Assembly (NCBI GenBank): GCA_948567375.1
Contig: OX419761.1
Span: forward strand, 10,020,243 to 10,084,242
Length of the DNA: 64,000 bases
From: Lunularia cruciata
Lineage: Eukaryota > Streptophyta > Marchantiopsida > Lunulariales > Lunulariaceae
Reading direction: 5' to 3'
Shown: piece by piece, positions 1 through 64,000 of the stretch
How the letters are laid out: every line of letters starts with the position of its first letter
How positions within the stretch are numbered: position 1 is the stretch's first letter
Translations under genes and position numbers: made by a program
The notes under the pieces: model-generated
The model's input: the letters and a program-made list of their open reading frames with translations, nothing else
What the model was told of the DNA's origin: nothing
Database searches by the model: none

Positions 1-643
1 AGGAGGAAAGGCCTCAAGAAGGATGTCCGGCTCCAAAAGAGGAATGGCCAGATCTTGCAGTGTTGTGAGTTGAAACAAGCTTGGAGAAGAAGAAGTGTGA
101 TCCCAAAGAAGCAAGTACCACTTCTTTGTCTTCCAAAAAGGAAAAAAGACTTTGGCCTAAATCAATCCTAATCGTAAAAGAAGAGAAAATCTTGGTCAAA
201 GCTAAAGCAAAGGCTTTACAAAAGGAAATTCAAGATTTGGTACAATGAACTTGAGAGATAAGTTTGGAGAAGGATCCAAAGACAAAGCCTCAAGGTTTTG
301 CTATAGACATCCAACCCAAAGTTGAATAATCTGATCCAAGCCAAGGTGAGTAAACCCAAAGTACCTTGGGCTTAGACCATCAGTACTCCGTTCACCATTT
401 AGAAGTAACCAAAGTAAGGTTGGAGAAGAGAGAAAACTCAAACCCAAAGACCAAGGTGAAGAAGGTGAAAATCAGAGGAGTACCACAATATGACATTGTA
501 GCAAATTTGACATCTACCTTGGCTAATATTGCATTTAAGCAATTGTGTGAGGACAACAAGCTATACAAGAAACAATTGAGTTTCAAATGATATATGGCAT
601 GCAATTCTTTCTTGGTCATTGCCCTAACTTTCTTGAAGCTGAA
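1..643 (+). pseudogene. Gypsy fragment F, gag/protease linker part
   Basis: Lysine-rich, broken reading frame. The best stretch (366-590) ends with a block reading YDIVANL, then ANIAFKQL, which resembles the segment just before the aspartic protease in plant Ty3/Gypsy polyproteins. Stops and frame changes occur upstream. The sequence is cut at 643 by family-A copy A1 and resumes at 4413, where protease-like coding follows. Assignment to Gypsy is by motif resemblance only; no zinc knuckle is visible in this part. Confidence 0.5.
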
Positions 644-1051
644 TGTGGTACCTACATTTTTTTTTAAATTTATGAAGAAGAAGTGTACAGATGAAGTCGT
701 ATTGTGCCTGTATGGCATCAGAAGGCAAAGAATTGTGTCTTTGAGTTGTAACCCAGGGTTAAGTGACTTCGTGTCAGAAGACAAAGTACTTGGATTGGTC
801 TTGTCAGCATTCAACCCAAAGTAAGGAGACTTTGTCTTGAGGATGCTCAACTCGAGGCGAGAATAGTGTAACAACTTTCCTTTGGGGTTGGACATTCAAG
901 AAGGTACCGCACATAAAAATAGCTGGCCTATGAGCGGGGGAAATTTGACACTAACAAGAGCATGCAAAAGGTGTGATTTCTCATTAGAAGCTCAAAGTGA
1001 AGAAAGATTGAGGAGATATGCCACTATAAAATTTGGGATAGAGACAAAGAG

Positions 1052-3613
1052 ATGACAAGTTATTTCCCATTGCCATTAAGGAGTCTTCTTGAGGGAGATT
1101 GGGGAAAAGGGAGTGTAGTAAGAGATGCGCTTGTGCATCAAGAGGAAGTCAGGAGAGTTAGTCCGGGTGTCAGGTGGAAGAATAGTCACCAACCCAAAGT
1201 GGAAGAGAGTAAGATAGGAGGTAGAAAGAAGAACTCAGAATTTGTAGTGAGAAATCATGCAATTTGGAGGTTAGATGTGATTACAAGAATCAAAGTCTTG
1301 AGCAGGCTTTGGATCACATTTCTAGTATGGAATTAGAATCTTAGTTTTCCAAGTTTCATGACCAAGATCATTGAGAGTAAGTGTCTAGACAAACCTGAAG
1401 CATAGGGTAAGAGAGGAAATCCAGCTTGATGGACTTAGTCGGATTGGAGGTTAGTATTCAAAAGAGAGGCGGGTGAGGAGTAGGGAGTCACATTCTTGGA
1501 GAGAGGAGAGGTAGCTGAAGTAACCCAAGAAGTGCGAGATGCCTTTTCTTCAAAATGCCCAAAGAATGGGTATAAGGTTGAGAGCTAAAAAACCCTATCC
1601 GGAGAGGCATCATAGGAGCAATGATGGCTATCTTCAAGCGGAGTGAACCACTTATGTGATGAAACATCAAGTAGTATTTTTCCATAAGATGTTTGTAGGG
1701 GAACCAATCAATTGTGCAAAGTGATTTCATCAGCGCACAAGAAAAATGGTGAGGGGTAAGTCACCTCCACACTACATTGTGTTGTTTATAGCCTTCTTTT
1801 ATTTGGGATTGAATCTGTTGAATGTGGCAGAACAACACAAGATGGTGTCACATTTCCATCCCAACTTAAGGAGAGATGTTGATACGGAGGAGCAACAATA
1901 CATTCTTTAGATCAGGAGGAGTGATGAGTACTATGCACAGATGGGGCAGAGCATGTGGTTGGCGGTGAATGCTCCAAAGTCAAAGAAAAAGAGTTGACTA
2001 GAAGAAGAAGTAGTGGCGACGAGGCCTCAAAAGACCAGGAAGTGAATCCAAAGAAGGATCTAGTGGTAATTGCATTATTGGGAGAATAATCAGAGGGGGA
2101 AGTCGAGTACAAGTCAGAAGACTCAGAGAGAGAGGAAGAACCCAAACTCATGTTGCAGAGTGGTGAAGCAATTAGCGAGAGTGAAGATGAGTAGAGATGC
2201 AGCCAATACCAGAGGAAGGAGAGGGAAAGTTGGAGATGGTAGAAGAAGATAACCCAAAGGAAGAAGACAAAGTTCTAGAGAAAGTGGAGAAGAAGGTTAT
2301 CATTCAGAGAGGTGTCTGCTCTTGAAGAAAAGTGATGTATGAGGTGGGACCAAGTAGAAGAAGAGAAATGGAAAGTGGAACTTTGGAGAGCAAGGAACCC
2401 ATTCCAATCAGGCAACTTTGGCTGAGGAGAAGAGTGTCAGGTAATGAAGAAGCAAAGAAGGAGAAAAGCCCACAAGCAATAGTCAATTAGAGTGGAGTGG
2501 AGTATCTATGCAAGATTGTATGCCCGTTGCTAATAAAGCTGGTAGAGAGGAAGAAAGAGACGTAGTCGGAGTGTTTGGAGGTAAAGACTATATTGCAGGT
2601 GTTGGCAAGATTAGAAGAAGAGAACTTGGAGTTGAAGGAGAGTATAACCCAAGGAGAGGAGCAAAAAGGAGGTACTACAAGTAGATGTAGTAGTATAGAA
2701 TCAAGTAATTGAGAACTAAAAGAGAGAAGTGGGAAGTAGAGAGAAAATAATAGAGCAAAATGGTATAGCTAGGGAAAGACTGATAGCTGAGTATGAAATC
2801 TTGAAACAACAATTTACTGATTCTCAATTTGGGATCATCCATGCTATGGCAAGAGTAGCAGAGTAGAAGCAAGAGCTCAGTAGAGTGATGCAAAGTGTAG
2901 AAGAGATGAAGCAGCTCTGGCAAAGAGAGTTAACAGTGAGGTATAAAGAAGAAAGATTGAGAGAGTTACTTTGGAATTTGGAAGAGAAGGTAGTGTAGAA
3001 AGAAAAGGAGAAGGAGACTCTGAAGGCCAAATTTGAGGTAGAGCTAGCAATGTACTAAGAAAATTGACATGCAGATTGGGAACATGAGAGAAGAATGAGG
3101 CTTGAGCCATTGAAGGAGATAGTAGTGAAGATGAATGTGATGTTGAGTACAAAAGCCAATGTAAGGATTGAAGAAACAAGATTGCATGAGTTAAGATTGT
3201 TGGTGTAGGAGATGAGGAGAAGAAATGTGAAAAATAAGGACTTGAATGCTTTGCTGATTAGTCTCAAAACTCGTGTAGATAGGAAGATATTGGGAGTGAA
3301 AGATAATATCACGATTAGATTAGATTCAGTTAAGTTAGAAATAGATAAAATTTAGAAGGATGTGAGAGCAAAATGCAAGTAGAAGAGATAGGAGTACAAA
3401 TATCTTTGGAGTTGCCATTGGAGATATTAGAGAAAGGTGTGTTGTAGGGAGAAGATGTGTGTAGATTGGCCATGATCAGAATTGTAGTTCAGAGTGAAGA
3501 GGTGTTAGACTTGGTAGAAGATTTAGTAGTTGTGAAACCCAAGGATACAATAGTATGTGAGGTAACTTTGGGTTTGGAAGCCGAGGAAGAAGTAGACATC
3601 GGATCGGAGTAGT
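1052..3613 (+). pseudogene. Family-A ORF relic in A1
   Basis: Decayed copy of the family-A protein. The conserved N-terminal block is readable around 1240-1340 (AIWRLDV, then WITFLVWN). Further on come the YFHP-like and QQYI blocks (1850-1920), the acidic linker, and the coiled-coil part with AWQREL-type and RLEEARLHELK-type heptads (2560-3300). The C-terminal tail ends near 3612. There are many stops, including TGA at the GNPA-Arg site (about 1425). The function of the intact protein is unknown. Confidence 0.65.
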
Positions 3614-4412
3614 AACAATTTTGAGATTTGAAGAGGCAGATATGAAGAGATGCATTGTCATTTCAGATCTACAAGTTGTTAGAGTTGTTAGGAAGCAATT
3701 TAGGAAGTTAGTTAATTGTTGAAGTGCTTTGCTTATTTAAAGGAGGCATTTACAATGTGATGTTGTTCAGTACTCATAATTTCTGAGAATAGATAAAGCA
3801 AAGTGTTGTGAAGCAGTGCTCGTTGCTTGAGCTTAATTCAGAGTATAAGTGTTGTGTGTGTGCTTGTGAGTGTTTGGAGAATTCTGAATTGCAAGTCAAT
3901 GTGATTGTTGGATGTTAGATTCCGTAGCCTTGACCTTCATTCTATGTGTTTGATCTTGAGTGACATGCAATTAGAGCAATGCCTTGACAAATCTTAGAGG
4001 AACTGTAATGTTGGTAGTATTTTGCAGTTGTGGCTGTAGTGTATTGTTGATGTGAAGCAATTTTGATCAAGGGAGTTGTACCTTCAGTGAAGGGATGGAA
4101 CACAATTCTGAGGTGAAGTCATTTTGTGGTGAAGTGCCATTTTTGGGAGAGATTGACTCATTACAATCAAGATTGTTTGGAAAACTTTGAAAGATATGTG
4201 ATTAAGGGTGATATTATTGTTGTGAGAAGACTATGAGTCAATACTTGTTACTCTCTTTTGGGTGTGGTTTTTACCTGAGAGATTAAAGAAGAACTCAAGA
4301 AAACTAATTTGGTTACTTTGCTTTGTATTTGGACATTTCTGGCCAGTATCTCTATGGAGACAAATTGTACTTACATGATTACCACAAAAGTGATATTTGC
4401 TGAGTTGTCACA
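3614..4412 (+). promoter_or_regulatory. Family-A 3' terminal domain of A1 (TATA box to end)
   Basis: Non-coding segment shared by nearly all family-A copies. TATTTAA (3734-3740) is followed after about 50 bp by a GT-rich stretch, then a conserved block near 3980-4030 and a block near 4250-4290. It ends with the terminal signature (ATTACC, AAAAGTGATATTTG, TTGTCACA). If family A is an LTR, this would be the R/U5 part, with transcription starting just after the TATA box; that is an inference. Confidence 0.5.
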
Positions 4413-5014
4413 CTAAAAGAAGATTTGGGATCTCTTGAGGTAGATACATAGATTATAGATTGCATCATTGCATTGGTATCCATTGTTTTGGGTTCTAGTA
4501 TGAACGTCATGATAGAGGATACCACACATCAATTAGGTATCACACATTTGAATCCTTACCCCAAATTTTGAAGTTTGCGGATCAGACCAAGAGATGACCT
4601 TTAGGCATGTTGTTTAACATCACTATGATCATTGGTGGAGTGCCATTCAAATTGAACTACATTGTGTTCAGACCACTGACCAAAACTTGTTATCTATTGT
4701 GGATTGGAAGACCTTGGTTGTATAGTTTTCAAGTTGTTGTGGCATCAATAAAAGTGGAGCATCAAGGACATCTCATCCAAAGACCAAAAACTAGTGATGG
4801 TGAGTTGGACAAAGGTTCCGCACCTTAGGGAAACCATTTTGTTAGAAAACAAAGATGAATCCAAATATTCATCATCTTCATCTTCCAAAGAATCAGATGA
4901 AGAAGTCCAAGTCAATTACTTGGAATGCTAGAAGGTAGAGGTCAAAGATGAAGACCTATATGACATTGCCTCAAAGTGAAAATGATTTGAAAGAAGGGGG
5001 TTTGAACTCTGTCC
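4413..5014 (+). pseudogene. Gypsy fragment F, aspartic-protease-linked part
   Basis: Continuation of the element interrupted by A1. The clearest stretch, 4607-4828, reads PLTKTCYLLWIGRPWLY, which matches the Gypsy polyprotein region after the protease active site (consensus TYPLLLGRPWLY). An acidic region follows (about 4850-5000) with the QSEN-like motif typical of the protease-RT linker. The active-site DSG itself is not recognisable. Stops and shifts show it is dead. It ends abruptly at the LTR of element C at 5015. Confidence 0.6.
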
Positions 5015-5706
5015 TGTAACACTCATTTGTGCATGTGTATGGTATTGTGATATTTAGCTTGGTATTACAAGTACTTAAGAGATATTATTTATATATAGAT
5101 AAAGGATGGTTCTATATTAGTCATGGTTAGCTAAAGTTAGTCATAGCTAAGATAGAGGGGACCTTACTTTAGAGGAAGTAGAAAAGATGAGCACCACTAT
5201 TTTGGATTTTAGTGTGTTTACTTGGTATTATTCCTAGGTGTTTGGCTTTGAGGAAAGAGTTGAGAACTCTTGGGCCTGCAAGCCTTTTTGTTTTGGATTC
5301 TTCTTTAGTCCAAGGATAGCCCATGTGAAGGAATCCTTGACTTAGTGGTTGGGTCAAGATAAGACCACATGCTTAGGGGAATATGCCCATGTGAATGGAT
5401 ATTCCTTTCTACTTTTTGACTTTACTTGACTTTTAGTCTAGTAACTTGAGTTACTACGGTAATTAGTAACTTTGGTATGTAACTATTTCACAAGTATATA
5501 AGCAAGGGGTGAGGAGGTACTCATCATCCTTTCATTTGCAACTATCTCTCTCTCATTGAGTTCTCTAGTGAGCAATGTCTTGAGTCTTGGAGTGTTAGCC
5601 TTGGAGGAGTATGATGGAGTTCGGGTTCCTTGCCTTCTTAGTCCATGGTGCGCTACCATAATAGCCATCAGAGGTTCATCTTGAGTGAGAGACAGGCCGG
5701 CTCACA
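5015..5706 (+). mobile_element. 5' LTR of Gypsy element C
   Basis: Starts TGTAACACTC and ends GGCTCACA (TG...CA), about 692 bp. A TATA-like TATATAAGCAAGG lies near 5495-5510. It is followed at once by a primer-binding-like sequence. The 3' LTR is missing because the element is cut at about 8848, so LTR identity cannot be used to date it. Confidence 0.7.
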
Positions 5707-5730
5707 ATTTTGGTTCCGTTGCCGAGATCT
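5707..5730 (+). other. Primer-binding-site-like sequence of element C
   Basis: The sequence TTGGTTCCGTTGCCGAGA follows the LTR end by about 3 bp. It is very close to the TGGCGCCGTTGCCGGGGA leader found just after the 5' LTR in many plant Tat/Athila-type Gypsy elements, so it most likely marks minus-strand priming. The exact tRNA was not determined. Confidence 0.55.
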
Positions 5731-6622
5731 CTCTAGAGGGCAAGATAATGTTCCGCGTTCAATTCTACATTAGGCAGAAGGAGGCTATGAGAGCTCACTT
5801 GGAGAGAACATTAGGAGAGAAGAGGGCTGAACTTATGTTAGAGAACCAAGATCCATTTGTATACCTTGTAGTTCATTATGATGTCTTTGAGGTGATTTTG
5901 TACATCTTGTACACATGAGAGGAATTGGAGAGATTGTGTGAGGTGGATTGCAGATTTTGGGGATTGAGGTGATTTTGGGCAAAATCTCAAGTTTGAGATC
6001 TGGACTTGAGATTTCTACACATGATAGCTTGGGTTATGTTTCAGTTAGCACACTTAAAATTATTGTGAGAGCTTCTATGCGCACTGGGCTAGAATTTTTG
6101 AAAGTTGATAGGGTAAAGTGCTCCTGCAACTTCATGCTCTCTGGAAAACTGTACAGAGTCTGCCATTTCTTCAATTTTTAGTGAATTGTCCTGAAAATTT
6201 CCAAGAAAATTCAGTGCATTGTACCCTACTTGCCGCCACAAAAATTAGAGAGAGATCTTTCTTGCGCAAGGAGAAATTAGTTTTTGAAAGGAAGGGGGTG
6301 GTTTTCAGATCAAATCTGAAATATGGATGCTGAATAGAAAGGTGTTTAGGCCAAATGGCTAAATGAAAAGATCTGAAATTTTGCAGAGAGAGATACCTTA
6401 GAGTTGTGATCAAGTGTGGAAAATTTCACAGGACTGTGACATAGTTGTTGGGAGATTTGAGTGACATTGTGAGGAAGGGTCAATTCTGCAGAGTGGAGAT
6501 CTCATGCATGAGGAGTTTGAGATCAACAAAAAGCATATTTGAGTGTTTAGATTCATCTTGGGAACATGGAGGGTCATCAAGAGTGGAAATTGAGATAATG
6601 CAAGGTTCCCCAAGGGTTTGAG
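5731..6622 (+). other. Leader region of element C, largely non-coding
   Basis: About 0.9 kb between the LTR and the first convincing ORF. A short charged reading frame (to 5918) contains EKRAELMLENQDP but resembles nothing I can name. The rest is AT-rich with short frames on both strands. From about 6400 the plus-strand frame begins to look like the upstream part of the zinc-knuckle ORF (FRFILGTW), broken by stops. Confidence 0.4.
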
Positions 6623-7039
6623 GTGATTGTAGGGGTGGATTTGAGGAAAAGAGAGTTTACAATAGAATTTGAAGAGAGTGTTGAGAGGATCCAAAAACCT
6701 ACACCACTTGGAGGAAAGAGTGAGTCTAAGTGCTTTCTGTGTGAAGAGAAGGGACATAAGGCAAGTTCATGTCCATTGACCTTTGAGAGCAAGAGATTGA
6801 GGGAAAGGAGAGGCTTACTTGACTTGGGTTTGCATTTTGGACCTTCTTCACCAAGATTGGGAGGGAGAAGATCTAAGACCAAGGAGTTGTGTGAGGTTTG
6901 TGGAGTGGAAGGACTTCCAAAAGGACATGAGTGTAGTGGAGTAAAAGCACTTTTGGAAACTTTGGTGAAGGATCTTGGAGAGAGTCTTAGTAGAGCTACA
7001 GAAATACTACCACCTTCATCAGCTAGTTCTCAAGATTAG
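6623..7039 (+). CDS. Zinc-knuckle protein ORF1 of element C (probably 5'-broken)
   Basis: A 138-codon frame. Around residues 37-50 it has a perfect CCHC zinc knuckle, CFLCEEKGHKASSC (CX2CX4HX4C), preceded by VGVDLRKREFTIEFE. A second cysteine/histidine cluster (CEVCGVEG...GHEC) lies around residues 92-107. The layout recalls DUF4283-type nucleic-acid-binding proteins with a C-terminal knuckle. The preceding frame (about 6400-6620) appears to continue it through stops, so this is probably the C-terminal part of a longer protein. It sits 230 bp before the canonical gag and would be an additional RNA-binding protein; family assignment is tentative. Confidence 0.55.
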   Translation: MIVGVDLRKREFTIEFEESVERIQKPTPLGGKSESKCFLCEEKGHKASSCPLTFESKRLRERRGLLDLGLHFGPSSPRLGGRRSKTKELCEVCGVEGLPKGHECSGVKALLETLVKDLGESLSRATEILPPSSASSQD

Positions 7040-7271
7040 TGATGGAGATAATCTTTCAACTTATGGATAAACTATCCATGAGAGTTAGATTAATATGCAC
7101 TCTAGAATTTGATGTTGCTATAGAAATCTTGGAGCAACCTGAACCTTTTGTGTTCCCTAGAGTGGATTATTCTCAGATGGTATTAGTCATGTATACACTT
7201 TATTAGTAATAGAGTGAGAGGAAAGAAAAGAGAAAAAAAATTGAGAGAAAGAAAGATAGTGAGAGGTTAAG

Positions 7272-8186
7272 ATGGGGAAACTTCCGGTTTTCTTTGGCAA
7301 GGATGGAGAAGATGTGGAGGCCTTTGTGAGAGACTTCAAGAGAGCTTGCATAGGAAACAATGAGAGGAAGAAGAATGAGTGGGCCTCATTATTACCAGAT
7401 TTCTTTGAGGATGCAGCACTTACATGGTATGAGTCAGAATACCAAAAGAGAGAGAGGAGAGATGGGGAAGAGGAGTCTTGGGAGACTTTAACTTCAACAC
7501 TCATTGAGAACTTTCTTCCTGATGAGAGTTATGAGAGATTGATGAGTGAGGTTACATTTCTCAAGCAAGGAGATGGAGAGAAAGTGAGAGTCTATGTGGA
7601 AAGAGTGGAAAAGTTGGAGTCCAGATTTGCATAGTGTTGAGGAAGGGTGGGGATGATGTGGAGACTACAATGATTGGCATACAATGTGGGAGGGTTGAGA
7701 CCACAAATTAGAAGCAAGGTGAGATATGAGAAACCTTCTTCCAAGGTTGAAGCTATCAAGATCGCAATTCGTATGGAGGAGAGTTTGGAAGGGGATGAGA
7801 GTGATTTGGTGGTGAAGGAGGTTATGCATCCTCCTCAAGGCTACAAGTATGGTGGAACTTCTGATACTTTGGTGGCAAGGGTTGCACCACAAGTAGTAGT
7901 TGCTCCAATTCTTGCACCTCCACCAAAAGATCCACTCCAAACCATCACAGAACAACTTGCGGATCTCAAGATCAATGAGGTGCAACTATGGGAGAAGAGA
8001 GACGTGGATCAGAATATAGGGAGAGGACCTAGGAGTTATGGAAACTATCCATATAGAGGAGACCAACCAGCCAACAATTTCAATGATAGAAATTGTTTTG
8101 GTTGTGGAGGAAGAGGCCATATCCAAAGGAATTGCCCAAATTCCACTTACTATAGAGGAAGAGGTTATGAGGAAAGAGGGAAGTAG
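7272..8186 (+). pseudogene. Gag polyprotein of element C (one frameshift)
   Basis: The first frame (7272-7634) reads GEDVEAFVRDFKRAC, ALTWYESEYQ and FLPDESYERL, the retrotransposon gag domain pattern. After a stop/frame change at about 7634-7674 the second frame (7674-8186) continues with MAYNVGGLRPQIRSKV and ends in a CCHC knuckle, CFGCGGRGHIQRNC (CX2CX4HX4C). Together about 300 residues, the usual gag size. Gag would form the cytoplasmic particle and package element RNA. Because the protease frame downstream is open, this is the best-preserved coding region of the window. Confidence 0.75.
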
Positions 8187-8848
8187 TGAAACCCAAGTGG
8201 CTCCTAATCCCAACAAAGGTAAGGAGATAGCATCCATAGATGTGGTTGAGAGCAAGTACGAGAAGGGAGAGTGCTCAAACTCCAAGGGTCTTAATTTGGA
8301 GTTTTTGGCACAAGAGAAGAAGAGAGCTCATTTTGCAGAGGATGTTCACTCTTCTCAAGGATTTACTTCAAGCAAGGATACTCCTATGTCTACTAGGAGC
8401 ACTTGCACCTCAACACCATCAACAACAAAGACTCCAAGGAAGAAGTTGGGGATGGAGGACTTCTTGATCTCAAAGCAACAATGGAACTACAATGTGTTGG
8501 AGGATGTTGGTAGTCATAAGGCTAACATCACAGTTGGCCAGTTAATTGCTTTGAACCCTACCTTGAGAAAGGAGCTTAGAGGTGGTTTGAGTTCTACAAG
8601 GAGCAAGAAGAAGAAGAAGGCAAAAGCTCCAGTATCAATGGAGGTGGTGGATGCCAAGCCAGCACCATGGGAGGCTTGTGAATATGCCTCCAAGATTGAT
8701 GTGAGAGTGAATGGTCACAACATCAAGGATGCATTGGTTGATGGAGGATCAGCAGTGAATGCCATGTTAGAAAGGTTGATGAAGAAGTTGGGTATGATAC
8801 GCTCAAGACCTTCAACATTTGTGGTGAGCATGGCAAACAAGCAACAAA
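8187..8848 (+). pseudogene. Protease region of element C, truncated
   Basis: Open frame, +1 relative to gag, overlapping the gag end and continuing to the junction with family A. It holds a basic/acidic linker, the block ITVGQLIALNPTLRKEL (protease-proximal), and then ALVDGGSAVNAM with the presumed catalytic Asp codon at 8740-8742. Here the motif is D-G-G rather than D-S/T-G, a variant I would want checked. The frame stops within 30 codons of the flap region because the element is cut and fused to A2. RT, RNase H and integrase of C are absent. Confidence 0.65.
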
Positions 8849-10223
8849 GATGAGCTGAAGATGTACCGCAAAGAGTTGAAGGTAGAGCGCTCTCGAGGAT
8901 ATGAGTCGAAATCAGTAGGAGAAGTTGCAGGGAAGTTGAGAGCAATCTTGAGCATGGAGGGTGAAGAGAGGTTGGAAGAAGCCCGTCTACATGAGATGAA
9001 GTTGCTTGTGCAGGAAACTTGGAAGAGAAAAGCCAAAGATGTAGATATGGACACGTTGCTGATCCAATTGAGGGAGCGGGTAGACCAGAAGATGTTAGAA
9101 GTAGAAGACAATGTTAGTCTTAGATTAGATTTAGTCAATTTGGAGTTAGAGAAAATTAGGAATAGTGTGACAGCGGATAGGAAATCCAATGTTGCAGAAG
9201 TAGGAATTCAAGTGTCATCGGACTTGTTATTTGACACATTAGAGAAGAGTGGGTTAGGAAATAAAGAGTTAGATAAGTCACTCCTTACTGCAATTGTAGT
9301 TCCTAGTGTAGAAGTAGTAGAATTAGTGTAGGAATTGGTAGAATTAGCTATACCCAAAGAAGGAGAAGTAGTAGGAAGATCATTGGGTTTGGAAGCAGAT
9401 GATGAGGTAGACATTGGATCGGGGTAGTATAGTTTTGAGATAGGAAGAGGTAGATATGAAGAGATGGATTGTTAGTTTAGATCTACAGGTAGGAAAATAT
9501 GTTAGGAAGCGGTGCATAAGTAGGAAGAACTGCCGTTTGCTTCAGTATTTAAGGGGAGCATTTGCAGTATTATGTTGTTCAGTATTCAAATTTCTGAAGT
9601 TAGATAAAGCAAAGTGCTTTTTTCAGTGCTCCTCGCTTGAGCTTAATTCCGATTGTCAATTCCGTGTTTGTGTTTGTGAGTGTGTGGAGAATTCTGAAGT
9701 GCAAGTCAGTGTGTCTGTGGATGTTGGATTCTATAGCCTTGATCTTCATTCTGTGTGTTTGATCTTGAGTGAAGTGCATCGGAGCAATGCCTTGACAGAT
9801 CTGAGAGGAATTGTAGTGTTGGTAGTATTCTGCATTTTTTAGTGCAACACAAAGTTGATGTGAAGCAATTTCAATCAAGGAAGTTGTGCCTTTAGTGGAG
9901 GGGTGGAACACAATTCTAAGGCAAAATTGTTCTTCATAGTGAAATGTCATCTTTGGGAGAATCTGAATCATCACAATCAAGAGTTGTTTGGACAGAATTT
10001 GCTATGTTGTGATTATGAGTATGTAGTCGTGACAAGTTGTCTAGATTATGAGCTTGTTACTCTCTTATGGGTGTAGTTTCTACCTAAGAGATTAAAGAAG
10101 CAATTAAGAAGAACTACAAGTTACTATTTGACTTTGTATTTGACCAATTCTGAATCGTATCTTTGTGGGAACAAACTTTACTTACACGATTACCGCAAAA
10201 GTGATATTTGCCGGGTTGTCACA
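8849..10223 (+). mobile_element. Family-A fragment A2 (5'-truncated)
   Basis: Begins inside the coiled-coil segment of the family-A ORF (…DELKMYRKELKVERS) directly after element-C protease sequence, and runs to the normal family end TTGTCACA at 10223. It contains TATTTAA (9546-9552) and the full terminal domain. The left end is a recombination or deletion breakpoint, not a transposition end. Confidence 0.75.
8861..9426 (+). pseudogene. C-terminal part of family-A ORF in A2
   Basis: About 156 codons open, then one stop at about 9331, then the family tail to 9426. It shows the conserved order ERSRGYES, RLEEARLHE, VQETWKRKAKDVDM, LRLDLVNLELEKIR and DTLEKSGLGNK. Mostly charged and helical, predicted coiled coil. 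It is among the least-decayed copies of this domain, which suggests a younger insertion or late capture. Confidence 0.65.
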
Positions 10224-10597
10224 CTATCCAAGCCTTTCTTTCAAAAATTCTCCTTTTGTCTCTCTCCTATTCAGGCCTGTCTCTTTGAAATTCTCCTCTC
10301 ATTCAAGCCCTATTTGCTCAAAGCTTGTCTGTTCAGGCCCTATTTGCTCGAGAACTCTCCTTCTCTTTGTTCCTTCCTGTTCAGGCCTTCTCCTCAAAGC
10401 AGAGGCCTCTCTTTGCTCAGGCCTCTATTACAGCCAAGCCTTCACATTGATTGTTCTTCCTTGCTGTTCCCGCACAACCCTAAGCCTCTCTCCAGTTTTC
10501 TTGTACAGCAGGCACTCTTTCTTTCTCAAAACCCCTACACAGGCCTTTGCTCTCTCAAAATTTTCCTTCTCCCTTCTTGTCATTGTCTAGGTCTTCC
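10224..10597 (+). mobile_element. Family-B copy B1, left piece (CT-rich)
   Basis: Pyrimidine-rich sequence of short TTC/CTC runs with no credible gene; long frames across it are low-complexity. It ends with CTTCC (10593-10597), the TSD of A3, and continues after A3 at 13600. The natural 5' part of family B (compare B2 and B3) is missing here. Confidence 0.5.
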
Positions 10598-13594
10598 TAT
10601 GGTACCCACATTTCTTGTTTTGTTTTGTTTTGTTAAATTTTTGAAGGAAAAGTGTGTCAAGGAAGCCAAATTACAAAGGAAAGGATGGACTTAGGTGTCT
10701 TTGGAGTAAACCCAAAGAAGTTGACCTTGAGTTGAGAACCAAAGTACTTAGATGGGGTTATAAAGAGACAAATCCAAAGAAGGGTGTCTTCAAAACAAGA
10801 AGCAAAGGCCAATACAAAGATGATGTAACAACCTCTCTACATATCAAGCTAGTCAAGAATGTACACTTCAAGAAATAGTAGAGGCAAAAGAAGAGTACCT
10901 TGACAGTGAGAGGAAACCAACACACAAAAGAAATGGGAGTCAATTTGGAAATTGATTGAAGAATGACTACACTTTGAGGTACTATAAAATTGTGATTGCA
11001 TAGGGGGAAATCAAACATGTCAAGTAGATACCCTATTCCTCTGAGCAGTTGTCATGCAATAATGTGTATCAAGAAGCAGATTGAGAGTGAAATTTTCTAA
11101 AGTCTAGAAGGGGTTAGAGTGTCACATCCAGGAGAGAGGATAATCTCCCTGTGCCAAAGAACTAGTGAGCAGATCATGGCAAAGAAGACTAAGATCACAC
11201 TTGTAGTGAGGAGTTTTGCAATTTGGTGATTAGATGTCATACATAGGATCAATGTCTTGAATAGACTTTAGATCACATTCCTAACATTGAACAAGAATGT
11301 TAGTTTTCCAATGTCATGGCAGACATAGCTACCTATAATTGTGAGGAAGGCCCCAAAGTTATAGGGAAGAGAGGAAATTTGGCTCAATGGACTAAGTCGG
11401 ATTGGAGGTTAATATGAGAGAAGGAAGCAAGAGATAGCCCTTACTTAGAGTTGCCCTTGGAGGAGATGGATGAAGAACTAAAGAAGAAACACCAAAAGGA
11501 GGGAAGAGGCAAGAGGCCAATGACCGCTGACCCGTAGGTCCGAGCTCAGTCTATAAGGAAAAAGTAAGCTTGGAGGAGATGTCATTGAAGGTAAAAAGAT
11601 CAAGACTTCAGGGGAAGGCTGTGGCGGAAGAAGTGTCAATAGCCGCAAAGTACAAAGATGGAGCTGAAGGCAAAGGAGGCTTTGATGGGGTGAAGTACTT
11701 ATCACACATTGTGAGTCCATTGTTTGAGCTACTAAAAAAGCAAAAGAAGGTGATCTAGCAAGATCATGTGGAGGTGAAGAATGAGTTATAGGTAGTGAAG
11801 TATTTGTTGGACAAAATAAAGGAATTGGAGGAGATTGTATCTCAAAGAGAAGGAGAAGCTGAGGAACTTTGAGTGGACGTAGTCTTGAAGAAGAAGACTT
11901 GAGAGAAGTTGCAAGAGAGTTTTGAGAAGCATGGAAGAGAGCTGTACAATCAAGCCAAAGAGTTGAAAGAGCAGAAAACATTGCTGGCAAAGATGAAAGG
12001 TGAGGTCAGCAAAGTTTGCATTGAAAGCATTCATGTGAAGGCAACTATGATGGAATAGGAGTTATAGAGTCTGAAGAAGAGTGCAGCAGGAAAGGATCAA
12101 GCATGGCAGAGCGAGTTGGCGATTCGACACCAAGAGGAGGAAAGATTGAGAAGCTTGGTAAGAAGTGATGAGGTGTAGAGTGCTTAGTATGCGAAGGAAC
12201 AAAAGATGCTTTCTGCAAAGATGAGTACAAAGATATACACTGAAGAGTTGAAAGTAGAACGATCTCAAGTGTATGCATCAGACTCCATAAGAGAAGTTGT
12301 TGGAAGACTATGAGCAATGTTCAGCACAAAATCTGAAGGAAGATTAGAGGAAGCAAGACTACATGAGTTAAAAGTTGCTAGTGCATGAAACTTGGAAGAG
12401 AAGAATGAAAGATGTAGATATGAATACTTTGTTGATTCATTTGAGGGAATGAGTAGATAGGAAGATAATTGAGGTAGGAGACAATGTAAGTCTCAAATTA
12501 GACTTAGTGAATTCAGAGTTAGAGAGACTTTGGAGTAGTGGGAAGGAAGATAAGAAGTCCAAAGTTGTAGAAGTAGGAGTATAGGTGTCTTTGGGTTACT
12601 TATCTAAGACATTTGAGAAGAGTAGGTCAGGAGATAAAGAGTTAGATAAGTTTCCCACCATTGCAATTGTAGTTTGTAGTTCTTAGTGAAGAGGTAGTAG
12701 AAAGAGCAAAGGAATTAGTAGAATGAAATAGAATCAAAGAATGAGAAATGATAGGAGGATCATTGGGTTTGGAAGCCAAAGACAAAGTAGACATCAGATT
12801 GGAGTAGGAAAAGATTTGATATTTGAAGAGGCAAATATGAAGAGGTGCATTGTCATTTTGGATCTGCAGGTTTGTAGAGTTGTTGTAGAAAGGTATTTTT
12901 GTTAGTAACTATCAAAGTGATTAGGCTATTTAAAGGAGACATTTGCAATGTATTGTTGTTTAGTATTCATAATTTCTGAAGATAGATAAAGCAAAGTGCT
13001 AAGTTTAGTGCTTGTTGCTTGAGCTTAATCCCAAGTCTCAATTTTGTGTGTGAATGGAGAATTTTGAAGTGCAAGTCATTGTGCTTGTTGGATGTTGGAT
13101 TTTGCAGCCTTGATCTTCATTTTATGTGTTTGATCTTGAGTGAAGTACAATCAAAGCAATGCCTTGATAGATCTAAGAAGAATTGTAGTGTTGATAGTAT
13201 TTTGCATTTGTGAGTGCAACACAGGGTTGATGTAAAGAAATTTTGATCAAGGAAGTTGTGCCTTCAATGGAGGGGTGGAATACAATTTTGAGGCAAAGGT
13301 GTTTTGCAGTGAAGTAGTCATCTTCAAAGGAATCTGAATCATCACAATCAAGATTTGTTTGGATAGAATTTGGTGGAGTTGTGATTATGGAGTGTTAATT
13401 TGTGAAGAGACTATGATCAGTGCTTGTTACTCTCTTTTGGGTGTAGTTTCTAACTAAGAGATTAAAGATGAAAATGAAGAAGACATACATTGTTATCATT
13501 TTCTTTGTATTTAGATATTTCTGAATCGTACTTCTGCAAGAACAAACTTCACTTACCTGATTACCACAAAAGTGATATTTGTTGGGTTCTCTCA
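10598..13594 (+). mobile_element. Family-A element, copy A3 (about 3.0 kb)
   Basis: Starts TATGGTACCCACA (TGTGG with one change) and ends GGTTCTCTCA. Exact 5-bp TSD CTTCC at 10593-10597 and 13595-13599. First TATAAA 10983-10988, second TATTTAA 12927-12933. It lacks about 0.75 kb of the ORF relative to A4. It splits family-B copy B1. Confidence 0.85.
11190..12808 (+). pseudogene. Family-A ORF relic in A3
   Basis: Heavily broken. A recognisable N-terminal block lies at about 11200-11300. It then jumps from the GNPA/SDWR site (about 11380-11410) to the linker near 11450, consistent with an internal deletion. Coiled-coil segments are readable at 11570-12060 and 12100-12500 and the C-terminal tail ends near 12808. 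No activity expected. Confidence 0.55.
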
Positions 13595-13615
13595 CTTCCC
13601 TTTGACGAGATCTCC

Positions 13616-14060
13616 TCTGTCCTTGTTATCTAGCCCTATTCACTTTGAAATTTCTTTCTCTCTACATGCCAAAAGCCTTCTCTTCTAAAATTTCTGCTCT
13701 TTCAATCTCCATGGTCAGTCCAAACTTTCCCCTTGAAGGTTCCCATGTCCAGACCTTCCTCCTCTCTCTCTAACTTCTCTTTCCTTTGTCCTTGTCCATG
13801 TCTTCCTCTCAAATTTCTCTTCTGTCCATGTTAGCTAGCTCTATTTCCTTTTGAAAATTCTTCCTCTCTACAGGCCAAAAGCCTTCTCTTCAAAAATTTA
13901 TGCTCTTTCAATCTCCCTAGTCAGTATAGACTTCCCCCTCAAAGGTTCCCCAGTCCAAACCTTCCTCTCTCTCTAACTTCTCTTTCCTTTGTCCTTGTCC
14001 AAGTCTCTTTCTTGAATTTCTCTTTTGTCCTTGTTAGCAAGCTCTATTTCCCTTTTGAAA
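13616..14060 (+). repeat. About 203-bp tandem repeat (2.2 units) in B1
   Basis: Units start at 13616, 13821 and about 14023. Each opens with TCTGTCC(T/A)TGTTA followed by CTAG/CAAG-CTCTATT and TTTTGAAA, with the same order of downstream blocks (CAAAAGCCTTCTC, CTCTTTCAATCTCC, CTCTCTAACTTCTC). Confidence 0.75.
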
Positions 14061-14436
14061 ATTCTCACTCTTCTTGTCTCACAAGACACAAACTCCTTCT
14101 TCCTTCAAAAAGCACCCTCCTCTATCTAGGCCTTTGCTATCTTGAAATCTTCCTTCCCTCTTCTTGTCCCTGTCCGGGTCTTCCTCTCAAAGCTTTTTCT
14201 TCTTGTCAACCCTTCAGTCCTTTGATAATTCCTTTGGCCATGTCATAGCCCACACAAAGTCTTCACAAATCCGTTTTCCTCTCCAAAGAATCATCTCTTG
14301 CAAACCTCATGTCCTTTGATGATTTCTGTCCTTGCTGCATTCTCACCAAAACCCCCTACACAGCCAAGTCTTCCTCTCCAAATCTCTTCCTGTCCTTTCT
14401 TTTTCTCAAAGCAAAACTCCTTTGTCTCTCCTCTGT

Positions 14437-14800
14437 TCAGACTCTCCAAACCCATGCACAGCTAGGTCTCTCCTTCAAAAATCCCTTCTTGCAGCCACCT
14501 CTCCCAAATCCCTTTCAATTCTCTCTTTCCCTTCATGTCCAGACTCTTCAAGCTCTTGCACAACTAGGTCTTTCCTCTCAAAATCCCTCTTCTGAAGCCA
14601 TTTCTCTTTCCCTTCCCTTTTTCTAGACTTTCCAAGCTCTTGTACAACCAGGTCTTTCCTTCAAAACTCCCTCCTTTGCAGCCACTTCTCAATGCTCTTT
14701 TGTTTTCTCTTTCCTTCCCTCTGTCCCGACCCTCCAAGCTACTGCACAGCCAGGTCTTTCCTTCAAAAATAGCTCCTCTACAGCCACTTCTCTCCCTTTG
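14437..14800 (+). repeat. About 85-103-bp tandem repeat (4 units) in B1
   Basis: Units start at 14437, 14540, 14624 and 14725. Each reads CAGACTCT-CCAAGCTC, then GCACAGC-AGGTCTTTCCT, TCAAAAATCCCT and GCAGCCACTTCTC, with diverged pyrimidine-rich tails. Confidence 0.75.
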
Positions 14801-15595
14801 AGAAAGTTCCCTAGTGCTCATGTCCAGCCAAAACTCTCCATTTGTCTAATTTTCTTGCCCTTTTTGTCCAAAGTCTTCTCTTTCGATTGTTTCCTCCTTT
14901 GCCCAAGCAGTCCACAAGCTTTTCTTTTGAGAAAATCTCCCTTTTGTCCCTTTTCTAGCCATTTCTCTTCTCTCTCTCCTACTTACAGCAACCTCCAACT
15001 CTTGAGCTCACTCTAACATAAATTACTTCCGGCTTGCAATAACACAAAGTAAAATTCAGGGCTTACTACAACACAAAATATTCCCAAGGCAAGGGTAACA
15101 CAAAACTTTGCGTCCATGGAATAGTAACATAAATAACTCCCAAGCTTATGTAACAACCAAAACAAAAATTCCGAGCTTATCTAGCATAAAAAAAATCTTG
15201 AGCTTACATCAATGTGGTACCCACATCGTTTGTTTTTTTTAAATGGGGAAGAAGAAGTGTATAGAGAAGTTGGATTGTGCATGTATGGCCAAAGAAGGCA
15301 AAGAAAAGAGTCTTCAGGATGAAACTTGAGGTAACGTGGCTTTGGGTCATAAGGCAAAGTACTCAGAATTGCCTTGTCAGCATACAACACGAAGTAACAA
15401 GTCTTTGTATCAGGGTTGCTCAACTCGAGACAAGGAAAGTGTAACAACTTTCCTTTGGGGTGAGAGATTCAAGAAGGGACCATTCAAAAATGGCGGTCAT
15501 ACACGTGAAGGACACTTGACAATGATAGGAGCCTGCAAGAGGTGTGATTTCTTGGTAGAAACTCAAATTGAAGAGAGGCAAAGAAGGCATGACTC

Positions 15596-15602
15596 TATAA
15601 AA
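15596..15602 (+). promoter_or_regulatory. First TATA box of A4 (ORF promoter candidate)
   Basis: TATAAAA at the position where A1, A3, A6, A7, A9, A12 and A13 all carry TATAAA, about 380 bp from the element start. The first ATG of the frame lies only 21 bp further on, so if this is the true core promoter the real start codon is probably downstream. Confidence 0.5.
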
Positions 15603-15622
15603 GTTGGGCTAAAGATGAAGCA

Positions 15623-18189
15623 ATGACAAGCAATTTTCCTTTTCCATTAAGAAGTCGTCCTACAGGAGATCGTGGGAAGGGAAGTAGAGTCAAAGACGCA
15701 TTGGTGTGTAGAGGAGAATTCAAGAGAGCTTATCCGAGAATCAGTAGGAAGAATAGTCCCCAGCCTAGAGAGGACGAGAGAAAGATGGGAGGAGGGAAGA
15801 AGAACTCCAAATTCACTGTGAGAAATCATGCAATTTGGAGGTTAGATGTGATTGCAAGAATTGAAGTCTTGAGCAAACTTTGGATCACATTCTTGGCATG
15901 GAACTGGAATGTGAGCTTTCCAAGGTTCATGATTGAGATAATCAAGAGTAGATGTCTTGATGGCCCCAAGGAAGTAGGGAAGAGAGGTAATCCGGCTTGT
16001 TGGATGGAGTCGGATTGGAGGTTAGTACTTGGAAGAGAAGTAGGCATGGAGCAGGGTGCCATGTTCTTGGGGACGGGAGAAGTAGCAAAAGAAACCCAAG
16101 AGGTGAGAGATGCTTTCTCTTCAAAGCGCACAAAGAATGGATACAAAGTAGAGAGTTACAAGGATCTTGTCAAGCAAGGGATTGTGAGTGCTCTAATGGC
16201 AATCTTGAAGCCGGAGAGAACGACTTATGTGATGAAACACCAAGCGGTGTTCTTCTATAAGATGTTTGCAAGAGAGCCAATTGACTAGGTAAACAAGACA
16301 GATGGTGTGGAATTTGCAAGATAAATCACCTTTGCATTACATTGTGCCATTTGCAGCACATTTTTATCTAGGGCTAAACTTGCTCAATGCAACGGAGTGC
16401 AACAGAATGGTGTTGTATTTCCATCCCAACTTAAGAAAGGATGTTGACATGGAGGAACAACAGTACATTCTTCAGATCAGGAGCAGCGATGAGAACTACG
16501 TGCAGACGAGGAAGAGTGTGCAGTTGGATGTGAGTACTCCAAAGTCAAAGAAGAAGAGTCAACAAGGAGAAGGAGAAGATGTCAAGAAAATAAGACCTCG
16601 GAAGACCAGAAGAGTAAACCCAAGGAAAGATATGGCGGTAATTGCATTATCGGAGGAAGAATTGGGGGCGAAGCCGAGTGCAAGTCCAAAGACTCGGAAA
16701 GAGAAGAAAAACCCAAGCTCACACTGCAGAGTGGAGACACAAGTAGTGACAGCAACAATGGAGGAGAGATGACATTGGTACCCGAGGAAGAAGAAGCCAT
16801 GATGGAGATAGAGGAGAAAGTTAACTCAAAGTTAGAAGACAAAGTGCCAGAGCAGGAAGAGAGAAAAGTTACCATTCAACAAGCAAAAGGCAAAGTGTGA
16901 AGCGGGGCCAAGTAAGGTAAGAGAAGAGGAGAATGCAAGTTTGAGGAGTGAAGCATCCATTCCTATATGGCGGTTGCAGCTCAGAAGGCAAGTATCGAGA
17001 GAAGAAGAGGTGAAGAAGGAGATCACTCCGCAAGTCAAGGTAACTCCAAGTGAAGGAGTGGAGTACCTGCCAGAGGTTGTGTGCCCCTTATTGGTGAAGT
17101 TAAAACACAAGAAGAAGGAGATGCAGTCGAAGTGTCTGGAGGTGAAGACTGTGTTGTAGGTGTTAGCACAATTAGAAGAAGAGAACTTGGAATTGAAGAA
17201 GAGTATAATCCAAGGTGAGGAGGAAAAGGAAAGTACTACGAGTAGATGCAGTAGTATAGAATCAAACGATTGAGAATTTGAGGAGAGAAGCAAGGAATTG
17301 AGAGGAGCTTATAGAGCAGAGTGTTATAGCAAGGGAAAGACAAATAGTTGAATATGAAATCTTGAAATAGTAGTTTGCTGATTCAAGACTAGAAATTATC
17401 CATGCTATGGCAAGAGTAGACGAGAAAGAACAAGAGCTTGATAGGGTGATGGAGAGGGTAGAGGAGAAGAAGCAGCTGTGGCAACGAGAATTGACAGTGC
17501 GGTATAGAGAAGAAGAGAGGTTGAGAGAGTTACTTCGCAATCAGGAGGAGAAGATTGTGCAGAAGGAGAAGGAGAAGGAGGCTGTGAAAGCCGAGTTCGA
17601 AGCAGAGTTGGCAATGTACATAGAAGATTGGCTTGTAGATTGAGAACAGGAAAGGAAAATGAGATTGGAGCCATTAAAAGAGATTGTGATCAAGATGAAT
17701 GCAATGCTGAGTACAGAGGCCAGTGTGTGTATCGAAGAGACGAGGTTGCACGAGTTGAAGTTGTTGGTGCACGAGACGAGGATGAGACATGCAAAGGACA
17801 AAGACTTGAATGCTTTGTTGATCAGTCTAAGAACTAGTGTAGATAGGGCAATATTGGAAGTAGAAGACAATATCACGATTAGATTAGACTTAGTGAAATT
17901 AAGGATAGATATACTTTGGACGGATGTCAGAGCAAAACCCGAAGTAGATAAAGTAGGATTGCAGATGTCTTTGGAGTTACCATTGGAGACATTAGAGAAG
18001 AGTGGGTCGAGAGATAAGGGGTTAGAAAGATTACCCACTAGTGGAACTTCAGATCAGGATAGAGAACTGTTAGATTTGGTAGGGGAATTAGAAGTTGTGA
18101 AACCCAAGGATAGAGTAGTAGGAAGTGAAGTTACTTTGGGATCAGGTTTGAAAGCCAAGGAAGAAGTAGATATTGGATTGGATAAGTAA
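15623..18189 (+). pseudogene. Family-A protein ORF in A4 (best N-terminal half)
   Basis: Open from 15623 to 16288, then broken by stops near 16288 and 16320. It resumes 16330-16772, about 16780-17160 and 17400-18189. Order of regions: basic N-terminus; conserved block 1 (AIWRLDVIARI, WITFLAWNWNVSFP); GNPA-x-W-x-ESDWRLVLGRE; block 2 (NGYKVESY, TTYVMKHQAVFFYKMFA); block 3 (FAAHFYLGLNLL, FHPNLR, QQYILQI); acidic/basic linker; a coiled coil of over 300 residues; C-terminal tail with DTLEKSG and SGLKAKEEVDIG. I do not recognise blocks 1-3; they may be a divergent version of the domain found in plant transposon-associated proteins, but this is unproven. Position 15998 shows Cys where other copies have Arg or TGA. 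Confidence 0.7.
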
Positions 18190-18980
18190 CAATTTTCAGA
18201 TTTGAATAGGTAGATATGAAGAGGTGCATTGTCATTTTGGATCTGCAAGTTTGTAGAGTTGTTAGGAAGCGGTACATTAGGAAGATAACTATCGTTTGCT
18301 TCACTATTTAAGAGTGGCATTCGCAGTCTTATGTTGTTCAATGCTCATTATTTCTGAGAATAGATAAAGCAAAGTGTTGTGAAGCAATGCTTGTCGCTTG
18401 AGCTTGATTTTGAGTATCAACTTTGTGTTTGTAATTGTGAGTGTTTGGAAAAATTTGAATTGCAAGTCGGTGTGCTTGTTGGAAGTTGGATTCTGTAGCC
18501 TTGATCTTCATTCTGTGTATTTGATCCTGAGTGAAGTGCAATTGAAGCAATGCCTTGACAGATCTGAGAGGAATTGTAGTGTTGGTAGTATTCTGCATTT
18601 GTGAGTGCAGCGCTGTGTTGATGTGAAGCAATTTTGATCAAGGAAGTTGTGCCTTCAGTGGAGGCATGGAACACAATTCGGAGGTAAAGTCATTTTGCAG
18701 TGAAGTGCTATTTTTGGGAGAGCCTGAATCATCACAATCAAGATTTTTTGGAAAGAATTGAAGGTGTTGTGATTAAAAAGTGTTACTTCGTGACAAGACT
18801 GCAAGTCAGTGCTTGTTACTCTCTTCTGGGTGTGGTTTCTACCTAAGAGACTAAAGAAGAACTCAAGAAGAACTAAATTGTTACTTTGCTTTGTTTTTGA
18901 CTAATTCTGACTCGTATCTCTACGGGAAGGAACTTTACTTACCTGATTACCGCAAAAGTGATATTTGCTAGGTTTTCACA
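18190..18980 (+). promoter_or_regulatory. 3' terminal domain of A4 with second TATA box
   Basis: TATTTAA at 18305-18311, then about 670 bp shared with nearly every other family-A copy. A conserved block with CAATGCCTTGACAGATCTGAGAGG starts near 18546, GTTACTCTCTTCTGGGTGTGG lies near 18810, and the end signature GATTACCGCAAAAGTGATATTTGC near 18945. Conserved spacing from TATA to the element end would fit the R-U5 part of an LTR. Confidence 0.5.
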
Positions 18981-18985
18981 ATCAA

Positions 18986-19150
18986 CACAAAACAACTTTT
19001 GGGCTTTACAATAACATAGAAAATACACTTGAGACAAGGTAACATAAAATGACTCCCAAGACACAATAACAAAAAAAAATGCCAAGTTCACTAGTACATA
19101 AAAAAAACTCTCACACCAAATGGCACCAATGTCCCATGTAGATTATTTTC
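18986..19150 (+). mobile_element. Family-B copy B1, right end
   Basis: Same layout as the ends of B2 and B3: repeated AACACAAA/AACATAAA, then CTCACACCAAATGGCACCAATG and TAGATTATTTTCCCTA. It follows the A4 TSD directly and joins RT coding sequence at about 19150-19160. The TGGCACCAATG after CTCTCACA looks superficially like a primer-binding site after an LTR end. Confidence 0.55.
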
Positions 19151-21261
19151 CCTACAGCACTGGCTTGTCATTACACCCAGAGAAATGCTTCTTTGCAATA
19201 AAAGAAGGTATTCTTCTAGGGCATCGGGTCTCAAGCCGAGGTATTGAAGTCAATGTCAAGAAGGTGAAAATTATCTTAGCTTTGGAATCCCCTAAAAACA
19301 TTTAGGAGCAGAGGCCCTTCTTGGGACATGTCAGATACTACAAACACTTTGTATCAAACTACGTGGTGCCTATTGTATCCCTAGCAAAGCTTCTAAAGAA
19401 GTCCAAAGACTATTTATGGGAAGTTGAACAAGAAAAAGCTTTCCAAGAATTTAAGAAGAAACTGGTTGAAGCACCTGTTTTGAGTGCCTTGAATTGGGAT
19501 GCCCCTTTCCATGTGTATGTAGACACTTTGTGCATGGCAATCAGAGTCATCTTCAGTCAGAAGGATGAGAAGAAGAAAGATTATATGATTAACTATGCCA
19601 ATTGACAAAAAACTTTTGCAGAAAAGAATAATTTAATGACTAAAAGAGAAGCACTCAAAATGGTGTATACTTGCAAGAGTTTTCCCCACTATTTTTTGGG
19701 ATACAAGTTTGTCTTCTATGTGGACCATTATGTGATGCAACATTTGGTCAAGAAGGCAGATTTGTTTGGGCAAATTGCAAGATGGATCTTATTATTGCAA
19801 GAATTCACATACACTATACATGTAAGGAAGGGAGATTTTCATTTAAATGTGGACTTCCTATCCAGGTTGGAAACTCAAGACCAAGACTTGGAAGTCGATG
19901 ACTAGTTTCTTGATGAAGAGTTATATCATTTAATTGCAATGCAAAGTACAAGGTACGGAGTAGAATATCATTATTTGCTTACTTGTCATTGTCCTAAGCA
20001 ATTGCACCTGGAGCAGAGGGAAATCTTCCTCAAGAAGATGGGACCATACCAACTAAGGCACAACATTTTATTTAAAATGAGCAAAGACAAAGTACTTTGG
20101 AGATGCTTGGAGGAGTCGGAAAAGTTGGAAAAGTAATTGAGTCCTTACACTCAAAAGCATCGAGAGGACACTATGCCTTGAAGAATACTATAAAGAAGAT
20201 TCTTTCATCAAGTATTAATAGCCTACAATGTATAAGAACACTCATGCCTATATACAAAATTGTGATGCGTATCAACAAATAGGAAAGCCAACAGCTACTT
20301 CCTAGTGGCCTTTGAGACCAATTTTGCCATTGGCTCCATTTGAGAAATGGGGAATTGATTTTGTGGGTCCAATTCAATCGATGACCCAATGCACAAGAAA
20401 GAGATGCATCTTGGTTTGCACTAATTATGCTACCAAGATAGTTGAAGCTGAGGCAACTTGGAGAGATGATGCAGAAATTTTCATAGAAATTTTCTTCCAA
20501 TACATCATCTTACATTACTGATGTCCTCTAGAATTAGTCAGTGACCAGGTTATCTATTTTTTGAACTCTATGTTGGAGGTACCAACCGAGTACCTCGAGA
20601 TTAAACTTTGGAAGACAACTTCTTACAATCCAAAAGCTAATGGACTAATGGAGAAAGCAAATGGATTGTTATGCAAAATTTTGAATAAGGTGACAATCAA
20701 TTATGCTTATGATTGGGACACAAAGTTACCTATAGCTTTTTTGGCATTTAGAATGACTGAAAAGATCACAACCAAACAAATGCCTTACTTCTTGGCATAC
20801 GCTTGCATCCCATACTACCAACTGAATTTGAAGTACCGACATCTTGGATCTTGTATGAGGAATGATTATCAAAAGAAGAAAGCCAAGATCTTTGGATCCA
20901 TCAACTGATGTGGTTACAAGAGTGAAAATACAATGCAATGCAAACCACAAAGGAAGTACAAGACCAGCGGAAGGTCAGGCACAACAAGCAATTCAAGCTT
21001 GTTGTTGTTCAAAAAGACAATTTGGTGTTGTTATATAACAATTGACAAATATTTTCCCAGGCAAGCTGCATTTGAGGTGGATGTAGCCATATTGTGTGAT
21101 GCACATTTATGACAATGGCTCTATTCAACTTGCAGACTTAAAGGGCAATCCCTTTGCCACTCAAGTGAATGGTTGGAGAGTTAGCAAATATTGGACCACA
21201 AACTTGGCGTTATATAAAGAACCCAAAATCAATGTTCACAAGGACACTCACATTTGAGAAA
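19151..21261 (+). pseudogene. Gypsy pol fragment: RT end, RNase H, integrase
   Basis: Starts inside RT (LHPEKCFFAI, then GILLGHRVSSRGIEV). Connection and RNase H follow (FLGHVRYYKHFV, EAPVLSALNWDAPFHVY, LTKREAL-type, FVFYVDHYVMQHLV, NVDFLSRLE). The integrase core has WGIDFVGPI with Asp at 20357-20359, LVSDQV with Asp at 20543-20545, and Glu at 20651-20653 (NGLMEKANG), which is exact DD35E spacing. Stops (for example at 19303, 19603, 19903 and 20519) show decay. RNase H and integrase would copy and insert the element. The fragment ends with THI-stop-EMG at about 21258, immediately before the family-A start, so it may be the internal region belonging to A6. Confidence 0.8.
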
Positions 21262-21844
21262 TGGGGTACGTGGAACACACATTTTTTGGTTTTTGTTATA
21301 TTTTGTAGAAGAATTGTATAGTCAAAGTCATATTGAACCCAAATAGCATTAAAAGAAGGAGAATTGTATTTCTGGATTGAAACCCAAAGTAAAGTGACTT
21401 TGTGTTAGAATAAAAGTATTCAGATCTGACCTATCACAAAGAAACCCAAAGTAAGGAGACTTTGCCTTAGTGTGATCAACCTGATATGAAGATGGCATAA
21501 CAACTTTCCTTTGGGTTTGTCAATCAAGAAAGTACAAGCAAGAAAATGGCTAAGGCGCAAATGACTTAACTTGATTGTGCCAGGAGGAACTCGTGCAAAA
21601 TGTGTGATTTTTTATGAAGCATGACGGAGGAATGATCATGCAACAAAGAACTATAAAATTACGGCTTCATTAAGTGGAGTTCAAAATTTCACACAAGTAT
21701 CCTAAGTAGTTGAGTAATCGACCCAAAGGAGTGCCTATAGAGAAGCCATCTGATAATTTAATGTTTAACAATGTTGAGGAAGTTAGGATCTTGAATCCAA
21801 GAGATGGTGGAATTATCTTTCAACTACCATGAGTTAGAGGTCGC

Positions 21845-22922
21845 ATGATGCCAAAGAAGGGTGAGAAGAAGAGTCCTTCACTCATAGTGAGAAATCTGGT
21901 GATTTGGAGGTTAGACATGATAGCCAAGATCAAATTTTTGAGTAGACTTTACATCACTTTTTTGGCTTGGAATTGGAACTTGAATTTTCCAAGGTTCATG
22001 GCAAAAGTAGCTTTAAGTGATTGTGAAGAGTGACTTGAGAATGAAGAGAAGAGAGGCAATCCAGCTTGATGGATAGAGTTGGATTGGAGATTGGTTTTGG
22101 GGAGAGAGGCTAGTGAGAAAATTGGGGCTACATCCCTTGCGAAAGGAGAGTTTGCAGAGGAGACTAAAGAAATCTGCAATTCCTTCACTATGTCATGTAT
22201 GAAGAATGAGTATAAGGTTTATACCAATCAAGACCCAGTAAGGCAAATTATTGTCGGAGCAATGATAGCACTCTTCAAGCTTGATTAAACCATGTACATG
22301 ATGAAGCATCAAGTGATGTTTTCCCATCAGATATTTGCAAGAGCGGCAATGAATTGGGCAAAGTGTTTTCACCAAAGAATATGGCAGATGGTGTGCTGTT
22401 GGAGAGATCAAGCCTCTCCCCACTATTTGGTACCATTTACTGCACATTTCTACTTTGGGTTGAACTTGATGAAGGAGGTAGAGCAAAGGAAGATAGGGTT
22501 TCACTTTCATTTGGATCTACAAAAAGAAGTAGAAGAGGAAGAGCAACAATACATTTGACATATCCAAAGTAGTGATGAGCACTATGCCAGAATGGGCCAA
22601 CATATGAAGGTAGTAGTAAATATCCCAAAGATGAAAAAGAGAAGTCACCCTATGGAGATGATATCACCTATTGAGACTCAAAAGACAAGAAAGGTGAATC
22701 CGACATATGATATTGTGGTGATCAATTAGTTGTCGGGAGCAAAAGAATCACAAGACAAAGCCAAGTATAGGTCAAAAGACTTGGGAGAAAGAAGAAGAAC
22801 CAAAGCTTACGCTGCAAAGAGAAGATTTGAGCACAGGAAGTGAGGATGAGATGCAAGTTCAACAATGGAGAGAGAACAATGCTGAAGACAAAGATCGAGA
22901 GTTCCCTGCTGTGATTGACCGC
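21845..22922 (+). pseudogene. Family-A ORF relic in A6, N-terminal piece
   Basis: Conserved block 1 (IWRLDMIAKI, YITFLAWNWNLNFP) at 21890-22000, then TGA at the GNPA-Arg site (about 22067). Block 2 (MYMMKHQVMFSHQIFA) lies at 22290-22350, block 3 at 22430-22560, and the linker runs to REFPAVIDRC at 22900-22922. There the frame is cut by family-B copy B2, and it resumes at 25358 with the matching next residues. Confidence 0.6.
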
Positions 22923-25353
22923 TGTCGTGGGGATCGGTTGGTCTTGGGAGTGCGCCAGGCACATGGCTGCTTGCACATGGCGCTTGCGCTTAGACTACTA
23001 GGCTTGTCAAACGTTTAAAACTCTTTGTAATCAGACGCTCTCTCCACTTGCCCGGCTGGCAGTCTTTCTTGCTAGAGCAGCTTGATACCAATCTTTCTAA
23101 ATGTAGGCTCATGGTTAATGGGTTCCTGGATTGGCTTCATTGGCGCAATCATATTTGTCAAGCTTCATTGCCAATGTTAAAGTTTTGTCCATGTTAAGTT
23201 GTGTTCAATGGCTGCAATGTAATTCCTCTAACAAATCACTGTCTATGGCAAGGTTCAGATAATCATGATCAGGTTGGTGACAGGTCTTGGAAACACGGCT
23301 CGACTAAGACTGAGAGCTCCAAGACTGGAGTTCTCTCATGTATACTATTCACGGACTAAGGATTCACATTCATCAAGGAAGTATATATTTATCGTAATCC
23401 CAAGCCTTGCAGTTATAAATATTTGAGGGAAACCGAAGCAGCTTCAAACAATACAATGACTGACTAAAGTCGTCAATGGCAAAGCATGTACACAAAGGAG
23501 TAGAACTAAGCAAGTTTTACATCCTAATCCTTACAATTCTTAGCCCTCCGTTTCTCCCGAAACTCCTTCTGTCCACCCATCAACTCCTGGAAAACATTGA
23601 TGCTTTGAGAAAGAACACTTTGTTACTTCACAAAATTCCATTCTCAGCCCTTCATCTTTGAAACTCCTGCAAATTCTCCTTTGAAACTTGTCTAGCATTT
23701 CCCAAAAGAACCCTACTGTCATTTCCCGAAAGCCCTCTGTCCAGCACTCATCTTTCTTAAAATTTTCACACTGTCAGCATGTACACTCCCGCAAACTTCT
23801 CCTTTGAAAAAAACCCTCTTTCATTTCCTGAAAACCCCCTGTTCAGCCCTTCTCCTTCTCCAAAATCCTGCAACCTCTCCTTTGCAAAGCTCGTCATGCA
23901 TCTCCCAAAAGAACCCTACTGTCATTTCCCGAAGGCTCTCTGTCCAGCCCTCATCTTTCACAAAAATTTCACACTATCAGCATGTACACTCCTGCAAACT
24001 TCTCCTTTGAAAAAAACCCTATGTCATTTCTTGAAAACCCTCTGTTCAGCCCTTCTCCTTCTCCAAAATCCTGCAACCTCTCCTTTGCAAAGCTCGTATG
24101 GCATTTCCCAAAAGAACCCTACTGTCATTTCCCGAAAGCTCTCTGTCCAGCCCTCATCTTTCTCAAAAATTTCACACTGTCAGCATGTACACTCCCACAG
24201 ACTTCTCCTCTGAAAAAACCCTCTGTCATTTCCTGAAAACCCCATGTTCTTCTTTGCAAAGCTCGTATGGCATTTCCCGAAAGAACACTACTGTCATTTC
24301 CCAAAAGCTCTCTGTCCAGCCCTCATCTTTCTCGAAAATTTCACACTGTTAGCATGTACACTCCCGCAAACTTCTCCTTTGAAAAAACCCTCTGTCATGT
24401 CCTGAAAACCATCTGTTCAGCCCTTCTCCTTCTCAAAAGTCCTGCAACCTTTCCTTTGCAAAGCTCGTCTGGCATTTCCCGAAAGAACCCTACTGTCATT
24501 TCCCGAAAGCTCTCTGTCCAGCCCTCATCTTTCTTGAAAATTTCACATTGTCAGTATGTACATCTGTTCAGCCCTTCTCCTTCTCAAAAGTCCTGCAACC
24601 TTTCCTTTGCAAAGCTCGTCTGGCATTTCCCGAAAGAACCCTACTGTCATTTCCCGAAAGCTCTCTGTCCAGCCCTCATCTTTCTTGAAAATTTCACATT
24701 GTCAGTATGTACACTCCCGCAAACTTCTCCTTTGAAAAAGCCCTCTGTCATGTCCTGAAAACCCCCTATTCAGCCCTTCTCCTTCTCAAAAATCCTGCAA
24801 CCTCTCCTTTGCAAAGCTCGTCTGGCATTTCCCGAAAGAACCCTACTGTCATTTCCCAAAAGCTCTCTGTCCAGCCCTCATCTTTCTCGAAAATTTCACA
24901 TTGTTAGCATGTACACTCCCGCAAACTTCTCCTTTGGAAAAACCATCTGTCATTTCCTGAAAACCCCCTGTTCAGCCCTTCTCCTTCTCAAAAATCCTGC
25001 AACCTCTCCTTTGCAAAGCTCGTTTGGCATTTCCCGAAAGAACCCTACTGTCATTTCCAGAAAGCTCTCTGTCCTGCTCTCATCTTTTCAAAAAATTTTG
25101 AGACCCCCCATAACATAGTAATCCTCCAATGGTTAAGTGACAAGCCAAATACCCTGAGCTTATGTAACATTAAAAAAAATTAAAAAATCCGCCATTCAAT
25201 TTCCTCCCTTCCTTAACACAAGAGAAAGCCTTAAGCTTATAGGAACACAAAGCAACTGCCGGTTTCACCATAACATAAACCATTGAGTTCACTAACATGA
25301 AAACTTACACCAAATGGCACCAATACAACGTGTAGATTATTTTCCCGATGACA
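22923..25353 (+). mobile_element. Family-B element, copy B2 (2.43 kb)
   Basis: Inserted in the A6 ORF between residues aligned to IDR and the following GGD. Starts TGTCGTGGGGATCGG and ends TTTTCCCGATGAC(A). The sequence ACCGC occurs at 22918-22922 and again at 25353-25357, a candidate 5-bp TSD overlapping the last A. Content: a 0.55-kb unique left part resembling B3 over its first 60 bp and again near 23310; a CT-rich body with a 200-bp tandem array; an A-rich right part; then CACCAAATGGCACCAATAC and GATTATTTTCCC. No credible gene. Confidence 0.65.
23779..25075 (+). repeat. About 202-bp tandem array (7 units) inside B2
   Basis: Units open with ATGTACACTCCCGCAAACTTC at 23779, 23982, about 24184, 24356, about 24557 (left part missing), 24707 and 24909. 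Periods are about 202 bp except two shorter units (about 172 and 150 bp). Units are roughly 90 percent identical. Each contains TTTCCTGAAAACCCCCTGTTC, CTGCAACCTCTCCTTTGCAAAG and CATTTCCCGAAAG. Frames run through the array only because it is low in stops; they are not genes. Confidence 0.9.
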
Positions 25354-25357
25354 CCGC

Positions 25358-26197
25358 ACGGGAGGAGGAGATATTTTGTGTCTAGAATTATCAAGGATGG
25401 TGATACAAGAAACTCTAGAAGCCAAGCCAAAGTTAGTGTTTGAGAAAGGGAGGAGATCAAAGAGAAGTGTGCCTATTGCTAGTGTAGAAATGAGCAAAGT
25501 AAGCCTACTATATGAAGAAGGAGAAAGCTCAGATGAGATGCCTCTAAGAGTGAGGAGATTGAGACTTTGGAGTAAAGCTCTTGAAGAAGAAGTGAAGAGT
25601 GTAAAACTTGAAGAACCAAACATTGCAAGAGTCTTTGATGGGGTAGAGTACTTGTCAAAGATTGTTTGTCCATTGTTGTTGCAGTTGAAGAAGAAGAAGA
25701 AGAAGAGAGAAGAGTTAAGAGGCAATCAGGTAGAGTTGAAAGATGAATTGAAAGTAGTACAATACATGAGTGAAGAAAGTTTGGAGTTGAGAAGGAAGTT
25801 AATCCATGGAGAGAGGGAAGAAAAAAAACTTTGGACTCAAGTAAAGCTTAGGAGGAAGGAGATTGAGAGCCCCATTAAGGATTTTGTAAAGAGAAGTGAA
25901 GCAATGACAAAGCAAGAAGAAGATTAGGAGGAGCAGATGGCAAAGACTGAGACCTTGAGGGCAGAAGTGCATGATGCACAAGTGGAAGTTATTCATTTCA
26001 AGGCTATGGTAGCAGTCATGGGACAAGAGTTAGAGAGCTTGAAGACAAGTGTGGCGGAGAAAGATTGAGCTTGGCAAAGAGAGTTAACTACAAAAGCTCA
26101 TGAGGAGTAGAGGTTGCATGGGTTGATCATAGGAATGGAAGTGCAGCTCAGGAAAAATGTGAAAGGAGAAGGAAGCATTAAAGGCCAAGTTGGAAGA
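25358..26197 (+). pseudogene. Family-A ORF relic in A6, middle piece
   Basis: Resumes after B2 with GGD-type residues, then an open stretch 25376-25927: PKLVFEKGRRSKRSV, DEMPLRVRRLRLWSK, FDGVEYLSKIVCPLL and a Lys/Glu-rich coiled coil. One stop at 25927, then a continuation to LKAKLED at 26197, where A7 is inserted; the frame continues after A7 at 29893 as EVKMYREEL. Confidence 0.7.
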
Positions 26198-29100
26198 TGT
26201 GGTACCCACATTTTTTGTTTTTCTATGGTTAGTAGTGGTTAAGAGACAAAGTAAGCATGGAAAAGTCAAATTGCGGACAAAGAATGGACAAAAGTAACTT
26301 CGGAGGAAAGCCAAAGAAGCTGACATTGGAGGAGGAGGTACTCGGAAGAAGAGTACGTCGGAAAAAGTCTGAAGATCACCATCTTCGGGTTGGAAGACGC
26401 AGGAAAGACAAAGACCATTTAACAACCTCTATATGTGGCAAGAAAGTACATTTCAAGAAACGGTGGAGGCAAAAGAATCATGTCTTGACATTGACCGGGA
26501 GTGCACGCAGAAGAGAGAAATTCACCAACAAAATTGACTGAAGAATGACTGCAATTTGGGGCAATATAAAATTGCAACTGCGCAGGGGGAAGTTGAACAC
26601 TGTGAGTAAATTTCCAATTCCTTTGAGTAGTCGTCCTGCAATAATGCATGTCCGGAAGCCATCGAAAGTGAGATTTTCCAAAACCTTGAGGGAGTTAGAG
26701 TGTCTCGTCCAAGAGAGGGTCTTGTTTTCCAACAGCATAGAACAAGAGAACAAATCATGGCAAAGAAGGTGGCCAACGCATTGGCGGTGAGAGGTTTGGC
26801 AATCCAAAGAGTGGATGTAGTAGCTAGAATCAAAGTCTTGATTAGACTTCGTATTACATTTTTAGCATGGAACTGGAATTTCAGTTTCTTGGGAGTAATG
26901 GCAGAGATTGCTGCCAGTAATTGTGAGGAGGGTCCTGAGGTGGAAGGGAAGAGAGGCAATCCGGCTTGATGGATTGAGTCGGATTTGAAGTGAGTATTGG
27001 GGAGAGAAGCAGGAGAGCCGACATGGATCACCTTCTATCGGAAGTGTGATGCAGTAGAGGAGACGGCGGAGATCCGCAACTTGTTTTTCACTCCGAGAAC
27101 TACAAATGGTTACAAGGTGGAGTCCTATCGGGACCCGATCCAAAGAAGTATCGTGGGAGCAATGATGGCCATGTTCAAGCCAAAACGGATGACCTACGTG
27201 ACCATGCAGCAGGCCGTCTTTTTCCATCAAATGTTTGTAGGAGTTCTAGTTAATTGGGCGAGGTGTTTTCATCACCGAACAAGGCATATGGTGGTGAATT
27301 GGAGAACGGGCTCGCCACCGCATTATTTTGCACCATTCGCAGCTCACTTCTACTTCAGGCTGAACTTGCTATCCAAAGACAAGCGTCATCATATGGTGTC
27401 ACACATGCACCCCGATTTGAGACGGGAAGCAGACGATGAGGAGCGCCAGTATATGCTTCATCTTTGAGCAAATGACGAGTACTTTGCAAGGACGGGATAG
27501 TGGAAAATCAAAGACGTTACTAGTCCAAAGATGAAGAAGCACATCAAACCCAAAGAAGCCAAGTCGTCTCTTATGCAAAGAAAGACTCGGCGGTTGATGT
27601 TGAAGACAACAAAAGTTGTAAGAGGGGCATCATTGGGATTGGAGTCTGGAGAGGAGACGGAGTTGCAAGAAGAGGACTTGGAAGAAGAAGAGCTCACCTT
27701 GAAAAGTGAGGAGTCTAGGAGCAAAAGTGATGGAGAGCCAGAAGTCCAGCGATTGGTGGCAGTAAGTGAGGCTGGTCAGGCAATGGTGGTGAACACGTCA
27801 AGACCAGAAGAGGAGGCAGAGAATCCCGCGGGGCCAAGTTCAAGAGGCCAAAACAAAGACAGCGCCAACATGATGAAGATACAAAGATCGCAACTTCGGA
27901 TGAAGGAGCCGATGATGGAAGGGATGACTCCAGACAAAGATGGCAAGGAAGAAGAAAAGTTTGTCGGGATATCATATTTGACGAAGGTGGTCACACCATT
28001 ACTGGAGCGATTGAAGGAACATCAGAGAGAAATTCCCCAAGATCGTAGAAAGGAAATGAATGAGCTGCAGGTGGTGAAGCATCTGTTGAGTGAAGTGAAG
28101 GGGTTGTAGGAGCAACAAGTCCAAAGACATAAAGAAATTGAAGAACTTCGGAGGGAAGAAGGTTTGAGGAAGAAAACGCTGGCCCTGCTACAAGGAAGCT
28201 ATGCAGAGAAGGAGAAGGAGTTGCAGAGGCAAGCCAGAGAATTGAAGGAGTAGGCGATGTGGTTGAGCAAAACAAAGGAAGAAGTGAGTATAGTGCGCAT
28301 CAAGAATGTTCATTTGAAGGCGATGAACATCGTAATGGAGCAGGAGTTGGACAGCTTGAAGAAAAGTGCCGCAGCAAAAGATCAAGCATGGCAGAGAGAG
28401 TTGGCGTCTAGACAAGAAGAAGAAGAGCAATTGCGAGAACTTGTCAAGAACACGGAACAGCAAAATATGCAGTATGCAAAGGAGAAGAAGATGCTTGCTG
28501 CAGAATACGAAGACGAGTTGAAGATGTATTGGAAGGAGTTGAAGGTAGAACGCTCTCGAGGATATGAGTCGGAATCAGTAGGAGAAGTTGTAGGGAAATT
28601 AAGAGCGATCTTAAGCACAGAGGCTGAAGGGAGATTGGAAGAAGCTCGCCTACATGAGTTGAAATTACTTGTGCAGGAAACTTGGAAGAGAAAAGCCAAG
28701 GATGTGGACATGAACACCTTGTTGATCCGATTGAGAGAACACGTAGATAGGAAAATGTTAGAAGTAGAGAACAATGTTAGTCTTAGACTGGATTTAGTCA
28801 ATTCAAAGTTAGAGAAAATTCGGAATAGTGTGACAGTGGAGAAGAAATCCGATGTCGCAGCAGTAGGTATGCAAGTACCATCAGACTTGAGGACTGATAC
28901 ATTAGAGAAGAGTGGGTCGGGAAATAAGAATGTAGATAGATTACCCGTGAGCTCAATTGTAGATTGTAGTGAAGAAGTCATAGAATTAGTGAAGAAATTA
29001 GTAGAATCAGTCATACCCAAAGAAGGTGAAGTAGTAGGAAGATCATCGGGTTTGGAAGCCGATGATGAGGTTGACATCGGATTGAGATAAAAGTCACTTT

Positions 29101-29887
29101 TGAGATAGGAAGAGGCAGATATGAAGAGATAGACTGTCACTTAGGATCTGCAGGTAGGAAGAGATGTTAGGAAGTGGTGCTAGGTAGGCAAGTCTACCAT
29201 TTGCTCCAGTATTTAAGTGGAGCAATTGCAGTATGATGTTATTCAGTATTCATATTTCTAAAGATAGATAAAGCGAAGTGTTGTTCTCAATACTCGTCGC
29301 TTAAGCTTAATTCCGATTGTCAATTTTGTGTTTGTGTTTGTGAGTGTGTGGAGAATTCTGAAGTGCAAGTCAATGTGTCTATAGATGTTCGAATCTGCAG
29401 CCTTGATCTTCATTTTGTGTGTTTGATCCTGAGTGAAGTGCATCGGAGCAATGCCTTGACAGATCTGAGAGGAATTGTAGTGTTGGTAGTATTCTGCATT
29501 GGCGAGTGCAGCACGAAGTTGATGTGAAGTAATTTTGATCAAGGAAGTTGTGCCTTTAATGGAGGGGTGGAACACAATTCTGAGGCAAAATCGGTCTTTG
29601 TAGTGAAGTGCCGTCTTTGGGAGAATCTGAATCATCACAATCAAGAGTTGTTTGGACAGAATTTGCTATGATGTGATTATGTGTGTGTGTATTCGTGACA
29701 GGTTGTCAAGATTGTGAGCTTGTTACTCTCTTCTCGGTGTAGTTTCTACCTGAGAGATTAAAGAAGACATCAAGAAGAACTGCAATTGTGAATTTTGACT
29801 TTGTATTTGACCAATTCTAGATATCTCTACAGGAACGAACTTTACTTACCCAATTACCGCAAAAGTGATATTTGCCGGGTTGTCATA
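26198..29887 (+). mobile_element. Family-A element A7, nested inside A6 (3.69 kb)
   Basis: Starts TGTGGTACCCACATTTTTTG and ends GGGTTGTCATA (CACA with one change). Exact 5-bp TSD GAAGA at 26193-26197 and 29888-29892. Removing A7 rejoins the A6 coiled-coil frame (LKAKLED then EVKMYREEL), which shows both the insertion boundaries and that A7 is younger than A6. First TATAAA 26565-26570, second TATTTAA 29210-29216. Confidence 0.92.
26545..29090 (+). pseudogene. Family-A protein ORF in A7 (well preserved)
   Basis: Readable nearly end to end in pieces 26545-26790, 26700-26969, 26997-27467, 27531-28109 and 28257-29090, separated by single stops or shifts. Block 1: VRGLAIQRVDVVARI and ITFLAWNWNFSF. 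TGA replaces Arg after GNPA (about 26967). Block 2: NGYKVESYRDP, MTYVTMQQAVFFHQMF. Block 3: PHYFAPFAAHFYFRLNLL, HMHPDLR, RQYML. Then an acidic linker rich in SEES and GPSSRGQ, YLTKVVTPLLERLKEH, a long coiled coil with QELDSLKKSAAAKDQAWQREL-like heptads (first residue aside), and the C-terminal tail ending at DDEVDIG. A conserved MAKKVAN start lies at about 26756. Function unknown. Confidence 0.75.
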
Positions 29888-31249
29888 GAAGATGAGGTGA
29901 AGATGTATAGGGAGGAGTTGTAGGTGGAGAGAGAGAGAAGTTGAAGATACATAGTCTAGAGATAGTTGCAGAAGTAGTATTGATAGTGAAGGTGATGCTG
30001 AGCACAATATTGAAAGTTTAATTGGAAGAAACAAGACTGCATGAATTGAAATTGCTAGTGCAAGAAAGTGAAGGATGTATAGTTGATTAAGTTATTGATA
30101 AGTTTGAGAGATCAAGTAGATAAAGAAGATGTTAGAGGTAGGAGAAAATGTTTGTCTCAGATTAGATGTAGCAAGAAGGGAGTTAAATGAGATTTGGAAT
30201 CCAAAGAAGAACATCCAATCCAAAGATAGAGAGGTAGGAATGCAAGTTACTATGGATGAGCTTTCTAAGACATTAGAGAAAAGTGGGTCAAAAGACAAAT
30301 ATGTAGGTAGAATGCCCATGAGTGCAATTGTAGCTCATAGTGAAGAAGTAGAAGAAAAAGTAGAGGATGTAGCAATATAAGATAAACCCAAAGAAGGAGA
30401 AATTCTTGAAGGAACATCAGGTTTGGAAGCCAAAGATGACGTTGACTACAGAATGAAGTAGTAACTATTTTGGGATTTGAAGAGGCAAATATGAAGAGGT
30501 GCATTGTCATTTTGGATCTGCATGTTGGTAAAGTTGTCAAGAAAGTGGAAAATAGTTAGGTAGCTATCAAAGTGCTAAACCTATTTAAAGGAGGCATTCA
30601 CATTGTATTGTTGTTCAGTATCTATATTTTCAAAGTTGATTAAGTGAAGTGTTGTAACTTAGTGCTTGTCATTTCAGCTTAATGCCAAGTATCAATTCAG
30701 AGTGTGTTTATGAGTGTTTGGAGAATTTTGAAGCGCAAGTCAATGAGCTTGTTGGATATTGGATTCCACAATGTTGATTTCATTCTGAGTGTTTGATCCT
30801 CAATGGACAGCAATTGAAGCAATGCCTTGACAAATCTGAGAAGAATTATAGTGTTGGTAGTATTCTGCACTGGTAAGCATAGTGTGGGGTTGATGCAAAG
30901 CAATTTTGATCAAGGAAGTTGTGCCATCAGTGGAGGAGTGGAACATAATTTTGAGGTAAAGTCTTCTCGTAGTGAAGTAGCGTTCTTTGAGAAAATCTGA
31001 ATCATCACAATCAAGATAGTTTGGAAAGATTGAATAGTATTGTGATAATGGAGTGTTTAGTTGTCATGAGATTGTGATCAGTGCTTGGTACTCTCTTTTG
31101 GGTGTGATTTCTACCTGAGAGATTGAAGATGCAACCAAGAAGAACTACATTGTGATTGTTTTACTTCATATTTGACCAATTTTGACTCATATCTCTATGG
31201 GAACAAAATTTTACTTACTGATTACCAAAAAGTGATACCTGATGTCACA
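29888..31249 (+). pseudogene. A6 C-terminal coding relic and terminal domain
   Basis: Coding relic from 29893 to about 30460: EVKMYREEL, a broken coiled coil, then an open stretch 30129-30380 with LEVGENVCLRLDVA and KTLEKSGSKDKYV. Followed by the terminal domain with TATTTAA at 30582-30588 and the end signature to TGTCACA at 31249. Confidence 0.65.
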
Positions 31250-31303
31250 CTCGGACCTTGGTATGATGTGCTACCCCAAGGCCTTACCTCTTGGGTCTGG
31301 TAC
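31250..31303 (+). mobile_element. Fragment E, left piece
   Basis: A 54-bp stretch between A6 and A8. It joins to the sequence after A8 (33167 onward) through the A8 TSD GGTAC, so it belongs to the same host sequence as the gag fragment on its right. Nothing else can be said about it. Confidence 0.4.
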
Positions 31304-33166
31304 TGTGGTACCCACATTTTTCATTTTGGACGAGTTTTGAAGAAGAAGTGCCTTGCTGAAACCAAATGGAGAAGAAATGAGAGGAAACTTGTGTTTTGAT
31401 CAGACCCAAGGAAGTCAACTTCATGTAAGAGGAAAAAGGACTCGGACTGAATCAGACCTAAAGAAGCTTACTTCATGTCAGAGGATGAAAAAACTTGGAT
31501 CAGACGTCGAAGGAGGGCAAACCCGAAGGAGGAAGGGAAGTTATAGGTTAGGATTCTTGCAGGTGCCATATCTCAGTGATGACAACTCCAAATCATACGT
31601 GCTATATCTCGGTAGAAGCATCTTGTTTAGAGCTTTCCATTTCCACAAAAATTGTAGAGTTTGGAGGTCTATACAAGAAGTGACAAGCATTTAGTTGATG
31701 TACAAAGTAGTTTAATGTCTTCGTGTTGGTGTCTTTGGGTCAATGTGACTTTAGATTTTGGACTTTGGGTTTACATGACTTCACCTCAAGACAAATATGA
31801 TTCAACCCAAGGTAGTCGGACCTCAAAGTGCAGTGAAGGTGACTTTGGGAATCTTGCTAGAGGTATTAGAGGTAGTTAGAGTACCCATGACTTCAATTTT
31901 AGTTATAATTGAAGATAGGAGAGAATTAGAAGAGAAATAGTAGTAGTGAATAAAACCAAAGTGCAAGATCAGACTGTAAGTGTCTTTGAGTCAATTACAT
32001 GAGTGATTAGGAGAAAGTGGGTTTCAAATTGAAGGCATAGATAGTGTACCCATGTTTTCAATTACAATTCTTGATGATGACACAATAGAATTAGTTAAGG
32101 AATTGATAGTAGTTAGACCCAAAGTAAGAGAGATAGGAATGCAGGGTTTAGGGTCGTAAGATTTGACATTTGACATTTTAGAGAAGAGTGGGTTGGGAGA
32201 TAAAGTGATAAAAAGGTTATCCATGACCTTAATTGTAGATCAGAGTAAAGAAGTAGTAGAATTAGTAGAGGACTTAGTAGTTGTGAACCTAAGGATAGAG
32301 TAGTAGTGAGTGAAGTTACTTTGGGTTTGGGTTTGAAAGCCAATGATGAAGTAGACATCGGATTGGATTAGAAACAGTTTTGAGAATTGAAGAGGCAGAT
32401 ATGAAGAGGTGCATTGTTATTTTGGATCTGTAGGTTTGTAGAGTTGTTAGGAAATGGTATTTTTGTTAGAATTGTTGATTGCTTCACTATTTAAGAGTAG
32501 CATTCGCAGTCATATGTTGTTTAGTGCTCATTATTTTTTAGAATAGATAAAGCAAAATGCTATGAAGTAGTGCTTGTTGCTTGAGCTTGATTTTGAGTAT
32601 CAACATTGTGTATGTGATTGTAAGTGTATGGAGAAATTTGGAGTGCAAGTCAGTGTGCTTGTTGGATGTTGGATTCCGTAGCCTTGATCTTCATTCTATG
32701 TGTTGGATCCTAAGTAAAGTGCAATCAGAGCAATGCCTTGATAGATCTGAGAGGAATTGTAGTGTTGGTAGTATTTTTCATTTTTGAGTGCAGCGTAGAG
32801 TTGATATGAAGCAATTTTGATCAAGGAAGTTGTACCTTTAGTGGAGGGGTGGAACACAATTCTGAGGCAAGGTTGTTTTGCAGTGAAGTGCCATTTTTGG
32901 GAGAGCCTAAATCATCACAATCAAGATTGTTTGGAAAGAATTGAAGATGTTGTGATTAAGGAGTGTGAATTCATGACAAGACTGCAAGTCAGTGCTTGTT
33001 ACTCTCTTCTGGGTGTGATTTCTACCTGAGAGATTAAAGACGCAATCAAGAAGAACTACATTGTTACTGTTTGACTTTGTTTTTGACCAATTCTGACTTG
33101 TATCTCTACGGGAACAAAATTTACTTACTTGATTACCACAAAATTGATATCTGTTGGATTGTCACT
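31304..33166 (+). mobile_element. Short family-A variant, copy A8 (1.86 kb)
   Basis: Starts TGTGGTACCCACATTTTTCA and ends GGATTGTCACT. Exact 5-bp TSD GGTAC at 31299-31303 and 33167-33171. It has the family 5' end, a different interior (about 31480-31870), a C-terminal relic of the ORF (31980-32371), TATTTAA at 32488-32494 and the full terminal domain. It lacks blocks 1-3 and most of the coiled coil. A10 on the minus strand shares the same short interior, so this is a subfamily, not a random deletion. Confidence 0.82.
31860..32371 (+). pseudogene. C-terminal remnant of family-A ORF in A8
   Basis: Short frame pieces with the family tail pattern, apparently repeated: VPMTSILVIIED, then SVPMFSITILDDDTIELVKEL, LDILEKSG-like (FDILEKSGLGDK), and finally SLGFESNDEV-like residues before the stop near 32371. 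The motif (hydrophobic-I-x-D-x-x-x-V-x-x-L, then LEKSG) seems to occur more than once in the tail. Confidence 0.45.
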
Positions 33167-34809
33167 GGTACATTGCCTTCTCTTTCTCACTTTGGTCCCA
33201 ACCTTGGACCCAATTGATTTGCTTCATTTGGAAATTTAGTTTAGGTCAAACACTCCATGTTAGCACGGCCTGATTTGCCACACGTGGTGCGTCATACATT
33301 TGGTCTTCCAAAAAAAGGTTTGGTCCTTTGCACCAATCATTAGGATTTTAAAATCCACAGACTCTTTTATAAGAGTCTTGAGCTTAGTGAGTTTTATTTA
33401 CAACTTTTGCTTGGAGTGTTGATACTTTTTTTCCTCCTCGCCTTCATGTTCTTCTTGGATTTGAGTCTTCTTCAAATTCCAAAGAAGAACTAGAAGACAT
33501 GGAAGATTTTGCCAAAGAAGTAGATGTATTACAAGAAGCTCTTTGTTTGGGCTCCTTGCCTTTCTTCTCCCAATTTCTATGATTATTGGAAGAGTGAGAG
33601 TGAGCCATATCTAGTAAGTCATATTAGACAATGTGTTTGAGCACCTTATCTAGGGAAGTTACATTCCTCTCTTTGGTAGAGATTCAAATCTTTGGTGACA
33701 ATCCGTCAAGGATAGCTTGGGCATTGGAGTAATCCACTACATTGGATTGCTTTGGCACTTGGTTTAATAATGCAATGAACCACTCAAAGTAGTCTCTAAA
33801 CTTCTCATTCTTTCCACAATATAAGTTGTTGAGAGTCGTGAGGACACTCATATCATAATTAACTTATCAAAATTGTTCCAAGAAATTGTCTCTCAAGTCT
33901 ACCTAGTTGGCTGGTTTGAACCCCTTCTAGATCACATGCATGTGTACCAACTTTGAGATTTCTTTTGAAGCAAACTTGGGAAAATTTGTAGGCAATTAGC
34001 AAAGTCATGGTCCTTGTTGGCAAAGGAGATGACTTGAAATTCTTTGATGAATTCATTAGGGTCTTCATCTTGTTCCATCCCCTTGTACTTTTGGTATGCA
34101 TTTTGGGTGATGGGCAATGAAGTCATTCTTTAACTCTTTGAATTAGGTTGCAATAATTTTAAACTCAATGGGTCCAAGGGACTAGTTGGAAATGATGCTT
34201 CTTGGTCCATACAAGGATTCCAATTCACCAAGTTTGAAGATGGGTATTTATCAATAAGTTCTTTCAACCTTAGTTGGAGCAAGAGGATCAACACCTTCAA
34301 GGTGCTCTTTAAGATCCCTTCCCTAGTTTGAAGAGATCCTATGAACAAGATGTTGACACTCTTCTTTTGTCAAGATTCATGTTGTCTTTTTGCAAATAAA
34401 TTCTTTTATAAACTTGGCTCCCTTGATAACTTTAAAGGAAGTCCATGTACTAGGTCACAGCAAATGTGTTTTTCCACTTGCTTCTTTCTTCTTTTTCTTC
34501 TTCTTCTTCAGCTTTGGAGATGCAAAATAACCTTACCACTCAACTTTGCATTTCTTTTGTTTGAGCTCTTGCAACGCTTCTTGAACTTTGTGAAGAAGCT
34601 AGAGATCCAATGCCTCCATCTAAGATGCTTCACTTGTGGTTGTTCTCTTTTGGCTTTCTTCTTCACATTGCAAAATTCATTTACAAGCCCTTTCTTCTTG
34701 TTGTTCTCTCAATGCAGACACTCATATTAATTGTATGCATAGTGTAAGATTTGGCTTCATGTTCTTCCACTCTTGAGATTTGTATCACCCGTAGTAGAAC
34801 CAAAAATCA
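33167..34809 (-). pseudogene. Gypsy/Copia-like gag fragment E
   Basis: On the minus strand, between about 34130 and 33500, a broken gag-like frame reads YQKYKGMEQDEDPNEFIKEF, CLQIFPSLLQKKSQSWYT, then FRDYFEWFIALLNQ and NAQAILDGLSPKI, which resembles the gag domain of plant retrotransposons. Stops interrupt it. The 33172-33480 part carries CACGTGG (about 33283) and TTTTATAAG (about 33366) on the plus strand and may be an unrelated LTR piece. The upstream part 34130-34790 is CTT/TTC-rich and antisense to Lys/Glu-rich frames. Confidence 0.5.
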
Positions 34810-35585
34810 TGTAACATCCTGGCAAGTATCACATTTGCAATAATCAGTAAGTAAAGTTTGTTCCCATAGAGATACTAAAATGGTCAAATAAAAAGTAAAC
34901 AATCACAATCACTTCTTCTTGAGTTCATCTTTAATCTCTCAAGTAGAAACCACACCTAGAAGAGAGTAACAAGCATTGAATTTGTAGTCTCGTCACAATA
35001 ACATCACACCCATAATCACCATACTTCTAATTATTTCCAAACAAACTTTGATTGTGATGATTCAATTCTTCCAATGAAGGCTACTTCACTATGAAACAAC
35101 TTCACCTCAGCATTGTGTTCCACCCCTCCATTGAAGGTAAAAATTCCTTAATCAAAGCTGCTTTGCATCAATCTAGTGTTGTGCTCAACAATGCAAAATA
35201 CTACCAACACTATAGTTCCTCACAGATCCATCAAAGCATTGCTTCAATTGCTATGCACTCAAGATTAAACCACAAAATAAAATCAGCATAGTGGAATCCA
35301 ACATCCAACATCCAAAAAACTTGCACTTTGAAATTATCCAAACACTCATAAACATACTGACAAGATTGATACTTGAAATTAAGCTAAAAAAATAAGCATT
35401 GAGTTACAACACTTCACTTTACTCAACTTCAGAACTATGAACACTGAACAAAAAATCACTACAAATGCTTCCTTTAAATAGGCAGAGCACTTGATAATTA
35501 CTAACTAAAATACTATTTCCTTATTGTCTTCAAATCCAAAATGGCAACCCACTCTTCATATTTGTTGATTCAAATCTCAAATTGA

Positions 35586-36294
35586 TTATGCCTCCAATTC
35601 AATGTCTACCTCTTCTTCTTCTACACTTGATGTAACTTCCATCATATCTTGTGCTTTGGACTGATCTATTACTACCAATTCTTTAGCTATTTCTATAATC
35701 TCTTCAGTTTGAACTGCAATTGAAGTCATGGGTAGTCTATCTACGTCTCTATTCTCCAACCCAATATCTCTTAATATCTCAGGTAACTCACAAAAAGACA
35801 CTTGCACTCCTACTTCTACTATTTCAATTTTACCTTCATCTCACTACAAAGTCTATCCAAATCTGATCAAACTAAACCTAGTTTGAGATAGATATTATCT
35901 CCTACTTCTAACCTCTTTCAATCCATTCTCTCTCTTAAGCAAATCAAGAATTTATTCATGTTGGTGTCCTTTGCCTTTCTCTTCCTTGTCTCTTGCATTA
36001 ACAACTTCAACGCATGCAGTCTTACTTCTTCCACTTTAACTTTTGCTTTAGTCTTCAACATTGCTTTGATCTTCTCAACTACTTCTCCTACTTGCTCCAA
36101 GGTATGATCTCAATTTTGCTCTATTTGCAACTCTTCATCACACATCTTCAGTGCATCTTCAAACTAGCTTTCAATCCTTCCTTCTCCTCCATGTATCATG
36201 CGAGTTGGGCTTCTACATTGATGACAAGTCTTGGCAATTGCTCTTCTTCACTATTCCTCCCCGCTAACTCACGCTGCCATGCTTGATCCTTCTC
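35586..36294 (-). pseudogene. A11 ORF relic, C-terminal half
   Basis: Minus-strand frame pieces show KDQAWQREL at about 36290-36260, then EVVEKIKAMLKTKAKVKVEEVRLHALK-type coiled coil (36100-35990), KRKAKDTNMNKFLICLRERMD, and the C-terminal tail 35807-35586 (VQTEEIIEIAKEL, then VEEEEVDIELEA). Cut at 36294 by B3; the sequence just before AWQREL is found at 40014. Confidence 0.65.
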
Positions 36295-39200
36295 TGATGT
36301 TGAGGGGATTGGATGGTCTCAAGTGTGCGTTGGGCACCTAGCTGCTCATGCTTAGGTTATTCTATTTATCAAAGAGTTAGAAGTTCCCCTGCAGTTTATT
36401 GCAGGCTCTGCTCTTTCATATGACTGAAGTTTCCTCCTTTTTATAGAGCAGCTACTTATAGTTGCTCCTATCTGCAGGCTCTTCTTAGGACTGTTTGGTT
36501 GGATTTCTTGGGTTAACGCTGAACCTAATGTATCACTACAGCCTGTTCATGTTTGCTAAGCTTTGGGTTGAGGTTTATGGCTCTAGTAGGGTCTGTTTGG
36601 CAGGTCACAACGTATGGACTAGACTCAATCCAGGGCAAATAGATCAATGACTTGATCTGTCTACACGTACCAAAATGGAAGCCCAAGAATGGAGTCCTTC
36701 TTCATGGCACTATTCACAATTCTCAATAAACACATTCATCCACAAGAATCGCATAGCTTTCAACACACCCTCATCTCACTATTTACAAGTCCACTTGGGA
36801 AATAACCAGTTCCAAGTAACGCACTGAACTCATCTAAGTCCCTATGACTGTCAAATAAGCAAAAGGAAGGAACAAAAACAGCCAAATTCAAAATTGGTCT
36901 CCAACATGTTCTCTCTCACTTGCATGTTTAGTTCAGACTAGTACAACTATGAAAAATCTCTCTATTTCTTGGCCACATCAAGGTCTAAGGGTCCTATCGC
37001 AGTCAATGTCTATAGCTCTGGTCAGAGGCAATGCATAAGCTTTTGTCACAGCAAAGTCCAACCTCCTGATGTACCCAGATTTATCTTTGCTCAGACCAAA
37101 CCAACCCAGCTTCGGGGATTTTCTCCTCCTCTTACCTCTCTATCTAGGCAAATTCAACTCCAAGTTGTCTTCTCTTCCTCTGATGTTGTTGGCCAGACCT
37201 CTTCAAATTTTATGTTTCTCCTTCCTTGCCAAGCGCTTCTTTATCTCTTCAAAAGTTCCTCCAATTAGAAGTTTGTCTCCAACCCCTTGTGTGATGGGAA
37301 ACCCTTCTTGGTTTGCATGCATAGCATCTTCTCTCTTCTCTCTCTTCTTTCTCCTCTCTTGAATTCTCTCTCTTCCCTACACAGCAGGTGCTTATCCTCT
37401 TGAAGAATCTGTTTGGCAAATGCTCAAGCCTTTCATTATTTCTCTTTTGGCCCTATCACAGCCCTTCACTAAGTCTTTGTCCTCTCAAAGAATCTTCTGG
37501 AAAATGCTCAAGTCTTTCGTTGTTTCTCTTGTTGCCTCACTCTCTCCTTCTCCTATTCAGGTCAGACATTGCCTCTTGAAAATTCCTCTCTTCCTCTTGT
37601 CCTATCACTCAGCCTGTTTTAAGAATTCTCCTATTGCAGCGACTTCTCACTGTCCTTTGATGATTTTTCTTTCTCCTCCTGCAACATACCTATTTCTTCT
37701 CTCAATGATTTTCCCCTTCTTCTCCCTCTCTTTCATGTCATAGTCCAAAGGCAAAACCCCATTCTCAAAGCTCTTCCTCCCTTCTCTCAAAAAACTCTAT
37801 CCTCTCTTACCTCTCTGTCTAGGCAGCTAGCCCTAACTCCTTTGGGGATTTTTCCTCTATATTCCTTTTCAGGTCCTTGGTCCCTTGTCATCCAGGCCAC
37901 ATTATTCCTTCTCTAAACCCCTACTCCTTTGTACAGCCAGGCCCTGCCTCTCCTTTGAAGTTAACTCTTCTCATACAAACACCAAGTCGCTGTTCTTCCA
38001 AAAATTTCCCTACTCTATTCCAGACAGCCCAAGTCATTTCTCTTCAAGGAATTTTCTTCCTCTAAAACCAATCTTCCTTCTGAAACATTCACTCTGTCTC
38101 TCTTTCACATCTCCTTTGAACCTTCTCTCTCCTACAAATCCACAAAGCTCTCTTTGATAATTTCTTGTCCTTGCTGCAATCTCCCCAAACCCCTCTGCAC
38201 AGCCAAGTCTTTTTCTCCAATATCTCTCCCACTCCTTCCTTTCTCTCAAAGAGAAAGAAAAGAAAAAGAAAAAAAACTCTTCTGTCTCTCCCCTATTTGG
38301 AGTTGATCTCTTGAAATTTGTCTTCTCCTTTGTACACCCAGCCCTCACACTTAGATAATCTTCCCCTCTCCCGGCAGGCCTTTCTCTCCCTATTTTTCCC
38401 TGCTGTTCTTGCCTTTCCCGTCATCTCCTTTGATTCACACTACTGCTTCCCGCAACTTCCTACAAAAGAAAACGACCCTCCTTCAATCTTCCTGTCCTTC
38501 TTCTTCTTTCTTGTCATCTCCATTGATTCACCAATCACAAACCCTTCCAAAATCCACTCTTCCTGTCCCATCCTTGCCCAAAAAAAATCCACTCTCCTTA
38601 GATTACCCACTACTGCTTCTCAAAACTTCCTGCCAAACCCCTATTAATCTTCCTATTCCCTTTTCTTTCGAGAACTCCTCCAAGTCTTCTAATTTTTCCA
38701 GTCCTTTGTTCTTTCTAAAATCCTTCTCCTGGTTTCTTCCTTCTCTATTTCCCCTACCTTTTCTTCCAACCAGCAATCCTGATTCAATTTGAGCAGATAA
38801 AGAACAACAGAATTCCCCAAATACTACTTCCTCTGATCATCAACACAAATTATTACTCCCTGAAGACTTCCTTTGATCAAGTCAACAACCCACAAAAGCA
38901 GTCACCAGATAAAACAATCCAAGGATTTGGCAACCTCGGCATCACATAGCTACAACAAAAAAAAGCTTCTAGTCCACTTCTTCACCTTTGTTTCTCTCTT
39001 GGTTTTGATTTCCTTTGATATTGCTTTGCCTCTTTGACTTTGGTTTCTCTCCTGCTGCTTTCTTGTTTCTCCCTCTCTGTTGTGTTTGATTTCACTCCTG
39101 CTGCTTTCTTGTTTCTCCCTCTATGCTCTGTTTGATTTCACTTCTTCTGTTTCCTATTTCTATTGCTCTATTTGATTTCACTCTTGCCTCTTTCTTGTTT

Positions 39201-40013
39201 CTCCCTCTCTCTACTCTATTTGATTTCACTTCTGATGTTTTCTTGTTTCTATTGCTCTGTTTGATTTCACTCTACAGCTTTCTTGAACACTATCCAGCAC
39301 AAAATCTCCTGATTTTCCTTCTCTTTTGTCCCCAACCCAGGCTTCCCGAAACTTGCAATTACTCTCTTCCCTTCCTGCCTTCTCTATCCTGGCCAAAAAA
39401 TCTCCCAAAACTCCTTTTCTTCCTTCCTTCTCTATCCAGTGCAAACTTCTTGAAACTCCTTCCCTTCTGTCCCTATCACCACCAAACCCTTTCAAGGTGT
39501 TTTTCTTCAGCCTCTGTCCACTCGGAACTTTCTTAGGCCACTTTGTCACTACTCAACATGGAAAATCCCAAACCAACTCTTTTGCTCAAAATTACTAAAT
39601 TTGATCAAAATGATGATGATGAAATTACTGAAATACTCTCATAGGACTTATTTGATCAGATGGCACTAAACTTAAATACCCCAAAAATCCAATAACATAA
39701 ACAAAAATCCCAAGCTCGTGTAACATAAATTTAAGCCCTGAGTTGGTGGAGCACAAAGAAACTCTTGAGCTCATGCATCATTTTTCAAACTTTCTGAGCT
39801 CTTGAAACATAAAAGGACTCTTGAGTTTACTCAACCCTTGAAACTTCCTTAGGCTTACAACAACACACAATAACTTCCAACTTTACAATGGCATGAAAGA
39901 TATTCCCAAGATACAATAACATAATAAAATGCCAAAGTCATTGTAACATAAAGTCAACAAAACTCTCCCACCCAATGCACCAATGGTTCACATAGATTAC
40001 TTTCCCTATGACA
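36295..40013 (+). mobile_element. Family-B element, copy B3 (3.72 kb)
   Basis: Inserted in the A11 ORF (between residues aligned to LSTAV and EKDQAW). Starts TGATGTTGAGGGGATTGG and ends TTTCCCTATGACA, the same ends as B2. Left 0.65 kb is unique; 36950-39550 is CT-rich; 39650-39960 is A-rich with AACATAAA repeats; then CACCCAATGCACCAATGG and GATTACTTTCCC. No clear TSD; both B2 and B3 are followed by CCGC, so CCGC may belong to the element end. Long frames across it are pyrimidine-bias artefacts. Confidence 0.62.
39085..39280 (+). repeat. 40-48-bp tandem repeat in B3 (about 5 units)
   Basis: TTTGATTTCACT starts units at 39085, 39131, 39171, 39219 and 39260, each followed by CTTTCTTGTTTCT and CCCTCTCT or ATTGCTCT. 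A diverged unit may lie at 39004. Confidence 0.85.
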
Positions 40014-41752
40014 CCGCTGTACTCAACTTTAGATTCTCCAAATCTTGTTCCAGTTTGGTTATAAGCACTTTTGAGTGTATGGCTTTGATATGAGCGTCAT
40101 CAAATTCTCCTTTCAACTTTTCAAAAGCTATCTTCTGCTTACTTAGCCCTTAAGCTTGACTCTCAAGCTCACTTCCTTGCTTCTCAAAAGCCTTTTACAA
40201 GTTCTTGAATCTCTTTTGCTGAAGTACTACATCAACTTGAAGCTCCTTAGCTTGTGTCTCTCCTTGGGTTAACTTCTCCTTCAATTGCACTATCTCTTCA
40301 CTCAGATACTTCACAATGTGCAGTTCATCCCTTACCTCTGGATGATCCTTCTTCAATTCTTCTTTCGTCTTCTTGAGCTCTAACAGTAATGGATAGGCAA
40401 TCTTGGACAAGTACGCTACTCCACCAAAATCTCCCTCATTGTGTTGGTTTTCATACTCTACTTGCATTGGTAATTTTTCAATTGGTGCTTTACCTCAAAC
40501 TCTTGATCTCCTCACCTTTAGAGTAGCCTCTTTTGAGCTCTTTTCTCCTCCTTCATCTTTACTAACTATACTTGGTCTTGCAATGGCTGATTGCAATGTC
40601 TTCTTTGTTCTCATTCCTTGCTGGAACTCTAACCTTGGCTCTTCTTCTTGTTGCACTTCTATCTCAACCACAAGCAACACTAAACAAGGGATGTCTCCTC
40701 CTTCCATCCGGTCAATTGCCGCATGGAACTCCCGATCTTCCTCCTCAGCGGCTTCCTCTTGCTGCTGCTGAACTTTGGGTTTTCCCTCATTCCTCTTGCT
40801 CAAATCCTCACTATGCAATGTGAGTTCAGCTTCTTCTTCTTCGGCCAAGTGATTTAACTTGTACACAGCTTATCCTTCCAACTCTTCTCCCAACATTGGG
40901 TCTTGCAAGACTAATTTGTGCCTTGGGTTTAACCTTCTTGTCTTTCATGGCTGTATTGGTAAAATCAATTTGTTGGGTTGGGATCTCTTCTTTGTCTTTG
41001 GGATGGTCACCTCCACTCTCTTATATTGTCCTATCCTAGTAAAGTGGTCATTGCTACTTTGGATTTGGTGGATGTATTACTGCTCTTCTACATATGCTTC
41101 TCTTCACAAATCCGAGTGAAAGTGAGACACCATCTTCTATCTTTTGGCCATACTCAACAAATTCAACTTGAGATAAAAGTGCACTGCAAATGGCACTAAG
41201 TAATGAAGCATCTCTCCCATTCTAGATCATTTTCCTTGTTTGCTGGTGAAAGCACTTTGCCCAATTTACTAGTTCTCCTACAAACATTTGATGGAAGAAT
41301 ACCACCTGGTGCTTTATCACATTACAGACTCTCCCTTCCCGTAGATTGTGATGTCTGACTCCTCATCAGCCTCTTTCCCAAGGACTAATCTCCATTCTGA
41401 CTCTGTCCATCAAGCTAGATTGCCTCTCTTTCCTTCTTCTTCAAGACCTTTGTCACAATTACTCACAACTATTTCTGCCATGAAACTTGGAAAACTCAAG
41501 TTCTAGTTCCAAGCAAGAAAGGTGATCCAAAGTCTACTAAAGATTTTGATCCTTGCTATGACATCACCCCTAAAGTGCAGGATTCCTCATTGCAAGTGAG
41601 GGACTCTTCTTTCTACCCCTCACTAGCATTGTGCAATCTCTAACTCGTCACCTTTGGAAAAATATCCCTTCCTTGGACAAGAAATCCTTACTCCCTTAAG
41701 ACTCTTGAAAATCAACTCTCAGCTGTCTTTGTAATACGCATTCCTTTAGGAC
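40014..41752 (-). pseudogene. A11 ORF relic, N-terminal and middle part
   Basis: Minus-strand order: block 1 at about 41600-41470 (decayed), block 2/3 near 41350-41100 (PHYLVPFAVHFYLKLNLLS-like, spelled in pieces), linker 40980-40600 with EEEAELTLHSEDLS and DREFHAAIDRMEGGDIPCL, then the coiled coil 40467-40020 (GVAYLSKIAYPLLLELKKTK, VQLKEKLTQGE). The DRMEGGD site is the same site where B2 interrupts A6. Broken by several stops. Confidence 0.65.
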
Positions 41753-42077
41753 TATGGTACCCACATTTTTTTAGTTTTGATGAGTTTTGAAAAATAAGTG
41801 TATTGAGAAAAAAAAATTGCAATCAAAGGAAGAAGAAAACAATGGACTTATGTATCTTCAGAGTAAACCCAAAGAAGTCAACTTTGGGTCAAGAAAAGGA
41901 AGTGCTTGGATAGAGCTTGCAAAGAGATAAACCCAAAGAAGGGCATCTTTGGAATGGGAAGTTCAAGCCAATACAAAGAAGATGTAACAACCTTTTTGTG
42001 GGTCAGGCCAACCAAGAAAGTACACTTAAAGAAAAAACAAAGGTAGGAGAAGAATAATTTGAGAGTGGCAAGAAACA

Positions 42078-45000
42078 TGTGACAATCCAGCAAATAGCAC
42101 TTTTGCGGTAATCAGGTAAGTAAAGTTTGTTCCCATAGAGATACAATTCAGAATTGGTAAAATAAAAAGTCAAATAGTAACAAAAAATTCTTCTTGGTTG
42201 TGCCTTTAATCTCTCAGGTAGAAACTACACCCAAAAGGGAGTAACAAGCACTAGATTGCAGTCTTGTCACAAATCACAACACCTATAATCACAAATCTTT
42301 CAAATCTTTCCAAACAATCTGATTGTGATAATTCAATCTCTCCCAAAAATGACTACTTCATTATAAAATGACTTCACCTCAGAATTGCGTTCCATCCTTC
42401 CACTAAAGGCAGAACTTCCTTGATCAAAATTGCTTCACATCAACTCAATGTTGCACTCACAAATGTAAAATACTACCAAAACTACAATTCCTCTCAGATC
42501 TGTCAAGGCATTGCTTTGATTGCTACCCACATAATGGAATCAAAGATGTAGAATCCAACATCTAACACTCAGAATTGCACTTCAAATTTCTCCCAACACT
42601 CACAAACACACACACAAAATTGATACTCAGAATTAATCTCAACCGACGAGCAATGAGATCAGCACTTTGCTTTATCTATTCTCAAGAATATGAAAACTGA
42701 ACAACAATATATTACAAATGCCCCCTTTAAATAGGAAAAGTCATTCAGAAATTAATTTACTTCCTAAACCATTTCCTAACAACTTTACCAACCTGTAGAT
42801 CCAAAATGACAATGCACCTCTTCATATCTACCTCTTCTTATCTCAAAATTGTTTCTACTCCAATCCGATGTCTACTTCTACTTTGGCTTCCAAACCAAAG
42901 GAAAGTCCCTTGACCACATATACTTTAGGTTCTACAACTTCCAAATCTTTCTACCATTTCTTACATGTCTTCACTCTGATCTGCAATCAAAGGTATGGGT
43001 AACTTATCTACATCCTTATCTTGCAACCCACTCTTCTCTAAAGTCTCAAATGACAAATCCAAAGTCACTTGCAGTCCTACTTCTCTTCCTTTGGGTCTGA
43101 CATATATAGTACTCCAAAGATTATCTAATTCCAATTTAACCAAACCCAGCCTAATAGAAATAATATTCTCTACATCTAACATCTTTCTATCTATCTGAGT
43201 CTAAAGACTAATTAACAAGGCATTCAAGTCCTTGTCCTTTGCATTCTTACACCTTGCCTCTTGCACAAGCAATTGTAACTTGTGTAACCTCAACTCCTTC
43301 ATTCTTACTTTGGCTTTTGTGGTTAACCTTGCCTTCATCTTTACAATCACTTTTTCAACAGATCCTGTTGACTGCTCCTTCTATCTTTCCTCCTCTGTCA
43401 CAGCTCTACTCAATTTCAATTCCTCTTCATACTTTGCTATGCAATCCTCCAATTCCTACACGTATTGGTAATCTTTGCTTGTCTTCACAAGATCTCTCAA
43501 CCTCTCTTCCTCTTGATAGCGCTTGGTTAATTCTTGTTGCCAAGTTGTTGCCTTCTCTTTTACTTTCTATCAAAATCCGTCAAGCTCCTCCTCCTAAACT
43601 TCAACCAATTCTCTTTTATTGTCTTGCTCTAACTTTACTTTTGCTTGTAACTTTTCTATCCAAAGTCTCTCATGCGTGACTTCCTTCACTTTCACTGCTA
43701 ACTCCCTTCCTTGCTTTTCAAACTTCTCTTGAAAATTTTCATTTATCTTCTTTTGCAATGTTGCATCTACCCACAACACTTCTCTTTCTTCCTCTCCTCT
43801 GATCATACTCTCTTTCAACTTCAAATTTTTAGATTCTAGTCTCTCCAACACCTGCAATACATTTGTTACCTCAAAATGCTCACTCTATATCTCCTTCTTC
43901 TTCTTCTTCTTCTCCATCTGCAGCAATAGTGGACATACAACATCTAGAAGGTACTCTTTTACACATTTATTCCTCTTCTACCATTTCTTTAGGGATTTTG
44001 TCAATCTTGCTCTTCCCTTTTGAATCCGATGCTTTACTACAAAGTCAAGATCTTTGTACTTTCAACTATACATCATCCTCTTAACTTTCATTGTCATCCA
44101 AATTGATGATGTGATGTGCCGCTTTTGAACTTCCTCCTTCTTGCATGACTTGCATTGGCTTGGCCACCAACCCTTCTTCGGCCTCTATCACCAACTTGGC
44201 CACAATCCTCTCTCCTTCCCATGCTGCTCAATTTCTTTGTGCAGGGAAGTCACCTTCTCTTTATCTTTTTGCACCTCAGCTTCATCCTCACTCTCCTTGT
44301 TGGATTCTTCACTTTGTAAGGTTACCTCTACTTCTCCTTCCTTTGACCCCTCCAATGCAGACTTTGCTTCTACTTCCAATTCAACCTTCTCTTCTTGTGC
44401 AGTATTTTGGATTTTCTTTCCTTCCCTCTGCCCAATCCCTCTTAACTTATGAGGCAGTATTGGAGAGCTCTCCACCTCAAGTCGGCTCCTTTTCTTCTTT
44501 CTTGGCATAAGGACAAACATCTTCCTATTTTGTCCCATTATTGCATAGTGGTTGTCATTGCTTTTCAACTGCCAAATATATTGTTGCTCCTTGTCATTGG
44601 CTTCTTGATGCAGATCGGGATGGAAGTCAGACACAATCTTCTTCTTCTCATTGTTACTCAGCAAGTTCAACTCAAAGTACAAGTGCGCTACAAAAGAAAC
44701 AAAGTAATGCGGTGGTGTCAAACTCCTCCAATTTAGCACCATCTACCGCATCCTCTGATAAAATCACTTTGCCATATTAATTGGCTTTCTTGCAAACATT
44801 TTATGGAAGAACACCACTTGTTCCTTTGTAACGTAGGTAGTAGGCTTGGATTTTGACAATGCTATCATGGTGCTTATGGTACTTCTCCACATTGAGTCTT
44901 GATAGTCTCCACCTTGTACCCATTCTTCATATGCTTTGAGGTGAAATAATTTTTGACTTCTTGGGTACCCATTCTTTTGTAACTTCTCCTTTCTCCAAGA

Positions 45001-45865
45001 TCATAGCCTCATGCTCTGCTCCACTCTCTTGTTCTAACACCAATCTCCAATCCAACTTTGTCCATCGAGCCGGATTACCTCTTTTCCTTGTTGTTGTTGG
45101 CCATCTACATAGTCACTTGCTGTGATCTCTACCATGAAATTGGGAAAGCTCAAGTTCCAATTTCATGCAAGGAAAGTAATACAAAGTTTACTGAGAACTT
45201 CAATGCGGGCCATAATGTCTAACCTCCTAATCATTGGGTTTTGCACTTCAGTGTAGTGCACTTCCTGATTCCTTTCATTTTACTCTCCTTTGTGCTATGC
45301 TTCTAAAAGACGATTCTCCTCTCCATTGGGTCTGCAATTTTAAATCCCTCTGGATTCACAAAATCTTCATTCACTACCATCCCTCTCCTCGGGTCTCCCT
45401 CAAGATAAATTTGCAAAGGTAAAGGAACTTCACTTGTCATTCATCTCCTTCTTGATTCAAAACCTGACTTTATAGTCCAACGTTTGTCAATCATTCTTTG
45501 AATGCTGATCTACCAAGAAATCATACCTTTTGCATGCACTTCTATTGTCATTGTCAATTCCTCCTACTTGTGCCTTAGCTGTTTTGTGTGTGGTACAATC
45601 TTGAATTTCTATTCCCAAAGGAAAGTTGTTACACTATCTTTGCATCAAGTTGATCACCTTTAGGTGAAGTATCCTTACTTAGGGTTAATCTGACAGATCC
45701 AATCCGAGTATTGACAATTACTGACACAAGGTAACTTTCTTTGGGTTGATACAAAAATGTGAATCTTCTTCTTTCTTCCATCCTTTGTGCTCAATTCCCC
45801 TTCAATTGTACACTTCTTTGAAAAACCCCTTAAACCAACTCAAAACAAAAAACATGGGTACCACA
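42078..45865 (-). mobile_element. Family-A element A12 (minus, full length, 3788 bp)
   Basis: On the plus strand it starts TGTGACAATCCAGC and ends GGGTACCACA, the reverse complement of the family ends. Exact 5-bp TSD AAACA at 42073-42077 and 45866-45870. Second TATA box as TTAAATA at 42727-42733, first as TTTATA at 45469-45474. It sits in the 5' region of A13, which itself starts inside A11, giving three levels of nesting of the same family. Confidence 0.9.
42850..45410 (-). pseudogene. Family-A ORF relic in A12
   Basis: Minus strand. Block 1 near 45210-45110 (broken). Blocks 2-3 give an open stretch 44742-44188 starting VLNWRSLTPPHYFVSFVAHLY, then FHPDLH, EQQYIWQL and an acidic linker (VEVTLQSEESNKESEDEAEV). 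The coiled coil is readable at 43857-43594 and around 43500-43250, and the tail 43182-42961 reads ISIRLGLVKLELDNL and ETLEKSGLQDKDV. Confidence 0.65.
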
Positions 45866-45929
45866 AAACAAACATGCAAAAGAAGTATGAGTTGATTTCA
45901 AAATTGACTGAAGAATGACTGCACCTTCA

Positions 45930-48170
45930 AGTACTATAAAATTAAGATTGTGTAGGGGCAAATTGAACATGTCAAGATGATAACTTGTCCCTTTGAGTAG
46001 TCATCTTGTAGTAATGTGCATCAAGAAGCCAATTGAGAGTGAAATTTTTTGAAGACCTAAAGGGTTTAGAGTGTTGTGTCCAAGAGAGTGGATAATATTC
46101 CAAAACCAAAGAACTTGTGAGCAGATCATGGAAAAGAAGAGTAAGAACACATTCATAGTGAGGAGTTTTGCAATTCGGCAATTAGATGTATTAGCTAGAA
46201 TTGAAGTCTTCAGCAGACTTTGTATTACAATTTTGGCCTGCGATTGGAATGTTAGTTTTCTAGGTTTCATGGTAGAGATAGCTGGTAGTAAATGTGAGGA
46301 AGGCCCCGAAGTAATGTGGAAGAGAGGAAATCCGACTCAATGGACTAAGTTGGATTGGAAGCTAGTATTGGGGAAAGAAGTGGGAGATGCAATTAGACTG
46401 TGAAGTTGCGGAAGAGACCATAGAAATCAAGAATTTTGTTCTTTGCTCCACAAACCAACAATGGCTACAAAGTGGAGTCCTATCAGGATCCAATTAAACA
46501 AAGCATTGTGAGGGTGTTAGTGGTAGTGTTCAAGCTTAAAAAAACAATTTATGTGAACATGCAGTAGATAGTCTTCTTCCACCAAATGTTTGCAAGAGAG
46601 AAGGTGAACTAGGCAAAGTGTTTCCACCACGAACAAGGCAGATGATTGTCAATTGGCGGACAAATTCCTGGCACACTACTTTGTACCATTTGCAGCACAT
46701 TTCTACTTGGGATTAAATCTGCTGACCATGGAGGAGAAGCATTGGATGGTTTTGCATTTCCATACCAATCTCTAACGTGAAGCAAATGAAGAGGAGAAAC
46801 AATACATTCTGCAATTACAATCCAGTGGTGCTCATTTCATCAGGACAGGACATAGGAAGATGGGGGAAGGAAGAATTCCAAAGACAAAGAAGCGGACTAA
46901 ACCTGAAGGAGTAGCATTACCTTTGCCACAACAAAAGACCCAATGACTAAACATGTGAGGTAAGGAGGCAGTGAAGGACAAGGCTTCAAGCACAAAGTCT
47001 GAAGGAGAGACGGAGTCGAAGAGAGAAGACTTTGAAGAAGATGAGCTCACATTACACAGTGAGGAGTTTGGCAATGAGAGCAAAGGTTAAGATGTAGTCC
47101 AACAATCGGTCGATGCAAGGATGGCAAAAGACAACAAGGAGTTCCATGCAACAATTGATCGTATGGAGGGAGGAGATTGCCCTTGTTTAAAGTTACCTAT
47201 GGAGGAGATGGAAGAAGAACCAAAGGAGGAAGTCAAGAAAGGAGTAAGATCAAAGAGGTTATTGCAAGTTGTACCTATAGGTCCAAGCCAAGTGAAGGAA
47301 GAAGAAGCAAGCTTGGAAGAAATGCCATTGAAGGTACAAAGATCAAGATTTTGGGGTAAGGTTTTGACTGAAGAGTCAATGGAGATGAAATTTGAAGACC
47401 AAGAAGAAGAAGAAGAAGAAGAAGACTTTGATGGGATGGTGTACTTGTCAAGGATCATGGGTCCGTTGTTGTTGCTAATGAACAACAAGAAGAAGGAGAT
47501 ACAAAAAGATCATCAAGAGGTGAAGAATGGGTTGCAAGTGATGAAGTATATGATTGAGGAAGTAAGAGAATTGAAGGAGTGGGTAACCTAAAAGGAAGAA
47601 GAAGCTGAAGAACTTCAGATGGATGTAGTCTTAATGAGGAAGACTATTGAGAATTTGCAAAAGAGTTTTGATAGGTGTGGAAGAGAGATGAATGGTCAAA
47701 CCAAAGAGTTGAAGGAGCAAAAAGCATTGATTGAGAAGATGAAAGGTGAAGTATGCAAAGCTCATATTGAAGGCATACATGCAAAGGCAATGGCGGCTGT
47801 GATGGAGCAGGAGTTGGAGAGCTTGAAGAAGAGTAGTAGAGAAAGACCAAGCATGGCAGAGGGAGTTAACAATCCAACACCAAGAGGAAGAAAGACTAAG
47901 AAGTCTGGTAAGAAGTGTTGAGAATCATATTGCCCAATATGCAGAGGAGAAGAAGATGTTGGCAATCGAGTACAAAAATGAGTTAAAGGTGGAACAATCT
48001 TAGGGTTATGCATTGGAGTCGATAGGAGAAGTTTTTGGGAGAATGAGAGTGATGCTGAGCACAAAAGTAGAAGTGAAGCTAGAAGAGGCAAGACTACACA
48101 AATTGAAATTACTTGTGCAAGAAATTTGAAATAGGAAAGCAAAGGATGTAGATATGAATAATTTTTTGAT
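45930..48170 (+). pseudogene. Family-A ORF relic in A13
   Basis: Block 1 at 46140-46270 (VRSFAIRQLDVLARI, CITILACDWNVSF) followed by a GNPTQW site (46340), where the Arg position reads Gln. Blocks 2-3 near 46450-46830, decayed. Open linker/coiled-coil stretches 47121-47591 (KEFHATIDRMEGGDCPCL, DGMVYLSRIMGPLLLLM) and 47619-47921 (AMAAVMEQELESLKK). Ends abruptly at the A14 junction. Confidence 0.65.
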
Positions 48171-48503
48171 TAATCTTCTCCTTTTTGTTGAAATTCCACT
48201 ACTCTACTCTTCACTTTGTAGCATCAACTCTAGTTCTTCTTCTTCTCTTGAGTCTTTGTTTTGTACTCAGCTTTGCCTTCCGATTCTCTTGCTCCTGACG
48301 ACTCATCAAGTACTACAACCTCTTGCCTTGGGTTCACCTTCCTCACCTTCTTTGGCATAACTGGCAACAAACTTTCCTCCAGACGACTTTGCTTCTTCAT
48401 CTTTGGGATGGTCATTAATACTCTCAGATACTTCCCTATGCATGCATAATGTTCATCACTACTTTGGATCTATTGGATATACTATTGTTCCTTGTCATTT
48501 GCA
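48171..48503 (-). mobile_element. Family-A fragment A14 (minus, linker region only)
   Basis: Minus-strand 48415-48230 reads TIPKMKKQSRLEESLLPVMP, the post-block-3 linker of the family-A ORF, with QYSIS/DEHYA-like residues just upstream to 48500. It abuts the plus-strand A13 coding relic at about 48170 and the Gypsy fragment D2 at about 48504. Both ends are breakpoints. Confidence 0.6.
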
Positions 48504-49557
48504 GTCAGAGGAGATCAGATTCAAGTGTTGAGGCTTCCACCTCATATGCTGGTGATAGAGATACCTTGATTTTGTGTGTAGAGCAACACAAATAGATGCC
48601 TTTGACACAATGACTAGGAGTGCAGTATGTGTTCTAGAGCCTAGAGGAGCATCAGTGGAGTTGGAGAGGCTGGGAGATAGGTAAGACTCCCCCAGTCTTT
48701 CATGCTCTTTGAGGCATTGTAGACAACATCTATGGCTCCTAAACATCCCACTATAGGTGTGGTAGGTAGTGATGAGATCCATGATAGACTATCTACTAGT
48801 CAGCCACTTGCCACTACACAAATTGAGTCTAGCATGATGTTGGGACGGCTCAACTGATTATGCATTGCCCTTTGTTTTCAGCCAATGGCATGTTTACATT
48901 GGGAGTTGACCCAACCCCAATGTTCTGATTGGCTGCCACACTTTGCGAGAGTAGGGATGATATAGTCCCTACTACTAAAGCAAAGGTGGTTGATAGTGGA
49001 GTTGACTTGGTTGAGGAGCATGGGATTTTCTCAACAACCAATGATTTATGGTAGGCAACAAATGCTAGATTAGAGGAGTTGCCAGCTAGACCTGCCATTG
49101 AGAGAGCACGGTTCACACTTGGTATTGTCCTATTGGATAACCAGAGATGGATTTTACATTTGGTGGGACCTTCAAGGAAGGTCTATACACCACAAAGAGT
49201 CTTATTAGACTTTGATGCACAACCCTTTATGTTGGAGCAGGCTGCAATTGTCGGTCTAGAGTTATAGAAGACCAATGTGGAGAGGTGTCCATTTAAGATC
49301 CAAACATCTTAAGGAGGTGGTTTGACATATTATATCACATGGAAAGAGCTAGTTGTTTAGATTCAGCCTGGTCATCCGACTGATAGCTTGGTGGTGAGAG
49401 CTCAAGCTAATGCAATAATAGTTGAATCATATGATGTGCTAGTTGATGGAGCAGTGCTATACCCCATGGGTTTCAATATTGACTATTGGGAGGAGACAAC
49501 CTCCTATAGACCAGGTTTGCAATCAGGTGAGGGACAAATATATTGCCTACCAATATT
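48504..49557 (+). pseudogene. Gypsy fragment D2, gag end and protease
   Basis: Plus-strand homologue of the minus-strand D1 region around 63080-62300. Begins RSDSSVEASTSYA-like, matching D1. The stretch 49079-49267 reads PARPAIERARFTLGIVLLDNQ, then the protease site LLDFDAQPFMLEQ, where D1 has LLDSGAQPLML; the S-G to F-D change would destroy the aspartic protease. Continues beyond the active site (ITWKELVV, ESYDVLVDGAVLYPMGFNIDYWEE) to the A9 insertion. Confidence 0.7.
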
Positions 49558-52500
49558 GTGACAACCCGGCAAATATCACTTTTGCGGTAATTGGGTAAGT
49601 AAAGTTTGTTCCCGTAGAGATACGATCCAGAATTGGTCAAATACGAAGTCAAAAGTCACAATTGCAGTTCTTCTTGATGACTTCTTCAATCTCTCAGGTA
49701 GAAACTACACCCAGAAGAGAGTAACAAGCTCACAATCTTGACAACCTGTCACGAATACACACACATAATCACAACATAGTCAATTCTGTCCAAACAACTC
49801 TTGATTGTGATGATTCAGATTCTCCCGAAGACAACACTTCACTGCAAGACCAATTTTGCCTCAGAATTGTGTTCCACCCCTCCACTAAAGGCACAACTTC
49901 CTCAATCAAAATTGCTTCACATCAACTTTGTGCTGCACTCACAAATGCAGAATACTAACAACACTACAATTCCTCTCAGATCTGTCAAGGCATTGCTCCG
50001 ATGCACTTCACTCAGGATCAAACACACAGAATGAACATCAAGGCTGCAGATTCCAACATCCACAAGCACATTGACTTGCTCTTCAGAATTCTCCACACAC
50101 TCACACACACAAACATGAAATTGACAATTGGAATTAAGCTTAAGCGACGAGTACTGAGAACAGCACTTCGCTTTATCTATCTTCAAAAATGTGAATACTG
50201 AATAACATTGTACTGCGAATGCTTCATTTAAATACTAAAGCAAACGGCAGATTTGCCTACCTAGGCACCACTTCCTAACATCCTTTCCTACCTACGGATC
50301 CCAAAGGACAATCTAACTATTCATATTTGACCCTTCCTATCTTAAAATCGACTTTTATTGATGACTACTTCATCATTGGCTTCCAAACCCGATGATCTTC
50401 CTACTATTTCACCTTCTTCGGGTACGACTGATTCTACTAATTTCTTTACTAATTCTACAACTTCTTCACTACAATCTATAATTGAACTCTGGGTTACTCT
50501 ATCTACACTCTTATTTCCCGACCCACTCTTCTCTAATGTGTCACTTCTCAAGTCCGATGACACCTGAATTCCCACTTTTGCGACATCAGGTTTCTTCTCC
50601 CCTATCACACTATTCCGAATCTTTTCTAATTCCAAATTGACTAAATCTAATCTAAGACTAACATTGTTCTCTACATCTAACATTTTCCTATCTACGTGTT
50701 CTCTCAACCGAATTAATAAGGTGTTCATGTCCACATCATTGGCTCTTCGCTTCCAAGTTTCCTGCACAAGTAACTTTAACTCATGCAGACGAGCTTCTTC
50801 CAATCTTCCTTTAGCCTCTGCGCTTAAGATTGCTTGTAATCTCCCAGCAAGGTCCCCTACTGATTTCGATGCGTATCCTCAAGAACGCTCCACCTTCAAC
50901 TCCATTCAATACATTTGCAACTCGTCTTCGTATTCTGCATCGAGCATCTTCTTCTCCTCTGCATACTGCACTTATTGCTGCTCCGCACTCTTGACAAGTT
51001 TATGCAAACGCTCTTCTTCTTCTTGCCTGGACGCCAATTCTCTCTGCCATACTTGATCTTTTGCTGCGGCACTCTTCTTCAAGCTGTCCAATTCTTGCTC
51101 CATCATGATGTTCATCGCCTTAAAATGGACATTCTTGACGTGCACATTACTTACTTCCTCCTGCATCTTGCTGAGCCACATCGCCTGCTCCTTCAACTCT
51201 CCAGCTTGCTTTTGCAGGTCCTTCTCCTTCTTTGCACAACTCTCTTGTAGCTCGCTCAACATTTTCTTCCTCAAGTCTTCCTTCCTCCGAAGATCTTCAA
51301 TTTCCGCACTTCTTCGGATTTGATGTGCTTGTAGCTCTTTCACTTCCTTCAACAGATGCCTCACCACTTGCAGCTCATTTATCCCTTTTACTCAATCTTG
51401 GGCAATTCCCATATGATGTTCTTTCAATAGCTCGAGCATAGGTGTGATCACTCTCATCAAATATGCTATCCCGCCTAAAGTTTCTTCTTCATCATTGCCA
51501 CCTTTGTCTGGAGTCTTTTCCTGTGTCATCGGCTCCTTCATCCAAAGTCTTGATCTTTGTATCTTCGTAGTGTCGGCACTATCTTTGTCTTGGCCTCTTG
51601 AACTCGGCCCCGCAGAATACTCCGTCTTTACTTCGGGTTTTGGCTTGTTCTCCACCATTGCCTCACCCGCCTCACTCACCACCACCGATTGCTGGACTTC
51701 GGGCTCTCCCTCACTTTCACTACCCGACTCCCCACTCTTCAACGTGAGCTCTTCTTCTTATGAGTCCCTCTTCGTGCGACTCAGTTTCTTCATCCGACTT
51801 CGATCCCAAAGATGCTCTTCTCACGACGTTAGTGGTCTTCAACATCAGCCTCTGCGTCTTGCATTGGATAGGCGATGGTTCAGCTTCTTTGGGTTTACTT
51901 TGCTTCTTTGTCTTTGGATTGGCCACATCTTCAATCTTCCACTGTCCCGTTCTCGCAAAGTATTCGTCATTCACCCGCAGCTGAAGCATATACTGTTGCT
52001 CTTCTTCGTCAGCTTCTCGCCTCAAATCAGGGTGCATGTGGGAGACCATATGATGCCGCTTGTCTTCAGAGAGCAAGTTTAGGCCAAAGTAGAAATGTGC
52101 TGCAAATGGTGCAAAATAATGCGGTGACGAGCCCATTTGCCAATTTACTACCATCTGCTTGGTTCGGTGATGGAAACACTTCGCCCAATTCATGGGTACT
52201 CTTGCAAACATCTGGTGAAAGAAGACCGCCTGCTGCATGGTTACATACGTTGTATGCTCCGGCTTGAACATGGCCATCATTGCCCCTACGATACTTCTTC
52301 GGATCGGGTCCCGATAGGACTCCACCTTGTAACCATTCGTAGTTCTTGGAGCAAAAAACGAATTACGAATCTCCGCCGTCTCCTCTGCAGCATCACACTT
52401 CCGATAGAAGGTGATTCATATTGGCTCTCCTGCTTCTCTTCCCAGGACTAACTTCCAATCCGACTCAGTCCATCGAGCCGGATTGCCTCTCTTCCCCTCC

Positions 52501-53250
52501 ACTTTGGGACCCTCCTCACAATTACTGGCAGCGATCTCTTCCATTACTCCCGAGAAACTGAAATTCCAGTTCCATGCTAAAAAGGTGATACGAAGTCTAA
52601 CCAAGACTTTGATCCTAGCTACTACATCTACCCTTCGAATTGCAAAACCTCTCACTGCCAGCACGTTGGCCACCTTCTTTGCCATGATTTGTTCTCTTGT
52701 TCTACGCTGTTGGAAGATCAGCCCCTCTCCTGGACGAGACACTCTAACTCCCTCAGGGTTTTGGAAAATTTCACTCTTGATGGGCTTTTGGACACGCATT
52801 CCTATAAGATGACTACTCAAAGGAATTGGAAATTTACTCAACAAATTCAACTTCCGCCTGCGCAGTCGCAATTTTATATTGCCCCAAATTGCAGTCATTC
52901 TTCAATCAATTTTGTCTGTGAGTTTCTCTCTTCTATGCGCACTCCCGGTCACTGTCAAGACATGCTTCTTTTGCCCCTACTGTTTCTTGAAATGTACTTT
53001 CTTGCCACGTACCGAGGTTGTTAAACGGTCTTCATCATTCCTGCATTTTCCAACCCAAAGATGATGATTTTTGGCCTGCTTCCGGCGTACTTCTCTGCTG
53101 AGTACCTCCATCATCGGATCCAATGTCAGCTTCTTCGGCTTTCCTCTGAAGTTACTTTCACCTCTTCTTTGTTTGCAATTTGACTTTTCCGTGCTTACTT
53201 CATCTCTTAAACACTACTAACCATAAAAAACAAAAAATGTGGGTACCACA
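49558..53250 (-). mobile_element. Family-A element A9 (minus, 3693 bp)
   Basis: Plus-strand start TGTGACAACCCGGCAAATATC and end GGGTACCACA. Flanks AATAT (49553-49557) and AGTAT (53251-53255) are a TSD with one mismatch. Second TATA box as TTAAATA at 50228-50234, first as TTTATA at 52873-52878. Splits Gypsy fragment D2. High similarity to A7 by eye suggests both are young members of one subfamily. Confidence 0.88.
50342..52898 (-). pseudogene. Family-A protein ORF in A9 (most complete copy)
   Basis: Minus strand in four long pieces: 52898-52416, 52325-51720, 51742-51392 and 51367-50342 with a few stops. Block 1: VRGFAIRRVDVVARI, ITFLAWNWNFSFSG. KRGNPARWTESDWKLVLGRE keeps the ancestral Arg codon. 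Block 2: VESYRDPIRRSIVGAMMAMF, TTYVTMQQAVFFHQMFARVP. Block 3: HYFAPFAAHFYFGLNLLSED, HMHPDLRREADEEEQQYML. Then an acidic linker, YLMRVITPMLELLKEH, a coiled coil of some 300 residues and the tail with SDTLEKSGSGNKSVDR. Reconstructed length about 800-850 residues. No catalytic motif, signal peptide or membrane segment is visible. The strongly charged composition suggests a structural or nucleic-acid-associated protein; this is inference. Confidence 0.75.
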
Positions 53251-54419
53251 AGTATGCTTTAGTAGTGGCAGTCTTGGCTCACTATAGTCTATGACCATGG
53301 CACCATCAGTTTCAGCTTTTAGTGGTGCAATTACTTGGCCTAGTGATTTATTGGAGGGGAACACCCATGCAAAGGATACTCCAATACTAGAGGAGATCAC
53401 TTGGATTGTTCCATTCACCTTGGATGTTTCAATGTGGAGTTCAGAGGAAGCATTGTAGCAACATGCAAATTGGTTGGTGCAGTAGGCTTGGAGTGGATCC
53501 TTTGTACCACCAAGAGATGAGTGTGAGGATGAGCCTCCATAGTTAATTACCTTGACACCTTTGGATACCACACTCATTGCTTGGTAGTATCCAATAGAGA
53601 AAGTATGTCTATTGGAGTTGTTTGGTGTTATTAGCATTGGACTAATTGTGGTCCTATAGGTAGGTATACAAGTATAGAGGTACTTGTATGTGGAGAGAGA
53701 TGAGACTACTATGTGAGTCTCTCTACTTCATATGGCACACTTGGCTTTCTTAATATCCTGAGTTATTGCCAATATCAACAGTCAAGGGTTACCAGAAGAC
53801 CCTACTAGCAAACATTTTCTTGTTGGGAGTGCAAGACTTAGAGGGACATGGTCCCATTCACTTGGTAATTGTTGGATGGCCATGTTAGAGACATACACAT
53901 GTTGGCCAAGATTTGGGTTTTCAAGATTCCCATTCTAGTGTGTTTTGGGAGATGTTACACATACTATGACATCTCCAAGTTCATTAGACTATTTTGCTAG
54001 CTTACATTTTAGAGAACATCCCTTTGATGGTTGGTAGCAATTACACATCAGGTCCATTCTTGGATGGGACTTGCCATATTGTTAGATGCAACTAGAGTTA
54101 GATCATGGGCTCATCATTTTTATCTTTGGTGGACAAAATTCTTACCTAAAGAGGTTCTATAGTGTGCTTATGATGGGATTCAACAACTAGATCACATCAT
54201 TATTGATGACATCTTGGATGTTGAATATAATTCTCAGATGGTGATAGTGACCGATAGGTCACCTCTGGCATTGGTGCACCTAGTTTGATAGCCTAAAGCC
54301 ACTTTTTCCACACTTATGAGTTTTCTAAGCTCTCATGCATTTTGAGAGGAAGGTCTTAGACTTGTTTGGGACTCATAGTTATATAGTTGATGGAGCCTAA
54401 CACAATGAGAGAGAACAGA
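53251..54419 (+). pseudogene. Gypsy fragment D2, middle part
   Basis: Continues D2 after A9. It aligns in reverse orientation with D1 sequence around 62330-61130 (shared stretches such as TGCTTGGTAGTATCCAATA, and TTATTGGATACTGCC in D1). In D1 this is the protease-to-RT spacer. No intact frame. A10 is inserted at 54420, inside the GAGAGAGA-rich stretch that is uninterrupted in D1 near 61120-61130. Confidence 0.6.
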
Positions 54420-56310
54420 TGTGGCAACCCGGAAAATATCACTTTTGTGATAATCAAGTAAGTAAAGTTTGTTCCCGTATAGATACTAATAAAAGATGTC
54501 CAAATACAAAGTCAAACAGTAACAAGTTGTTCTTCTTGGTTGCATCTTTTATCAAGGTAGAAACCACATCCAAAAGAGAGTAACAAGCATTGATTTGTAG
54601 TCTCGTCACACAAAAATGTCACACTAATCACAACTCCATCAAATCTTTCCAAACAATCTTGATTGTGATGATTTAGTCTCTTGCAAAAATGGCACTGCAC
54701 TAAAAATGACTTTGTCTCAAAATTGTGTTCCACCCCTCCAATGAAGGCACAACTTCCTCAATCAATATTGCTTCACATCAACACTATGCTGCACTCATAA
54801 ATGCAAAATACTACCAACACTACAATTCCTCTCAAATCTATCACGGCATTGCTCCGATTGCACTTCACTTAGTATCAAACACACAAAATAAAGATCACAG
54901 CTATGGAATCCAACATCCAACAAACACATTGATTTGCACTTCAAAATTCTCCACACTCACAAGCACACACATAGTTGTTCCTTGAATAAAGCTCAAGCGA
55001 CAAACACTGAAGTTAGCACTTTGCTTTATGTATTCTCAAGAATAATGAATATTGAACAACAACATACTACAAATGCCTCCTTTAAATAGGCTGAGCTCTT
55101 CAGCAATTATCTATCAACTATACCGTTCTACAACAACTTTTACTACCTGCAAATCCAAAATGACAATGCACCTCTTCATATCTGCCCCTTCAAATCTCAA
55201 ATCTGTTACTATTCCAATCCAATGCTAACTTCAACTTTGGATTCCAATCCAAAAGAATACTCCTTCATCTCTTGTACTTCAGGTCTATCTAATTCTACTA
55301 AGTCCTTTGCTATTCCTACTACCTCTTCACTAAAAACTACAATTGCACTAGTGGGTAACTTATCTAACTCTTTATCTCCCGACCCACTCTTCTCTAAAGT
55401 ATCAAGTATCAAATCCAAAGACACATGCACTCCTACTTCTGCCACTTCCGGTCTAACTACTATTGATTCCTTTGCTAATTCTACTATATCCTCATCAAGA
55501 ATTGTAATTGAAAGCATGGGTACACTATCTACGCCTTCAATTTGTAACCCAGTTTCCCCTAATTGCTCATGTTATTGACTCAAAGACACTTAATGTCTGA
55601 TCCTGCACTTTGGGTTCATTCACTATTACTATTTCTCTTCTAATTTTATCTTATCTTCAATCAAAATTGAAATTGAAGTCATGGGTATCCTAAATATCTT
55701 CTTTTTCCCTACTCTAACTTCCTTTGATGCCTCTAGCAAGACTCCCAAAGTCACCTTCACTACACCCTGAAGTCCGACCACCTTAGATTTAGTCACCTTC
55801 ATCTTAAGGCAAAGAAGCTTCTAACCAAAAGTTGTAGAGACCCAAAGAACATAAACCCAAAGTACTATGAACCCAAAGACACTCAACTATTGTATACATC
55901 TACTCCCAAAACTTCAAATGCTTGTAACTTTTGCTATAGACCTCCAAAATTTACAATTTTGGTGGCAACAAAAAGCCCTAAACGAGATGCTTTCAACAAA
56001 ATATAGCACAAATGATTTGGATTATTTGTCATTGAGATATGGCCACCGCAGTAATCCTGACCTACAACTTCTATTCCTCCTTTAGGTCTGCATTCCTTCA
56101 ATGTCTGATCCAAGTTTTTCTTCCTCTCACGCAAACTAAGCTTCTTTGGATCTGATTCAATCCAAGTGCTTCTTCCTCCAACACAAAGTTGACTTTCTTT
56201 GGCTTGATCAAAAGATAGGTTTCTCTTCATTTCTTCTCCATTTGGTTTCAATTTGGTTTTAGCAAGGTACTTTTTCAAAACTTGTCCAAAATCAAAAATG
56301 TGGGTACCAA
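54420..56310 (-). mobile_element. Short family-A variant, copy A10 (minus, about 1.89 kb)
   Basis: Plus-strand start TGTGGCAACCCGGAAAATATC and end GTGGGTACCA. TATA box as TTAAATA at 55082-55088. It shares the short interior of A8 (the stretch 55870-56290 matches the reverse complement of about 31320-31720) and a C-terminal ORF relic. The TSD is unclear, probably because of small changes at both flanks. Confidence 0.72.
55209..55600 (-). pseudogene. C-terminal remnant of family-A ORF in A10
   Basis: A 102-codon open minus-strand stretch (55517-55209) reads ITILDEDIVELAKESIVV, VSLDLILDTLEKSGSGDKEL, IVVFSEEVVGIAKDLVELD, and ends with a FGLESKVEVSIGLE tail. Upstream, near 55580-55690, a second ITSISI-type segment continues through stops. 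This is the longest open tail of the short subfamily. Confidence 0.55.
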
Positions 56311-56745
56311 GGCGGGCAATGGGATATTGCACCGGTATTATTGCTATTCCAATAGTGTTAGAGGCATCCAAGCATTAGATGTTAGGTCAAGCTATGGAAT
56401 TGAACTGTTTGACCTGGATTGTGAGCCTTGGCTTGACATAAAAACATAGGATGTACTTGATAGACATCACCACTCAGACACTTGTGAGCCTTGTGCCTAT
56501 CAAGACAATTTAGGCACATGCTAGGGGTGATGGACCAATAAACATGGTATTCTTGGGATAATTAGTAGCTACTAGGGAGAGTGGTCTACTTAGAGTCCAT
56601 CCATGTGAGCGTGGTCTACTTGGATTACACCCTTGGTCTACTTGGAATGCAACTAGAGGACGTTTGGAACTTATAGCCAGAGTAGAGGGAGTTATTACAC
56701 TGAGGTTGGGACCTCTAGTGGTTGGGAGCATGACACTACTATGTC
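56311..56745 (+). pseudogene. Gypsy fragment D2, right piece (truncated)
   Basis: Matches the reverse complement of D1 at about 61120-60690, including TGTTAGAGGCATCCA and GGGAGCATGACACTA. It ends at about 56745, where D-family LTR sequence in the opposite orientation begins. The RT, RNase H and integrase of D2 are therefore absent from the window. Confidence 0.65.
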
Positions 56746-56846
56746 ATGCATATATACATTGCTACACAATATATATCATTGTTCATATCATACACTATAG
56801 AAGCACAACTCACACATAAGTCATACATAGACTCTAAAGTGCCACA
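56746..56846 (-). repeat. Partial second copy of the D LTR 5' end
   Basis: About 100 bp nearly identical to 57300-57404, in the same orientation (TGTGGCACTTTAGAGTC on the minus strand, then AAGTCATACATAG and TATCATACACT on the plus strand). It starts only 10 bp beyond the end of the D1 LTR and stops at the D2 junction. Confidence 0.8.
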
Positions 56847-56856
56847 ATAATCAAAT

Positions 56857-57404
56857 TGTTTACCACTCTCAACCCAACTCAACTAAGATCAGTACTTGAT
56901 CAATCACTCTATAAACTGCCAACAATTGGGCACTAATTATAGTCAAGCCACACCCACTCAAGCATAGAGAATCCAGGTGACGCTTTCCGGCCTTTGTCCA
57001 CCATAGCCAGGAACTCAAAGGCTCAACATCAAAGAAGTGAGCTCTCTGGAGCTACACTTCAAAAGTATACCTCCTAGACTCGAGCTAGGTCTGAACTCTA
57101 ACAGTCCCACTGATGGCACACTTGACGGTGCAAATGGTGCAAAGTGACGGTGGGCCCCACCATGAAGTCAATACCCCAAACACAAAATCTGACCGTCAAA
57201 AAGTAGTCTCTAAGAAATTGCTAAAATAACTCTAACTATTATCACTGCAACTCCAATGTACAAGCAATCTAGATATGACACTACAAATGGCATGATAGCT
57301 GTCGTGTGTATATACATCACTACACAATATACATCGCTATCAATATCATACACTCTAGAAGCACAACTCACACATAAGTCATACATAGACTCTAAAGTGC
57401 CACA
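56857..57404 (-). mobile_element. 3' LTR of Gypsy element D1 (about 548 bp)
   Basis: On the minus strand it starts TGTGGCACTTTAGAGTC at 57404 and ends GTAAACA at 56857 (TG...CA). It is preceded on the minus strand by a G-run that fits a polypurine tract. No TATA box is obvious, although the plus-strand TATATACA near 57310 reads TGTATATA on the minus strand. The 5' LTR lies outside the window. Confidence 0.65.
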
Positions 57405-57417
57405 ATTGCCCCCCTAG
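57405..57417 (-). other. Polypurine tract of D1
   Basis: On the minus strand, CTAGGGGGGCAAT lies directly before the LTR start TGTGG, the normal position and composition of a plus-strand primer site. Confidence 0.6.
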
Positions 57418-57705
57418 ATGGTGGTTAGGTCCCTCTAACTCCAAATAGCCATGTACTCCAAGTATATGGTACACCCTATGATGGGCAAAAATCAGGAGTC
57501 TAGGTGCTTTGGAGCCCCATTGTTAGTCGCATGTCTGCAATCTACACCATATAAAGAATGAACTAGCTATAGGTCAAATACATCTAGGACATAACCACTA
57601 TCCCTGAGGAACCACCGTGAGGGGAGGGGTCATACATGCAATATGCCATCCTCTCAAATAGTTATCACACACTAACATAATAGCAGCTCCACTAGAAGAA
57701 CCACA
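57418..57705. other. D1 3' untranslated stretch
   Basis: About 290 bp between the integrase C-terminus and the polypurine tract. I see no frame or motif in it. Confidence 0.4.
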
Positions 57706-58700
57706 TCACATACACCTCAAGCCTACACGTACAAGTGCCATGCTTGGGTCCATAGTACCATCAATGTTTGGGAGGTGGCATGGCGCACAATTGTGCACAT
57801 GATCCTTCCAAACAACACCATCACGTCCTTCTAACACAAGGACTCCAGATGGCAAAACCTCATGCACTCTCAAGATAGTGCGGCCTGTCAAAACATCAAA
57901 TGTCATCAATGTTGTATATACATATGTTGCTTGGATGAAATTGACAGATTGAGGGTCTATAACCTCCTCCTTGAATAGTAGCATAGCATAAAGTATCTCT
58001 ATGTTGAGCAATTGCCAAGTTCTCAAAGGCCATTGGCATCACAATTTGAAAGATCTTTGCCCGCTGAGAACATTTGCTCATCCATACATCTGGGTCATCC
58101 AAGTCCACAACTATAGTAGCATATCGACAAATGGCTGCAGGTAAATCTGAATCTTGTCCATATAGTAGAAAGTATAGAGAGAAGGATGCTAAGGAGGCTT
58201 GCCAGCTGAATCTATAGCCCATGGTCAACCAAGGTAACTAGAGATCCCAATCTCCCAAGTGGCCTTTCTGCAAACCATACTTTTGCAATCCTCTCTTCAC
58301 CGTCTGAACCACTCTCTCTGCTAAGCCATCGGCCTCAGGGTGATCTTGGGATGTAGTACAATGATCAATCAAAGCCTTGTCACACAAGACCTTAAACTCC
58401 CCCAAGAACTCTGTACCCTGATCAGTCAAAACCTCAATTGGTGCACCAAAATGACTAAGAACTTCATCCAGGAAAGAGTAAGCTGCCCTTTCACTATACT
58501 TGTCAAGAAGTGCCACCAACTCAATCCACTTGGAGAAGTGCTCTACCATCACCAAAACATCCCGATGATGTCTCACAGTCAGCGGTAAAGGTCCAGCAAA
58601 CTCCAAACTCCAACGGTAACCCAATCCCATGATAGGTAATGGGTGTAACTATGGCATAGGAGCATTGAATGATGCTCTAACTCGGTCACAAACCACACAT
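57706..58700 (-). pseudogene. D1 integrase
   Basis: Minus strand. The zinc-binding region lies at about 58800-58680 (HEELGHFGVKQTYSLLQ, then broken). The core in 58630-58238 reads WSLEFAGPLPL, VEHFSKWIELV, VLTDQGTEFLGEF and HPEADGLAERVVQTVKRGL. The second Asp (TDQG) and the Glu (AERV) are present; the first catalytic residue reads Glu where Asp is expected. The C-terminal part, 58228-57706, includes GYRFSWQASLASFSLYFLLYG and GRTILRVHEVLPSGVLVLEG with NCAPCHLPN. A stop at about 58237 and frame changes show it is dead. Confidence 0.82.
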
Positions 58701-58792
58701 TGTGACAACAAACTGCTGTACCTTGGTCTGCATATCGTGCCACCAATAATGACTCTAGAGTAAGCTATATGTTTGCTTTACTCCAAAATGTC

Positions 58793-59539
58793 CTAGCTCC
58801 TCATGAGCATGACAGACCAACTGTGGTCTCTGAGATAGAAATGGTACCACTTGCACTCTACTATCCTTCCATACACGCAAAAGGTGTCTGCACTCCAATC
58901 TGAACCGTTAGGCTGAAGAACACATTCTCTCTCCGTGGCCCCAATTGTGCTACCCACAACACCAGTGCAAAGAGAGTCCATCACTAAGACATCATCATGA
59001 ATGTCTTGCTGAACTATACCAATATCTTCACTCTCTAGATCTATGACCTCAATAACTCCTCTTGTATGTGCTGAGAGAGATACCACCAAAGCCTCTACAA
59101 ATAAACACAGAAAGGCCGATGCATGCCAACTTGGCACCATCTCCTCATCTGTCTCACCATGCCAATGTGCTCCGGTCTGATATTGCTTGCTGGGATATGG
59201 GTTTCTACTCAACCCATCTGCATCACGGTTCACCACTCCAAGTTTGTGAACAACCGTGAAATCATACTCCTGTAAAATCAGAGCCCATTGTGCAAGCTTA
59301 CCTAAAAGCTTGTCGTACTCCATCAACCACGTTAGTGGCCGATGATCAGTGATGAGAGGGAAGGGGTTACCAAATAGGTAACATCGGAAATGTGCTACTG
59401 CCCAAACTGCTACCAAGCACTCTCCTTCATATGAGCTATACTTTGCCTCCGCTGAATTGTTGGAGCAACTAGCGTAGGCCACCACAAACTCCTTCCCCTC
59501 ATCATCATGTTGGGTGAGCACCGCTCCAAGCCCCAACAT
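58793..59539 (-). pseudogene. D1 RNase H and integrase-linker region
   Basis: A 248-codon open frame on the minus strand. It begins GLGAVLTQHDDEGKEFVVAY, then SSYEGECLVAVWAVAHFRCY, FPLITDHRPLTWLM and NRDADGLSRNP, the standard Gypsy RNase H. It continues into a spacer ending near the integrase zinc region (RPQLVCHAHEELG). The preceding part of RNase H is broken by a stop at about 59540. Confidence 0.82.
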
Positions 59540-60860
59540 ACTCCAATTAGTATGAACCTAAAATGGTCGTCCTCTGATCGGTCTCCTCAAAATAGGAGCA
59601 GATGTTAACCTCTCCTTGAGCTCTACAAAAGCTCTCTACTGCTCATCTCCCCAACACCACTCCTATGTAAGCTTGGTCAGCTTCATCAAGGCCTTGGCAA
59701 TGGCACTAAATCCTCTAACATAGCGGTGATAGAAGTTTGCCAACCCAAGAATGCTTGCACTTTGCTCACATCCGTAGGCCAAGGAAATGTGCAATAGCCT
59801 CCACCTTGGTCTACTAAACACCAATTCCTCCAAGGTTGATAGTGTGACCCAAATACTCAACCTCCTCATGGAAGAACCTACACTTCCCAAGATGTAATTT
59901 GAATCCATGAGATCTCAACCTCTCAAACACCTCCAATAACTGTCTCTCATGCTCCTCCATAGTAGTGCTATGGACCAAAGTGTCATCAATATAGCATCAA
60001 GCAAAATCCAATCTAGCTAGGATCCTATCCATGACCCTCTGGAACTCAGCAAGAGTGTTCTTTAACCCAAACGGTAAGAACCTCCACTTATATAACACAT
60101 CCTTGCTATGAGGATCAATAGCCCAAAATGTTGTCTTGGACTTATCCTCCTCCTTGATTGGCAACTGATAATATCCCGCTCAAAGATCCAAAGTACTGAA
60201 GACCTTTTCATGCCCAATCACATCAAAAATCTCTCTAGTGTAAGCATGGCATACCGATCAGCCTTGGTTTGTTGGTTGATAGGACGGTAATCTCCACACA
60301 TCCGCCTATCTGTGTAGTTGTTATGCATATTCTTGTTGGTTGGCATCACTATTGCTGATGCATACTCTCCATGTGAAATCTCCACCAATCTAGCCTCAAA
60401 AAGGTCACTACTCCGGCTCTAAATCAATATCCTCTCCATCTCACTATATTGATAAGGATGTCCAAAAACTGGTGTATCGCTAATCAGCTCAATCCGTATA
60501 CCGGGTCCTTTTAGAGCACCCAAATCCTTCATACTAAAGGCAAAATAACTTGTGTGGCTCCTCAAGAACCTCCAAACCTTTTGTCTTTCCTCTCTAGTAA
60601 GCTTGGGTCCAAGATCTGGCTCCCAAGTATCCTCTGTAATTGTAGTAGGAGTGGAAGACGTACTGACTGGTTGCTACACTGGGCCCTTGGGATCAATAGT
60701 GTCATGCTCCCACCCACTAGAGGTCCCAACCTTTGTGTGAAAAACTCCCTCCACTCTGGCTGCAAGCTCCACACGTCCTCTAGCTGCATCCCAAGTGGAC
60801 CAAGGATGTAATCTAAGTAGCTCATGCTCACTTGGATGGACTCCAAGTAGACCACTCTCC
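59540..60860 (-). pseudogene. D1 reverse transcriptase
   Basis: Frame-shifting RT on the minus strand. Around 60330-60280 it gives RRMCGDYRPINQQT, around 60150-60060 FSTLDL/YYQLPI and WRFLPFGLKNT in different frames. The active site CYIDDTLVHS has its Y-I-D-D codons at 59993-59982. Further on come LHLGKCRFFHEEV and VEYLGHTI near 59890-59830. Frequent stops. Order protease, RT, RNase H, integrase identifies Ty3/Gypsy rather than Copia. Confidence 0.8.
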
Positions 60861-62300
60861 CTAGTAGCTACTGGATGTGTCCCAAGAATACCATGTCCAC
60901 TTGGTCCATCGCCCCCAACATGTGCATGAATTATCTTGATAGGCACAAGGCTCACAAGTGTCCAAATAGTGATGCCTATCAAGCACATCCTACGCTGCTC
61001 TGCCAAGCCAAGGCTCACAATCCAGGTCAAATAGTTCAAGTCCATAGCCTGACCTCACACCTAACGCCTGGATGCCTCTAACACTGCTAGAACAGTGGTA
61101 ATACTGGTGCAAAAACCCATTGCTCGCTCTCTCTCATCAACATTGGGCTCCACCAACTACTTTAATTGTGAGTCCCAAAGAAGTCCAGGTCCTCTCTCTC
61201 AAAAAGCATGAGAGCTTGGGAAACTCATGAGTATGGGAAATGCCTCTCTAAGCTGTCCAACTAGGTTCACCATTGCCATAGGTGACCTATCAGCCACTAC
61301 TATTGTCTGAGATTGACGCCCAACATCCAAGATATCATCAACAAGGATGTGGTCAAGTCGCTAAATCCCATCATAAGCACGCTATAAAACCTCTTTGGGT
61401 AAGAGGTTTGTCTACCAAAGAAGAAGACAATGAGCTTGTGATCCAACTCTAGCTGCATCTAACAATACAGTAGGTCCCATCCAAGAATGGACCTGATGTG
61501 TACTTGCCACCACTTTGGTGCAAGAATCACCCATCAAAGGGATGTTCTCCAAAAGGTAAGCAGGAGAAATGGACTGATGATCCTGGAGATGTCATAGTAT
61601 CCATAACATCTCCCAAAATACACTTGAACAAGGATCCTAAAGACCCAAACCTCTACCAGCACATGTATGTCCCTTACATCGCTATCCAGAAATCACCAAG
61701 TGAATAGGCCCATGTCTCTCTAGATCATGCACCCCCCTTAAGGAATGTTTGTTGGTAGGGCCATCTGGTAACCTTTGACTACCGACATCAATAATAACTC
61801 CGGATACCAATAAGCCAAGTGTGCCACATGATGTAGAAAGACTTGCCTAGCATTCTCCTCTCTCTCTACATGCAAGTACCTCTGTACTTGTATACCTGCC
61901 TATAACACCGCAGCTAGTCCGGTGCTAATCCCATCGAACAACTCTAATAGACATATCCCCTTTATTGGATACTGCCAAGCAATGAGTGTGGTATCCAAAG
62001 GTGTCAAAGCAATCAACTCTGGAGGCTCATCCTCACACTCATCTCTTGATGCTATGAAGGCTCCACTCCAAGCCTATTGCACCAATTGATCTGCATGATG
62101 CTGTAATGCCTCCTCGGAACTCCACAATGGAACATCCAAGGTGGATGGAACAATCCCACTTGTACTCCAAATCTAGGTGATCTCCTCTGGTATTGGAGTA
62201 TCCTTTACATGGGCATTCCCCTCCTACAAGTCATTAGGCCAAGTAATTGCACCATTAAAAGCTAAAACTGATGTTGCCATGGTCCCGTACTATAGTGAGC
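60861..62300 (-). pseudogene. D1 protease-to-RT spacer
   Basis: About 1.4 kb with only short broken frames, homologous to D2 53251-54419 and 56311-56600. Stretches such as NYLTWIVSLGLAEQ (about 61030) and GVHPSEHELLRLHPW are family-specific linker, not recognised domains. Nothing else is seen. Confidence 0.55.
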
Positions 62301-62880
62301 CAAGACTACCACAAACCAACAACTGCAACCTTCCCCAACATAAGGGGTTGTGCACCAGAGTCTAACAAGACTCTGTGTGGTGTATAGACCTTCCCTGAAG
62401 GTCCTACAAAATGGAAAATCCTCCTTTGGTTATTCAATAGGACAACACCAGGTGTGGACTGCGCTCTCTCAAAGGCCGGTCTATTTGGCAACTCCTCCAA
62501 TCTAGCCGTTGCTGCCTGCCATAAACCATTGGTTGCTGAATGGATCCTATGCTCCTCCACCAAGTCAGCTCCACTACCAACCACCTTTGCTCTAGTAGTA
62601 TGAAGTGCATCATCTTTACTCTCACAAAGTGTGGCAGCCAACCAAAACACTAGGGCTGGGTCAAGTCCCAATGTAAACATGTCACAGGCCAAAAACAAAG
62701 GACACCATATAATTAGCTGAGCCGCCCCCAACATCATGATAGACTTAGTCTGTGTAGTAGTAGGTGGTTGACTAGCAGGTAGTCCATCATGTACTCTATC
62801 ACCACCTACCATACCTGCATTGGGACATCAGGAACCATGGATGTCATCTGCAATGCCTCAGATAGCGTGAAAGATTAGAG
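62301..62880 (-). pseudogene. D1 aspartic protease region
   Basis: A 168-codon open minus-strand frame (62812-62306). It carries FERAQSTPGVVLLNNQRR and the active site VLLDSGAQPLMLG, with Asp-Ser-Gly codons at 62362-62354. It is preceded by a linker with FLACDMFTLGLDPALVFWLA. The retroviral-type protease would cut the gag-pol polyprotein. The active site is intact here, unlike in D2. Confidence 0.72.
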
Positions 62881-64000
62881 AACTTTGACTTGTCTCCCAA
62901 CCTCTCCTCTTTGTGGGTCCAACTCCACTGATGCTCCTCTAGGCTCCGGAGCACGTACTACACTCCTTGTCACTGCTGCAGATATCCACCTGTGTTGCTC
63001 TGCACATGAAATCCAAAGCATCTCTATCATCAACATATGAGGTGGAAGCCTCAACACCCGAATCTGATCTCCTTTGAGCAATAGCCATACTAGCTAATCT
63101 CTGCTCCAACTGCTCAATCCAAGTAGCCATAGTTGTATCAGAAGTAAGTGCAAGTACTGCACCCCTACTAGGTGTTGATCCTCTACCACCACCTCTACCA
63201 CCTTGTTCTCCATGAATTGGAGCTCCTCTACTACCTGCCATAGCAGCCCTACCACTCCGTAACTCCGGGTGTAGGTCAAAACACCGGTCACTAGTGTGAC
63301 CAAATCTATGGCAATGCTCACACTACCTCTGTGTTGGCTGTGATGCACCCGAGGTATTTGGTCCACTGCCTTGAGTACACTCTCTCTGATGGTGAGGTCA
63401 CCACAAGTCCAACAAGCAACACCACTACTCATTGGCTACTGCTGACCCAAAAATGAAGGTAAAGGTCTAACTCCACTAGGCCTTCCACTCACTCCATAGG
63501 ATTTGGGCTGTCCACCCCTTCCTCAAAAACCAACTGGGTAGAGTGCACTTTGCTGCACTCTAGAAGAAGTGACAGCCGTGGATGAGGTCTCCCTACCAAA
63601 TCCAGATGTCACCACCCTCTCCTCTACCATGTTGAGCTCAATACGCTTAGCCAAACCAAAGACCACTGCCAAAGTAGGCAAAGTAGCATATAACAATGTA
63701 GCATCATGAACTCTACATTGCAACTCCCTGTCTAGTATCCCATACCAAAACTGGACTGCCTAGGCCTCAGTAACTCCGTGAGTGAAACTAATCAGCCGCT
63801 TCATACGAGTGTATGCTTCACGTAGGCTCTCTCTAGCCTTCCAATGGAACTCCTGCAAGCTCCTCAGCTTGTCAGTCCGCACTCCTTGGTAGTTCTGCCT
63901 CAAACACTAGAAGAACTCCACCATGGGGTAAAACTCCGATACCACACCACCTCTTGTAGTGGTACCTCCACTCGTAGTAGCACTATCTCTAGCTAGTGCA
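62881..64000 (-). pseudogene. D1 gag, truncated by window edge
   Basis: Minus strand from the window end: KLRSLQEFHWKARESLREAY-like residues (about 63870-63800), then AVQFWYGILDRELQ and 63723-63523 with VFGLAKRIELNMVEERV, the gag capsid-like domain. After a broken linker comes the CCHC knuckle CEHCHRFGHTSDRC (63323-63281, CX2CX4HX4C), then a Gly/Arg-rich stretch (GGRGGGRGSTP) and the coiled tail ATWIEQLEQRLASMAIAQRR. Stops at about 63760 and 63520. The N-terminus and 5' LTR lie beyond 64000. Confidence 0.75.

Follow-up and report, generated by a model that had tools for sequence, protein, structure and literature searches.

A dominant repeat family of Lunularia cruciata read as long terminal repeats of a Ty3/gypsy retrotransposon that carry a long open reading frame

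Copies of the repeat family and their ends

The DNA analysed here, a stretch of 64,000 nucleotides from Lunularia cruciata (assembly GCA_948567375.1, contig OX419761.1) that we call the window, is dominated by a single repeat family, for which we found 13 related loci, either copies or fragments, covering together 36,701 bp as a union, or 57% of the window. This agrees with the original prediction, made from the letters alone, of at least 13 copies or fragments over about 37 kb, and the full copies of 3.7–3.8 kb that it announced are represented by five copies (A1, A4, A7, A10, and A12) with lengths of 3690–3788 bp. The termini of the family are TGTG...CACA, in mutated form at both ends of A3 (start TATG, end CTCA) and at the 3' ends of A7 (CATA) and A8 (CACT). 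The two ends of any one copy have only this TGTG/CACA in common, in the inverted sense, so that the earlier statement that they do not repeat each other is also confirmed. Eight copies retain both ends, and the 5-bp target site duplication (TSD) is exact in five of these eight and has one mismatch in two more, against a chance rate of about 1/1024 for an exact 5-bp flank match; the seven TSDs predicted are thus all present, with AAACA and AATAT/AGTAT of that prediction belonging to the copies named A10 and A12 here, and the remaining two-ended copy, A14, has none at its flanks. Since A7 lies within A5 and A10 within the copy called Y, both with an exact TSD, the family has inserted into itself. 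Scans of the 64-kb window for Rfam families and for tRNAs gave no matches. The features are collected in Table 1.

Table 1. Features of the window, with the repeat copies named according to the reading as long terminal repeats (LTRs) that we favour; TSDs are given on the strand of the copy itself.
Feature	Position	Strand	Remarks
A1	644–4412	+	Full solo LTR; TSD CTGAA/CTAAA, matching at 4/5 bases
A2	8844–10223	+	3' part of LTR; abuts gag-protease coding sequence 7263–8850
A3	10598–13594	+	LTR with internal deletion; TSD CTTCC, exact
A4	15213–18980	+	Full solo LTR; TSD ATCAA, exact
End of decayed Ty3/gypsy pol	19158–21257	+	RNase H, integrase; directly upstream of A5
Polypurine tract GAGAAATGGGG	21256–21266	+	Followed by TA, then by LTR start at 21269
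A5	21269–31249	+	3' LTR of Ty3 element; split by family-C insertion (about 22922–25375) and by nested A7
A7	26198–29887	+	Full solo LTR of 3690 bp nested in A5; TSD GAAGA, exact
Open reading frame (ORF) of A7, about 845 codons	26545–29090	+	Begins with ATG at 26545; frame shifts near 26660; 6 in-frame stops precede its own at 29088
TATA-like box TATTTAA of A7	29210–29216	+	About 120 bp after ORF stop
A8	31304–33165	+	Short LTR of 1.86 kb without most of the ORF; TSD GGTAC, exact
A9	34810–41624	-	LTR copy in pieces 34810–36296 and 40014–41624, family-C insertion between
Y	41753–48176	+	LTR copy in pieces 41753–42077 and 45866–48176, nested A10 between; 3' end not found
A10	42078–45865	-	Full solo LTR nested in Y; TSD TGTTT, exact (AAACA on + strand)
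LTR mid-part fragment, 326 bp	48177–48502	-	
A12	49557–53250	-	Full solo LTR; TSD ATACT/ATATT, matching at 4/5 bases
A14	54420–56311	-	Short LTR of 1.89 kb without most of the ORF; no TSD

The junction at copy A5 and the identity of the 3.7-kb unit

It is at copy A5 where the nature of the repeat becomes apparent. The pol remains that precede it are decayed and shifted in their reading frames, with RNase H recognised by Pfam (RT_RNaseH_2, E 3.3e-12, 19306–19602; RT_RNaseH, E 7.8e-11, 19606–19902) and, further on, an integrase-like stretch at 20306–20905 which resembles the Pfam rve-positive fragment at 58241–58648 (E 1.6e-10), the integrase pieces upstream of A5 giving no Pfam match of their own. 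Only the last part of the reverse transcriptase is left, as a 67-aa piece without a Pfam match. RNase H preceding integrase is the Ty3/gypsy order, and this order is found here, with RNase H placed by Pfam and integrase by its similarity to the rve-positive fragment. The RNase H query beside A5 gave two matches among 68 protein candidates, one of them the Marchantia polymorpha hypothetical protein AXG93_86s1000 (P0001), itself an RNase H fragment of 109 aa, with 65% identity over 41% of the query.

The last pol frame ends in a TGA at 21255–21257 which overlaps the polypurine tract, and A5 starts 11 bp after this stop codon, so that no space exists for an ORF between pol and LTR in this element. 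A purine run of this kind was found within 20 bp of the copy start at one of the ten starts tested, that of A5, and at none of the other nine. On the + strand of the window, 11-base windows with at most one pyrimidine make up 3.3% of the positions, and those that end in GGGG occur at 15 of 64,000. The flanks of A5 differ (5' GGGTA vs. 3' CTCGG), and the lack of a TSD is, of course, what is expected of a 3' LTR.

Given that pol and a polypurine tract are joined to the start of A5, the 3.7-kb unit is to be taken as a Ty3/gypsy LTR, and the TG...CA ends, the 5-bp TSDs, and the lack of repetition between the ends are in turn the features of a solo LTR. We therefore consider it very probable that the repeats are the LTRs of one Ty3/gypsy family, with 3.7-kb LTRs that carry an ORF, and that nearly all the copies are solo or broken LTRs. 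The copies other than A5 are best read in this manner, and the solo LTRs would have been left behind by recombination between LTRs. With these solo-LTR features, and with A5 joined to RNase H-integrase coding sequence and to a polypurine tract, the earlier opinion that the element fits no standard class did not hold, and a new class of element was rejected on the same grounds, namely that pol, polypurine tract, and LTR are joined at A5. The original prediction had proposed to look for direct repetition between the two ends as a sign against it, but this comparison could not reveal an LTR, since within a single LTR the ends are not repeats of one another.

It must be said that A5 is the only copy that shows pol and polypurine tract, and that no complete two-LTR element, with direct copies flanking gag-pol, occurs within the 64-kb window. 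Likewise, no primer binding site was recognised by eye behind eleven 3' ends, and none is expected, since no 5' LTR is present in the window. We also considered whether A1 could be the 5' LTR belonging to the gag-protease sequence that A2 abuts, and rejected this because A1 has its own near-exact TSD, is followed by no primer binding site, and lies 2.85 kb away from gag.

Two other readings of the 3.7-kb unit were weighed against these data. That it is a stand-alone mobile element with its own gene, either of an unknown class or a DNA transposon using a retroviral-type integrase (e.g., Ginger-like), would be in keeping with the TSD-bearing copies that occur without an internal region, with an ORF under selection, and with ends that are not repeats of each other; nevertheless, the ORF matches no transposase or other enzyme, the inverted repeat common to the ends amounts to 4 bp only, and a chance insertion would not account for the position of A5, 11 bp after the pol stop, behind a polypurine tract, and without a TSD, for all of which we regard this reading as extremely unlikely. 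Very unlikely too, in our judgement, is that the repeats are LTRs of a non-autonomous (LARD-like) element that used the enzymes of another, with the pol next to A5 belonging to the helper or being a chance neighbour. The copies other than A5 stand without an internal region next to them, and LTRs without most of the ORF (A8 and A14) also moved or spread, as such an element would have it; however, at A5 the pol stop codon, the polypurine tract, and the LTR start are fused with no extra sequence, and selection acted on the ORF, as it would in a family that produces a protein.

The open reading frame within the probable LTR

The ORF lies in the sense orientation within the LTR. In A7, its main frame has 819 codons with six stops, and the upstream ATG falls in another frame; six stops are far fewer than in a first-order simulation, in which 500 runs gave a mean of 46 and a minimum of 24. 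The ORF is broken in every copy examined. Its history is nonetheless readable in the substitutions between A7 and A12, whose divergence at codon positions 1, 2, and 3 of the ORF is 0.114, 0.115, and 0.278, vs. 0.140, 0.160, and 0.090 in the same three-position split of the 432 bp before the ORF (5') and 0.086, 0.075, and 0.098 in that of the 798 bp after it (3'). For the ORF of this pair, dN is 0.112 and dS is 0.572, with a dN/dS of about 0.20. The ratio pN/pS lies between 0.26 and 0.49 in nine of nine comparisons, all of them made with A7 and hence non-independent, and it reaches 0.48–0.49 against A1, A4, and A10, where pS is 0.76–0.78 and the synonymous sites are saturated. Judging from these substitution patterns and from the low number of stops, the ORF was a real gene, which selection maintained for as long as the family was active. 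The region 3' of the ORF is more conserved than the synonymous sites, which suggests that it was under regulatory constraint.

The place of the ORF within the LTR can be approached through the motif TATTTAA, which occupies the same position of the alignment in all 11 copies that have the region and occurs only 13 times in the window, counting both strands. This motif follows the ORF, and therefore, if it is a TATA box, the start of transcription comes after the ORF, which is then part of U3; we infer this location, with a putative U3/R boundary that depends on the TATA-like motif. Transcription would then start just after TATTTAA, the genomic RNA would hold the ORF once, 3' of pol, in the 3' LTR, and reverse transcription would copy U3 to the 5' side, so that each new insertion would carry the gene twice. 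For the protein itself, the RNA might have been spliced or subgenomic, or might have come from a promoter within the first 350 bp of U3. As to the origin of this arrangement, it is plausible that an extra ORF once stood between pol and LTR and was taken into the LTR by a shift of the polypurine tract upstream, to its place next to the pol stop.

What the protein may be was asked with several searches. The predicted lack of gag, reverse transcriptase, integrase, and transposase motifs in the long ORF was borne out by Pfam with 10 ORF pieces, where no family rose above its curated cut-off (best E 0.0076), and again with 12 aligned pieces of eight copies, where no cut-off was reached either (best E 0.036, in one member). 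A profile search of the PDB with the ORF found no relative, and neither did a database of 5.8 billion proteins, in which none of 8000 candidates reached E <=0.001 and none of 3086 candidates reached E <=10, nor a scan of prokaryote genome contigs, whose 38 pattern matches included no relative. An AlphaFold model of the N-terminal domain is all helical, with a confidence (mean pLDDT 39, pTM 0.25) too low for interpretation; residues 481–700 of the A7 reading are 40% charged, and a coiled-coil heptad test on the protein gave no significant signal, its score being reached by 92 of 300 shuffles. From the selection on the ORF and from its position, we infer that the element used the protein as an accessory factor.

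The short copies A8 and A14 bear on this role. They are 77% identical to each other over 1911 aligned columns, their whole length, and both retain about 150 bp at the start of the LTR and 1.0–1.1 kb at its end. A remnant of the C-terminal part of the ORF is present in both, which favours a deletion over an ancestral form without the ORF. LTRs without most of the ORF have, then, also spread, possibly with the protein supplied in trans or not needed at all. The same two copies, alike as they are, would suit the alternative that the ORF is a gene which the LTR captured from the host and which plays no role for the element, given that they suggest that spread is possible without the ORF in cis. 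We hold such a capture to be unlikely, because the protein is conserved across copies whose synonymous sites are saturated and was thus kept through a long active history, and because the protein searches found no host relative, in a database that may hold few plants.

Significance and comparison with known elements

What is unusual in this family is that a plant-type Ty3 retrotransposon has a long ORF under past selection within its LTR. With a selected ORF in this place, reverse transcription duplicates the ORF, and the formation of a solo LTR leaves it in place. An ORF of this kind would be missed by repeat annotation, in which LTRs count as regulatory DNA. A speculative extension, which we offer tentatively and think rather improbable as a whole, is that the shift of the polypurine tract made a third gene part of the LTR, that solo LTRs keep the full cassette and supply the protein in trans, including to variants of the A8/A14 type, and that the gene thereby outlives the loss of gag-pol. 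If this were true, each solo LTR would hold a cassette of upstream sequence, ORF, and downstream region. LTRs with and without the ORF, which stand here side by side, offer a direct way to test the function of accessory proteins of this type.

A search of the literature brought up no plant case of an ORF in an LTR, which is weak evidence of novelty because subscription journals were mostly outside its coverage. Outside plants, the sag gene of the mouse mammary tumour virus (MMTV) is an ORF in the LTR, located in U3. Both are sense ORFs in the LTR, 3' of the other genes, and the analogy is one of layout only, since MMTV is a mouse retrovirus with env, sag is an unrelated superantigen, and the present ORF is far longer, at about 845 codons. 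The LTR retrotransposons of bdelloid rotifers have a captured ORF3, and many of their copies are reduced to solo LTRs, according to the accessible part of their description (PMC5408684); the likeness to our family is in the captured third ORF and in the solo LTRs, and ORF3 is not described inside the LTR in that part of the source.

The closest comparison is with the plant Ty3/gypsy elements that have an aORF or eORF (Athila, Ogre, Retand, Grande, and RIRE2), which share with the present family a Ty3-type pol, large LTRs, an extra ORF 3' of pol, and a 5-bp TSD. LTRs of up to about 5 kb are reported in non-chromoviruses in the accessible part of PMC6317226. The domains of the aORFs and eORFs (plant mobile domain, Transposase_28, and Athila ORF-1; PF10536, PF04195, and PF03078) gave no match to the present ORF at E <=10, as searched with the 12 aligned pieces of eight copies. 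In the accessible parts of PMC7264820 and PMC6317226, the aORFs and eORFs of plant elements are located in the internal region, either between pol and the 3' LTR or at another place; relative to that description, the extra ORF of those elements is internal, whereas in the present element it stands inside the LTR, in a position otherwise equal.

Coding stretches of Ty3 type

The gag and protease-like coding breaks off within the protease domain, at the start of A2, a fragment of the 3' part of the LTR. This coding stretch may belong to one element with the RNase H-integrase coding and 3' LTR at 19158-31249, as its 5' half. Its gag reading frame is distinct from the nearby CCHC-like frame. In the second pol, Pfam recognised RT_RNaseH (E 1.2e-29) and rve (E 6.5e-09), with RVT_1 (E 7.9e-06) under the cut-off, and its RNase H region shares 29% identity with that of the pol beside LTR copy A5.

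Features located in the window besides the LTR copies
Feature	Position	Strand	Evidence or context
Ty3-type gag and protease-like coding	7263-8850	+	gag: Pfam Retrotrans_gag, E 1.2e-10
Reading frame with CCHC zinc-knuckle-like stretch	6599-7036		zf-CCHC E 0.0027, under cut-off
Second Ty3-type pol, differing from pol beside A5	57709-60179	-	Pfam domains
Additional repeat family	48505-49255, 53265-54414	+	
Additional repeat family	61128-63077	-	
Family C insertion	22922-25375		inside LTR copy A5
Family C insertion	36295-40017		inside LTR copy A9
Family C right end	near 18985-19157		

Constraint on the LTR 3' region

Between the full LTRs A7 and A12, the non-coding 3' 800 bp diverge by about 9%, which suggests strong constraint on this region because the synonymous sites of the LTR's own reading frame diverge more (dS 0.57).

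Other repeats and family C

The two stretches of the additional repeat family, oppositely oriented and 79-80% identical, lie around A12 and the short LTR A14. The window also holds a second mobile family, named C, which is CT-rich, contains tandem repeats and has TGTC...GACA termini; the insertion in A5 has an apparent 4-bp duplication, CCGC, and CCGC is also borne on the right side of the site in A9. PMC6317226 describes a preference for NCGN targets in the Phygy elements of Physcomitrella, and their possible link to family C is only a lead.
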